64,000 bases of DNA from the NCBI GenBank assembly GCA_009760855.2, contig WPIO01000020.1, positions 4,661,501-4,725,500 on the forward strand. The letters run 5' to 3'. Shown piece after piece: positions 1-64,000 of this stretch. A model generated the notes under the pieces. It was not told the DNA's origin. It was given only the letters and a program-made list of their open reading frames with translations, and ran no database searches. Numbering within the stretch: position 1 is the first letter of the stretch; each line of letters begins with the position of its first letter. This DNA is from Cristatella mucedo (lineage: Eukaryota; Bryozoa; Phylactolaemata; Cristatellidae). The position numbers and the translations under genes were made by a program.

Positions 1-584
1 CGCTATCCATTGATTAGTGATTGCAAGGCAGAAAATTTCTTCGTCGAACAATTGTACTTTCACAGCTTCAATGTCATTTATCGTATCGAGTACTACGATA
101 TAAAAATCAAAGAGGTTTTTAGTATCCGTTGGTGCATTTCTTTTGAGGCATAGCAGACCTACCAGATGGCCGTAGCAGGTCAGCTGCGAAACTGAATCGT
201 AGTTGAGCTGCCATCGCCTGGCTTCTTTCCACGCTCCGGTCAATTGACCTTTAGTGGCTGGTTTAAGGGCCACGACGGATCGCTGTTCGTTTAGCCTCGT
301 GATGATGCTGGGACTCGCCGTAGAACTATCTCGATAAGCGACGCCAATGTGTTCGAAGATGTCTTTTAACTGATCACTACCGTCTAATGGCTCTCCAGCC
401 ATAAGTAAATCTCCATCGTCGTTACAGATTCTAATGCCTTGGAGGCCACAGGCAAACGCAATAATGTTGGGACTCAATAGTACTAAGTCGTGGCACTGGA
501 AATCGAGATGGACTATTCGGTAGCCAGTATCAGATGCTTTATGAAGATCGCTGCCTTCACTGTCATCTCCATGAGGATGTAGCT
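1..584 (-). CDS. Gene 1 last exon (partial), tandem paralogue family of unknown function
   Basis: The minus strand is open from 584 to the window edge with no stop, so the C-terminal part lies outside. The protein is clearly homologous to gene 3 (34561-35477): both share a C-x-D-L motif, an AFACG core, GIRICNDDGD, KGQLTGAWKE, RRWQLNYDSV and QLTCY. The exon is opened by a pyrimidine-rich acceptor ending CAG just above 584 and starts in phase 1, which fits the 7-nt exon 1 at 8922-8928 (reading Met-Ala-Glu). An alternative in-phase acceptor lies at 641/642 and would add 19 residues, mostly hydrophobic. I do not recognise the family. Function is unknown; no signal peptide is predicted with the main acceptor. 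That this is a real exon is strongly supported by conservation; the exact N-terminus is inference. Confidence 0.72.
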
Positions 585-1562
585 CTGAGTGAATAAAACG
601 AAAAGCAAATATAAAGATTATGAATACTAACACATCTAGCTCTGTAGCTGAGTAAAAAAGAGGCGCAGAGAAACATCTGGTATTTACAAGGAAAGCGTTC
701 CTGCTTGAGCTCAGTAAGTGAGACTCCAGTCGCCTAGGTCAATAAGTTAAGGAATGTTAGCTAGTTCAATGTGCAGACACAAAGAGAGAGAATTTTAAAT
801 AAAATCTTCGTAAACATGCGTTTAATCAAACCAAAAAACATTTTCTGTTTCACTCTAAAAGCTCTAAAGTGGGAGAGATTGCAATAGTAATCATCTAGGA
901 GGAGCCTGAATCGATTATCGTTCATACACGCCTCCATTTCTGACCACTGTCGCGTAACCACAACGTACCCCCTTATTATATCACTGGAAAACGTTGTGCA
1001 AGAAATTATTTTTTAACTAGGTTACTTGCTCTGGGATTTTAGATTTTCAGAATTCTAAATGGAACAAACTAGATACAGTGGCAGAGGAGCCAATTTTTTC
1101 ATATTTAGCGAGGGAAAGACGAAATATTGTTGATAAATGGTAGCATACAATTATAGAGCGTATTTTTAAATATAAAAAATTCACAAACCGCATGTGCCTA
1201 CGCCGTATGTTACATCTAAGTCGCGTAAAAAAGATGAACACAATCCGTTTTGTTTCAGCATTTGCGAGGTTCTAGTGACTGGTTCAAAGTTGGCTTATTC
1301 GTGATGGCACTGAATATCGCTGTTCACCGTATTTTACTCTTTGACACAATGCATGTCAAATCTAACCGTGTTATGCTCGCTGAAACAGAGCATTTTCCAC
1401 CAAGAATTCGGTCTAGGTTCCTTGTCAGCATATGTACAATTTCAGTAGAAGATTAAGTTGGCTCAAGTTCTCCCTGTTACTGTGCGAATGTGGAAAGGAC
1501 GGAATTTCTCGCTTTAATTAACAGAAATTTTACATACTACTACGGAGTCAGCATTCATGTGA

Positions 1563-1720
1563 GTGTATACAGACCTTATCGGGAATGCAGATTTTGGTAA
1601 GGTCTCTCTGCTTGGTTTACTTGATCTTGCTTCAGCAGTTTACACTATTGATCAACAAAACGTTCTCGAGAGCCTTTCATTTCGATTGGACTTCAATGGC
1701 ACTGATGCTGCTAAGCTACC
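1563..1720 (+). mobile_element. L2-like subfamily A fragment, reverse transcriptase core
   Basis: The translation contains a degenerate version of the RT block of the element at 57508-58833: GNADFGKVSLL for RNADMGRVSLL, then a decayed LLDLSAAFDTIDH. Only about 50 codons remain before homology ends. It is joined to a subfamily B fragment downstream. Confidence 0.6.
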
Positions 1721-1744
1721 ATCGCCATCTGCTCGGACTATGGA

Positions 1745-2540
1745 TGACGTGTTCGAAAGCTACCTAAATTTCGAATACTTCGCCAAGAAGACTGCTTTTG
1801 CAGCTAGCCATCACTTCCGATCTCCATCTGAGATTAGGTACTGTCTTCAACTGTGGCTTACAAAAGATTTAGCTAGCTCCTTAGATTTGTTTCGGCTGGA
1901 TTGTTGTAATTCCTTTTTGGCTGGGCTAGTGATGAAAACCACTAGGTCACTGCAGCTGGTATGAATATGCCTGCAAGACTAGTTTGGAAATCTCCGAAGT
2001 TTGACCACGTGTCTGATTTTCTAGAAGAGCTAAGATGGCTGTCGGCTGATCAACGAATACATGAGAAATTTCTCACACTGACGCCCAAGACCCACCATGG
2101 CTGGCTCCTTCCTTCATACCTAGCTGAACTGTTGAACCAGTTTCGGCCTCCCTATGCCCTCAGTTCCTGTATGGAAAATGAACTGTCTGTTCCGTTCCTC
2201 CAATTAAAGAACATTGGCCACATATGGTTTTACCCTCCAGGTCCTAGACAGTGGAACTCACTTCCACGACTCTTATCAACGACAACTACTCTCCCGCTAA
2301 TGTCTTGGCTGATAATTTCACACCGACCTGAGCTGCTATTTCCATGCTAGTCACTACTCAAACTACTCTGCTGACCTTGCTATGCTTCCCAAATTTTTCT
2401 GCTGTCTGAAATTAAGTCGTCTCACGGCTACCGAATTCATACCAAAAGCCGCCCAGTGAGCTGAAGAAAACTCTCCAGCGGAACGCCCACATTATCTTTC
2501 CGGCTTTTTGGAGTTACAGACGAAGGTAAACTACATAATA
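1745..2540 (+). mobile_element. L2-like subfamily B 3' fragment, decayed
   Basis: Two overlapping frames give the RT C-terminal region: ASHHFRSPSEIR, then LDCCNSFLAGL, MNMPARLVWKSPKF, SYLAELLNQFRPP and a degenerate version of GPRLWNSLP. These match the subfamily B copies at 42395-43160 and 62516-64000. The 3' end near 2510-2540 resembles the B untranslated end (ggagttacagacgaaggta). It carries a stop and a frame change, so it is dead. Confidence 0.65.
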
Positions 2541-2569
2541 TTAACAGCAATGCAATGGTGAGACCCTTA

Positions 2570-3420
2570 TCTCAGTGGGCGACGCTAAACTATTGATTTG
2601 GACCCTGAAATATTGTTTTGAACGGATAAAGATTGTCAGTGCAACAAGAGAATTATTGCGTGTCTCCATGCTTGGTCAACTTCTAGTCACAGTTTATCAT
2701 CTTACCTATGTTACATTCAATGGGAATATAATTTTTCACTTCTATGCTGATGACGCTAAGTGATGCCGTCGAATTTTGTAATCCTTGCCTTCTACATACT
2801 AAAATATCCCAGTTTCCATGCTGAAGTTATTGCGGACATTCAATTTTGGATGGCAGCAAATGTGCTCGAAATGAACGCTGATACATTCAACTTACTGGTT
2901 ACTGATGAACATAGTATGGCTGAGAAATTTGAAAGCCTAAAACTAAAAATAGGCCCTGCCAGCATATCTCCTGTTTAATCCGCCCGAAATCTAGGTGCCC
3001 AGTTCCCATGTGACACACTAGACGACACTATGTGCTCCACAGTCAGTTCATATTACTTTCAGCTACGTAACATCGCTACAATTCAGTCCTGCTTAGACAT
3101 GGATACTACATCCTCATTGGACCAAGCATTGGTGACATCTCGTCTCGGTAACTGCATCTTTCTGCTTGTTGGTGTACCGGTTGTGCTATCAGTCGTTTAC
3201 GTTTAGTGCACAAATCTGCAACTAGGCTTTTCTGTTGTAAAAATCGCAGTTGCCACATAACTACAGCTCTTGCCGACCTGCACTTGCTCCCAATGTAACT
3301 GCGTATCGACTTTAAGGTTTTGTCACTCACTCTCCCTTCATTATGTGGCTCCAGCCTACCTATCAGAACTGCAACCAAACGAGGCTAAGCATCATAAAGG
3401 CACTATACACAGGAATTATA
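2570..3420 (+). mobile_element. L2-like subfamily A fragment, decayed RT and C-terminus
   Basis: The translation shows SMLGQLLVTVYHL, then HFYADDAK, the RT catalytic YADD box. Downstream come WMAANVLEMNADTFNLLV and LKIGPASISPV, then a C-terminal region with stops. The order matches the subfamily A element at 55789-59042. Several stops and frame changes are present. Confidence 0.6.
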
Positions 3421-4574
3421 TAAATTATAAATTACCAATATTTCATTCATGGTCAGTAAATTAAGATTGATAAGACTCAAATTTCATGCAATCGATACTA
3501 AGAGGAGATTCCAATCCCATGCCTCGTGTTACTCAATCGTTTGCTGCGCCCTCGCAATAGTGTTTAATTTGAGATTTCACCTTTCAGGAGATTTGGCCAC
3601 AATGAGTGGTGTTTGATGTTCGTAGCTTCCTTTAGCTCTTAACAGAGGCGACCGAAAAAAAGCACACTGCACTCGTAGCTCTCTGGCCTATTACAGAATG
3701 ATCTTCTGAAAATCCAAATTCTCGTGAATATGATATGCAGAAACCAATTTATTTGGGACTTGTGAAGGGCCTGTCTGTTGCTTAGTTGACTGCCGGTTAG
3801 GAGATTACGTGCATATGGTATTCTGAACACTTCGAGCTGTGTCCCCGTGTGTCAGGGCCGAGACTGTAGATTCGCTTGCTGTTAGCAACTTCAAAACTAG
3901 TAATGATCATGCATGCATGTTTATAATCAATGTGGCAGTTGCTTTCACCGTTTGTAAATTAGTCTTTCACTAGCAAAACCAAGTCATAGCCCTTTTCTGG
4001 AGGCTCAGACGCCTCGCTTTCCCAGCCACAGGTCTCAAGCCACATCCAGTTCATTATCATTGTCTAGCCCTGCTGCGAATCGCTCTATCGTAGCCGTCAG
4101 GCCTGCTATAGCCCCGTCGGCCAATTTAACTCCGAACTTGGGAATTCGCGAAATATGCACAATAAGCCGCAAGTAACACATAACAAACTTAGTGACAACA
4201 GTATTGACGCATTCTCTTCAATCAAAACCTAGCTGAAATTGACTAATTGCCGGAACTTAATCGAAGCTATCCTGACAGGCTTCTATTCCGTCCATATCGA
4301 TTAAGCAATGAAACTAGGAGTCGTAATTGTTGAAATTATCTACCTCAATTTCAAGACCCTCTTGCGTTCTCACGAAAAGTTCCTGAGTTCTTCCTTTGAG
4401 TTCATCCGATAATAAGCGGATGCTGTGTACAGTAATTTGTCACCCCAGGTACTAATTCCTCATATGATTCCGACGTATGGAGACGTTCTGATTTAGTGAG
4501 CGATAAATGAATATTTACTCGTTAGTGCTGGTGTTAACATTAATTTTCATAATTTCACCAACGCCTTGGGCAGA

Positions 4575-5030
4575 CGTTTCTTAAGTGACTGACTCGTTAT
4601 CTCTCACGGCTCATGTGCAAAAAGTAAGTAAAAATAAGAGAAAAACCGTTAAACACAACGAAGTTTCTTCCACTAGTGCATGCTGTTATATCCTACCTAT
4701 ATGTCGTACGAACCTAAAATCCTGTGGAGACCTTACCTTTAGTTCCTATGCAAACTCTCTAAGACTGGAACTCACCCCAACTGACGTGACAACATCCTCT
4801 GTCTTGACGTTTAAAAAGATACTAAACACGCAACTGATGGTTTCACCATTCACCAGGTCCAACTAATTTGTCCTGCAAATGTTATGCGTCATGATATTGA
4901 GCTTGCTACAACTAACCATATTTACATGCTGACGCTGATAATTTTACTTCCTATCACATAATGCTTGTTAACATTCGCAAGTTAACATTAACCATTTTAT
5001 CCTGCTTCGTCGTCTGAATATACGTAAAGT
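4575..5030 (+). mobile_element. Old L2-like subfamily A 3' end, interrupted by the hAT transposon
   Basis: A short piece of endonuclease-like sequence (TDSLSLTAHV) is joined to an RT C-terminus reading RTNLKSCGD and TFKKILNTQL. A subfamily A 3' untranslated segment follows. The tail motif gtaaagtgcctagac is cut at 5038 by the hAT element and resumes at 7766 (atatatttatctctctcttggtgc), which fits the A tail when the hAT and one target duplication are removed. Confidence 0.6.
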
Positions 5031-5038
5031 GCCTAGAC
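5031..5038 (+). repeat. hAT target-site duplication, left (gcctagac)
   Basis: The 8-bp word gcctagac lies immediately outside the left terminus (CAGGG) and is repeated exactly at 7758-7765 outside the right terminus. Eight-base duplications are the rule for hAT transposons. Confidence 0.9.
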
Positions 5039-5433
5039 CAGGGATTTCCAGCACGTGGCCCGCGTGCCACAACCCGACCCGCCGAGGTCTTCTATGCGGC
5101 CCGCAACGTTATCCCAAAAATAGTTGTCACTCCATGTTTTTCGTTAATTTTTAATCATTACAAACGGCGATATAAGGCGCTGTGATGTACTTCACGCGTG
5201 CGTGAAGCGTGAAGGTGTCCGAATGGCTATTTTCGCGTGAAGGTAAGCGAATCGATTTATTTTGCTAGCCTTCATGTGAACATTTTGGCGTGAAGGGGTA
5301 ACATATTTGTGCTACAGCGGCGCCATTACGATCACATTTATAACGCTTCAGCAAGCGGAATTAACTGTTTCACACTGCGGATAGAAAAAACAGCCGTTTC
5401 TCAGCTGCTGCTGCACGAGCTGGAATCAATCAG

Positions 5434-5547
5434 GTAGGTTTTTCAAAAAAAAGGCATATTTCTCAACTTACTTACTAATACTAAAATATTGCTGTGATAA
5501 AATATAAATTAATCAATTCGTAACTTATCTGTTTTTTTATTTCACAG
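5434..5547 (+). other. Putative 114-nt intron in the hAT 5' leader
   Basis: A donor CAG|GTAGG at 5434 and an acceptor ttatttcacag ending at 5547 (after a T-rich tract) bracket a short AT-rich stretch. The ATG of the transposase follows the acceptor by six bases. This is inference from splice consensus only. Confidence 0.4.
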
Positions 5548-5553
5548 AGAAAA

Positions 5554-7355
5554 ATGGCGGCAACTGTGAATACTAGCAAAAAACAAAAAATTGACGCAGA
5601 AGAAAGACTTTTCAAAGCATCTTGGACTGTTGACTATTTTGTAATGGTACGCTTCGGTACGATAATGTGCCTAATATGCCATGAAACAATTGCCGTTGCA
5701 AAGGAGTACAATGTTAAGCGACATTTTACAACAAAGCATTGCGACAGGTACAACAGCCTGACTGGTCAACTTCGAATTGATCGCGTGAACTCGTTGAAAC
5801 AGAGCGTCATTGGACAGCAGTCATTGTTTGCAGCAGTCAGCAGCAAGTCTGAGGCTTCAACCGAAGTAAGTTTTTTAATAGCAGAAGCTATAGCTAAGCG
5901 GGGGGGGGGGAAGCGTTTTCCGATGGTGAATTTGTTAAGGAATGCCTCAGGCTGTTCACTGGTGTGTTAAGTCCAGGAAAGAAGTCAGAAGTAAAGAAAG
6001 TCAGTCTTTCTCATCAAGCGGTTGCGAGAAGAGTTGACGAGCTCGCATCCAACATAGAAGAAAGTCTCACGAAAAGACTTGCTGAATGCGAATTTTATTC
6101 TCTAGCGCTCGACGCAAGCACGGACAATAGCGATACGGCTCAACTGTTGGTGTTTGTACGCGGAGTCACAGGAAAGTTTGTCATAATCGAAGAACTGTTG
6201 GATATATGTTCAATGAAAGGCACTACAACGGGGACGGATATTTTGGATCAGGTCAAAAGGGTCCTCACAAAATTTAATCTTCCTGAAACTAAATTGATTG
6301 GTTTAACCACAGACGGAGCCCCTTCAATGACAGGTAGACACAATGGATTTGTATCTTTAATGGTAAAATCAGTACCTCACAAAATTGTCAGTCATCACTG
6401 CATCATCAACCAAGAACAGCTATGTGCAAAGGTCTTGAGCATGCGACATGTAATGGACTATATAGTTTCAACAGTCAATGTGATAAGGTCTCGTGCGCTA
6501 AACCACAGAAAATTTCAGGCTTTACTTGAAGAGTTGGGATCAGATCATTGTGATATTATTTATTTCTGCCAAGTCCGTTGGCTAAGTAGGGCAAACACAT
6601 TAGCCAGGTTTTGGTCACTTCGGGACGAAATAACATTTATGACAGAAAAGGGAAAAGATGTTGGCTTCCTCGATGACCAGCAGTGGCTGAATGACTTGGC
6701 TCTTTTGGTGGACATGACCAAACATCTTGCAGATCTTAATGTCAAACTCCAAGGTAAGGATCAACTGCTCCATAAAATGTATGAGTGTGTTGTCGCGTTT
6801 GTGCAAAAGCTGAAACTTTTCCAGAAACACTTAGACCAGAAGAAACTGTTACATTTCACAACACTAGCAACAAGATCGCCTGAAACGCTGGCTCATATGA
6901 AGTACTCCACTCTTGTTAGCAAATATGTTGATGAATTCGAAGAGAGTTTTCAGGATTTCCAGCAACATGCGGATGACATGAACATGATTAGTAATCCATT
7001 TAGTATTGATCGCTCTGATGCACCTGATGAATTTCAACTCGAACTAATCGAAATTCATAATGACAGCAATTTAAAAACTGCTTATGATCAGCATGACTTT
7101 GTTACCTTTTACAAGCAGTATGTTTCATCAGAGTCTTTTCCTAACCTAGCCAAACATTCTCGCAGGTATATTGCACTTTTTGGCAGCCCATATTGCTGTG
7201 AACAGCTTTTTTCCAGACTGAAAAATGTGAAAATAAAGACTCGATCCGTTCTCACAGATGAACATTTATCAGGAATCCTTAGAATTGCCACATCCACTGT
7301 TGCAGCAGATGTCGAATTTTTATGCAAACAGAAACATTGCCAAATATCTCATTGA
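5554..7355 (+). pseudogene. hAT transposase (BED finger), one frameshift
   Basis: The transposase cuts and pastes the surrounding element. The first frame (5554-5970) has an N-terminal BED-type finger: CLICHE near residue 45, then KRHFTTKHC. The second frame (5964-7355, 463 residues) carries the RNase-H-like core: LALDAST (first acidic residue), TTDGAPSMTG (second), VRWLSR, and near the C-terminus CEQLFSRLKNVKIK with the catalytic Glu and the dimerisation segment. The frames meet at an 11-G run, 5900-5910; continuing in the other frame just after the run recovers conserved hAT sequence, so a one-base indel explains the break. It could be a real mutation or a homopolymer sequencing error. It is most like the transposases behind vertebrate ZBED5/GTF2IRD2-type genes. 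Confidence 0.88.
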
Positions 7356-7757
7356 TGCCTGCAGTGCAGAAGACATTGAATACCTGTGGTATTTAATTAA
7401 TCCGAAGACATTATTATTATGTGAGTCCTTGTCATGTAATTTTGTAAGTTTTATAAGTTTCCGTCTTTATGTTATTAAAATAAAAATCCAAAAGTAAAAG
7501 ATTGGCCATAATATCAATCGATTTATTATTCAGGACACAATATTACATTTTTATTATTTATTATTTTTAATTATAATTATGCTAAAAAATACTATTGGAT
7601 TGCGGTTTATTTATTAAGTATAATAGTAATAGTCATACTAAATTACGATCTTATTTTCTGATGCGGTCAACTACGCCAATTTACATGTGGCCCCCCCCCC
7701 CGACCTTTTAAATTTTTGAAATGTGGCCCCCCAACGCAAAAAGGTTGGACACCCCTG

Positions 7758-7765
7758 GCCTAGAC
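7758..7765 (+). repeat. hAT target-site duplication, right (gcctagac)
   Basis: This is an exact copy of 5031-5038 directly after the right terminus ...acccctg. Confidence 0.9.
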
Positions 7766-7815
7766 ATATATTTATCTCTCTCTTGGTGCTATACAATTGC
7801 AGTTTATATATTATT

Positions 7816-8345
7816 AAGTCGTGGGCACCAATGCTCTCCCTTTGAGTCATCATTCTATGGCTCCAGCCTATCTGTCAGATATACTACCCCATCAGGCTAA
7901 GCATCGTACCACCTGCTTTTCGGAATCCGACAGTCTAGAAATACCTCATACAAACCTTAAATCCTTCGGAGACCGTGCATTTAGTTCATATGCTCCCAAA
8001 GCCTGGAACTCCCTCCTGACCTGCGTCAGAACATCCCCTGACCTGACCACATTCAAAAGGAACCTAAAAACACACCTATTTAGGACAGCATTTAGTGGGT
8101 CCCTGTGATTCGTCCTTGATGTGCTTATGCGTGCTGACACTGTGCATGCTGCCACTAGCCACATTTGCATGCTGACCCTGTGCATGTCACCCCTAACCAT
8201 ATTATTCATTTCGTTTGTTTTTCAAGCATGATTTTACTTACCATTCAATTGCATTTCACTTTACAGCAAATGTAAAGCGCCTAGAGAGAGATTAAGTTCT
8301 CTGAGGGCGCTTTATCAAGTGAATTATTATTATTATTATTATTAT
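7816..8345 (+). mobile_element. L2-like subfamily A 3' fragment (type A2)
   Basis: The frame 7821-8108 reads the conserved RT C-terminus: HSMAPAYLSDILPHQAKHRTT, NLKSFGDRAFSSYAPKAWNSL, then TFKRNLKTHLFRTAFSGSL and a stop. The 3' untranslated region and hairpin tail follow (aaagcgcc ... ggcgcttt), ending in (ATT)n at about 8328-8345. It is 5'-truncated, as usual for non-LTR insertions, and appears young. Confidence 0.85.
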
Positions 8346-8921
8346 CGTGCTATTAGTACAGGGTCTGCTAAATTTTTTGTAGACATTTAAAGATCTTATT
8401 TATTTTTTAAAAGTAAATAACAATGATCCATATAAAAATGTATATCGGCTTGACAACATAACTCCTAATAATTGTTTTTTCATTTCTTCGTAGAAGTTCA
8501 AAAAGCTTATTCGTTCGTGGCAAGCAAATTAAGCTTTTTTTGCAGCTCTATGAAGCCAACGAATAGGGCTTTAGAAAAGCCACGCTGGTACACCACAAGA
8601 ACTCGCTGTGCACCGATACCTCACTGCAAAGCGACAGGAAATGCCAAAGACGCCTGTAAAATTAAATATTTACAGCCAACAGTGGTGTATGAGTTACCGC
8701 TGTTTTTATTACATTTTGCACTAAAGCTCACAAGCATTACGAGCCTAACCGCGGTCGCTTACTCGCTTTCCTTCTCTCACGGGTTAATAGCTTAGTATGT
8801 CCTAATGACCGTTAAGTGACTAAATTGACCGTGGACACGACTAGCCCACAAGTTCAAAACTACGTTGTAAGAGCAAGATAATAAGATAGGGTTAATTTTA
8901 GAGTGCCGAGAATGAACTTAC

Positions 8922-8928
8922 CAGCCAT
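8922..8928 (-). CDS. Gene 1 first coding exon (ATGGCTG, 7 coding nt)
   Basis: Read on the minus strand the sequence is ATGGCTG followed at once by the donor GTAAGTTC. It leaves phase 1 (Met-Ala-G|), exactly what the acceptor at 584 needs. The same arrangement recurs upstream of genes 2, 3 and 4. The leader upstream shares blocks with gene 2 (a ccggttcg block and an acggtccgttgc block) and is alignable with gene 3 over several hundred bases. The true 5' end of the exon is not visible. Confidence 0.6.
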
Positions 8929-9055
8929 TATCTGCCGGTTCGCACTAGCTTAGGTCGGAAGCTCAACGGTCCGTTGCCAAGTTCCAACTTCTCGAGTTAA
9001 CGTCGCAGGGCTGGCGAGGTAACAGCTCTGTCCAATCAGACTAACCCAATAAAGC

Positions 9056-9061
9056 CACGTG
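9056..9061. promoter_or_regulatory. CACGTG (E-box-like) upstream of gene 1
   Basis: The palindrome lies 128 bp upstream of the gene 1 ATG. The corresponding site in gene 3 is at almost the same distance (132 bp) in an alignable context. Its role is inferred from conservation only. Confidence 0.35.
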
Positions 9062-9330
9062 CTCAAGACTCATGTCAGACCGCGCTTGCTACTTGGTGAA
9101 TATCTCCAAAGCGAGGCTAGCGAATAACTAGTTCTCCCAGCCTATTGATTGACCTAGAGTATAATTCGCAGGAACAAACTGAAGTGGTTTTTAGAATGCA
9201 CGCCAACCACGAATGTATTGAATAGACAGAGTGAAGCTCCGAGCGAATCCAGCTTTTTCGCCGGCACATACTGTCACGATTCACATACCCTCTCACCTTC
9301 CCAGCTGCGCCCCACAGCTCCACTAAGATT

Positions 9331-10418
9331 ATTACAAACACGGTGTGCGGCTTTCACGCTCGGTCAGAATTGGGCCGCAGTTGCAGCGCTCGCAACGGCG
9401 AGAGATAGTCTCAGCCGCCTCGTGACGAATACTTGTGACGCCTGTACCTTGTTTCACGACCACGGCAGGGACTTGTAGGTGCTTCACCAAAGCACCACAC
9501 GTAGGCCAAAAGTAAGAGAAACAAGGCAGTGGTGAAGAGCGTTTGTACCTTAACATATTACGTCATATCCGTAGTGTCGGCAAGCCTATGCGACAGCAGC
9601 TGAGGGCTGCCGTTCGACAGTGGCAATGATGGACAAAAATGGCTCTGGCCTAGAGCTCAAACTACCTCCGACGTTAGTGCCAAGTCTGGTATTTTCAACT
9701 ATCTACTCATCCCATTGCGCCGGCTTTTATACGGCCTCAGCAAAGGTTATCGCACAGTCACACAATTTTAGGTAATTATTGTCTGCCACAATCTGGCTGA
9801 TTCAGTTGGCACCGCCGTTTCATTGCATCCATCCTCCATCAATAAAGGTCGTAATCAGCTGTGGAAAACCTAGAAACCAATGGGCTACCGTATGTGTTAA
9901 GTTTTTTCCACACCAACTCACCAGGCTCTACAAAAATCGCTACCGAGGATTTTTGTCTTTTTTGAACTATCGCTGTGGTCGTCTTGGAGCTCACCTTCCT
10001 CGCATACAAACGTCGTAAAAATGAGCAGAACCCCAACGCGTCTCCAGAAACCTCCTTTAATAATTTTAGATCTTCAGCACTTTCCTTGGCTGGGAGCAGA
10101 CAATTGCTGCAGTGTTACCTTAGCACCGCGTTTCCCCAAAAATAAAACACGGCCTTATATTAATCTCAATTAAAAAAATCAAAGTAGGCCTTATTTTTCT
10201 CGCGTGCAAAAATCTGCATTTATTCACGAATGAAAATCAGTTTTTATTCCTGAGCAAACACCTATTTTTGTCAAAAATAGTCGCATAATTTCATAGAAAG
10301 TCTGTATAAATCTCCAAAACCTTACTTTCTGCCTTAATTTATTGTGACGAAATTTTTCGTCGAACCGTTGCCACAGTATCGTAAGTCTGGCAATAGAGCT
10401 GCCCATCAATAAGCACGC
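9331..10418. other. Spacer without recognisable features
   Basis: Several short open frames exist on both strands (for example 9332-9556 and 9779-10018), but none shows a family motif, repeat or splice context. I see no transposon end here. Confidence 0.4.
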
Positions 10419-11350
10419 AATAATAATAATACTAGTAATGCGGTTGATAAAGCGCCATCAAAGAACTCAATCTCTTTCTAGGCGTTTTAAATTTGTTGCA
10501 AAGGAAACAAGTGTTGAATGGTTAGTAAAATCGTGCTTGATAAACGACATGACATGAATAACATGGTTAGGGGTGATATGTGCAAGGTCAGAATGCAAGT
10601 CCGGTTAGTGGCAGCATGCACAGTGTCAGCACGCATAAGGACATGAAGGACGAATCACAGGGACCCACTAACTGCTGTCCTAAATAGGTGTGTTGTTTTG
10701 AGTTCTTTTTAAATGCGGTCAAGTCAGGAGATGTTGTGACGCAAGTCGGGATTGAGTTCCAGGCTTTGGGAGCATACGAACTAAATGCATGTTCGCCAAA
10801 GGATTTGAGGTTTGTACGAGGTATTGGTGAACTGTTGGATTACGAAAAGCGGGTGGTACGATTTGTGGCCTGGTGGGGGAGTAGATCTGGGAAATAGGCT
10901 GGAGCCAAATAATGAAGTGACCTAAAAGTGAGTGACAAAACCTTGAAGTCGATCCAGTGCTTGACTGGTAGCCAGTGCAGGTCGGCGAGAAGTGGTGTGA
11001 TGTAGCACTTGAAATACTCATGACAGACAAGATTAGCTGCCGAGTTTTGCACTAGCTGTAAGCGCCTGATTGCACATGCCGGTAGGCCAGCAAGCAGTGA
11101 GTTACAGAAGTCAAGACGGAGCGTTACATATGCATAAACCAACTGAGATGTGGGATCCTTATATATCCTTATCTAAACATGCCCGAATTTTAGTAAAAGT
11201 ATGGATCTGAAAGTAGGCAGACTTGATTGTGGAGCTGATTTGGTTGTCTAACGAGAGGTCAGTTAGGACTATGACACCTAGATTTCGAGCTGATTCAACA
11301 GGAGATATGCTGGCAGAGTCAATTTTGAGCGTTAGCCTTTTCAATAACAT
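10419..11350 (-). mobile_element. L2-like subfamily A 3' fragment
   Basis: On the minus strand the fragment ends in an (AAT)n run at 10419-10431 and carries the A tail (ttgataaagcgcc ... aggcg). The coding part reads LKIDSASISPVESARNLGV, LTDLSLDNQISSTIKSAYFQ, LDFCNSLLAGLPACAIRRLQL and YFPDLLPHQATNRTTRFS across changing frames. Frameshifts show it is inactive. Confidence 0.75.
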
Positions 11351-11560
11351 CTTACTGCACAAGCCCTTAGACCAGCAAGCAACCAGTACAGTAATTGAGG
11401 TGGCTGTAGCCAATTTTGACGTAGTCGTTCTGTCTCAGCGAGCCCAAATTTTCGCAACCTTATGCAGCTGAAGTAAGGGATGCCTAACCACAGAGCTGAC
11501 GTAGTAATCCGATGAAAGATCACTTTAGAAGAGGACGCCCAGATTAAAAAAAGATTCAAC
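11351..11560 (-). mobile_element. Short second L2-like RT fragment
   Basis: Next to the preceding copy, the minus strand translates to a degenerate HISSTVKSAYFQL-like stretch and LLAGLRACAVRC. This is the segment that would normally lie further 3' in the RT, so it belongs to a separate, older insertion. Confidence 0.45.
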
Positions 11561-12035
11561 GCCTCGCGCGAAAAGTTATACCATTCTTTGCAGAAAAACA
11601 TTTGAAACCTCTAAACATTTGAGCCTCTATAAATGCCTTGCTGGCTAAAGTAGCTGTTCATTCACAACCTATGATCTTCCCTTAAGAGATTTTTGAGGTT
11701 TCGGCATGAGATAAAGCTAACTTGATAAACGTGTATTAAAACGTGTATTAAAACGAGCTCGTCCTACGAAGACGATATGCCATCATATTTGTGGTCTTCC
11801 CTGTCATGCAAACATAGCCAAGCTATAACCGAGATTTTAGAACTTCTTTGGAAAAAGTGTGATACACAAGTCATTCAAATTGGCCATCATGAGACTGATA
11901 CCCAAAAGGCCTGGATTAAATACAGTGGTTCTTGCAAACTATCCACTAATTTTTATTCTTAATAAAAAATCCTAAACAATTGAAATTAAGCAGCTGTTTA
12001 AATACTGTGATGATAATGAATTTTCAGAAAAACAT
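11561..12035. other. Spacer without recognisable features
   Basis: A 61-codon open frame at 11777-11962 has no recognisable motif. Nothing else is seen. Confidence 0.4.
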
Positions 12036-12630
12036 TGATCGTGGTGGAAGCTGCAGCACTCCACTGATACTGCTCTCCTCCATGTAACTAATGCCGGGAA
12101 CTTAACTTCTCTAGAGCTGCTAGACCTATCGGCTGCCTTCAATAGTATTGATCAGGATGTCCTACTTGAATGATGGAGAACAACGATTGGTCTGGCAAAT
12201 GAGGCACTGAAGTGGTTCAAAGCGTAGCGGTCCAATCATTTTAATTCTGGCATGAGGGGGTTAGGTCTCATCGACCAGACCGGTCACCTGTGGAGTCCCA
12301 CAATGGTACGTGCTCTATAATCTGCTTTTATTTATTTATACAAAGACTCTGGAAAAGTGATTTTTGTCCATGGAATATGCTGTCACTCTGATGCCGACGG
12401 TTCTCTGCTGTATCTGTCACTTAAACCGACGGTATCTGCTGCAGAAACTGTCGCACTTAATGCGAGCTTTGCGGGCATTAGATATTGGATGTTAGCGAAT
12501 CTCCTAAAATTAAACCACGATAAAACAGAATTGCTAATCATAATGCAACTTAAGCGTGTGGCTGGCCTAGACGGCATTGCTTTTGTAATAGATGATGCTG
12601 TTATTTGACTGCGACAGTTAGCTTGCAAAT
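12036..12630 (+). mobile_element. L2-like subfamily B RT fragment, decayed
   Basis: Readable pieces in several frames include LLDLSAAF-like sequence near 12120, VSSTRPVTCGVPQ near 12280, and SDADGSLLYLSLKP (decayed YADD block), then MLANLLKLNHDKTELLI. Order and wording match subfamily B at 43230-44560. Many stops are present. Confidence 0.6.
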
Positions 12631-12639
12631 CAGGTGTTA

Positions 12640-14485
12640 TATTCATAGCTGCCTACATCTTGACAAATTAATTAAGCAGACAGCTCCACAGCTAGCCACT
12701 ATGTCCGATCCCAACCTAAGAGTAGGAAATTCCTTTGCCGGTGGCGTGCAGGCGAAGGATTCTGCAGGTCGTGGAACTCTGAGTTGACCATGCTGGCCAC
12801 GTAACCACTACTTTGGATCTCATCGGATTTAAAGGCTGTGAAGCAGCGAGGTGCCGGCACGTTCCCGCTCTGAGCTGGTCACCGATGATATTAAAAATAA
12901 ACCTGCATTGTACCTAATGTTTCAGTTACCCACGAGAAATGGGCGTTAACTTAAGGCACTCGCCTGTCTCCAGCAAAGAAAAGTGCTTCCGAACTTGACG
13001 AATGAAACAATTAGGTTTCAGAAAATGCTTTGACGCACAGAGAAGTGGCGGAGCAGCTAGTGGCGAGTAAGAAAAATAAAAAATTCTAAAGCCTCAGCTT
13101 TGAAGAACGTGTCTGAAATATCCTGGTAGCAATGTGTGCTAGACCCTAACGTCAGCCCTCGTGTCAGCCCTCTTGCTGCACATTCTAAGAGCTAGCCAAT
13201 TTATCGGTCTATCTACTTTACAGCTACATCTACGGCTACATTACAGCCAAGCCATTCGTATGCTATTTAATTAACTCTCAAAAAATGCAATTCAATTTTC
13301 AAGATGTCGCTATTCGCACTCAAAATTACCTGCAACAGTTTCTCAAAATGCATGGGTAGCTCGATACGTGTAGCTAGCTTCGTAAGAGCAAGGGTTACTC
13401 TGTCCTTAATTTCATAACACTGAATAGACTTAGAAAATCAGCATGAAAAGCTAAAAGCCACCACAAAATTCGCAATCACTGTAAAAAAGCTAGCTATTAG
13501 CTCGTCCAGAATATAGAATTTCGCTAGCGTCTAATAACCACTAGACAACTAGAAGAGTAGACATTCGTTCCAGATCACGTTGTACGACCAAGGATGCATT
13601 GTTTAAAAAAACATGAAATAGCTTCCATAGCCTGTTGAAAAAGGCTTTTAATTTTTGATTAAGGTTTACCTCATTGCGACTCAGCAGACGATAACCGGAA
13701 CCTGTAATACTTGACGCAAAAAAGTAAAAGACGCATATGAAAGCTGCGCTTCGTTTGTGTAAATCTCTTAAGTTGTGACGTCAGAATAATTCAATGTCTT
13801 AAGATATGCCCCGTTTAAAACAACGCCAAGAAGTAATAATGCAGTAGTCTGAATACGAAAATATTAAGTTTAGTATAAGATATAGTACTTTTAAGTATTA
13901 TATAACGCATGCAACTCCGCAACTAAGAAGAATTACATCTATATGCAGCTGCTTTGGCTAGTGACGCCGAGTAGATTGGCTAGAGGTTGGCAGCAGATAC
14001 TGATTTCAGCTGAGTATTTTCATAATCACTATTTCAAATATTTGAAAAGTAGCAGGTATTATGAGAACATACACATTCCGGCTTGGCAAGGGTTTCTTGA
14101 AAACGGCCAGGTCGTAGTTGCTTGCAAACAATTTCTCTGACGCTAATAAACTGCCACAAGTAAAAATGCAATGTAAACTAGTTAACTCTATTTAGGCTTA
14201 AATCTACTGTCCAGAACGAATTGCTGATGCGAGACTTCGTTTTTATACAGCCTCATTCATGGACAATGACCTAAGCGGATACTAGCATTTGATATTCAGT
14301 AGTTAGGAAAACTTTTCCAAAGTCACACAAGTACATCTGATCTAGCAAGCCGTATGCGCATTATCCTAGAACGCCAACCTTCGGTAGCGGCTGCTCGCTA
14401 GGCTGCATCGATGACGTAGCAGCTCTTAGAGCTGCCACGTCATCACCAAGGAAACGTAAGCACACTCTGTATGTAGCAAATGGCG
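12640..14485. other. Spacer without recognisable features
   Basis: AT-leaning sequence with only short open frames, the longest a 65-codon frame at 13943-14140 with no motif. No transposon ends or simple repeats of note. Confidence 0.4.
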
Positions 14486-14489
14486 CGCG

Positions 14490-15480
14490 GGCTCACAGGC
14501 TCGTTCAATTTATAAAAAGATAAATGATGGAAACAGCACAGACGGCAAGCAGTCTTTTCATCCAGCTGATACAATACGAGCTCAGTAGAGAACAGGTGCA
14601 TGAGAAAGGGAAGCAGGGAATGGAGTGGCGAAATCGCCGTCTCAGCGAGACAAAAATGACAAAATCGATGTTATGAATTATGTGCGAAAGTGACTACTGT
14701 GTGACTTTAGAGTCGGCTACTATGGACGTTTTGAAACTGTCCGCAGTCGCTCTCCTGAAGCAACGATCTGCCGGTCACGAATGCACTGACCGGGAGATGC
14801 TGTAAGTCTGTGAGTGGTAAGTCGGCTGGATGTCATCTGTGTACATTAACTCTAAAATACAGGCTATTGTTAGGCTTTCATTAATGCGGATTTTGTTGCT
14901 CGTGCTGAGCTCAGAATATCAAGCAATGTGTTTTTATCGCTGGCGTATTGCTAGCTTCTGGTCTGTGTACATTTCTCGCACTGAGCCGCTTTCCTAACTA
15001 GTGAGGGTTTCGCAGTTTTGATTTTTTACCGGATCTGCTCCTCCAAAAGGCTAAGCATAATAGCACTCGCCCTTCGGGCTCTAATCGTTTACTTGCACGT
15101 CGCACGAACCTCAAATCCTGTGGAGGCGTAGCCTTTAGTCAGTAAGCTTCCAAAGCCGGTAACTCGCTTCCGACTGACGTCGCAACATCCCCTGACCTAA
15201 TGACATTTGAAAGCAGGCTAAACGGCAGCTATTTGTCACAGCACTTAGTGGGTCCACGTGATTTGTCCTTATCGTGCTCTTGGGGGATAACAATGGGCAT
15301 GCAGCCACTGACCATATTTGCTTGCTGCCCATGTGCATGTCACCTCTTGTCTGGTTCTGCTCGGTGTCATTAAATGTAGTACTACTAACCATCGCTCGTG
15401 CTACCTTTGCAGCAAATATAAAGTGCCAAGAAAGAGATTAAGCCCTCTGAGGGCCCTATAAAAATGTGAAATATTTATTT
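14490..15480. repeat. Duplicated spacer block A (matches 52330-53362)
   Basis: Collinear similarity to 52330-53362 in the same orientation. Shared pieces include ataca(a)t(a/c)(c)gagctca(g/a)tagagaa, cgcagtcgct(c/t)tcc(t/c)gaagcaacg, aaaatacaggctatt and the start of an L2-like relic. It lies upstream of gene 1, as its partner lies upstream of gene 3. Confidence 0.6.
15020..15475 (+). mobile_element. Old L2-like subfamily A 3' fragment shared by both duplicated spacers
   Basis: The translation gives RRTNLKSCGG and TSPDLMTFESRL; the 3' untranslated region and a degenerate tail (aaagtgccaagaaagagattaag ... gagggccct) follow. The equivalent fragment sits at 52920-53362 in the partner block, so it predates the duplication. 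Confidence 0.6.
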
Positions 15481-15529
15481 TCATTTTTACGGCTACTCTA
15501 TATGTTTTTACATTTTTTCGGTCATCCTA

Positions 15530-15970
15530 ATCTATTTTCAGAAGACATGGAAGGAACAAGGCAGGTGGTGCCCTCGCACAAGAAACAAAAACTCGAGGAG
15601 TAAAAAGAAGGAAGCGAAATAAGAGAAGAAAAAGAAAGAAATAAGAAGAAAAGAGAAGAAAGAAAGCTTAGCGAGGTACTGGAAGCTTTCTCGAAGAAGG
15701 TAAAGCTGAAAAACAGTGAAAACGCAGGAAATGCAAAGAGAATGTTGACAATCAAAGAGGTGATACGGAAGAACGATTTGAGGAGAACGAAGGCCAAAAG
15801 AGACGGAGGCAATGGCAAGAACACGGAAGAGGAGGAAAAGAGTGAAGGCAGAAAGCATGACAACATTGGATAAGCAAACACTCTGCTTTTAGAAAGCTTC
15901 ATGAAAAAACGACTTCGCTCTATAAAGACGAAATCAGTCATCATCTGGACCATCAGGATGAAACAAATAC
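15530..15970 (+). repeat. Purine-rich (AAG/GAA) tract
   Basis: The plus strand is strongly enriched in A and G, with repeated aagaag and gaaag words. The opposite strand yields open frames rich in Phe, Ser and Leu (15522-16004 and 15538-15858) that follow from composition, not coding. Confidence 0.6.
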
Positions 15971-16009
15971 CACAAGAGAAGAAGCTATAGAATCTACTGC
16001 ACAATTTAT

Positions 16010-17190
16010 AGTGCTTACCCCGATTGATATCGGCTGCCTGAAGTTTTACCTAACCCTCAGTTTTCCAAGTCATTTCGCAGCCACTTCGAACTGAAATAGT
16101 ACTGCGAGAATAGAGCCTGTTTCAGAACAAAGAAGGGGTTTGTTCGCTGGAAAAGGCGGTCGCACCATGAGCACAACCTGGCTCAGGAGGCAACTCGCCA
16201 ATGGGCAACAAGTTAGCAGGACCTGGCTGGCTGAATCTCCCTTAATGAAGTCGGCATTTTGTCCACGTGCTTTGGTCTTCCCTGTGTCTAGCCTCAAAAA
16301 CTTATCAATGATGGACTCGACAACATTTTAGGTCTTTTGGATCAACTTTCTGAGGACACAAGTGGAGTACTTGAAGCAAGAAGAGAAGCTATCGGTCTCA
16401 CACATTTTATTTTGAACTTCGAAGTTTTGGCTCGGCTGCCATTTTGGTACATCATCTTTAAAAAATTGACTGCGTTCAGAAAAGACTTCAGGAAAGAACA
16501 AAATTCAAATAAACCTCTTGGAAACTCTACCCTGTTGAGATTGAGCTGTCAAGACGTCGAGAAGGCATGTGCTGATAATCACTGCTAATTTCCAAAAGAA
16601 GATGTGAATGAATCTTCGTGAGTTGCAGTTTAACGAAGAATCCACCGTAGATCACAGATGCCCAATCTGAAGATGCTGTTCTCATGGCAGAGGTGGAGAA
16701 TGCAAGCATAATGAAAAGCAGCATAGCCTATGTTGGATAGTAAAGTACACCAAGGTTTATCCTGCTCACAAGTCTTGATGTCAAGTTAAATTTTCTAACT
16801 TAAGTTGAGCAGCTTTTGAAGACACTTGACCAGACCAAACTCTGCTACAAATATCTAGATTTTTGAGGGTTCTTTCGTTAAGACGTTGATGGAACAGATC
16901 TGTACGACAAAATTTGTGACTGTAAAATGCTTCTTGCCATATGTCATGACTTGGAACGAAAGACCTCTCTGGAAATCGCGTGTATTATTGTTAGTTACGG
17001 AGAAACTGTTTCCTAATTTCAGAGTTGCTTCGCAAGTTCTTGCCGCTATAGCTGCTTTAGTTGTCAGTTGTGAACATTCCTTTAGCAAGCCGAAGATAAT
17101 CCTGTGTTGTCTTAGCGCCTCAATGGAGTAAGATCGGCTGCTTAATTTGTTCTTGCGAAAAAGTATAAATAAAAGAAAATTGGCCACTAT
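16010..17190 (+). pseudogene. hAT transposase relic (TTF-finger/ZMYM1-like lineage)
   Basis: Pieces in changing frames follow the order of TTF-type hAT proteins. A GFVRWKRRSHHEHN stretch near 16137 resembles the WKKA...H finger region. EARREAIGLTHFILNFEVLARLPFW at 16370-16445 resembles the ARREA...LNFEFL segment. At 16990-17130 the dimerisation segment reads LFPNFRVASQVL and CEHSFSKPKIIL. Many stops and frame changes separate them, so the gene is dead. The plus strand lies in the spacer between genes 1 and 2. I could not find terminal repeats. Confidence 0.55.
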
Positions 17191-17399
17191 TAACTTTCAA
17201 ACTGTCGCATAATAGTTTGCTTAGTTTAAGGCCGGAATTAAAAAATCTTTCTCAAATCAATATGCCTGACGGAGAATGTTCTTGCATTTTTGCTGCGGTA
17301 AAGCTGTTTGGCAATAGCTTTTGATAAACACAGAGGGCGTCACTTTTAGCTTTGTCTCCGGATGCAGAAAAGTCTGATGACGCGTGTAGATGATACCAA

Positions 17400-20300
17400 T
17401 ATTGGAGAGAGAGAGACAGAGGGACAGAGAGACAGAGAGACAGAGAGACAGAGAGACAGAGAGACGGAGAGACAGAGAGACGGAGAGACGGAGAGACGGA
17501 GAGACGGAGAGACGGAGGGACGGAGGGACGGAGGGACGGAGGGACGGAGGGACGGAGGGACGGAGGGACGGAGGGACGGAGGGACGGAGAGACGGAGGGA
17601 CGGAGAGACGGAGAGACGGAGAGACGGAGAGACGGAGAGACGGAGAGACGGAGAGACGGAGAGACGGAGAGACGGAGAGACGGAGAGACGGAGAGACGGA
17701 GAGACGGAGAGACGGAGAGACGGAGAGACGGAGAGACGGAGAGACGGAGAGACGGAGGGACGGAGGGACGGAGAGACGGAGGGACGGAGGGACGGAGAGT
17801 CAGAAGGGACGGAGAGTCAGAAGGGACGGAGAGTCAGAAGGGACGGAGAGTCAGAAGGGACGGAGAGTCAGAAGGGACGGAGAGTCAGAAGGGACGGAGA
17901 GTCAGAAGGGACGGACAGAGGTGCGGACAGAGGCGCGGACGGACGGACAGAGGCGCGGACGGACAGAGGCGCGGACGGACAGAGGCGCGGACGGACAGAG
18001 GCGCGGACGGACGGACAGAGGCGCGGACGGACAGAGGCGCGGACGGACGGACAGAGGCGCGGACGGACAGAGGCGCGGACGGACAGAGGCGCGGACGGAC
18101 AGAGGCGCGGACGGACAGAGGCGCGGACGGACAGAGGCGCGGACGGACAGAGGCGCGGACGGACAGAGGCGCGGACGGACGGACAGAGGCGCGGACGGAC
18201 AGAGGCGCGGACGGACGGACAGAGGCGCGGACGGACGGACAGAGGCGCGGACGGACGGACAGAGGCGCGGACGGACGGACAGAGACGGAGAGACGGAGAG
18301 ACGGAGAGACGGAGAGACGGAGAGACGGAGAGACGGAGAGACGGAGAGACGGAGAGACGGAGAGACGGAGAGACGGAGAGACGGAGAGACGGAGAGACGG
18401 AGAGACAGAGGGACGGAGAGACAGAGGGACGGAGAGTCAGAAGGGACGGAGAGACAGAGAGACGGAGAGACAGAGAGACGGAGAGACAGAGAGACGGAGA
18501 GACAGAAGGGACGGAGAGTCAGAAGGGACGGAGAGTCAGAAGGGACGGAGAGTCAGAAGGGACGGAGAGTCAGAAGGGACGGAGAGTCAGAAGGGACGGA
18601 GAGTCAGAAGGGACGGAGAGTCAGAAGGGACGGAGAGTCAGAAGGGACGGAGAGTCAGAAGGGACGGAGAGTCAGAAGGGACGGAGAGTCAGAAGGGACG
18701 GAGAGTCAGAAGGGACGGACAGAGGTGCGGACAGAGGCGCGGACGGACGGACAGAGGCGCGGACGGACAGAGGCGCGGACGGACAGAGGCGCGGACGGAC
18801 AGAGGCGCGGACGGACGGAGGCGCGGACGGACGGACAGAGGCGCGGACGGACGGACAGAGGCGCGGACGGACAGAGGCGCTGACGGACAGAGGCGCGGAC
18901 GGACAGAGGCGCGGACGGACAGAGGCGCGGACGGACAGAGGCGCGGACGGACGGACAGAGGCGCGGACGGACAGAGGCGCGGACGGACGGACAGAGGCGC
19001 GGACGGACGGACAGAGGCGCGGACGGACGGACAGAGACGGAGAGACGGAGAGACGGAGAGACGGAGAGACGGAGAGACGGAGAGACGGAGAGACGGAGAG
19101 ACGGAGAGACGGAGAGACGGAGAGACGGAGAGACGGAGAGACGGAGAGACGGAGGGACGGAGAGACGGAGAGACGGAGGGACGGAGGGACGGAGGGACGG
19201 AGAGACGGAGAGACGGAGAGACGGAGGGACGGAGAGACGGAGAGACGGAGAGACGGAGAGACGGAGAGACGGAGAGACGGAGAGACGGAGGGACGGAGAG
19301 ACAGAGGGACGGAGAGACAGAGGGACGGAGAGACAGAGGGACGGAGAGTCAGAAGGGACGGAGAGACAGAGAGACGGAGAGACAGAGAGACGGAGAGACA
19401 GAGAGACGGAGAGACAGAAGGGACGGAGAGTCAGAAGGGACGGAGAGTCAGAAGGGACGGAGAGTCAGAAGGGACGGAGAGTCAGAAGGGACGGAGAGTC
19501 AGAAGGGACGGAGAGTCAGAAGGGACGGAGAGTCAGAAGGGACGGAGAGTCAGAAGGGACGGAGAGTCAGAAGGGACGGAGAGTCAGAAGGGACGGAGAG
19601 TCAGAAGGGACGGAGAGTCAGAAGGGACGGAGAGTCAGAAGGGACGGAGAGTCAGAAGGGACGGACAGAGGTGCGGACAGAGGCGCGGACGGACGGACAG
19701 AGGCGCGGAGAGGACAGACGGAGGAGGCGCGACGGACGGACAGACGCGCGGACGGACAGAGGCGCGGACGGACGGACAGAGGGGCGCGCGGACGGACAGA
19801 GGCGCGGACGGACGGACAGAGGCGCGGACGGACAGAGGCGCGGACGGACGGACAGAGGCGCGGACGGACGGACAGAGGCGCGGACGGACGGACAGAGGCG
19901 CGGACGGACGGACAGAGGCGCGGACGGACGGACAGAGGCGCGGACGGACGGACAGAGGCGCGGACGGACGGACAGAGGCGCGGACGGACGGACAGAGGCG
20001 CGGACGGACGGACAGAGGCGCGGACGGACAGAGGCGCGGACGGACAGAGGCGCGGACGGACAGAGGCAGAGGCGCGGACGGACAGAGGCGACGGACGGAC
20101 AGAGGCGCGGACGGACGGACAGAGGCGCGGACGGACGGACAGAGGCGCGGACGGACGGACAGAGGCGCGGACGGACGGACAGAGGCGCGGACGGACGGAC
20201 AGAGGCGCGGACGGACGGACAGAGGCGCGGACGGACGGACAGAGGCGCGGACGGACGGACAGAGGCGCGGACGGACGGACAGAGGCGCGGACGGACGGAC

Positions 20301-20640
20301 AGAGGCGCGGACGGACGGACAGAGGCGCGGACGGACGGACAGAGGCGCGGACGGACGGACAGAGGCGCGGACGGACGGACAGAGGCGCGGACGGACGGAC
20401 AGAGGCGCGGACGGACGGACAGAGGCGCGGACAGACAGAGGCGCGGACAGACAGAGGCGCGGACAGACAGAGGCGCGGACAGACAGAGGCGCGGACAGAC
20501 AGAGGCGCGGACAGACAGAGGCGCGGACAGACAGAGGCGCGGACAGACTGAGGCGCGGACAGACTGAGGCGCGGACAGACTGAGGCGCGGACAGACTGAG
20601 ACGCGGACAGACTGAGACGCGGACAGACTGAGACACGGAC
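17400..20640. repeat. 3.2-kb hierarchical minisatellite (8-, 17- and 16/20-bp units)
   Basis: Three unit types alternate in fixed order. Type 1 is an 8-mer GAGACGGA with GAGACAGA and GGGACGGA variants (about 17404-17794, 18278-18430, 19034-19345). Type 2 is a 17-mer GAGTCAGAAGGGACGGA (about 17795-17916, 18431-18718 with some 8-mers, 19346-19662). Type 3 is a 16-mer GGACAGAGGCGCGGAC with a 20-bp form carrying an extra GGAC (about 17916-18277, 18719-19033, 19663-20430). From 20430 the array drifts to a GACAGACAGAGGCGCG form and then fades. The order 1-2-3 occurs three times, a higher-order repeat of roughly 0.75-0.9 kb. Open frames of up to 1,073 codons occur on both strands because the units rarely form stops. 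Confidence 0.95.
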
Positions 20641-20737
20641 AGACAGCGATAGAGAGGGAGAAACGCACCATACACGTAGGGTGCCATGTGCGAGCTACTA
20701 AGGGTTTTGCGTGACTGCCATTGTAAAAACTGCTGGT

Positions 20738-20834
20738 TTGCGTATCACTTTGCAGCAAATGTAAAGCGCCTAGAAAGAGATTAAGTTCTCTGAGGGCGCT
20801 TTATCAAGTGCAATATTATTATTATTATTATTAT
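20738..20834 (+). mobile_element. Minimal L2-like subfamily A tail (type A1)
   Basis: A 97-bp, severely 5'-truncated copy begins ttgcgtatcactttgcagc, continues with the hairpin tail (aaagcgcctagaaagag ... gagggcgcttt) and ends caatattatt in an (ATT)n run. It matches the ends of 46975-48083 and 55789-59042 and lies 100 bp beyond the minisatellite. Confidence 0.85.
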
Positions 20835-21710
20835 GCATGGTCTCTTTTATAATGCACTTACCATGCAGTTCTGCAATTTAGACTCATCTTTTAATAGCGA
20901 ATGCTTTCCGACTGGGTTTAGGCTCATCACCTCCGCTACATCTTGCAGCCCTCGTAAATAAGTGTACTGAAGGCTCCTTAATTCGTCCCTCCAACATTGC
21001 ATTATATATGACACATTGTTACTTAAAGATTGCGGAAAGCTAGTGGTAACCCACAGAACAGTCGCTGCGTGCTAATCGCGGTTAGCAATGTGGAAATAAA
21101 AAAGCAAAACCACTTATAAATGTATAGCATTCCAAATGTTTACTACCGTCAAAGGCCAAATTCATAGACTTTAAAAGTCACTGCCAACATTCTTACTCAA
21201 CAATACCTTCTCTTCCGCGGCCGACAGTGGCGAACCCCTTTTAGTTAGCCGTTTGAAGAGTTACTCCCGTGCTACTCCCTTTCTCGACTGCTGTCTTACT
21301 CAAGCTGTACGACTTCTTTGTTGTAGAAGATGAAGTGTGTTGCCTACCCCATGCTTACCGAAAGCCATTCAGGATATGAGTGAACCGTTAAAACTTTTCG
21401 GCTTAGAACCACTTAGCTGTTATGGCTATGTGGAATTGCAGACATATATGCAGCATCTGACATTGACTTACATTTAACCACTACAATTAGTTCTTGCAAA
21501 GTCGTCCATGGAGACGGCAGTCTGCCATTGTATCGAGACTTTGATCACTTGGAATTGTATTACGAGTTTGAGTTAAACTCATTTACCATCAGTATACCTT
21601 GCTGTCCGTTTGGGTTTGAAAGATCGAGTGAGTGACTGGCGACCCGCTACATTCCTCGTGGCCAGAAATCGCATGCAATTCCACTCTTTGGCTTCAGAAG
21701 AGAGAGGATC
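20835..21710. other. Spacer downstream of gene 2 without recognisable features
   Basis: No coding motif, transposon end or repeat is recognised between the L2 tail and the polyadenylation signal of gene 2. Confidence 0.4.
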
Positions 21711-21716
21711 TTTATT
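21711..21716 (-). terminator. Polyadenylation signal AATAAA, gene 2
   Basis: AATAAA on the minus strand, 88 bases beyond the TAG stop at 21804-21806. Confidence 0.6.
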
Positions 21717-21803
21717 CAAAATTAAATTAAACTGTGCCCCGACTGTAAGTATGGTGCACTTATACTTGAACTTTTTCCGTACTCAAGAGGATTCACTTAA
21801 ATG

Positions 21804-22726
21804 CTAATCAATCACGTCATCGAAGAAAATCACATTCCTTTCGAAATCGCGCCCGTATAGGAAGGCAAATGCGCGACAGTTGCCGTATCTCCAAGTTGAA
21901 AAATTTATAACATTGAAGTCCATAAGCTGCGCAGGTGATTTAAAAAAACATTTCTGTCTGTTTTCACCATCAGGACGCATTTTCCAAATAATATGACTAT
22001 CAACTTCGGCAGCGTATAAAAACAACGAGTCTGAATCAAAGTGGATAGCTGAGATGTCATACTCGATGGCTGTTTCCCATAACTTAGTCCCTTGATTGTC
22101 GAAAAAAATTATGCAATCAGACTTGTCTGCCATCGTAGCTATAGCTATTAAGTCGTGGCACACTGCAAGGCTGTAGACAGCTTTCTTGCCGATGAGTTGG
22201 TTAACTAAGCAAACGTGAGCAGTCATATCGAGCACAACGATAAAGCGACTGGAAGGCGACTCAGCTTCAGTCAGGACATTTCTCTTGAGGCATACGAGAC
22301 CGACGCAATCTTCGAAGCAGGTCAGCTGCTCCACCGAATCGTATAAAGACTGCCAGCGGTAGACTTCACCCCACGGCCCAGTCAGGTAATCATGTATGTT
22401 TGGTTTCAAAACTACGATTGCTCTACGACCACTTAACCACGTGACCATGCAGGACATGTCTTGGCTGATGCCATCCCAAAGAGCACCGACAAAATCTGTG
22501 GTGTCATTCTGGTTATCGACGGTAAGTGGTGGCATCAACGTTGAAAGTGCCACTCCATTGTCGATACAAATTTTTATGCCGTCACAGCCACAGGCAACTG
22601 CGATGACGTTTGGACGCAAAAATACTAACTCGCGGCACTGAAACTGGAGACGAACTACCCGGTAATTGGATCGAGGTGCTTCGCTCGTACCTCCGTTCTC
22701 ACTGTCATTTTCTTTGGAATATATCT
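21804..22726 (-). CDS. Gene 2 last exon, tandem paralogue family of unknown function
   Basis: The exon opens after a pyrimidine-rich acceptor (ttattgctttcag) in phase 1 and closes with TAG. With the 7-nt exon 1 at 30497-30503 it gives Met-Ala-Glu-Ile-Tyr and a protein of about 309 residues. Family landmarks: FQCREL, VAVACGCDGIKIC, PPLTVD, VTWLSGRRAIVVL, QLTCFED, GLVCLKR, then ISAIHFDSDSLFLYAAEV and FSTWRYGNCRAFAFLYG. The recurring hydrophobic beta-strand pattern with D-x-D/G turns suggests a beta-propeller-like fold (inference). No signal peptide or membrane segment is visible in the mature model. Upstream of the acceptor the frame stays open and hydrophobic for about 18 codons, which I attribute to the pyrimidine tract. 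Function unknown. Confidence 0.8.
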
Positions 22727-25700
22727 CTGAAAGCAATAAAGATGACACAATAAAGAGGAAGCATGCAGCGACTGATTACGATGGTAATCAGTAGCAGCAT
22801 GTACGAAGTCGAATAAACCAGCTTGACAATTTTAGCCAATGCAGCGATTTGATCAATATCTATATACAATTTTCAATAGCATCACTATTAACACAGCTTT
22901 AAAGCAACCAAGAAATGATTTTCGGATTTAAAAAAAATGACAGTGGTGGGCGTTCCGCTTATAACCCGTTAAAAAGAGCGTGAACATATTCATTGGCATA
23001 CAATCAACCCTGCGATTTTTAAGCGGAAAATGCTTTAATATTGTACTGAGCAGTTGTATCTGAGCCAGGGGAAACGGCTTTGCTAGATGGTTCGTGCCAC
23101 TGCTCTTCAGAAAATGGAATAGAAGTAGTAGAAGTAATAATGAATGCTAGTAATATTCAGGGTATCAAACCCACCGAATTGAGGCTGGTTCTAAGCTAGA
23201 GAAAATATGAAGGCTATAACGACCACTAGCTACTAAAACTTATAAAGTAAAGTGGAGCCAAAAGAGTGCATGCCAGTTTCTCAGCCATGTGTACGTCCTC
23301 CAACCACTTAACTGGAGTGATACAGGTGAATGTGAATGTCATTGGCCCTTTACGAATGGGGCAAAGAGAAGTGTCTATCTTCCCGGCTCCCGAGTTCACT
23401 AGGCGAATTGGTAGGCGCGCTTAAAGGAATGGAGCCGAATATAAGGCGAATAGCGATCTAAGAAATTGATTGAATACTTTCGGGACAGTAGGGAAATGTC
23501 GGAGCTCAGACAAAAGTGGTAGCAATGTGACGTAGGTGCCTGCTATCTATTAACGATAGGCAAAATGGCCTATGGAATCGTGCCTAAGCATTTCGCAATA
23601 TAAAATGTAAAAATCCTACTGCATTTGTTGAGCGTCATAGGTGAATTCTTTATTCAAGGGCTTCACGTATGCCGCGGCGCCCAAGTCCAGAACGTAAGCC
23701 ACACCTTTCTCAGGGCGACCTTAATCACTGTGCCAAACCGACGCAGTATCGATACTTATATCATCGATAAGCAAGCTGTTCGATGCTTCAAATCTCATTC
23801 CACGTAAGGTTTTACTGCCGGTATATATACCTTTCACCCCGCTGTGGGTGTTTAATTGGCTTCAGGCAATATTTAGCAATCAACGGCAAAGGCCAAGCAA
23901 AATACCGCAATCCATTAAAATCCGTTGCATGACATTGGGCCAAGCTGCCACTTTTCTCGAAGATTAAAGCACACTGTATTAAAATTCACACCATTTCAAC
24001 AAATTGCACGTTCAAAATTGCAAAAAACGAACGATGGTTGACAGGAATGGTACAGGCGAATGCTAAAATCTATACTAAATTTACTACAAATTTGCCGTGC
24101 GAAGCGCCTATTGTCGTCATAATCCCTATTTTTATCGCTTCGGGCCCGGTTTAATCTGTGCAATATTCAGCAATATACGGCAGTAGCTCGGCACATACAC
24201 AATCTTCTATGATCTGTCATAAATTGCGAGAGGGTGGTTTACCCAAGCTCCTAATTTTCTAATAAAAGACGCCGGTGCCCTTCTAAAAGAGTCTTGTCTA
24301 TTATGTTATGTAATTTGGTGCTTCCTGTTGAAGGTTTGAGAACAATTTGCAGTGGATTTGTGTGGATTGTGGCACCAGACCCGGTCATTTAGTTAAAACA
24401 TGCATTAGCAGTGTAATCAATAAACTAATGACTGGACTTTATGTGGCTGTGCACTTAAGAAAGTTCACTTTGACGTGCAATACAAACTGGAGGAATAATA
24501 TTACAATATTAAAACATTAATTCACACTCATAGAATGCAGTGGATTGTGGTAGTGGCCCGGGCCATTAAAATCTATTTCTTCCTGACTAGGCTTGAACGT
24601 AATGGAGGGAATGTCTGTCGGCAAACCTAAAATATAACTTAAGTTTGATGCAAAAATCTAAGTGGATCGTAGCATTAGATTTGAGGTGGCCTATAGTGTT
24701 TTGCAGCGGATTAAGATGAACCTTGGTGGATTGTGGTACTGCCTTTGCAGCTCATTTAGATGAGCTTGCAAGAGTGCTATAGTATGGAAATTACTAAGTG
24801 CATAAAAACGACGGTGCACAATTTGATCTCAATCTGACATTGGCTGAATGAATGAACCACATTTCAGGTTAATTGTTTATCTTAAGTACAGTGAATTTTT
24901 TGTAGATTGTGTTAATTCGTTGAACCCAATAGCTGGTATGTAAATGAAAGCTAAAATCGTGTTTCGAAATTACAAGGACCCCAGGGATAATTTAGGCAGC
25001 TAAGCTAGGTTATCTATGACCAAACCTTGACATACTCATCACTTCAAGCACTCCCCAGATGATCAATTACCAGTTACATCTAGAAATAGGAGTTGAGCTC
25101 ATTGCCAATTTAACATTCACCAGTGATACTTATACAAATGAGGGTGTACTTCTAACGTGTCTGGTTGTCGATCGTGTCAAATGCTGGTGGTACACTTTGA
25201 AGTACCAGCAGCGAGACCGGAACGTGGTTAGCATTTTCTAGACGGTCACAATACATTGGTTGCAGAGCAAGTTTTGACGCTTGAAGGGTGAGCTCTAAGT
25301 CCCGATATTAGTTTAATAGCAAGATTTTTCATGACATTTCTAGCTTTGTAATTATCAGTCAGAACATTTCTGTTTTTAGAGATAAATCAAATTTATTGTA
25401 AAAGGTAGGCACACTTAAAGTAATTTTACGTTAGGCAGCAACAATTCTATGCCCTACATGTGTGAAACTGTTAATATAGAACTTTTACAATAATGAAGGT
25501 CAATTAAGCTTGAGGATTATCTTTGAGAAGCAGAGCAGGAGGGCGAGGTCTTAGAATCAAGTATTAACTGCAATGAGTCACTGGAGTCCCTAGTTCATTT
25601 GATTTGGCAGAAGTAAAAGTTAAAGGTATTTTCTCTGAACATCACCTTTGAGATAATTAAAACTTTGTAATAGGTGTGAGAAGTTAAGATGAGTTTTAAA

Positions 25701-26214
25701 ACAGAAGTTTTAGAAATCCGATATTAGTGGTCGGGTTGTATGTTCACCGCATAATTTGGACCTATATTTAACTAAAATGAACCCATGCAACCTTCAATAG
25801 TATTTAAATTTTTAGAACTTGCCTGTAGGCTTATAATTAGACGACATCTTATTAACATCTAGCATTTATTGCTCTTTAAAGTTAACAGCAACCCAATGTT
25901 CGTTGGTCGTAATGGTCGAGCTCTTTTCCATGAATGGTGAACGCTTTTTCGTGCTTAGAGAGCATTTTGCAGAGACCTGATCACAAAAAAGACTATGTGG
26001 GTGTTAAGCAGGAGAGTTATGTATAGGGCGCTCACAGCCTAAGCGGCTTTCTGTCTGCATTCCTTAGCCAGCAGATATAATCTCATGCAACAAAGGGAAA
26101 GTGTGAAGCATAGCACTGTCAGGAGAGTAATTTAGGTAGTACGTAGCATGGATGTAGCAGCTCAGAACCGCTGGAAACGATGTGCCATTATCAGCAGCAG
26201 AAGAGTTGCAGTCA

Positions 26215-26838
26215 TTGAGTTAGGCTTGTCTGTCGTGAGCGTCGCAGTTGCCACATTACTCCACTTCTCGCCGACCTGCACTGGCTACCAGTCAAGCAAC
26301 GGATTGACTTCAAGGTTTTGTCCCTCACTTTTAGGTCCCCTCATTCTATGGCTCCAGCCTATCTGTCAGATATACTACCCCATCAGGCTAAGCATCGTAC
26401 CACCCGCTTCTCGGAATCCAACAGTCTACAAATACCTCATACAAACCTTAAATCCTTTGGAGACCGTGGATTTAGTTCATATGCTCCCAAAGCCTGGAAC
26501 TCCCTCCCGACCTGCGTCAGAACATCCCTTGACCTGACCACATTTAAAAGGAACCTAAAAACACACCTATTTAGGACAGCATTTAGTGGGTCCGTGTGAT
26601 TCGTCCTTGATGTGCTTATGCGTGCTGACACTGTGCATGCTGCCACTAACCACATTTGCATGCTGACCCTGTGCATGTCACCCCTAACCATATTATTCAT
26701 TTCGTTTGTTTTTTTCAAGCATGATTATACTTACCATTCAATTGCATTTCACTTTACAGCAAATGTAAAGCGCCTAGAGAGAGATTAAGTTCTCTGAGGG
26801 CGCTTTATCAAGTGAATTATTATTATTGTTATTATATT
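26215..26838 (+). mobile_element. L2-like subfamily A 3' fragment (type A2), inside the B element
   Basis: The frame 26318-26599 reads HSMAPAYLSDILPHQAKHRTT to TFKRNLKTHLFRTAFSGSV. The 3' region and hairpin tail follow, ending in an ATT-rich run at about 26817-26838. It is almost identical to 46243-46818, so both are recent. The flanking sequence is subfamily B on the opposite strand. Confidence 0.85.
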
Positions 26839-27764
26839 ATAGATTCGTGCAAGGGAGTTCCGCAGTATAGAACCTGCAGAGCTCAAGCTTTTCTTACCGA
26901 ATGTCTTTAAGTAGAGGAATGAAACGGCTAATTTATTGACCATACAAGACCTGAGAGCACGAGGAGGCTGAAACTGGTTCAACAGGACAGCTGTGTAAGG
27001 CGGAGCCAAGCCGGACCGGGCCTAGTGTGAATGCCAATGAACTTAGCTCTATGTTCGTTTATCAACCGGCAGCCATCCTTGCTCTTTTAGCAAAGGAGCC
27101 ACGTGGTCGAACCACAGGAATTTGCAAACTAGCCTTGCAGCCGTATTCCCAGCCCCGTGCAGTGAACGAGTTAATTTTTTCTGCAGCCCAGCCAAAAGAG
27201 AATTGCAATAATAAAGCAAAACAGAACTAAAGAGCTAGTTAAAATTTTCAAGCCACCGTGATAGACAGTTCTTAATCTTAGATAGGGGTTAAACATGATG
27301 GGTTCCTGCAGAAGAATCTCCTGAATTAAGCTTTAAAAATTTCGGCGGCTGTCGAAAACGACACCTAAATTTCGAGCATTTGGTGATGGTCACACAACAA
27401 CATTGAACATCAGAAGAGCAAAGCCTGCTAATCCTTTCACACGCTTAGGGTGTCCTATAAGCAGCTGCAGTTTTATCTTCGTATCGTATAGTTTCAAGAA
27501 ATTTTCCGACATCCAGGATGAAATGTCGGCATGGCAAGCGTTCAGTTTATCAGGTGCTGCAGCAGATTCCGACGGCGGTTTGAAAAAAAATGCAGCTGAT
27601 TATCGTCAACATAAAGTGATATCTTATTCCATGGGCCTCAATCACCTTTCCCAGAGGTTGAGTGTAAATGGACATCAGCAAGAGACCGAGGACGGACCCT
27701 AGAAGGACTCCACAGGTGACCTGTCTCGTGTGTGAGACCTGAACCCTACACGACGCGAATTGTA

Positions 27765-28173
27765 ATGTATCTCCGTCTGTAGCTCCACAAAGTCATAAAG
27801 ACCAGGTGGGAGTTACGCAGGAAAGTTTTGTGTAGCGCACTCACAGCCTCAGCGGCTTTCGGTACGCATTCGGTAGCCAACAGACTTCGTCTCACGAAAC
27901 AAACAGAAAGTGGGAAGCATGGCAGTGCAGGAGAGAAGTTGAGCTAGTGAGTAGCATTGAAGTAGCAGCTCAGGGCCACTAAATAATGATGAGCCATAGT
28001 CGGCAGTAGGAGAGTAGCTGTCGTTTCGTAAGAAGTGTGGAAGCCAGTTCCACAGTCTAGGACCTGCAGAGTAAAAGCTTCTGTCGCCAACGGTCTTTAA
28101 GCGGAGGAACGGATCAGCTAATTTATTGTCAACACAGGACCTGAGGGCGCGAACAGGCTGAAACTGGTGCAGC
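27765..28173 (-). mobile_element. L2-like subfamily B 3' fragment nested inside an older B element
   Basis: It starts at the B 3' end (tgtaatgtatctccgtctgta) and runs to the QFQPVRA region (gcgaacaggctgaaactggtgc). At 28174 the sequence jumps back to a more 5' part of RT (cgatcagacaagaacg), the direct continuation of the sequence left of 27765. That geometry shows a truncated B copy inserted in the same orientation. Confidence 0.6.
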
Positions 28174-29079
28174 AGTTCACGCGATCAGACAAGAACGATT
28201 TAAACTACCTCAGTGTCTCGTCTGCCAGACCGATCATTGTTCTCAATCGTTCAAGCAGGACATCGTGACTAATGGTGTAAAAGGCAGCTGATAGACCTAG
28301 AAGCACTACGGCAGTGACATTCCCGCCATCGTTGCTGCATATGATGTCATCGGTAATACAGAGCAAGGCAGTGTCAGTGAAGTGCTGTATCTTGAACCAC
28401 GATTACAATTTTTTAGACATTCTATTCTTTTCAATGTGTGCTATTAGCTACTTAGCAACAATTTTCCAAGAATATCTGGCAAAAAAGGAAGAAGGAAAAC
28501 TGGACGATAATTTGCAAGGACCTCTGTATCTAATTCAGGTTTTGTAAGTATGTGCCTAACGACAGGTGATTTGAAGGACGCGGGCATGTCCCCTTTTTCA
28601 AAGGAGCATTGCAAATCTTGGTTATGCAGGGCTAAGCTGGTCTTCCAGTGAAAACCACAGAGATAATGGTACAGGGTCTTTAGGAGAAGATCGCCTTTTA
28701 CCAGACGTTATTAAGGTAGTCGCATCGCATGGAGAAACGTAGGGAAATTGCTTAAGGAAGTTCAGAGGTTGCGATTGTGTAATTGCGCGATTGTGTGCCT
28801 CAGTCGGATGGGGCTTTACGAAGGCTCGAATGTGCCCACTGGTTTTAGTAAAAAAGGCTGAAAACTTGTAGGTGACAATAGTCGGCCTTTCTAGTTTCTG
28901 TTTATGTACCACCACGTCAGGCTATGTTGTGGCCCGAGGTGGTAGTCGGGCCCGAGCTCCTATCTTTGGGAGCGTTCGAGAAAGAAAGGCGTGGCCTCCA
29001 ATACATTTGAGGTTAGTTCAAGGCCCAGTTACATGAAGTTAGTCAAAATTGCTGAGGGTGCTTTGTCTACTACGATTGA

Positions 29080-29470
29080 AAGGTTGTTCAGATAGTAAAA
29101 AGCTGAAGTAAAAGAATAAAAGTACCTAAAAGTGAGTAACGTTATCGTAAAGTAGATGGCTGCTTGATAAGGAGCTAGGGTTGGCCAGTGAGAAGCATAA
29201 TGTAGCAATTAAAATACTAGCAAAAGACCAGCCGGATTAAAGAGTTTTGCTCCGACTCTAAACGTTTAATTGCGCATCCGGACGACCTGCAAGTACAGAG
29301 TTACAAAAAGCCGAGAAAGGATGAAACCAATGCTCGGGCCAACTTAGCTGTGGTACACCTATCTAAGCTGGCCCATCTGAGCTGGTTGCGTTTCTTGACA
29401 GTTAGGTAGCTGGATAAAGGCGGACTTGACAGTAGAGAAGAAGTGGTTGTCTAATGAAAGGTCTTATTGT
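29080..29470 (-). mobile_element. Degenerate L2-like subfamily A fragment
   Basis: The minus strand has recognisable A-type words (cctaaaagtgagt, ttgcgcatccgg, ttacaaaaagcc, ggttgtctaatgaaaggtc), the region of RT between DHISSTVKS and the C-terminus. No frame remains open. Confidence 0.45.
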
Positions 29471-30244
29471 GTCAGTATTAAGTGCAGAGGGATCAGAATA
29501 TATGAATATAAGTTGGCAGAACTCATTTCAGGATTTCATTTTCTGTTTTGATCAACACTATGACCACCTACCAGAATGGCAGGCTAATCCTCGACTATCA
29601 AGTTTTTATCTTCAGCTAATTTTAGGACGCTTTTTGAAATCCAAGAACGAGTTTCCACAGTTCATAGGCAATAGAAATAATTCATTTAATTCAGATAGAG
29701 GCAGATCCCTTCAGCCCCACAAAGCACAAGCTGCTAGCACAGTAGCCACAGGAGCACAGGTGACCAGTTTAAGTTAGAATCGGCTCGTCCTCACAATAGG
29801 TTTCGTCTATTACTGCTCTCGAAGGGGAAGTTATAGATTCAGCTATTGAAGTTGGAGCGCCCAACGTGAGCAGCTGTCCCGCTGTCTTGAACTCAACTAA
29901 CTCAACTGGTGGCCATTTTTAGGTTAATAAATCTTGTTAGTTTTCTTGAAACCCTTGACTATTGGCATTATAATGCTTTTCTACCAGCTAAGAATCCTGG
30001 TTAGTGTACCGCATTGGTAAGCTTACTTGGCAGCTCGCCTGTTATCTCAGTGAGATAGCTTTTAACACCAAGAGTTTGTGGCGAAAAATAAATCTCTATG
30101 AAGCTATAAGAACCGCCAATACAAATCCTTAAATTGAACTGTTTACACTCAAAAGGACTAGTTCGTACTGTTGCAGATAAATTTAAGCCTACAGCTCTGG
30201 AGAGCACAAGCTAAGCGGCTGTCGTTTACTGTTCTTCGCGCCAT

Positions 30245-30293
30245 CCTCTCTCTCCCTCTCTCTCTTGCTTTCTCTCACTGTCTCTCTTTCTCG

Positions 30294-30353
<60 letters not shown>
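30245..30353. repeat. (TC)n microsatellite
   Basis: An interrupted then pure TC run, about 140 bp from exon 1 of gene 2 on its intron side. It generates a spurious Leu/Ser-rich frame (30171-30368). Confidence 0.9.
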
Positions 30354-30355
<2 letters not shown>

Positions 30356-30496
30356 CTTCGACAGTTAAACGCTTAAGCCAAACGACCGCTAGGTTATAAA
30401 ACTACCACGGATAAGTGTAGTTCAAGAGTTTGGAGTTACTGAGAAGTCAAAAGAGAACATTTCGGTTAATTGCAAACATTTCGAATTGGAACTCAC

Positions 30497-30503
30497 CTGC
30501 CAT
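30497..30503 (-). CDS. Gene 2 first coding exon (ATGGCAG, 7 coding nt)
   Basis: ATGGCAG followed by the donor GTGAGTTCC on the minus strand, phase 1, matching the acceptor at 22726. The leader shares ccggttcg and acggtccgttgc blocks, in the same order, with gene 1. A CCAAT word lies near 30667. Confidence 0.6.
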
Positions 30504-32475
30504 TCAAACTTCCGGTTCGGGCCAACTCAAATAGAAGGTGCTACGGTCCGTTGCGTCGTTAAAGGTTGTGGCTTTAATTTCGACTGGCCTACAATGCTGC
30601 AATGGTATGAAATGGCATGCAGCCTCAATATATTACATCTCGTTGATGCGATTTCCGGTCGGTTATCCAATCGGGGACTCCAAAGTGAGGCTCTCGAATC
30701 TTATGTAGCCCCCTCCCTAATGACCTTGGCGACACAGCCCCCAAGCGAACCGAACAAAAGTAGCTAGTAGAAAATGCTCGATCAATTTGAGTATGTCGAG
30801 TAAGCCATTTGCATAGTTTCTACAACAATTAAAGCGGCAGTATAAAATGGCTGGCATGGCCATGACTAGAATGCCAACGAAATTAGTTTATTTGTATAGC
30901 TCACTAAAAAACCTAATCTCTATTCAGGTGCTTCACACTTTCAATGAGGCTTGAGCCCTCGATATAGGTTATCAAATACATTTACCTCTACCTTGGTTGC
31001 GGCGAGCACATTAGCCACTGAGCGAAACAAGCGCGGCACGTAGTTGCTGCTTGCTAGGATCCCATCTGTCACGTGCTAATGGCGTTATAAGGTGAAGCCA
31101 GAAAAAGCAGACGAAGTAACAGCCTTACTTTGGCGAATTGTTCTCAAGGTATTCAAACAGTAGAAACGCAAACGCTGAGTGGTTGGCTAAGCTGATGCAG
31201 GCTCTAAGAGTCTGGCCGTAACTAGTGGCAAGCTGCAATGTTGTACGAGAAAAATGTTGCTCCAGCACAAAAGACTGGAGCATGAAATTGTCTGTACAGC
31301 AGTGCTTGCAGTCTTCGAGTGATTGGCTGCCGCCTAGCTGCAGCGGTCAGATGCGCGTTTGTTACATATGAATCTCAGAGTATAAATGTTCATCCCGTTG
31401 CTTTACAACTAGTTGCCTCACGCAAAGTCGTACGTTCCATCTTATTGAATACAAGAATGCCGTGCTGATACCAATAAAGGGAGCTAAAGCTGTGGCGGTC
31501 ATTTAGGAACGTCATGCATGGATTGTAAAGCCACTAGAGAATCAAAAAAAGTGAACGCCTTTCCTATTCCTATCTGTAGAAGCCAACAGGTTCGTCAAAT
31601 TTGTTCGGAGAACTTTAGCATTAAAGTAGACATATTGTGATTGTGTAGTGAGTGTACGATCGAGTCAAAAAAGCATTCTCATCCTCATGTAAGCTTCAAG
31701 CCCTAACTTGCTTACTCTTGTACTGATCTCTAAAGGCCAAGCGTACGCGTTTGCAATTTTCAAAGATTATAACTTAATATAGCCTAGGTAGGCGATACGA
31801 AAGAGTTCCGCAAAAGTAGCCTCATGCAAGTTTGGCAGCAGCTAGTGTTGTAAAGTACACCTGTAAACAGATCATTGATCCATCCCATTCAGAAATCCGT
31901 ACCTCAGCTTTCTGCTTATACCTTTTACAGAAAAATGCCAATCAGTGTAGCCAATAGTTCATGCATAAACTTCATAGAAACAAATGCTCATTATTATCAA
32001 ACAAAATTCTTTTTTTAAAGTCGTTTTTACACGTATTTACACGTAAGAGTAACTTTCGGGGGAACGGCGACGTTTTATTTTCTAAGAGCAGCAGCTAAAA
32101 GAACATATCCAAAATGAGGCTACTTGTTTCAAAGCGCGGAATGAGAGCAGATAGAAAGGAAGTGGGCTCATTAGCAGTTTTAAGTATTACTGATTGTTGC
32201 ATTCAGAATTCATATAGAATGGAAAATGAGCGATAGATGTCGTTGCTTACAGTGGAAAAACCTGCTCGTCCTATGGTGCGAAAGCTTGCCAGGCAACATG
32301 AACACTTTCTTAATTAAAGTTTTGCGAGTGAGCTAGTGCATCTCAGTTGTTTTCAAAACAACATCTCATCAAGATTTAAAAACCTCTCGACTGTAGACTA
32401 GAAGTTTTCCGAGAGGCCATACAAGCAGCGTATACACCGTAATTCGCTGCCGTGTTGTTCGAGAACCTCTAACGG
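30504..32475. other. Region upstream of gene 2
   Basis: Contains the presumed promoter of gene 2 and a CACGTG at 31070-31075, 567 bp from the ATG. No other gene, repeat or transposon is recognised. Confidence 0.4.
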
Positions 32476-32479
32476 CAGC

Positions 32480-33080
32480 TGAACATTCACGAACTAAGTT
32501 GTCAGTACAGACTCACTCTGGATAAAGGCGAAACTCTGAGGATTCGTTAAACAGTAGTTAGTAGACTCAGTGCCATCGCTCGAATAGAGCATCGCTCGAA
32601 TAGAGCACCACCATTTAGTGATCGGAAAGAGTAAAAAAACAGTCAGTACACGTCTTCTAAGGCAAATCACATTGACAAGATGGCTGTGGCAGGTCAGCTG
32701 CTCAGTTGCCAGTGCCTGGCCTCTGGCAGTGGCTCCGAGGACTGACCCACTATTTTCGGTTGTTATGCCACAATGGCTGGCTCCTCCATCAGCCACGCGA
32801 CCATGCTGTGGCTGTTGTTCAAGTAATCTCATAACACAAATATCACGACCTCAAGGACGTCTCACGGGGATCACTCGTTTGTGGTGGAATCCAAGTTAAA
32901 AGAGACTCACCGTTGGCACTGCAGATTCTTACAAAGTCACAATCACAAGAAAGGCAACAGTGAAGGAATTTACAAAAAACTAAGGCAATACACTGGAAAG
33001 TATGCTGTACTATCTTGCATGACACTGAAAATTCTGCAAAATAGCTGTGGCCTTCGTTATCTTAGCCCTGAGGATATTTT
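32480..33080 (-). pseudogene. Broken fifth member of the tandem family (exon 2 relic)
   Basis: Minus-strand pieces in shifting frames follow family order. FQCHA lies near the 5' end; then comes CLSCDCDFVRICSANGE (compare VAVACGCDGIKIC in gene 2). At nucleotide level gccacgcgaccatgctg matches gccacgtgatgatgctg of gene 3. Near 32690 EQLTCHSHLVNVICLRR matches QLTCYDHLVALVCLKR. The 3' side has the equivalent of agtgccgttgctcgaat, with a 16-bp stretch (atcgctcgaatagagc) duplicated in tandem. A degraded acceptor remains at 33081 (ttttactttcag). Stops and frameshifts kill it, and no 7-nt first exon is seen between it and gene 3. Confidence 0.7.
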
Positions 33081-34391
33081 CTGAAAGTAAAAAGCAATTC
33101 AATTAAACCAAGATTATCTATGCATTAGTATATTGCAATTCATTGCCGAATAAACGTTCGTTGACGAGAGATATATTCATACAAGAATAAGGCATCGCTG
33201 CTGATCTGTGGCGTCTGAGGCTGAGTAACCATCATAAGTAAGGTATAATACGAATATAAATTACCGGAGATACTAGTGAGTTCAATTACTTAAGAAATCT
33301 AGCGATGATTTCACACGGCGATCGCATACAGTGTCAAAGTCACATTCTGTTTCATCGTTGGCCGTCCCAAGCTTATCAAATGATGGCCAGCTTTAGCTAC
33401 CTTCCTCACAGAAAGTAGGCCAACTTATAAATAATGAAATACTCTAAATGCCGAGAAAGATGTAATTATGAAAGTCTAAAACAATATTAAAATAAGGTAT
33501 TATAGCAGTGACCGTAGAGACACAAATGCTGAGACTTGTGTATAAAAAATCTAGTAAAAAGATGCTCTAGCTCATAGATCTTATGTTAGGGATAGCCCGT
33601 AAGGTAAGTTGCTCACTCTTCAAGAGCGCGGTCGAAGGTTTTTTAATCCTGCAGTAAGCAATCCTTTATGGTCGACTGTAAGTGGTGGTGACAGATATGA
33701 AAACTCTTCTGCGACGCTATAAAAAACGAGGCAGCTAAATCTGCTATAATCTGTACCAGTATTGTAAAGTGTGAACTGCAGCTGAGCAATGCCATCAATA
33801 TACAATTTTGAAGCAGCCTGCAGAGATATTAAGTAAAGCGAAATAGGAGCTATGCTTGGAAGGATTAAATGATAGTTTGCCACGGGTTACATCGGTGGAG
33901 ATATGAAAGCCCGAGTTACTTTTGGTGGTGACGTTGGCAGAGTAGTAGGGGTTGGGGGGAAAAAACTTCATTCAAAACCAACCCTGAAGAGTAACCAAAA
34001 CTTCAGCTTCATCCGAGATACTGAAGAAATAATATAAAAAATGTGGAATTTTCCAGATAATCAAACTCAATTTAGTGCTGTGCATGTGTAAACTAGGAAT
34101 GTGGGTGAGGTCCTTCCCAATGATGTGGTCCTCAATCGTTTGCTAAACTGCTTATCAATCATCAGTGAGGCTTAATCTTGATCAACTATGTATTGAAGAA
34201 CACAGTAAAGCCAAAAAAGAGCAGTTTCGGTGGAGGCATTGGCTAGAAATCCTCACAGTGACTTGTTGGTGACTGGAAGTTAACATAAATAAAAGCAATC
34301 ATGTAGTTTTTTCGAATGTTACGCACTAAAATGCCTTCCTTACGAGCAAATGATCACGCAAAAAAGATAAATTTTTATGGTTTAAATTTTT
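33081..34391. other. Spacer between the broken copy and gene 3
   Basis: Mostly unrecognised. A short minus-strand stretch near 33640-33700 reads YLSPPLTVDHKG, reminiscent of LMPPLTVDNQN in gene 2, but it is too short to call. Confidence 0.35.
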
Positions 34392-34397
34392 TTTATT
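34392..34397 (-). terminator. Polyadenylation signal AATAAA, gene 3
   Basis: AATAAA on the minus strand, about 164 bases beyond the stop of gene 3, in an A/T-rich stretch. Confidence 0.55.
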
Positions 34398-34560
34398 TTT
34401 GGATACAAGTTTTGACAAGCTAATATCAACTGAATCGTGAGAAACTTAACAAGAGCATATATAGCATATATTTACGGGAGATATCTTGCTCCTTATTATT
34501 GGTAGTTCAGCTTCTCTGAAGCCATGTCCGATTCCGGAAGTCTCTTCCAGCGGCTTCTAG

Positions 34561-35477
34561 CTAAATGATATTACGAAAGAAAATGACAGCCCGTTGGATA
34601 CCAGACTCATATAGAACGGCAAAAGATCGGTTTTTGTTGTAGTCCAAAGTCGATAACTTGGCCATCCTGTAGTGTAAAAGCTCGCCAGGTGTTTTGAAAA
34701 GTGTCACCAGTTTGCCAGCTAAAGTGCGATGTAGCTGCTTAACCACGTTAGCCCTAACGTCCGAAAGATACAAATACGTTCTGTCAGCAGAGAAGCGAAT
34801 GTCGGAGAAGTCGTACATGCTGTAATCGAGATTCCATAAAACGCTGCCTTTGTGGTCCAAGCATGTGATGCGATTTAGGTCGAGTGTGGTGTGAAGTGTC
34901 GCCATCCATTGGTCAGTGATTGCAAGGCAGGAGATCTCTTGTCTGCTGATCCTTATTTTCACAGCATTAGTGCCGTTGCTCGAATCGATTACCATGATAT
35001 AGCTATCGACGGGGCTTTTAGCATCCGTCGGTACATCTCTTTTGAGGCACACCAGAGCTACAAGATGGTCGTAGCAGGTCAGCTGCGCAACTGAATCGTA
35101 GTTTAGCTGCCATCGCCTGGTTTCTTTCCACGCTCCGGTCAATTGACCTTTAGTGGCTGGCTTTAGCTCTACGACGGATCGCTGTTCGTTTAGCCACGTG
35201 ATGATGCTGGGACTTACCGAAGAGCAATTTTTCAAAACGACGTCCACATGCTCAAAGGAATCTCTTAATTGATCACTCCTGTATCCAGGCTCCCAACCGG
35301 AAAGGAAATCTCCATCGTCGTTACAGATTCTAATGCCATGGAGGCCACAGGCAAACGCAATAACGTTGGGACTCAATATTGCTAAGTCGCTGCACATGAA
35401 ATTGAGATGGACTATTCGAAAGCATGTATCAGATGATTGACGAAGATCACTGCCTTCATCTCCATCAGGATGTAGCT
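34561..35477 (-). CDS. Gene 3 last exon, tandem paralogue family of unknown function
   Basis: The exon follows the acceptor tttattcactcag in phase 1. With the 7-nt exon 1 at 40958-40964 it yields Met-Ala-Glu-Leu-His-Pro and a protein of about 307 residues. Landmarks: FMCSDLAIL, VIAFACGLHGIRICNDDGD, IITWLNEQRSVVELKP, KGQLTGAWKETRRWQL, QLTCYDHLVALVCLKR, DIRFSADRTYLYLSDV and LSTLDYNKNRSFAVLYE. Alternating hydrophobic strands and D-x-G-like turns are compatible with a beta-propeller-like fold (inference). It is much closer to gene 1 than to genes 2 or 4. The open frame extends upstream of the acceptor without an ATG, so the long frame beginning TTG at 35562 is not the true start. A second in-phase acceptor at 35525/35526 would add 16 mostly hydrophobic residues. 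Function unknown. Confidence 0.8.
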
Positions 35478-35667
35478 CTGAGTGAATAAAACGAAAAACC
35501 ACAAAGATTATCAGTACTAACACCTCTAAATATGCAGCCACATAAACAAGAGGCACAGACAAAACATCGTGTATTTACAAGGACAGCTTTCCTACTAGAT
35601 CTCAGTAAGTATGATACCAGTGGCATAGGTCTGTGAGTTGAGGAATGTTAGCGACTCTAATGTGCAG

Positions 35668-35812
<145 letters not shown>

Positions 35813-36270
35813 AGAATTTTAAGTAGAATCATCGTAAACACGTGTTTAATCAAGCCGAGAATATTTTCTGCTTCACTTTAAAAGCCCGTAGATAGAAATC
35901 CGTCCGATAGTAATCAGTCAGGAGGCTAAATCAGTTAATAAACATATAGGCCATCATTGCTGACCATTATCGCTTAAATGGAAAATTGGCCATTAGTGCA
36001 GTAAGTGGTACACAATCTGCGTAGGTACAAACATGCTTTAACAGGGTGACTCGCTCTGCGATTCTAGATGTCTGCAATTCCTAATGGAGCAGGTCAACTA
36101 GATACAGTAGCAGAAAAGCCAATATTTTCATATTTAGGGAGGAAAAAGTGACCTGTTAATGAAAAGCTGTACTGAACAATTATAGTGTGTATTTTATAAC
36201 ATAAAAAATGCATCAAACCTAAGCATACAAGGTAAATTACATACAAAAAATTGCTGATTTAAAAGTACCC

Positions 36271-36410
36271 TTTGTTTAGCGACAGAAGAGTCTTTACAAC
36301 TATCACCACTGCTTGCAGCTGCGATAAAGAATTACCCACCACCAGATTCGAACCCACAACAGGACCAAGTTAGTGAAAAGCAACTGCTTACCTAGTGTGC
36401 CATCATGGCT
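36271..36410 (-). mobile_element. tRNA-derived SINE
   Basis: On the minus strand an A box (TGGCACACTAGG, 36391-36402) and a B box (GGGTTCGAATCT, 36344-36355) have RNA polymerase III promoter spacing. A body containing ggtgatagttgtaaagactcttctgtcg follows. The body recurs in 50877-51025, so this is a dispersed family, not a single tRNA gene. Confidence 0.6.
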
Positions 36411-37135
36411 TATCTATGTACTGTATCTCCATCTGTAACTCCACAAAACTGCCAAGGCGATATGGGTGTTATGCAGGAGAGTATTGTACAGTGCACTCGA
36501 AGCCTAAGTAGCTTTCGGTACGTATTCGGTAGCCAACAGATTTCATCACATGTAACAAAGAGAAAGTGGGAAGCATAGCAGAGTCAGGAGAGCAGTTGAG
36601 GTAGTGAGTAGCTTAGAAGTAACAGCTCAGGACCGCTGAAAAGGATGAGCCACAGTCGGCAGTAGAAGAGTAGTGGTCGTTGCGTAGGAATTGTGGAAGC
36701 AAGCTCCTCAGTCTATGACCTGCAGAGATTAAGCTTCTGTCGCCAACGGTCTTTAAGTAGAGGAATGAAACAGCTAATCTATGGTCCTTGCAGGACACGT
36801 GTGCACGAGGAAGCTGAAACTGGTGCAGCAGTACAGCTAGGTAAGGAGGAGCCAAGCCGGACCGGGCCACGCGGGTCTGAGTATGAACTTTGCTCTGTAT
36901 CCCTTGATCAACCGGCAGCTATCCTTCCCCATTTTGCAAAGGGCACACGGTCAAAACTCTTTGATTTTTGCTCCAGCCTCGCGACCATATTCATAGCCAT
37001 CTGCAGTAGCCTAGATGCTTTTTGGGATAGCCCAGCCAAAAGGGAAGTACAACTATCTAGCCGAGACAGAACTAAGGAGCTAATTGTATTTTTTGCAAGC
37101 CACGTTGGAAGACAGCTCCTAATTTAGATATGGAT
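36411..37135 (-). mobile_element. L2-like subfamily B 3' fragment
   Basis: The minus strand reads APPYLAVLLHQFQLPRA, VSFLYLKTVGDRSLISAG and a degenerate SSFSAVLSCYF in the frame 36613-36870, with the B 3' region ending near 36411 (gtactgtatctccatctgtaac). It is 5'-truncated and has several changes from the copies at 42395 and 62516. Confidence 0.75.
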
Positions 37136-37144
37136 CGAGCGTGC

Positions 37145-37290
37145 AACCTTAAATCGTACGTAAACCGCACCTTTAGTTTGTACAATCCGATTCCTAGAAT
37201 TCACTCCCGACTGACATCAAGACATCCTACGTCTTGAAGATACTTTAAAAGAAGCTAAGACACATTCCATTGCTAAAGCACGTTGCAGGT
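37145..37290 (+). mobile_element. Short L2-like subfamily A C-terminal fragment
   Basis: Degenerate plus-strand sequence for the NLKS...F..Y.P...NSLPT..RTSP segment, seen as words such as aaccttaaatcg, ttagtttgta and actcccgactga. It lies between two minus-strand elements. Confidence 0.4.
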
Positions 37291-37335
37291 CATCGTGAAT
37301 TGGTTTTTTGCGTGAATATTTGTTGCGACAGCACA

Positions 37336-40153
37336 TAATAAAAATAATAATAATAATGCGCTTGATAAAGCTCCCTCACAGAACTCAATCTCTCTCTAGG
37401 CGCTTTACATTTGCTGCAAAGGGAAATGCAATTGAATGGTGAGTAATATCTTGCTTGATAAACAAACAACATGAATAACATGGTTAGGGTGACATGCACA
37501 GGGTCAGCATGCAAATGTGGTTAGAGGAAGCACGCACGGTGTCAGAACGCATAAGCACATGAAGGACGAATCAAAGGGACACACTAAATGCTGTCTTAAA
37601 TATGTGTTTTTTAATTTATTTTAAATGTGGTTAGGTCAGGGGATGTTTTGACGCAGGTTGGGAGGGAGTTCCAGGCTTTGGGAGCATACGAACTAAATGC
37701 ACGATCTCCAAAGGATTAAGGGTTTGAACGAGGTATTTGCACACTGTTGGATTCCGAAAAGCAGGTAGTGCAATGCTTGGAATGATGAGGGAGTATATCT
37801 GAGAGATAGGCTGGAGCCAAAGAATGAAGTGACCTAAAAGTTAACGACAAAACCTCGAAGTCAATCCGTCGCTTGACTGGCAGCACGTGCAGGTCGGCGA
37901 GAAGTGGTGTAAAGTGGCAACTGCTACGCTCATGACCGACAAGCCTAGCTGTGGAGTTATGCACCAGCTGCTATCGCCTGAGCGCACATGCTGGTAGGCC
38001 AGACAGCAGTGAGTTACAGAAGTCGAGACGGGATGTCGCGAATGCATGGACCAACTTAGACGTGCTATCCTTATCTAAACAAGCCAGAATTTTAGCAATG
38101 TTATGAAGCTGAAAATACGCAGATTTGACTGTGGAGCTGATATGGTCGTCTAAAGAGAGGTCGCTTTGAGCTGATTCAACTGGAGATAAGCTCGCAGAGC
38201 CAATTTTGAGCGTCAGCCTTTCCAATTTGTGAATCACACTCGGTTTGCCCATAACTAGTAAGTAAGTTTTATCATCGTTTAGTTTTAGAAAATTTGCTGC
38301 AATGCATGTGCGAATCTCATCAATGCATGCTGCAAGTGAATTGAGTGAATTTGAGGTGCTCGAAGTCTAGGAGGGATCAAAGCAAAGGTACAACTGAGTG
38401 TCATCTGCATAGAAGGGAAAGCCTAGATTGTGCTTGGCAATCACATTAACAAGAGTGAGAGTATAAACCGTGACAAGAACCGTACCTAGCACGGAGCCAT
38501 GTGGGACCCCATATTTCAGAGGTACCTCGAATGATCTTTGTCCATTCATGTCAATACTCTAGAGACTCCCACTGAGATAGGACCTGAACCACTGCAGATT
38601 AGTCCAGTGATGCCCAGGCGAGATGAGACGCGCTCTAGAAGAACTTTGTGATCGATGGTATCAAAAGCTGCCGAAAGATCGAGCAAAACAAGCAGAGACA
38701 CTCTACCCATGTCTGCATTCCTAAGTAGGTCGTTGTATACCCTAAGCAATGCTGACTCTGTGGAGGGATTAGCTCTAAAGCCAGACTGGAACTTATTAGC
38801 AAGGTGAGAGGTTTCGATATTCTGTTCAGCTGGTCCGCCACGACCCGTTCCAGTGTCTTTGATAGGAATGGTAGAATGGAGACTGGCCGGTAGTTGCTTA
38901 AGTTCTCTTAGTCTAGTATCACTTTCTTGAGAATTGGCCTGACTTCAGTTTTTTTGAAAGGTGCTGGGACATCACCTGAGGCTAATGACATATTAATTAT
39001 GTTAGTTATGCATGGCAGCAGCAGATCAATGCAACGTAGGAGCAGGACAGTGGGAATAGGATCCAGAGGACTTGTTGTCTTCTTTGATTGGGATACGAAC
39101 ACTAGTATCGTGCTTAAATGTAGACATTGAGGTGTAGCCAGGAATTGTGGAACAGCATTCTAGTGGGGATGTTGTCACTGCAGGAATGGATCCTCTGATC
39201 TTGCATATCTTCTGCACAACGAATCGAGAGAAGCGATCGGCTAGATCATCACAAGGATCATTAGGTAAGGAGCTAATATGGGAGCGGTTGAGGAGATGGT
39301 TTATCGTCGACATCAGCATTTTTGGATTGTGCATCTGTGATTAAACAATGTTTCTATGGAAGCTAGACTTGGCCTTTGCTAGGATCGAATGGTATGACCT
39401 ACAGTAGTATTCATATGCCTGTCGATTAACAATCAGTCTAGATCTTGTGTATGCTTTTTCAAGCTTTCGCTTAGCAGACCTTGCTAATTTAATGTCTGTG
39501 GTAAACCATAGGCCGTCTGGGCGAGGGCGCAAAGTGCGCTTTGTCAGCGGTGATAACTCGTCGAGCGTGTGAGCTAGTGTCGTGTTGTAGCTATGTACCA
39601 ATGATGACAGATCGGAGGGGGACTGAGCAACAGAGGTGAAGTAGATATTATCGCACGGTCAGCATCGATGTCAAGGGTCTTGCGGTTTCGCGATTCACAG
39701 GCTATTTTAGCGGAGGAGGTGGGCACACACTGTAGATTGAATGCAATCTGCATGTGGCCAGATAAGCAGGATTCAGTAATAATTGGTGATGACAAAGTGC
39801 AGTTGAATGCGAAAATCTGGTCGAGTGTGTGACCCTTGAGGGCCATGCACATGAGGCACAAGAGACTAAGAGTCAGTCAACGCACGAAATTCGGTGCAGA
39901 AAGCGTCAAATAAGTTATCAAAGTGAACGTTGAAATCACCCATAACGAGGAAGGATTGATTTATTGCACACATAATTGAAATGAGATTGGAGAAATCTGA
40001 GATAAAAGAGGATTTGGTACCTGGTGGGCGATAGACTACTGGCACTATCGGTAGCTTCTTTTCGGATGAGACCAAGACAATTGATTCAAAAGACTGCTTC
40101 GAGGGTACTGCAAATAGCTTGAAGTTGAATTTCGAACGCACTATAATAGCAAC
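37336..40153 (-). mobile_element. L2-like subfamily A element, 2.8 kb, 5'-truncated and mutated
   Basis: The 3' end at 37336-37355 is an (AAT)n run (as read on the plus strand) with the A hairpin tail after it. Going upstream on the minus strand are the RT C-terminus, a decayed FYADDTQLYLCFDPS, a damaged GVPHGSVLGT, LLVLLDLSAAFDTIDH, the linker LDPIPTVLLLRCIDLLLP, and endonuclease blocks VYRPPGTKSS, FLVMGDFNVHFDN and TLDQIF. It is cut off near 40153 inside the first endonuclease block. Several frameshifts and stops exist, including TAA where the 55789 copy has CAA, two codons before the position at which that copy has its own stop. Confidence 0.88.
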
Positions 40154-40957
40154 TGCATACTATCACAAACCATATATTACATGTTGACACTATATGTCAC
40201 CTCCAACCACATTACGCTTTTTGATATCGTGCATTTTACGACAAAACCATTTGATAATGCTTGCTTGTCATCATGTATAAAGTGCCTAGGAACAGATCCA
40301 GTTTGTTCAGAGTGCTATGCAATTGATGTATTATTAGTATTTTTGTATTGCATACGTAGTCACGATCGTCATTTAATTCCTAATGATATACGTGCAGATC
40401 CAAATCAAATCTATTCGCAGATATTAAATGGTCTTTCAGTTGTTTTTAAGACAATGATACAACAATATTAGCACACTTAAATATGAATATTGGTATTACA
40501 GCATGCAGTGTTATTGCTAGATCGCTGGAAATAATTTGATAGCTTGAGTCATTTGTATTCAGGCAAATAAATAAGGCTTACAGCTCTCACGTCACTGAGT
40601 CAGGCTGCAAAGACGCCAAGCTGATGCATCATGAGAACTCGCAGTGAAGAAGTACTTCAGTAAACAGTGACAAGAGCAGCCAAATAACGCTTTGAAAGTA
40701 GTGTATTTACAGCCTAATGAGAGGTTTACGAATTTGCGCCGCGTTCGTCTTACGTGTCACGCTAAATCCTGCTAGTCTTACTAGCCGAACGATAGTCGCT
40801 TACTAGTTTACTGTATATCGTCGGTTGAACGCCTAAGATATTCGTAGGACCATTGAGTGATTATATTGACCGCGGACAGCACATCCCACAAGTTCGAAAC
40901 TATTTTGAAACATCAGAAAACTATGCTTTCCCTTTAACGGGCCCATAATCAACTCAC

Positions 40958-40964
40958 CTGCCAT
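40958..40964 (-). CDS. Gene 3 first coding exon (ATGGCAG, 7 coding nt)
   Basis: ATGGCAG followed by the donor GTGAGTTGA on the minus strand, phase 1, matching the acceptor at 35477. Confidence 0.6.
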
Positions 40965-41095
40965 TTGAGCTGCTGGTTCCTACTAGCTGATGTCGGAGAG
41001 TTGACTGTGCTCTGCCAAGTCTAAATCGCTGGTATTGCCGTGACGGAACCGTCGAGGCAGTAGCAGGGTCCAGCCGGTGACTCAGCAACTGAAGT

Positions 41096-41101
41096 CACGT
41101 G
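41096..41101. promoter_or_regulatory. CACGTG (E-box-like) upstream of gene 3
   Basis: Same context (gtcacgtgctgaagact) and nearly the same distance from the ATG as in gene 1. Role inferred from conservation only. Confidence 0.35.
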
Positions 41102-41523
41102 CTGAAGACTTACGTCCGATGTGGTTTACTACCTGACGAATATTTCCAGAGCGAGACATTGCTTTAAGAAATGTAAAGCTTTGAATAAACAAAGCTTATT
41201 CGCAGGCACGTACGGAAATTTACCTTCTCAACTTTCCAACGCTACCGGTCACAGTGGCTCTACCAACCAACGTCAACCAGTTTAGCCGGCTTTTGACTGC
41301 AAGCTGTGCTACAAATGCCTCGGGAGCAGTTAGTTACCCAAGTAGTGACTCATAACCTCATAAATAAAGCATTTATGATAGCGGCTTTCAATGTAACCTG
41401 AAATGACGGTGAGCTAAAAAGTGGTCGGATCTCGATAGACTTGGCCTGCGGGCCATAAACTTTACCCAAAGCAAATAAAAGGGCCATAAAGGCAGAAGGC
41501 AATAGACAGCCGTTCAATAATCT

Positions 41524-42053
41524 CCTGTCATAGATCTACTAAGAGGTTGCGCCTGTCATAGATCTACTAAGAGGTTGCGCCTGTCGTAGAACTACTAAGA
41601 GGTTGCGCCTGTCATAGATCTACTAAGAGGTTGCGCCTGTCATAGATCTACTAAGAGGTTGCGCCTGTCATAGATCTACTAAGAGGTTGCGCCTGTCAAA
41701 AAGCTACTAAGAGTTTCGCCTGTCATAGATCTACTAAGAGGTTGCGCCTGTCATAGATCTACTAAGAGGTTGCGCCTGTCATAGATCTACTAAGAGGTTG
41801 CGCCTGTCATAGATCTACTAAGAGGTTGCGCCTGTCATAGATCTACTAAGAGGTTGCGCCTGTCAAAAAGCTACTAAGAGTTTCGCCTGTCATAGATCTA
41901 CTAAGAGGTTGCGCCTGTCATAGATCTACTAAGAGGTTGCGCCTGTCATAGATCTACTAAGAGGTTGCGCCTGTCATAGATCTACTAAGAGGTTGCGCCT
42001 GTCATAGATCTACTAAGAGGTTGCGCCTGTCATAGATCTACTAAGAGGTTTCG
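41524..42053. repeat. 28-bp tandem repeat, 19 units, with 167-bp higher-order period
   Basis: Unit CCTGTCATAGATCTACTAAG plus AGGTTGCG, 17 copies of 28 bp and two of 27 bp. The 27-bp variant (with gtcaaaaagc and agagtttcg) occurs at 41692-41718 and 41859-41885, separated by exactly five standard units, so the higher-order period is 167 bp. Unit 3 (41580-41607) is a private variant. There are no unique spacers, so it is not a CRISPR array. Confidence 0.97.
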
Positions 42054-42394
42054 CAGCAGCAATAGTGCATCAGCAGTTGGCGCCCTGTGGTGCAATGCTG
42101 GAATGGCTACCCTAGAGTAATCTGAGGCTACAGGTAAGAGCTGGGACGTCAAAAGAAGTATCGCTGGTTATTTCCGTAGCCGTTTTTGATAGACCCATCA
42201 ATATCTACTCAACAAAGGCTCAATGAAGAAACTACTCGGCGGAAGGCTTGACTGGTTTCCAGTTCTTAATTTGCAGACCAATTCTAAGAGACTCACTCCG
42301 TAGATGTTATTGGTTTATCGGAAAGGTCTAAAGCAATATCCACTGACAAAAGTGCACAGATTCACGCCTTTATAAATCCGGCTCACTAGAAAGA

Positions 42395-43160
42395 AGTTAT
42401 GTAATGTATCTCCGTCTGTAACTCAACAAAGGCAAAAAGACCATGTGGGTGTTACGCAGGAGAGTTTTGTATAGCCCACTCACAGCCTAAGCGGCTTTCG
42501 GTAAGCATTCGGTAGCCAACTGACTTCGTCTCACGCAACAAAGAGAAAGTGGAAAGCATAGAAGAGTCAGGAGAGAAGTTGAGGTAGTGAGTAGCATGGA
42601 AGTAGCAGCTCAGGACCGCTGAAAAGGATGAGCCATAGTCGGCAGTAGGAGAGTAGTTGTCGTTGTGTAAGAATTCTGGAAGCGAGTTCCATAGTCTAGG
42701 ACCTGCAGAGCTAAAGCTTCTGTCGCCAACGGTCTTTAAGCGGAGGAATGGAACAGCTAATTTATTGTTCACACAGGACCAGAGGGGGCGAACAGGCTGA
42801 AACTGAGGCAGTAGTTCAGCTATGTACGAAGGAGCCAAGCCGTGGCGGGCCTTGTGGGTCAGCGTAAGAACTTTGCCCTGTATCCGTTTCTCAACCGGCA
42901 TCCATCCTAGCTCTTTTAGCAAAGGAGACATATGCTCAAACCGCTGGGACTTGAAGACTAGCCTTGCAGCCATATTCATAGTCAGCTGTAGTGGCCTAGT
43001 TGCTTTCTGTGGTAGCCCAGCCAATAGAGAATTGCAATGATGAAGCCGAGACAGAACTAAAGAGCTAGTTACTTTTTTTTAAAGTAACTGGAAGACAGCT
43101 CCTAATCTTGGACAGTGATCGAACGTGATGGTTAGCCTTTGAATAGTCACCAGTGACCAT
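42395..43160 (-). mobile_element. L2-like subfamily B 3' fragment, intact C-terminal frame
   Basis: A 190-codon frame (42452-43024, minus) encodes the RT C-terminus: MNMAARLVFKSQRFEHMS, ELGWMPVEKRIQGKVL, LAPSYIAELLPQFQPVRP, AVPFLRLKTVGDRSFSSAG and RLWNSLPEF, then a Cys/His-poor tail. It is very close to 62586-63158, so both are recent. The 3' end is (tgtaatg)-like at about 42400. 5' truncation lies near 43160. Confidence 0.85.
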
Positions 43161-43229
43161 CCTTAAGAGATTCTCCGAAGTCTCTGAATAAAATATGGCT
43201 ACCTCAAATGAAGTCTAGCAAAAATCGCT

Positions 43230-44560
43230 CTTCTACTCAGACCCTTTACAAGCTCCTCTGTTTTCTTCATTGCCAGACAAACACATCCCAGCTTTAACTG
43301 AGTTCTTTGATGCTTCACTGGAAACCAGGGTTGTAACTGAGTCCTTCAAATTGGCAATCGTTGAAGTAATGGTTGAACAGCCTGGATTGGATTAACAGGT
43401 CTCAGAAAATTAGCACCCGTTTCCCGTATCCTGTTTTGTCGAATATTCTTGAAAAAAGTATAACCAAGCTGCTCGTAAAGCACATCGAAAAGAAGAAATT
43501 GACAGAAAAGTTTCAATCTGGATTAAAGCGACAGTATTCTAGTGAAACCGCTTTTCTCCGCTTAAGAAATGAAATCTAATGCTGTAGCAATGAGTTTAAG
43601 GTCAGTACTCTAAGTCTGATTGACTGTATTGAGATTTTTGATTTGGTTCAAGTTTTTCTAATACTATTCTGTCGGTGTCAATTTTGTTGATCTCGTCATT
43701 GTCAAATATGGCTTCCTCTTGAAATTTGAGTTTGCCCAGTGACCACATCAGATCGTTACTCAGTTTCTTTTACCGTAAAAGCTTCGTTAAGCGTGCACGG
43801 TAGTGGGCCTTTGACACGATTGATAACCAAATTATGCTTGAATGATTGTAAAAAAAGATTGGTCAGGCTGACAAGGCGCAGAATCGGTTCAAACAGTACT
43901 TGTATGGTCGTGTTCAATCGGTATTGTGTGGGGGTTAGGTCTCATCCACCAGACCGGTCACGTCCGTCCTCAATCCTTTGCTGTTTTAAATTTATACCGA
44001 ACCTTTGGGAAACATGATTCTTGCCCCTACAATCGGCTATGACTTTTACGCTGAATGTACTCAGCTGTATTTATGATTCAAGCAGTCTGAATCTGGTAAA
44101 GCGAATGAGAAACTGAACGCTTGTTTTGCCGATATTCGATGCTTGATGTCGGAAAACTCTCTTAAAATAAACCAAGATAAATGGCACTGCTGCTGATAGA
44201 GAAACCCAGCGTGAGGCTGGAATACACGGCTAAGTTCTTCTAATAGGTAATGCTGTGTGAGACTGTCACAGAGTGTGCACAACTCAAGTTTTGCATTTCA
44301 CAGCTGCATGCATTTTGAAAGTTTCGTTTTTAAGGCTGCCTATGCAGTTAGCCATCACGTCCGATGCCTATGTATGCTTCAGAAATTTTTCCAAGGTGAA
44401 AGGCAAAAATTAATCTAAATCCCTGTTTCTCTCTCGGCTAGATTATGGCAATTTTATTTCGACTGAGCTTACGAAAGCTATTAGGCGCTGAAGCTTATTA
44501 TGAATATGGATACAAGACTAGTTTACAAATCCCAGAGATTTGAACATGTGTTCTCTTTTA
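43230..44560 (+). mobile_element. Old L2-like subfamily B RT copy
   Basis: Plus strand, many frames. KKKLTEKFQSGLKRQYSSETAFL at 43490-43560 is the entry to RT. SVLCGG and a VSSTRPVT-like stretch near 43920, DFYAECTQLYL near 44040 (decayed YADD), then DTRLVYKSQRFEHV near 44510. Stops and frameshifts throughout. Confidence 0.65.
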
Positions 44561-46242
44561 ACTCTCTCGGGTTTTGCTGACTTTAACCTTCTCCTCGTTT
44601 TACCCCTGTAGCTGGTGAGACTGCTAAAGCATGCAGAATGTAGTTCCTTGCAAGGAAACATTTAAGAGCCTCGCAGACTATAGGCTCACTAAGCTCGGCT
44701 AGCAGCACGGAACTTTCATCATCAGCTGTTAGCTGGACCCGCCAGATTTACTTCAGCCATGTGGCCACCTTTAGGTGGCCACATATGCTATCTGATCTGT
44801 GTGTTAGGCGGGCAAAGGTGTCATAGTATTTACGGTCACGTTGCCCTTAGAAGAAATTCACTAAACTACTTTAGTCGGGCTGCGTTGCGAGTGGCTGCAG
44901 TTACAGCCAGTCCACAAAACGGGTAGGCAGTGTGCAATGCCAAGGCCAAATTTCATAATTATTGGATGGGCAGCTCTGCCAAGCAACCGCCAAACTGGCA
45001 GCCAGGCAGAAGTGGTGGTCTGTTGGGGATTGCCTGTCGGCAGACTGTCAGCGACACTATCAGGTGGTTGAGCTGGAAGAGGAGAGAGAGCCAACGATCC
45101 TATAGCACCCCTAACATCTGAATTCTCTTGGTGAGCTACTGTCAGAAGTTTATAGACTGTTGAACCTTATGTTGGCATAGCCGATTATTGTTCGATGTAA
45201 GGTTGTTTAAGAGAGGATTGCTGTAGATTGCAGTAAGGCCAGCGTATTTTCAGACCATTTGCACGGCAGCCAAACTATGCCAAGGCCTGTGATTTGGCTG
45301 GTCATTCAAAGTGATAGTGTGCAATTATAAACACCGAAAACTCATGCTTTGCTCGGCCGATTTCAGAAGAGTTTTCGCTAGGCTAGATTTTTGAGGACAT
45401 TGGCCATAGTTTGCTTAGCTCGCTGCTCGAGAAGGCTAACATTGGGCATGGCTCAGCCGCGGTTGGAGTTTAGAAAATAATAAATCTATTGAAATATCAA
45501 TATTTTGAAGAAAACATTCGTAACTACGCGCACGCGGTAGTACTTTTTGAAGTCGGATGAATACCTATGAAGACTAAACTTCGATGTGCAGCTATTGCTT
45601 GGAGACCCAGACTCGAAATCGTAGGGTCTTCGGGAGGTAGCAGAGCTTGGAAGCGATATATGGCACAGATGTTTTCATTTTTTGTAACGTACGGAGCGCT
45701 GAACGAGAGCTACACAACGGCGAAAGAGGGTTTAGGTACCCAGCGATTAGCCTGCAACTCAAAGTTCAGCCTGCACGGCACAGCTGATCGTCCTTAAACA
45801 AAGGCTAGAGCTAAACTCAATTTCATGGTCTACGCCCAGAGTACGAAGAACAGACAATGACATGCATTACTTGGCCGATTGCTGCTCAAAAATAGATTGT
45901 AATAGCTTGATACTTAGCAAATTAACTTAGAAAGTAATGAATTGACTTATAACGTAATAACTTAACCTGTGCCTGTTCGTTGCAATTAAAGAACAGTGCA
46001 CTCGTTGTCATCAGAAACTATTGTGCAAAGGTAGCAAGCAAAGGCAAACAAAATCTGGTCCTATAATGAGAATTTTATTTGCTAATGTAAAAAATGGTGC
46101 ACACGCATCGGTCCAACTGAAAAAGCAGGCTTACTACATTCGGACTCGTCTTTTCTAAAGCAATTCATCTATCTTCTAAAAAACTGCGCCACTAATTAAA
46201 GCTAGTATCGATCCTTTCCAAGTCGCACTGCGTTCTTTCTCA
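44561..46242. other. Spacer without recognisable genes
   Basis: Contains a perfect short palindrome (44759-44784). Open frames at 44861-45094, 44930-45121 and 45567-45797 show no recognisable motif. Confidence 0.4.
44759..44784. repeat. 26-bp inverted repeat
   Basis: Arms of 12 bp, atgtggccacct and its exact complement, separated by tt. No transposon termini are visible near it. Confidence 0.85.
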
Positions 46243-46818
46243 AGCTTCTCGCCGACCTGCACTGGCTACCAGTCAAGCAACGGATTGACTTCAAGGTTTT
46301 GTCCCTCACTTTTAGGTCCCTTCATTCTATGGCTCCAGCCTATCTGTCAGATATACTACCCCATCAGGCTAAGCATCGTACCACCCGCTTCTCGGAATCC
46401 AACAGTCTACAAATACCTCATACAAACCTTAAATCCTTTGGAGACCGTGGATTTAGTTCATATGCTCCCAAAGCCTGGAACTCCCTCCCGACCTGCGTCA
46501 GAACATCCCCTGACCTGACCACATTTAAAAGGAACCTAAAAACACACCTATTTAGGACAGCATTTAGTGGGTCCCTGTGATTCGTCCTTGATGTGCTTAT
46601 GCGTGCTGACACTGTGCATGCTGCCACTAACCACATTTGCATGCTGACCCTGTGCATGTCACCCCTAACCATATTATTCATTTCGTTTGTTTTTTTCAAG
46701 CATAATTTTACTTACCATTTAATGGCATTTCACTTTACAGCAAATGTAAAGCGCCTAGAGAGAGATTAAGTTCTCTGAGGGCGCTTTATCAAGTGAATTA
46801 TTATTATTATTATTATTA
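46243..46818 (+). mobile_element. L2-like subfamily A 3' fragment (type A2), recent
   Basis: Frame 46299-46580 is almost identical to 26318-26599. The hairpin tail and (ATT)n end at about 46818 are intact. It is truncated at 5' (ttctcgccgacctgcactgg). Confidence 0.88.
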
Positions 46819-46974
46819 AGCTTACCTTTCCGAAATGGCAGTTCTTTCGATCCAAACAGATGTTCGATTTGATGCTCCGCCCTTGATCCAAGCATCTGCG
46901 AGCCAGATGTCAGAGTTTGTCTTTTTACATTAAAACCATGCGCTTTTGGTTTCTTTACACAAGAGGCCCATACA

Positions 46975-48083
46975 TTCCTTCACTTCTATGCGGATGACAC
47001 TCAGTTGTACCTTTGCTTTGATCCCTCCCAGCCTTCGAGCACCTCAAATTCTCTCAACTCACTTGCTGCATGCATTGATGACATCCGCACATGCATGGCA
47101 GCAAATTTTCTAAAACTAAACGATGATAAGACTTACTTACTAGTTATGGGAAAACCGAGTGTGATTCACAAATTGGAAAGGCTGACGCTCAAAATTGGCT
47201 CTGCCAGCATATTTCTTGCTGAATCGGCTCGAAATCTAGGTGTCACGTTCCAAAGCGACATCTCGTCAGACGACCACATCAGCTTCACAGTAAAATCTGC
47301 CTATTTTCAGCTTCATAACATTGCTAAAATTCGGGCTTGTTTAGATAAGGGTACAACGTCCAAGTTGGTCCATGCATTCGTGACATCCCGTCTCGACTTC
47401 TGTAGCTCACTGCTTGCTGGCCTACCAGCATGTGCGATAAGGCGACGGCAGCTGGTGCAAAACTCTGCAGCTAGGCTTGTCTGTCGTGAGCGTCGCAGTT
47501 GCCACATTACTCCACTTCTCGCCGACCTGCACTGGTTACCAGTCAAGCAACGGATTGACTTCAAGGTTTTGTCGCTCACTTTTAGGTCTCTTTATTCTAT
47601 GGCTCCAGCCTATCTTTCAGATATACTACCCCATCAGGCAAAGCATCGTATCACTCGCTTTTCGGAATCCAACAGTCTAGAAATACCTCGTACAAACCTT
47701 AAATCCTTTGGAGACCGTGCATTTAGCTCGTATGCTCCCACAGCCTGGAACTCCCTCCCGACCTGCATCAGAACATCCCCTGACCTGACCACATTTAAAA
47801 GAAACTTAAAAACATACCTATTTAGGACAGCATTTAGTGGGTCCTTGTGATTCGTCCTCGATGTGCTTATGCGTGCTGACACTGTTCATGCTGCCACTAA
47901 CCACATTTGCATGCTGACCCTGTGCATGTAACCCCTAACCATGTTATTCATTTTGTTTGTTTTTCAAGCATGATTTTACTTACTATTCTATTGCGTATCA
48001 CTTTGCAGCAAATGTAAAGCGCCTAGAAAGAGATTAAGTTCTCTGAGGGCGCTTTATCAAGTGCAATATTATTATTATTATTC
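46975..48083 (+). mobile_element. L2-like subfamily A fragment (type A1), open 281-codon frame
   Basis: Starts just before HFYADDTQLYLCFDPS, the RT catalytic YADD box at about 46990, and stays open through WMAAN-equivalent, LVMGKPSVI, LDFCSSLLAGL, RRSCHITPLLADLHWLP and NLKTYLFRTAFSGSL to a stop at 47848-47850. The type A1 tail and (ATT)n follow. It is close to 57935-59042 in sequence. Without the N-terminal RT half it cannot act alone. Confidence 0.88.
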
Positions 48084-48221
48084 CTACCGACAGGTAAGCT
48101 GATAACTTCTCTGTCACCAGATGATCGAGAAACTAAACAAGCGACTGATTGTTGATTATAAACTGATTCAATGCTAGTAGGGCTAATGGAAAAATGCTTA
48201 ATAAATAACAAGAATAACATG

Positions 48222-48229
48222 GTTAGGGG
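48222..48229 (+). repeat. Candidate target duplication, left (gttagggg)
   Basis: Repeated exactly at 48924-48931 on the other side of the inverted-terminus element. Confidence 0.6.
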
Positions 48230-48923
48230 GATGCAGGACATTTCCCCTCGGACGTTTTCCCCTGGCGGACCCTAGGAGATTTTCCTCTATGTGTTGATAG
48301 GTGTATGAATAAGAGTACAGATGTACATATATACACGGTCAAATGAAGTTCCCGCTCCTCTAGTTAAATAAAATCAACTCGGCATAAGCGGCGACTCGAT
48401 AGCGCGACCGAAGAAGAAGCTGCGGCCAGCGCGGCCAGGGAAGCCTGGGCTGCGGCGGCATCGGCGGAAGCCACGGTCGACGCACGACGCCCGGTGCAGC
48501 AACGACTTCGGTGGTGGCGGTGGCTGCGATGAGGTTTGGACGGGCGGTAGCCGGCGGTGAGGATGTCGGGAGGAGCATCGGCGTCGGCGGCGGCCGGGGA
48601 TACTGCTACGCACTCGCTGCTGCTGCCGCCGAGAACGCGTGCTGCTGGCCGCCCTCACCCCGGGGCAGAGCTTTGACCTTGCACTTGGTGGTCTGCCGGA
48701 AAGCAGGGCCGCAGCGACCGCTTGTCTAATGACTGTAATGTAGGAATGCGTTATATATTAGATACTATATTCTATTTTTACAAGATATGTAGACAAGACA
48801 GTTAATATCATGGCATTTCTATACGGATAGTGAGAAAACGCCCTACCCCAGGGGGATTATCCTATCCCAGGGGGAAATGTCCGGGGAGAAGTCCGGAGGG
48901 GGGGGGGTAATGTCCGCACACCA
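48230..48923. mobile_element. Non-autonomous inverted-terminus element with GC-rich interior
   Basis: The left end reads gatgcaggacatttcccc and the right end on the opposite strand ggtgtgcggacattacccc. Both are followed by further ggac(a/g)tttt/tccc words, giving subterminal repeats. An exact 8-bp duplication (gttagggg) flanks it. The middle (about 48395-48730) is far richer in G and C than its surroundings. Frames there (48511-48729 plus, 48374-48658 minus) are Ala/Gly/Arg-rich and short. An 8-bp duplication fits hAT or P-type elements, but the ends do not start CAG; superfamily unassigned. Confidence 0.6.
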
Positions 48924-48931
48924 GTTAGGGG
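48924..48931 (+). repeat. Candidate target duplication, right (gttagggg)
   Basis: Exact match to 48222-48229. Confidence 0.6.
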
Positions 48932-49469
48932 TAAAGCCTTCTGGTTGATAATGCAGCTGCCAGTGAGTATATCGCATAGATTCTTCATCCAATTAAAGAC
49001 TTTTTTTGGAAAAAACTTTGTTCTCATGTACAACTACAATGTCTACGTTCTCATGTAAAATCACAATGTCCGGCTTCCCTGTCGCGGCTTTCCGAGTTCG
49101 CCACGCGGAGCTTCAGCTACAGCCCGCACCTGTACCGCATTGGTCACCTTATAGTGTTGTGTCTGTAGGCGTGGACGTCTTTCTAAATAGCAAAAAACTT
49201 TTAAGAAAATTCATAAGAAATAGTCCTCAATAACGCTGTTGGATCAAAGCGTGTGCAGACTTTAACTATAATGGAACTATCTGTCCTCTGCAACTCAGGA
49301 GCGCTGAGCTCCGATTGGATAGAGTCTTGGTTCGGCCTAGCAGCAGAACCACTGAGTGCTGATTCGCTGTGCTCGGCCCCAGCCTCGTCCTGGCTTGCAA
49401 CAACAGTTAGACGATTGGGAGGGGGGTTAATAGGAGGCACTGCCGTACGCTGGGGTACGCCTCTCTCGC
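48932..49469. other. Spacer without recognisable features
   Basis: No motif-bearing frame or repeat recognised. Confidence 0.35.
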
Positions 49470-49620
49470 AGCTGGTTTGGTCCAGCGGTTAAGGTGCTCG
49501 CCCCGACAAAGGTCTGACTGAGGTCGTGGTCTCGAGCCCGGAGGCACACGTGAAGCGCCTGAATAGTGATTAAGTTCTCTTGGGGCGCTATATAAATGAA
49601 TTATATTTATTTATATTTTT
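49470..49620 (+). mobile_element. tRNA-headed SINE with an L2-type 3' tail
   Basis: A box TGGTCCAGCGG (49478-49488) and B box GGTCTCGAGCCC (49528-49539) form a tRNA-like head. From 49551 the sequence follows the subfamily A tail: gaagcgcctgaatagtgattaag then ttctcttggggcgcta, then an ATTT-rich end. The hairpin arms (agcgcc, ggcgct) are kept. A SINE carrying the end of a partner LINE is a well-known arrangement; the partner assignment is inference from the tail match. Confidence 0.7.
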
Positions 49621-50876
49621 AACGATCGGTGCAACAGTTATTGAAGTTTGCTAAAGTAATGGCAGTAAGGTCATGGTTTGCAGCCGTCACAAGCACGCTC
49701 AATTTGCAGCCTCGTGCTCAGCATTACTCCCGACAGCTGACTTCTATCAGCAGCCGCACTGGAAGCCATTATTCCGGATATGATGATGCTGCTTCAGACC
49801 TTCAGCTACGACTTTGCTTTAAGGATATACATACTGTGCCTACAAAAGCTGATATATTCTGGTCGACCTTCAGTGCCACCTCGGGGCATCCGTAGTTTGA
49901 GCAGTCACTCGTCATTAGCTTATGGAAAGAGCAATCGTCTTCATCGATTTAATTGATTGCGGTTAAGCGTAGCGTCCGGTATCTCAAAAGTTCAGCTGGG
50001 GATTTTTGAAAATCCGGAGGAGGCAACTTTGCTGCTCAGGCACCAAGTCGCTTTCGTAGAGAACTTGCTCGCGCGAAAAAGAACCCATCTTTCAGCGTTC
50101 AGCGTTCAGCAACAAAGTCACAAGAAGTGAGACTAAACGGGGCGGGGGCGCGTCTTCATTAGGATCCTAAGCATTTTAATCAAATACTTATGACTCCAAT
50201 TGCTATAATCGTGGTTTGTGGGTTCATCGTTGGCACAGAACCAGGCCGCAAGCACATTGCATGAGGCACAGCGAGACCCTTCGGCACGAAGAAAAATACC
50301 GGAAATGAAGTCCATCGTTTGGGATAAATTGCTTCAAAATAGCTCTACAGAAGACAAAACACGAAATGCAAACTTTCGCTGGCATATCTAATCGAGAAAG
50401 TCGTAATAACTGTAGTAAAAATTTAAGGTAACTCTCACAGCTTTAACGTGGCTGAATTTTGTTGGCCATAAACGCGGCAAACTGGTCTATTGCAGTTTGA
50501 AAGTCAATATTTTCTGCACTACATTCTCTAGCTTAACAAGGCACAATATGAGGGTCTGTCTTGCACCAGTAATTTTTTAAGACACGACATGATTATCTTC
50601 ACCTTGCTAAATTAACGTTCACAAATGGCATCTGATGCGGCTCTGGTAAGAAGGCAAAACATTTTAGAGCCACGTATTTCTTTGTAAAGTTCTGTTCCAT
50701 CAACGTCTAAAAAATAGTGTCCTCCACGATCTAAACATTGGTGGCGGAGTTTAGTCGGTAAATTGTCTTCAAAAGCTTCTGAAGTTCCAAAGAGAAACTA
50801 AATTCGGCATAAATATTTGTGATCCGGGAAAAACCTAGTTGCAATTTCTTGTCGGAGATAGGATCTACGAAAATGC
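49621..50876. other. Spacer without recognisable features
   Basis: An 88-codon frame at 49629-49895 and others show no known motif. No mobile element ends recognised. Confidence 0.35.
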
Positions 50877-51025
50877 TTCGTTTGTGTACCGATAGAAGAG
50901 CTTCTACGGCTATCACCAGCGCATACAGCGGCAATAAGAATCGCCCACATTAGGGCTCAAACCCACGACCTCGGAACCGAGGTAGGGTAAAAGGAGCCGC
51001 CTTAATTAGCGTGCCAAGACATTCG
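50877..51025 (-). mobile_element. tRNA-derived SINE, second copy of the 36271 family
   Basis: On the minus strand the head has TGGCACGCTAATTAAG (51001-51016) and B box GGGTTTGAGCCC (50953-50964). The body ctggtgatagccgtagaagctcttct corresponds to the body of 36271-36410. The two copies are diverged. Confidence 0.6.
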
Positions 51026-51177
51026 ACAAGCCAAACTGTAACTCATCTATCAAGCCGCGTGCGCATTATATTATAATTGTTATGTACGGCATGCTGTTTA
51101 AGTAAGCAACCTCTCACGAAACGGCTCATAGAGCTGCAGCATCATCACCAGTTAAAAAGAACACAAGTGAATGATTA

Positions 51178-52320
51178 CAATAATAGTCCACTTGATAAAG
51201 CGCCCTCAGAGGACTCTATCTCTTTCTAGGCACTTTACATTTTTTTCAAAGGAAACAGCTGTCGAATGGTGAGTGGTATCATAGTTGATAAACAAAACGG
51301 ATAACATGGTTAGGGGTGAGACACACAGGGTCAGCATGCAAGTGTGGTTAGTGGCAGCATGCACAGTGTAAGCACTCAGAAGCACACAAAGGACACCGCA
51401 GGGACCTACTTGATGCTGTCATCGTTAGGTGCGTTATTAACTTTTCTTTAAACGTCGTCAAGTCAGGGGGTCTCGGAACGCAAGTCGGAAGTGAGTTCCA
51501 GGCTTAGGAGCCTACGAACTAAATGTACGGTCTCCAAAGAATTTGAGATTTGTACGAGGTAAAGCTAACTAGATGGATTACAAAAAGCTGGTGCAATCCT
51601 TGGCCTGGTGGGGATGTAGATGTGATAGGTAGGCTGTAGCCAACGAATGGAGTAACCTAAACGTGAGCGATAACAACCTTAAAGTCGATCCGTTGCTTGA
51701 CTGGTAGCCAGTGCAGGTCGGCGAGAAGAGGTGAGAAGATGAGGCAGCAGCGACGCTCACGACAGGCTAGCCTAGCTGCCGAGTTTTGCACCAACTATAA
51801 GCGCGCCTGATTGCACATTCCGGTAGTCCAGAATGCAGTGAGTCACACAGGTCGAGATGGGATGTCACAAATGCATGGACTAACCTAGATGTAGTATCCT
51901 TTAAAAAAAAATCGAATTTTAGCAATGTTATATAGTGGAAGTATGCAGACTTTATTGTGAAGCTGATATGGTCGTCTAACGAAAGGTCACTTTGGAACAT
52001 AACACCTAGATTTCTGGCAAACTCAGCAGGAGATATGATGGCAGAGCTGATTTGGAGCGTTAGGCTTTCCAATTTCTGAATCACACTTGGTTTGCCCATA
52101 AATAGTAAGTTAGTTTTATCGTAACTTTCAAGAAAATTTGCTGCCATCCATGTGTCGATGTCACCAATGCATACTGCAATTGAGTTGAGAGAATTCGAGG
52201 TGCTCGAAGGCTGTGAAGGATCAAACTAAGGTATAGCTGAGTGTCATCCTCACAGAAGTGAAAGCCTAGATAGAGTTTGGTAATCACATCGGCAAGTTTG
52301 AAGTAGTACGCTACAATAGG
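51178..52320 (-). mobile_element. L2-like subfamily A 3' fragment, mutated
   Basis: Minus strand: degenerate HFYADDTQLYLSL (as HFCEDDTQLYLSL, 52081-52287), a WMAANFL-like start, LLFMGKPSVIQKLESLTLQI, DLSLDDHISFTIKSAYFH, then the C-terminus in other frames. The hairpin tail lies at 51190-51245 with a short AAT run. Frameshifts present. Confidence 0.75.
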
Positions 52321-52777
52321 TTAATGGACTCGATCAATTCGTAAAAAAAGATGCAGGTTAGGAAAAGCCCTATCGGCAAGCGCTCTTTTTATAATAGTTT
52401 ATACAATCTCGCTACGAGCTCAATAGAGAAACATATGCAGGAAAGGATAGAAAAAAGGAATGGTTTCGTGTAACTGCAGTCACATGAGACGGAAATGACG
52501 AAATCTAATGTATTAGCTATGTGTGATAGTGACTATTGTGTCATGTTTGACCTGGCTATTGTGTAAGTTTTGTACCTGACCGCAGTCGCTTTCCCGAAGC
52601 AACGGTTTGCTGGTTGGCAAATCTAGAGCTGATCTGGAGCTGCTGTAAGCCTGTTAGCGAGGCAGCTGAAAGTCAAATGTATCAGCGGTAAAATACAGGC
52701 TATTTTTGGGTTTGTAACAATAGGTTTCTGTTGCTAGTGCTGAGCGCAGAACGCCGAGCTCTATGCTTCTATACTAT

Positions 52778-52782
<5 letters not shown>

Positions 52783-52813
<31 letters not shown>
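52783..52813. repeat. (AT)n microsatellite
   Basis: About 15 AT units inside the duplicated spacer, absent from the partner block at 14950. Confidence 0.9.
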
Positions 52814-52814
<1 letters not shown>

Positions 52815-52919
52815 TATATATTGTGTTTCTATAAATAGGCGATTTGCTAGATTCAGGTCTCTGCACGTTGCACATGCTATGCCTCTGCCGGAAACTAGGT
52901 AGGGTTTCGCTGTTGATAT

Positions 52920-53362
52920 TTCTTATAGATTTGCTCACCCACCAGGCTACGCATAATATCACTTGCTTTTTAGAATTCAATCGCTTACGTTGGCAGAGTG
53001 CTAACTTAGAATCCTTTGGAGTAAGCGCCTGCAGTGTGTTTTCACCTAAAGCCAGCAACTGTCTTTCAAATGGAGTCACTATATACTCTGACTTGACGTT
53101 TAAAAATAATTTATTTATCACAGCATTTAGTGGTTAATTTTGATTCGTTCTTTGTGTACTTATGGACGCTAACACAGTCCTTGCTGCCGCTAACCACATT
53201 TGCTTGCTGACCACATGAATGTCACCTCTTATCATGTTATTGTTGTTGTTGAACTTATTACCAAAAGCCATTCGATCGTGCTTTCTTGGCAGCAAATGCA
53301 AACTGCCAAGAGAGAAATTGAGTTCTCTGAGGACGCTATACAATGCATTATTATTATTGTTA
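52920..53362 (+). mobile_element. Old L2-like subfamily A 3' fragment, partner of 15020-15475
   Basis: The translation gives FLIDLLTHQATHNITCFLEFNRL, NLESFGVSACSVFSPKASN and TFKNNLFITAFSG, then the 3' region and a decayed tail ending in a short ATT run. It corresponds position by position to 15020-15475 in the other block. Confidence 0.65.
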
Positions 53363-53770
53363 TGTCAAAATATGTAATGAAGCAATTTGGAAGTAGGTTC
53401 CAGGAATTTGAAAAGTAGGTGGTGGAAAGTTTAGTTGAGAGTTTGCCTCAAGGGAAGTCGTTTGTTAAGGGAATTAAAAGAGAATAATTAATTTAGGTTG
53501 CATCAGCTTGCAAACTGTGTGAAATAGACTGGCAACAGTTTAAATCATCGAAGTTTTGGATGAACACATTGTTGCCTTGACTAATTGTGGTACATACCTG
53601 AAGCCACGACGTGTTTAAGGTGTTTCAGATGAGCACTCTTAGCCGGCATTGCAGAATTCAACGGGCTAGCGATAGGCTATGGGGTGCTGTGCGAGTTGGG
53701 TGCCATCATTGAGCCACTGGGATTGAGGCGAAAATCAATAACTTAGCAACTCTGCAAAGCATTATCGATA

Positions 53771-53776
53771 TTTATT
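53771..53776 (-). terminator. Polyadenylation signal AATAAA, gene 4
   Basis: AATAAA on the minus strand, 40 bases beyond the stop. Confidence 0.6.
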
Positions 53777-53815
53777 TAGGACAAATGCCAATAAGGTGAA
53801 GTTTTTCTCAGTTCC

Positions 53816-54765
53816 CTAACGCTTACCTACAAATAATACGATTGTGTTAGCAGCGTCTTTATTAATCGTAACAGTATCTTGATACATAACAGCGAGTGCT
53901 AGTTTGTTATTGTAGCGCCAAGTTGAAACTCTTACGGGACGTTGATTCATTAGAGCATCTTGCGATTTGAGAAGGACTTTGAAATCTCCTTTACCGGTGC
54001 GATTAATTTCTATCACCATTTTCATCTCCTCATTACATAGGTACACAGCTGACCCGTCCACAGAAAAGCAAACGTCGGATAGGGGATAAAGGTAATCTCT
54101 TTTCCACAATGGAATGCCGCTGTGGCTGAAAGCTGTCACGAGAAATCTGGGTTTACCTTTAGTCACCATCACTATCATTTCCGGATCGATTGTGAGTCCC
54201 CACACGTGTACTTTGCCGATGTCTAGCCTAAAAGACTCGACGCCATTGATGGAATTAAGTAAGACCAGGCTTCTATCATCTGGCGGAAATGTGTCATTAT
54301 TATGCTTCATTCGGTCCTTTTTGCAGCAAACATAGACGATCAGATCGCAGAAGCAAGCCAATCTCTCCACAACTTCATTGCCTAGGGGATAGTGGCCGGC
54401 TTCGTTCCAGACACCAGTTAGCTGACTGTTTGTTGGCTCCAAGACCACAATTTCGCTTGTGGCCAGGACGGTGGTGATTATGCGGGCGTTATCTGAGCCT
54501 ACCCTCAAAGAAGCACTGACAATATATGTAAATTCCTCTGTCGGTGGCTTCCATTTTGACAGCTGTACTCCGCTGATGCCAAAAATTTGCAAACCTTCAT
54601 AACCGCAAGCAAATGCAACGGCTTCGTGGCTCAGTAATGCTAAATCATAGCACCGGCCTGGAAACACTGTAGCCGATGAAGGCACCGGAGTCGCATTAGG
54701 CGCTTTTCCTAGCCAAACATCTGTGATATTCAGAGCTGGGGGAGAATTGCTTTGCAGTTGGTTTT
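53816..54765 (-). CDS. Gene 4 last exon, divergent member of the tandem family
   Basis: Opens after the acceptor tacttttccttttacag in phase 1 and closes with TAG. With exon 1 at 61285-61291 it gives Met-Ala-Glu-Asn-Gln and about 318 residues. Landmarks: CYDLALLSHEAVAFACGYEGLQI, WKPP, IVVLEP, QLTGVWNEAG, RLACFCDLIVYVCCKK, LSDVCFSVDGSAVYLCNEEM and VSTWRYNNKLALAVMYQ. It shares the AFACG and QLTG.W signatures with genes 1 and 3 and the STWRY signature with gene 2, but is otherwise the most diverged. It has two adjacent cysteine clusters (LACFCDLIVYVCC) absent from the others. A beta-propeller-like fold is plausible but inferred. Function unknown. Confidence 0.78.
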
Positions 54766-55935
54766 CTGTAAAAGGAAAAGTAGGCAACACATCAGTATTT
54801 TACGTTAGATGATACAAGCATGTTAAATATAAAATGTGGACTCGAAACGGTTGAGACAGCCGTGATAGGATCATTCTTATCAATAGCCTTGGTACCAGTT
54901 TAAGATTCCTACTTGGAAGCTTCGAAATTGCGAATGTATAATCAGAATGACAGCTGTCATCGCTTAAGAATGTTCGCCGTGACATCGACTTTGCTACCAA
55001 CATGCGGAACTGTTATTGAAATAATGCAAATGGACTCTAATCGATGTTATTCGAGTATTATTGTAGATTATAAGTGCTGGATCATGTTTCGCAAGTTGGC
55101 CATCCATGTGTGGCACACCTTGTAGACTCAGTGCCAGGTTGTCAGTTTTAACTCATTGCTCAAAGTAAGCTGTGAGCGGACCTTTGGGAAATATTCAAGG
55201 CGGCATTATTTTGCATACCGAGTCAAGCTCCAAAAATACTTGCTCTCAATTCTTACATATTCATAGAATTTGCGATTGAGTGTTAATGCTAAAACACTTC
55301 TTTCAGATCTATTAAAGAGGCAAAAAAACAACACGTTTAAGACACCCAGCTCGAAAGCAATTGATTTCTAACGGTAAAATTCTCAATTTCAGCATTTGCA
55401 TATCAAAAAGGAATTACTCAGCAGTGCATGTGTAATTTTTGCGAGAAGCTTATATGAGCCAATTCCCCAGTTTGGGTGTAAAGCAATTGGAAATAATGTA
55501 GTGGCGTAGGATGGAACGCAGGACCTACTATGAAATTAGTAATGAACTAGCAATTCATACGTTGATAATCCCCATTCTTAAGTATTTTAATTAGGTAAGA
55601 TAACATTAAGCTCATTAAGATTTATTAATGAGAGCGAGAACAGATAAAGAACTATTTAAAGGTAAATGACTACAGGTGATAGTGCAATTGAACTTTTCTA
55701 GGGTGCTGCTGCCAGCGAGACTGGGAAGCATAGCAGTTAATCTGCCAAGGTTTTGTGAGCGGACAAGGTTTCTTCTTACTGACCCTAACTATGCATTAAC
55801 AAAAGGAAAGCACCCCGTAGCCACCGCGGTGGCCGGAACCGCAAGCTTAGACGCTGCTCGTTTGGTATTCCTAGCATTGTCTCGAACCGCTTAGCACGCT
55901 CCCCCGCATGCGTCACTGTAAATCTCTCAAACTTA

Positions 55936-57450
55936 GTGGTCATCAGGCCTGTTGGAACCCAATCGGCCAGACTTAACGCTTGCCTTTGGAATCCTCGCTC
56001 AATGTGCAATAAACCTCTAGTAATAAACGACCTTATTTCTGAAAATGGTATCGACCTGCTCGCCCTAACTGAAACTTGGCTGAAATCGATAAACTGCCCG
56101 ACAATTAAAGACGCTACTCCATCTGGTTTCACGTTCTTTCACACCCCTAGATCAATCAAAACTGGAGGTGGAGTTGCTATGATCGTGCGCTCGAAATTCA
56201 ACTTCAAGCCATTTGCGGTACCCTCGAAGCAGTCTTTTGAATCAATTGTCCTGGTCTCACCCGAAAACAAGCTACCGATAGTGGCAGTAGTCTATCGCCC
56301 ACCAGGTACCAAATCCTCCTTTATCTCAGATTTCTCCGATCTCATTTCGATTCTGTGTGCAAGAAATCGATCCTTCCTCGTTATGGGTGATTTCAACGTT
56401 CACTTTGATAACTTATCTGACGCTTTCAGCACCGAATTTCGTACATTGACAGACTCATTATCTCTTGTGGCTCATGTGCATGGCCCTACCCACATCAAAG
56501 GTCACACACTCGACCAAATTTTCTCATATAACTGCACTTTGTCATCACCAGTTATCACCAAATCCTGCTTATCTGACCACATGCAGATCTCATTCAATCT
56601 ACAGTGTGTGCCCACATTCTCCTCTAAAATAACCTGTGAATCGCGAAACCTCAAGACCCTTGACATCGATGCTGTCCGTGCGAGCATATCTGCTTCACCT
56701 TTGCTGCTCAGTCCTCCCTCCGATCTGTCATCACTGGTAGATTGCTATAACACGACACTAGCTGACACGCTCGACGAGTTTGCACCTTTGACAAAGCGCA
56801 CTGTGCGCCCCCGCCCAGACGGCCTATGGTTTACCACAGACATTAAACTAGCCAAGTCTAATAAACGAAAGCTTGAAAAGGCATACAAAAGATCCGGACT
56901 AACTGTCCATCGACAGGCATATAAAGACTACTGTAGGTCGTACCAATCGATCCTAGCAAAGGCTAAGTCTAGCTTCTATAGAAACATTGTTGAATCACAG
57001 ATGCACAATCCAAAAATGCTGATGTCGACAATAAACCATCTCCTCAACCGTTCCCAGGTTAGCTCCTTACCAGACGATCCTTGTGATGATCTAGCCGATC
57101 GCTTCTCTCGATTCTTTGTGCAGAAGATAGACAAAATCAGGGAATCCATCCCTGCGATGACAACCTTCCCACTAGAATGCTGTTCCTCGGTTCCTGGCTG
57201 CGCCTCAATGTCTGCATTTAAACAGGTCACCAGTGATGTAGTCCTAAAGCTCGTATCTCAATCAAAGAAGACAACAAGTCCACTGGACCCTATTCCCACT
57301 GTCCTGCTCCTACGTTGCATCGATCTGCTGCTGCCATGCATAACGGACATCATTAATATGTCATTAGCCTCAGGTCAGGTCCCAGCACCTTTCAAAAAAG
57401 CTGTAGTCAGGCCACTTCTCAAGAAAGCTACACTAGACCAAGAGAACTGA
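55936..57450 (+). pseudogene. L2-like endonuclease domain and linker
   Basis: AP-type endonuclease, which nicks the target to prime reverse transcription. Visible blocks in order: LNACLWNPRSM, LLALTETWL (catalytic Glu), GGGVAMIVRS, VVYRPPGTKSS, FLVMGDFNVHFDN (catalytic Asp/Asn), TLDQIF and CLSDHMQI (catalytic Asp-His). The linker to RT has TSPLDPIPTVLLLRC and PFKKAVVRPLLKK. The frame stops at TGA (57448-57450). The frame continues upstream without an ATG to 55789. In the related minus-strand copy the same codon is TTA, so the stop is probably one substitution. Confidence 0.88.
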
Positions 57451-58833
57451 AGCAACTACCACCCAGTCTCCCTTCTACCATTCCTATCAAAGACACTGGA
57501 ACGGGTCGTGGCAGACCAGCTGAACTCGTATATCGAAACCTCACACCTTGCTAGTAAGTTCCAGTCTGGCTTTAGAGCTAATCACTCCACAGAGTCAGCA
57601 TTGCTTCGGGTATACAACGACCTACTTAGGAATGCAGACATGGGTAGAGTGTCTCTTCTTGTTTTGCTCGATCTTTCGGCAGCTTTTGATACCATCGATC
57701 ACAAAGTACTTCTAGAGCGCCTTTCATCTCGCCTGGGCATCACTGGCACTGCTCTGCAGTGGTTCAGGTCCTATCTCAGTGGGAGACTCCAGAGTGTTGA
57801 CGTGAATGGACAAAGATCATCTGAAGTACCTCTAAAATATGGAGTACCTCAGGGCTCTGTGCTAGGTCCGGTCCTTTTCACCGTTTATACTCTCCCTCTC
57901 GCTGATGTGATTGCCAAGCACAATCTAGGCTTTCACTTCTATGCGGATGACACTCAGTTGTACCTTTGCTTTGATCCCTCCCAGCCTTCGAGCACCTCAA
58001 ATTCTCTCAACTCACTTGCTGCATGCATTGATGAGATCCGATCATGGATGGCAGCAAATTTTCTAAAACTAAACGATGATAAAACTAACTTACTAGTTAT
58101 GGGCAAACCTAGTGTTATTCAGAAATTGGAAAGGCTGACTTTCAAAATTGGCTCTGCCAGCATATCTCCAGTTGCATCAGCTCGAAATCTAGGTGTCATA
58201 TTCCAAAGCGACCTCTCATTAGACGACCACATCAGCTCCACAGTCAAATCAGCCTATTTTCAGCTTCATACCATTGCTAAAATTCGGGCTTGTTTAGATA
58301 AGGATACCACGTCCAAGTTGGTCCATGCATTCGTGACATCTCGTCTCGACTTCTGCAACTCACTGCTTACTGGCCTACCAGCATGTGCGATCAGGCGATT
58401 GCAGCTGGTGCAAAACTCTGCAGCTAGGCTTGTCTGTCGTGAGCGTCGCAGTTGCCACATTACTCCACTTCTCGCCGACCTGCACTGGTTACCAGTCAAG
58501 CAACGGATTGACTTCAAGGTTTTGTCGCTCACTTTTAGGTCTCTTCATTCTATGGCTCCAGCCTATCTTTCAGATATACTACCCCATCAGGCAAAGCATC
58601 GTACCACTCGCTTTTCGGAATCCAACAGTCTAGAAATACCTCGTACAAACCTTAAATCCTTTGGAGACCGTGCATTTAGCTCGTATGCTCCCACAGCCTG
58701 GAACTCCCTCCCGACCTGCATCAGAACATCCCCTGACCTGACCACATTTAAAAGAAACTTAAAAACATACCTATTTAGGACAGCATTTAGTGGGGTCCTT
58801 GTGATTCGTCCTCGATGTGCTTATGCGTGCTGA
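57451..58833 (+). pseudogene. L2-like reverse transcriptase domain (same frame after the stop)
   Basis: Copies element RNA into DNA at the nick. The blocks are complete: SNYHPVSLLPFLSKTLE, FQSGFRANHSTESALL, LLVLLDLSAAFDTIDH, YGVPQGSVLGPVLFTVYT and the catalytic FYADDTQLYL, then WMAANFLKLNDDKTNLL and the long C-terminal region with LDFCNSLLTGL and AWNSLPTCIRTSPDLT. An ATG-less start follows the TGA. At the 3' end an extra G near 58795 shifts the usual stop, replacing the final SL with about a dozen residues. Otherwise intact. Confidence 0.88.
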
Positions 58834-58975
58834 CACTGTTCATGCTGCCACTAACCACATTTGCATGCTGACCCAGTGCATGTAACCCCTAACCATGTTA
58901 TTCATTTTGTTTGTTTTTCAAGCATGATTTTACTTACTATTCTATTGCGTATCACTTTGCAGCAAATGTAAAGCG

Positions 58976-59028
58976 CCTAGAAAGAGATTAAGTTCTCTGA
59001 GGGCGCTTTATCAAGTGCAATATTATTA
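58976..59028 (+). repeat. Conserved 3' hairpin of subfamily A
   Basis: Outer arms aaagcgcc and ggcgcttt pair exactly; inside, agaga pairs with tctct around ttaagt. The same structure closes the copies at 7816, 20738, 26215, 46243, 46975 and, on the other strand, 37336 and 61081, and in weakened form the SINE at 49470. Such an end is the likely recognition signal for the element's RT (known for this class of LINE). Confidence 0.75.
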
Positions 59029-59289
59029 TTATTATTATTATTAACCTTCACGTAAAGAGTTTTATAATTTAAGGTGGAATGTTAGTTTTGCATGAACGTT
59101 AAATGTTTGCATTGACCTCCCTAGTTTACTGAAATTTCTAAATCTTTTGAAATTCAGAGGTATAACGTAGGTTCGATGTATACATCCTTCTATAGCACAC
59201 GATTCGGCTAACAGTGTCTTTTAAAGTGAACGTGTACTTAATCAACGGATTTTACTTGTTATGTAAGTTAGGAGGCTTGTAAAGACCAG

Positions 59290-59720
59290 AGAGACGTATA
59301 TGGAACTGCTGCATAAGTTTCAGCCTGTTCGAGCCCTCAGGTCCTGTGGGGACATTAAATTAGCTGTTCCATTCTATCTCTTAGAGACCGTTGGCGACAA
59401 AAGCTTTGGCTCTGCAGGTCCTAGACTGTAGAACTCGCTTCAACAATTCTTAAGCAACGACATCTACTCTCCTGCTGCCGACTTAGCTCATCCGTTTCAG
59501 CGGTCCTGAGCTGCTACTTCTATGCTACTGACTACCTCAACTGCTCTCGTGACTCTGCTATGCTTCCCACTTACTCTTTGTTGAGTGAGATGAACTTTGT
59601 TGGCTATCGAATACGTACCGAAAGCCACTTAGTCTGTGAGTGGTCTATACAAAACTCTCCTGCGTCTTTTCATGGCTTTGTGGAGTTATAGACAGAGATA
59701 CATAGACTCTACGGGAGACG
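59290..59720 (+). mobile_element. L2-like subfamily B 3' fragment
   Basis: Plus-strand sequence for ELLHKFQPVRALRSC, LAVPFYLLETVGDKSFGSAGP and the B 3' region, ending tggagttatagacagagatacat near 59705. Stops interrupt the frame. Confidence 0.65.
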
Positions 59721-61080
59721 TTAAAAGTCAGAAGGGCGACTAAAGAAAACCGCGGCCAAGATCTTCTGAATGATTGTAGCCTCAAAATAGCCAAATGCTT
59801 TCTCAGTCAGCAGCTCGTCTTTTCTTTAATTATTCGTGAAGGTCAGAGCAGATGTACGCAGGGGATGTTCAAGTCTGCAGGACGGGGGGGGGAATCACAA
59901 CTTAATCGATAATGAGTCCAGTGTTCATTTTAAGCATATGAAGTAAATAAATATTTCAAAGATAGCTTAACGCGAGTTATAAATGTCATTCAGTGAGGTC
60001 TGTGCGGTTTTTACCCAAATAAAAACCACTTGACAATAGGATCTCTCTCTTCTCCCCAAAAACTTCAAGGATAATGATATAAGTGATATCTTATAGTTTT
60101 TCTAGCCTTCAGTTACATAAAAAAACAATTAAAGCGGATCGGGGTTGCCACATATACGCTAGCACTATTACAGTTTTCACTAACTCTCTCACCTAGTTAG
60201 TTGAAATATAAATGTTATCTTCTCATGCTGCCGCTCTTTCTGTATTTTTAACTATATACTGTTCATCTATTATACTTGCAAGGTTTAGGACGTCGAGCCC
60301 TCAGGTTCTATTGCAGGTACCAATACGTGCATAAAAACTACCAGCTGGTCTCAAGATGGCCATTCGGCCTAATTAGATTTAGGGCTAAGCTAGTATTTTA
60401 AGCACTACATTGAAATATTCCTAGCCGTAATAAATTCAAAGCAGTACCTAGTGGGTGTTGTCATTGGTAATGTTTATTTTTTTTACAAAATCAAAGTGCG
60501 TCAATGAAAAGTATGTTCTCCAAAGATAATTAAACTGCTCATTTTCATAAACACACGCGATTTCCAAAGCTACTAGTCGCAGCTAATTCAACAATCGCAG
60601 ACGGAAGCTGCAGCTTATCGTAGCTTCGGGCCATTTGAGTCTTTTTAAGTACTAATTAGCTCGCAAGGCTGCTAGCACGGTCGAGTGAGACAGCTTTCCT
60701 GACCTGGAAGTGAAGCAGTGAAGCAGCCGAGCTTTAAACCTAGCAGCAGCCGAAACCAAAGACAAGCATTAGCAATAGACGACTAAATAACTAAAATGGT
60801 GACTGTCCTCTGAGGTCAGCTTAAATAATGTATCCTATTGGTGAACAAAGAATTGGCAGTGACCACTGGCCAGCTGCTGGAGAGGCGTATTGCTGTATAT
60901 ATAGCATTATCGTAGCATATATTTAATGCTCAAGTAAAATTCATAAGCTTTTTCATTGAAAATGCGCGGCGAGGACTGTCCCGGAGAAAGCATTTTATCC
61001 AAACACGTGCTCAGCTCCCTTGTCTTGTTTGGCTCAAACAGAAGTGCATGGCATTTCATTACACAGATTTACATTTATAT

Positions 61081-61212
61081 AATAATAATAATAATAATAT
61101 TGCACTTGATAAAGCGCCCTCAGAGAACTTAATCTCTTTCTAGGCGCTTTACATTTGCTGCAAAGTGATACGCAATAGAATAGTAAGTAAAATATAGAAT
61201 AGTAAGTAAAAT
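61081..61212 (-). mobile_element. Minimal L2-like subfamily A tail (type A1)
   Basis: As read on the plus strand, an (AAT)n run at about 61081-61098 is followed by the hairpin tail and a gctgcaaagtgatacgcaatag segment. The 5' end of the copy carries a 19-bp tandem duplication (atagaatagtaagtaaaat, 61175-61193 and 61194-61212). It lies about 70 bp from the donor of gene 4. Confidence 0.8.
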
Positions 61213-61284
61213 ATAGCGGTAGCAATGCGGGAACATATATACGCAACTAGCTCTTATCAAAAAGGCGTCTGAAGATTAACTTAC

Positions 61285-61291
61285 CAGCCAT
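61285..61291 (-). CDS. Gene 4 first coding exon (ATGGCTG, 7 coding nt)
   Basis: ATGGCTG followed by the donor GTAAGTTAATC on the minus strand, phase 1, matching the acceptor at 54765. The leader (ccattctgaggttcttcag ... ttgccgaagtc) resembles gene 3 more loosely. Confidence 0.55.
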
Positions 61292-61520
61292 TCTGAGGTT
61301 CTTCAGTGCTTGCCGAAGTCAAGAGTAAGCAGATTTGAGCTCTGACGGAGAATAACACGCGTCGAGTCTACACGATAGCGTTCCTTCGCAGATTACACTT
61401 AGGCAGCTTATTAGATCCCAATCTTAAAATAATTTTTAAAATTGTATATTTTAATTTTTTATTAAGAAAATATCTTAAATAATAATATTGTTAAGAATGC
61501 TCTCTAATCTTACATCAAGT

Positions 61521-61526
61521 CACGTG
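61521..61526. promoter_or_regulatory. CACGTG (E-box-like) upstream of gene 4
   Basis: In the context aagtcacgtgagtattgtccg, similar to gene 3 (gaagtcacgtgctgaagact, then acgtccg), 230 bp upstream of the ATG. Role inferred. Confidence 0.3.
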
Positions 61527-61699
61527 AGTATTGTCCGCCGATAATAAGGGTGACTACATCCCGTCAGCGACAGCTCGTGCGTACCGGCTATTTCTGCGAC
61601 TTTGCCTAAACTCGGCTTACATTCGTTAAATTCGTTTAACTTGTAATTAACAAAGGAGAGAAATAATGAGTAAATATTAATATATTTTAATATTTTCAT

Positions 61700-62512
61700 A
61701 TCTTATCTCGCTATGAGTGATTTCAACATTCACTTTGATAACTTATCTGATGCCTTCAGCACTGAATTTCGAGCGTTTACTGACTCATTGTCTCTTGTGG
61801 CTCATTTGCACGGCCCTACTCACATCAAGGGTTCCACACTCGACCAAATGTATCATCCAACTGCACTTTGTCATCACCAATTATTACCAAATCCTGCTTA
61901 CCTGACCACGTGCAGATCTTATTCAGTCTACAATGTTTGTCCTTCTTCTCTTTCTGTAAAATCACCTGTGAATCACGAAACCTCAAGTACCTTGACATCG
62001 ATGCGGTTCGAGCGAGAATATCTGCCTCGCCTCTGCTGCTCAGTCCCCCCTCTGATCTGCCATCATTGGCAAATATGTACAACACTTCACGAGTTGACAT
62101 ACTCAAAGAGTTTGAAGCTGGGACCAAGTGCACTGTATGCCCTCTCCCTGAGGGAATATGGTTTACCACAGACATTAGGCAAACTAGGTCTTTTAAGTGC
62201 AAGTTTGAAAAAGCATACAAAGATCAGAGCTGACTGCCCATCGATAGGCATAGGAGCGCTAATGTAGGTCGTACCAATAGATCATAGCAAAGACCAAGTC
62301 TAGCTTCTATAAAAAAATGAATGTTGATTCACAGATGCACATTAAAAAATTGCTAATATCGATGATCAACTATCTCCTTAACAGCTCACAGGCTAGCTCC
62401 TTACCAAACGATCCCTGTGATGATCTTGCTGATCGTTTCTCTAGCTTCTTTGTCAAGAAGATAAACGAGACAATGGAGTCCATTCTTGCAATAGATCACC
62501 CCCCAAGAATGA
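61700..62512 (+). mobile_element. L2-like subfamily A endonuclease fragment, decayed
   Basis: Starts inside the endonuclease at MSDFNIHFDNLSDAFSTEF (the catalytic GDFN has become SDFN), then HLHGPTHIKGSTLDQM, decayed SDH region, FTTDIR and a degenerate NYLLNSSQASSLPNDPCDDL. Two frames and several stops. It ends where the subfamily B element begins. Confidence 0.75.
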
Positions 62513-62515
62513 AGT

Positions 62516-64000
62516 CCATCAATTGTAATGTAATGTAATGCATCTCAGTCTGTAACTCAGCTAAGTAATAAAGACCATGTGGGTGTTACGCAGGAGAGTT
62601 TTGTATAGCCCACTCACAGCCTAAGCGGCTTTCGGTAAGCATTCGGTAGCCAACTGACTTCGTCTCACGCAACAAAGAGAAAGTGGGAAGCATAGAAGAG
62701 TCATGAGAGAAGTTGAGGTAGTGAGTAGCATGGAAGTAGCAGCTCAGGACCGCTGAAAAGGATGAGCCATAGTCGGCAGTTGGAGAGTAGTTGTCATTGT
62801 GTGAGAATTCTGGAAGCGAGTTCCATAGTCTAGGACCTGCAGAGCTAAAGCTTCTGTCGCCAATGGTCTTTAGGCGGAGGAATGAAACAGCTAATTTATT
62901 GTCCACACAGGACCAGAGGGCGCGAACAGGCTGAAACTGATGCAGCAGTTCAGCTAGGTACGAAGGAGCCAAGCCATGGCGGGCCTTGTGGGTCAGCGTA
63001 AGAACTTTGCCCTGTATTCGTTTCTCAACCGGCATCCATCCTAGCTCTTTTAGCAAAGGAGACACATGCTCAAACCGCTGGGACTTGAAGACTAGCCTTG
63101 CAGCCATATTCATAGTCTGCTGCAGTGGCCTAATAGCTTTCTTTCGCAGCCCAGCCAATAGAGAATTGCAATGATGAAACCGAGACAGAACTAAAGAGCT
63201 AGCTAATTTTTTTAAAGTAACTGTGGGAGACAGCTCCTAATCTTGGACAGTGATCGGACGTCATGGCTAGCTGTAGAAGCAGTGTTCTGAATGAAGCTTT
63301 TAAAATTGAGGCAACTGTCGAAAACGACACCTAAATTTCTAGCGCGTGGTGATGGTCGCACAATAGCATCACCTATTAGAAGAGTAGAAGAGAAGAAGTA
63401 GAAGAGTTTTGCCTTTTAATCCAGTCACACGCTTAGGGTGTCCTATGAGCAGCAGTTAGGTTTTATCATCATTTAATTTTAGGTAGTTTTCCGACATCCA
63501 GGATCGAAAGTCGGCAAGACAATCGTTCAGTTTCTCAGTCGCTGCAGCAGATTCCGCGTTTGAATGACAACTACAGCTGATTATCGTCAGCATACAAGTC
63601 ATATCTTATTCCATGGGCTTTTCAGAGGTCAGGTATAAATGGAGAACAGCAAGGGACCGAGTACAGACCCTTGAGGGACTCCACAGGTGACCCTTCTCGT
63701 GTGTGAGACCTGACCCCCACACGACACGGATTGAACACGATCAGACAAGTACGATTTAAACCTCGCCAGTGCTATGTCTGCCAGATTGATCTTTGTTTTC
63801 AATCGTTCAAGCAGAACCTCGTGATCAATGGTGTCGAAGGCAGCAGACAGATTTAGCAGAGCTAGGGCAGTGACATTCCCGTCGTCGTTGCCACATAGAA
63901 TGTCATTGTTACGACGGAGGAGTGCAGTTTCAGTGGAGTGCTGCCTCTGGAACCCTGTATGAAATGTTTCTGACATTCCTTTATTTTCAATGGTTTAAGC
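62516..64000 (-). mobile_element. L2-like subfamily B element, 3' half, continues beyond the window
   Basis: The 3' end carries a (TGTAA)n run at 62522-62540. The RT C-terminus (62586-63158) is open: MNMAARLVFKSQRFEHVS, ELGWMPVEKRIQGKVL, PSYLAELLHQFQPVRAL. The middle has degenerate YADD-region sequence (63280-63620). The N-terminal RT frame (63629-63976) is intact: HTGFQRQHSTETALL, LALLNLSAAFDTIDHEVLLE and CGVPQGSVLGPLLFSIYT. It is the best view of subfamily B. The endonuclease would lie past the right edge. Confidence 0.85.

Follow-up and report, generated by a model that had tools for sequence, protein, structure and literature searches.

The window analysed here is a 64,000-nucleotide stretch of a Cristatella mucedo contig (C122 in the coordinates below) and contains four tandem genes on the minus strand, each divided between a start exon of seven coding bases and a single large exon (Table 1). 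ATGGC(A/T)G followed by the donor GT(A/G)AGTT occurs once per gene, with the ATG at 8928, 30503, 40964 and 61291. The large exons begin 5.5-8.3 kb further on, at acceptors 584, 22726, 35477 and 54765, and are open over 305-316 codons. All four predicted joins are in phase 1, and the spliced products, of 309, 309, 307 and 318 amino acids for genes 1-4, would begin MAELHPHGDD, MAEIYSKEND, MAELHPDGDE and MAENQLQSNS, that is, with Met-Ala-Glu in every case.

Table 1. Features of the four-gene cluster. Positions are those of the window; for introns, the percentage is the share found again elsewhere within about 334 kb of searched DNA, some paralogous intron being counted in.
Feature	Position	Strand	Remark
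Gene 1 last exon	1..584	-	extends 339 bases beyond the window's left end, stop C122:4661162
Gene 1 intron, 8337 bases	585..8921	-	41%
Weak hAT-type ORF in gene 1 intron	5901-7352	+	DUF4371, below cut-off
Gene 1 coding exon 1	8922..8928	-	ATGGCTG, donor GTAAGTT
CACGTG upstream of gene 1	9056..9061	-	133 bases from ATG
A[A/T]TAAA past gene 2 stop	21711..21716	-	
Gene 2 last exon incl. stop codon	21804..22726	-	
Gene 2 intron, 7770 bases	22727..30496	-	84%
Gene 2 coding exon 1	30497..30503	-	ATGGCAG, donor GTGAGTT
Decayed family fragment between genes 2 and 3	32182..32706	-	C122:4693682-4694206; 5 stops, E 9.2e-4
A[A/T]TAAA past gene 3 stop	34392..34397	-	
Gene 3 last exon incl. stop codon	34561..35477	-	
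Gene 3 intron, 5480 bases	35478..40957	-	88%
Gene 3 coding exon 1	40958..40964	-	ATGGCAG, donor GTGAGTT
CACGTG upstream of gene 3	41096..41101	-	137 bases from ATG
A[A/T]TAAA past gene 4 stop	53771..53776	-	
Gene 4 last exon incl. stop codon	53816..54765	-	
Gene 4 intron, 6519 bases	54766..61284	-	77%
LINE in gene 4 intron	55870-58830	+	domains Exo_endo_phos and RVT_1, separated by an in-frame stop
Gene 4 coding exon 1	61285..61291	-	ATGGCTG, donor GTAAGTT
CACGTG upstream of gene 4	61521..61526	-	235 bases from ATG

These joins bear out the original prediction of four tandem genes with a seven-base first coding exon. The leader blocks that it saw in common between genes are real and occur also in relatives outside the window, and the AFACG-, QLTC- and STWRY-like motifs that it reported are present in the translations, but not every motif in each protein. 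Its count of three polyadenylation signals, obtained with AATAAA only, rises to four with A[A/T]TAAA, which lies 258, 87, 163 and 39 bases 3' of the stop in genes 1-4. Chance is ruled out as the origin of the 14-base exon-donor sites, since a first-order Markov model of the window predicts 0.002 on both strands together against the four seen, all on the minus strand. Across the genome, the exact 14-mer gives 29 matches, compared with 14 for the pattern read backwards, and eight of the 29 fall within a 0.39-Mb stretch of the window's contig.

Leaders and bodies also pair beyond the window. A gene-4-type leader from a related gene, used as a query, has five matches in the 572-Mb genome, one for each of the five gene-4-type loci, which are 57-100% identical; each leader lies 2.6-6.5 kb upstream of its body on the same strand. 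The gene-1 leader matches one further place in the genome, 10.2 kb upstream of the sole distant intact gene-1-type body (C122:5537025-5538032), and there ATGGCAG followed by GTACGTT stands in register and fits the split-gene model. In the upstream group, three further copies have an intact ATG, of which two fit the model; the other, C122:5051719, keeps its ATG and an open body, but the expected acceptor AG is absent and it would therefore not be spliced by this model. Decay is seen as well: copy C122:5001349, which has in-frame stops, reads GTGGCTG where ATGGCTG is expected and has thus lost its ATG; copy C122:4726843 also holds a stop; and a leader in the cluster, at C122:4656448, is without an intact body and has only decayed family fragments nearby. 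For the intact relative C122:4741716, no start exon was found within 3 kb. An internal start is ruled out for the clade to which the window genes belong (clade A), as the first in-frame Met lies at residues 28-154 in 8/8 bodies, with no in-frame ATG before residue 28. The genome-wide matches between leaders and bodies support the predicted split gene.

The four genes are part of a superfamily. A family search found 158 stretches, and among the matches listed 150 stretches represent 129 loci; a tandem family had been correctly recognised, but not one of four genes. A second clade (clade B) is about 20% identical to clade A and has a start exon of eight coding bases, ATGCTAAG followed by GTAA, a phase-2 join and introns of 0.3-0.6 kb. 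The phase-2 acceptor is present in nine of the ten members examined, L044 having no AG there. With at most one mismatch allowed, the clade-B pattern with its GTAA gives 20 matches genome-wide, compared with two for the backward control. Sixteen of these precede, by no more than 1.2 kb and on the same strand, a family match among those listed, six of the 16 being outside the ten members used to build the pattern; the other four have no family match within 1.2 kb among the matches listed. A tiny start exon thus recurs in the family. Members of a third group share 46-50% identity with the clade-B query; for two of them, a search of roughly 0.9 kb of upstream sequence found no start exon. Because the clade-B introns are short, the long repeat-filled intron belongs to the window cluster. 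The idea that a transposon-filled intron separates start codon and promoter from the body is therefore supported as to the separation of the start codon and a promoter-like leader, and as to the recurrent share of the introns and the LINE in gene 4, but the long intron is local.

A CACGTG box lies within the 500 bases upstream of the start in 8/10 clade-A and 7/10 clade-B leaders, some of which are related and hence non-independent and one of which offers only 240 bases; among 500-base pieces taken at random from the window, 13.8% contain it. In these 15 of 20 leaders, the distance from the box down to the start codon is 132-235 bases; two clade-A and three clade-B leaders are without it. CACGTG is the E-box of promoters regulated by USF, Myc and MITF-type factors. 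Most of these leaders share it at an upstream position, as a candidate element that may have a promoter role.

The resemblance between clades raises the question of whether their start exons have a common origin. An intron could instead have been gained twice near the start codon, a history that would leave the gene model itself unaffected and that would fit the seven bases in phase 1 of clade A against the eight in phase 2 of clade B, as well as members such as L042, L043 and L048, whose large exon has a Met close to its beginning. Both clades, however, have the same arrangement of a tiny start exon and one large exon, and most leaders of both have the upstream CACGTG box. We regard independent gain as possible, if somewhat doubtful.

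It is very unlikely that the bodies are unexpressed retrocopies or decaying pseudogenes. Broken copies do exist: besides C122:5001349 and C122:4726843, 13 of the 87 near full-length stretches among the matches listed contain a stop. However, dN/dS is below 1 in 17/17 pairs tested, on which ground pseudogenes are rejected as a general explanation, and it is 0.35-0.65 in all ten clade-A pairs; in the eight of the 17 whose dS is under 0.3 it is 0.41-0.72, only moderate. The open large exons of the window genes and the preserved leaders and splice sites also argue against decay, and retrocopies would not have an upstream intron and leader in common. A point against the gene model is that similarity between closely related pairs does not drop at the splice sites, the flanking intron being roughly as alike as the exon. 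Also very unlikely is that the large exons receive their 5' ends from spliced-leader trans-splicing, which occurs in some animal phyla, or from another nearby exon, with ATGGC(A/T)G incidental: in clade A each leader goes with one body, a decayed copy has lost its ATG, donor and acceptor phases match in both clades, and the eight clade-A bodies have no early ATG.

We therefore consider it highly probable that the four are nuclear genes spliced in the ordinary way and belonging to a large family of paralogues, each built from a tiny start exon and one large exon. Transcription would start in the conserved leader, usually with a CACGTG box, and exon 1 would consist of the 5' untranslated leader and the coding bases ATGGC(A/T)G. 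Splicing in cis would remove a single phase-1 intron, free of coding sequence of the gene and repeat-filled in the window cluster, and the large exon would supply the remainder of a protein of about 310 amino acids from Met-Ala-Glu. Leader, intron and body would have been duplicated jointly as one unit, and leader and body groups would therefore pair one to one.

Profile searches of the spliced proteins, suggested along with the original prediction, gave in 24 members nothing in Pfam better than E 0.00082 (PQQ_2) and reached no NCBIfam model; the eight proteins with listed scores are all below every curated cut-off. One segment of the family profile (228-262, about SPDGRVLYLAV..NVVTAI) aligns with hydrazine synthase beta (5c2v_B) at five stretches, with a whole-sequence E of 2.2e-5 and none significant singly. 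Hydrazine synthase beta (5c2v), PpgL (6igb) and BamB are YVTN/PQQ/NHL-type beta-propellers, and it is the repeated motifs of these chains that the segment matches, although the family match is weak overall and reaches no curated model. Self-alignment for internal repeats is likewise weak (best off-diagonals E 0.0024 and 0.0033). These weak blade-motif matches suggest a beta-propeller fold; most likely the protein would be a propeller located inside the cell, with a putative role in binding a partner. Family protein P0003 had no relative in one genome each of 84,980 prokaryote species, in a scan whose reach is limited to close relatives. As an observation apart, AGR stands for Ser, ATA for Met and TGA for Trp in the mitochondrial cox1 locus of this genome, a code that argues against cnidarians, flatworms and tunicates.

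First coding exons that hold little more than the start codon are of a known kind, many ribosomal protein genes being examples, where a few bases follow it. There, likewise, the 5' leader and start codon are on exon 1 and the remainder lies past the first intron. Here, in contrast, two lengths and phases are kept in two clades of one large family of paralogues, with nearly all of the coding sequence in one exon. A search for precedents named no matching family in the parts of the literature it covered, which is no proof that the family is unpublished. It is conceivable, though rather unlikely, that a fixed promoter-plus-start-codon cassette (CACGTG box, leader, 7-8 coding bases and donor) was carried through a large expansion, within a single animal lineage, of a new family of beta-propellers. 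Many paralogues would then be driven by a common switch, and their bodies would diversify in the manner of a recognition or immune repertoire. Gene finders easily overlook coding exons of 7-8 bases lying kilobases from the rest, and in annotations the members of the family may therefore lack a start, have a wrong one or be missing altogether. The family is large, no curated model matched it in these searches, and its expansion would provide a test of whether leader, start exon and body are inherited together.

Each of the four minus-strand start ATGs in the window, at 8928, 30503, 40964 and 61291, stands in ATGGC(A/T)G followed by GTRAGTT, and 5.5-8.3 kb downstream lies a large open exon with a pyrimidine-rich acceptor (4/4 genes). 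In all four, the two exons meet in phase 1 and the junction encodes Met-Ala-Glu, in keeping with the split genes of the original prediction; the spliced proteins of genes 1-4 would have 309, 309, 307 and 318 residues. Gene 1 extends beyond the window, and the rest of it was taken from the adjoining stretch. The 14-mer formed by start exon and donor occurs four times in the window against a Markov expectation of 0.002. AATAAA had been noted after the stop of three genes; A[A/T]TAAA stands after the stop in all four. Gene parts and frames are directly observed; their splicing we infer. The close pairs compared show no drop in similarity from exon to intron flanks at the splice sites, and with this allowed for, we regard the overall gene model as highly probable.

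Throughout the genome (572 Mb, 688 contigs), the exact 14-mer occurs 29 times versus 14 for a backward control, and eight of the 29 fall within 0.39 Mb of C122, the window's contig. A DNA search with one leader found ahead of a gene-4-type body, that is, one related to gene 4, returned five places, one for each gene-4-type locus from the protein search at 57-100% identity. The gene-1 leader matched itself and a stretch 10.2 kb upstream of an intact gene-1-type body, bearing ATGGCAG next to GTACGTT. A first look at the nearest 6 kb had revealed no start exon for this body, and thus the leader search placed a distant one where the model requires it. A mitochondrial contig was noticed as well (L054, G000:C688; order cox3, atp6, cox1, nad3, named by eye), with 44% G+C and AGR read as Ser; over 4.3 kb of it, ARAGORN with bacterial settings detected no tRNA.

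Features on C122 (WPIO01000020.1) and C549
Feature	Location	Strand	Remark
Window	C122:4661501-4725500		
14-mers before gene-4-type bodies	C122:5015790, 5031184, 5049135	+	2.6-3.9 kb ahead of bodies
14-mer without intact body	C122:4656448		decayed family fragments close by
Gene-1 leader match	C122:5548217-5548457		
Gene-1-type body	C122:5537025-5538032		intact
GTGGCTG copy	C122:5001349		
Copy lacking acceptor AG	C122:5051719		
Further family remnants	C122:4693682-4694206, 4726843, 4658557-4658980		
Divergent relative (L025)	C122:4741716-4742450		327-aa frame, intact
Equal-scoring pair of family members	C549:1983670-1984557, 1988920-1989807	opposite	5 kb apart

A transposon-filled intron had likewise been predicted, and repeat-filled introns are supported: 41, 84, 88 and 77% of the introns of genes 1-4 have further copies within the roughly 334 kb that were searched, paralogous intron included. 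The intron of gene 4 contains a LINE in which Exo_endo_phos and RVT_1 domains are recognised, and that of gene 1 a weak hAT-like DUF4371 match under its cut-off. Between genes 1 and 2 lies a 3.2-kb minisatellite-like block (17350-20583) with long open stretches in all three plus-strand frames.

A second clade (B), about 20% identical to that of the window genes (A), has an eight-base start exon. Upstream DNA of ten clade-B members is alignable, with ATGCT(A/T)(A/C)G before GTAA in 10/10; the body acceptor, TTTTGTAG followed by C TCT GC, is phase 2 in nine, so that the join reads Met-Leu-Ser in most members, and L044 is without AG there. These introns span 0.3-0.6 kb. Genome-wide, the pattern RACKTYYATGCTAAGGTAA gave 8 exact matches versus 0 for the backward control, and 20 versus 2 at up to one mismatch. 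Of the 20, 16 lie on the same strand within 1.2 kb upstream of a listed match to the clade-B query, six of them outside the ten defining members, and four have none of the listed matches nearby. L041 and L046 have candidate phase-1 acceptors. In L042, L043 and L048 a Met lies close to the large-exon start; the small coding exon is therefore not universal. L043 also carries TCACGTGAC 163 bases ahead of its in-frame large-exon Met and is perhaps an intronless form. For two members examined of a third group, no start exon was found in about 0.9 kb upstream.

The leaders may act as promoters. In the 500 bases preceding the start, 8/10 clade-A and 7/10 clade-B leaders contain CACGTG, compared with 13.8% of 500-base stretches drawn at random from the window. 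Since the leaders are related to one another, this enrichment is no more than suggestive.

Not all copies are intact. One has in-frame stops and GTGGCTG as start exon. Another retains its ATG and an open body, yet AG is missing where the acceptor should be, and A[A/T]TAAA is not seen within 400 bases; this copy is probably freshly broken or differently spliced. Together with the remnants, this looks like birth-and-death evolution. The divergent relative adjoining the cluster has a candidate phase-1 acceptor; a start exon was looked for within 3 kb and not found. The C549 pair is possibly a recent inverted duplication.

The family extends beyond the four genes first proposed. With protein P0003 as query, 88 matches reached E 1 or better, though much of the weak end of this list may be chance. 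A clade-B query, for which 132 of 336 initial candidates were scored, had at least 158 matches with E no higher than 0.001; the 150 best of these fall into 129 loci on 59 contigs. Among these 150, 74 rows covering at least 240 of 298 residues are stop-free and 13 contain a stop; 91 loci among the matches listed reach 240 residues with every piece stop-free, some in several pieces. Pairwise dN/dS is 0.35-0.72 in 17/17 tested pairs, and an alignment of 24 members picked from the best matches has 8 invariant columns. NCBIfam gave nothing for these 24, and the best Pfam E was 0.00082, with none of the scores shown at cut-off. A profile built from the 24-member alignment gave weak matches to chains that we take to be propellers: 5c2v_B (hydrazine synthase beta; whole-sequence E 2.2e-5, in five weak stretches all aligned to one profile segment) and, more weakly, PpgL and BamB. 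These fit a beta-propeller without proving it.

Most likely, transcription would begin in the leader, one intron would be removed, and translation would run from the exon 1 Met into the large exon, yielding a protein of about 310 residues that is predicted to fold as a propeller, to stay within the cell and to bind a partner. Minute start exons are widespread among the genes of eukaryotes. The unusual feature here is a large family, for which the searches matched no curated model, with a minute start exon recurring in two clades about 20% identical and differing between them in length and phase.
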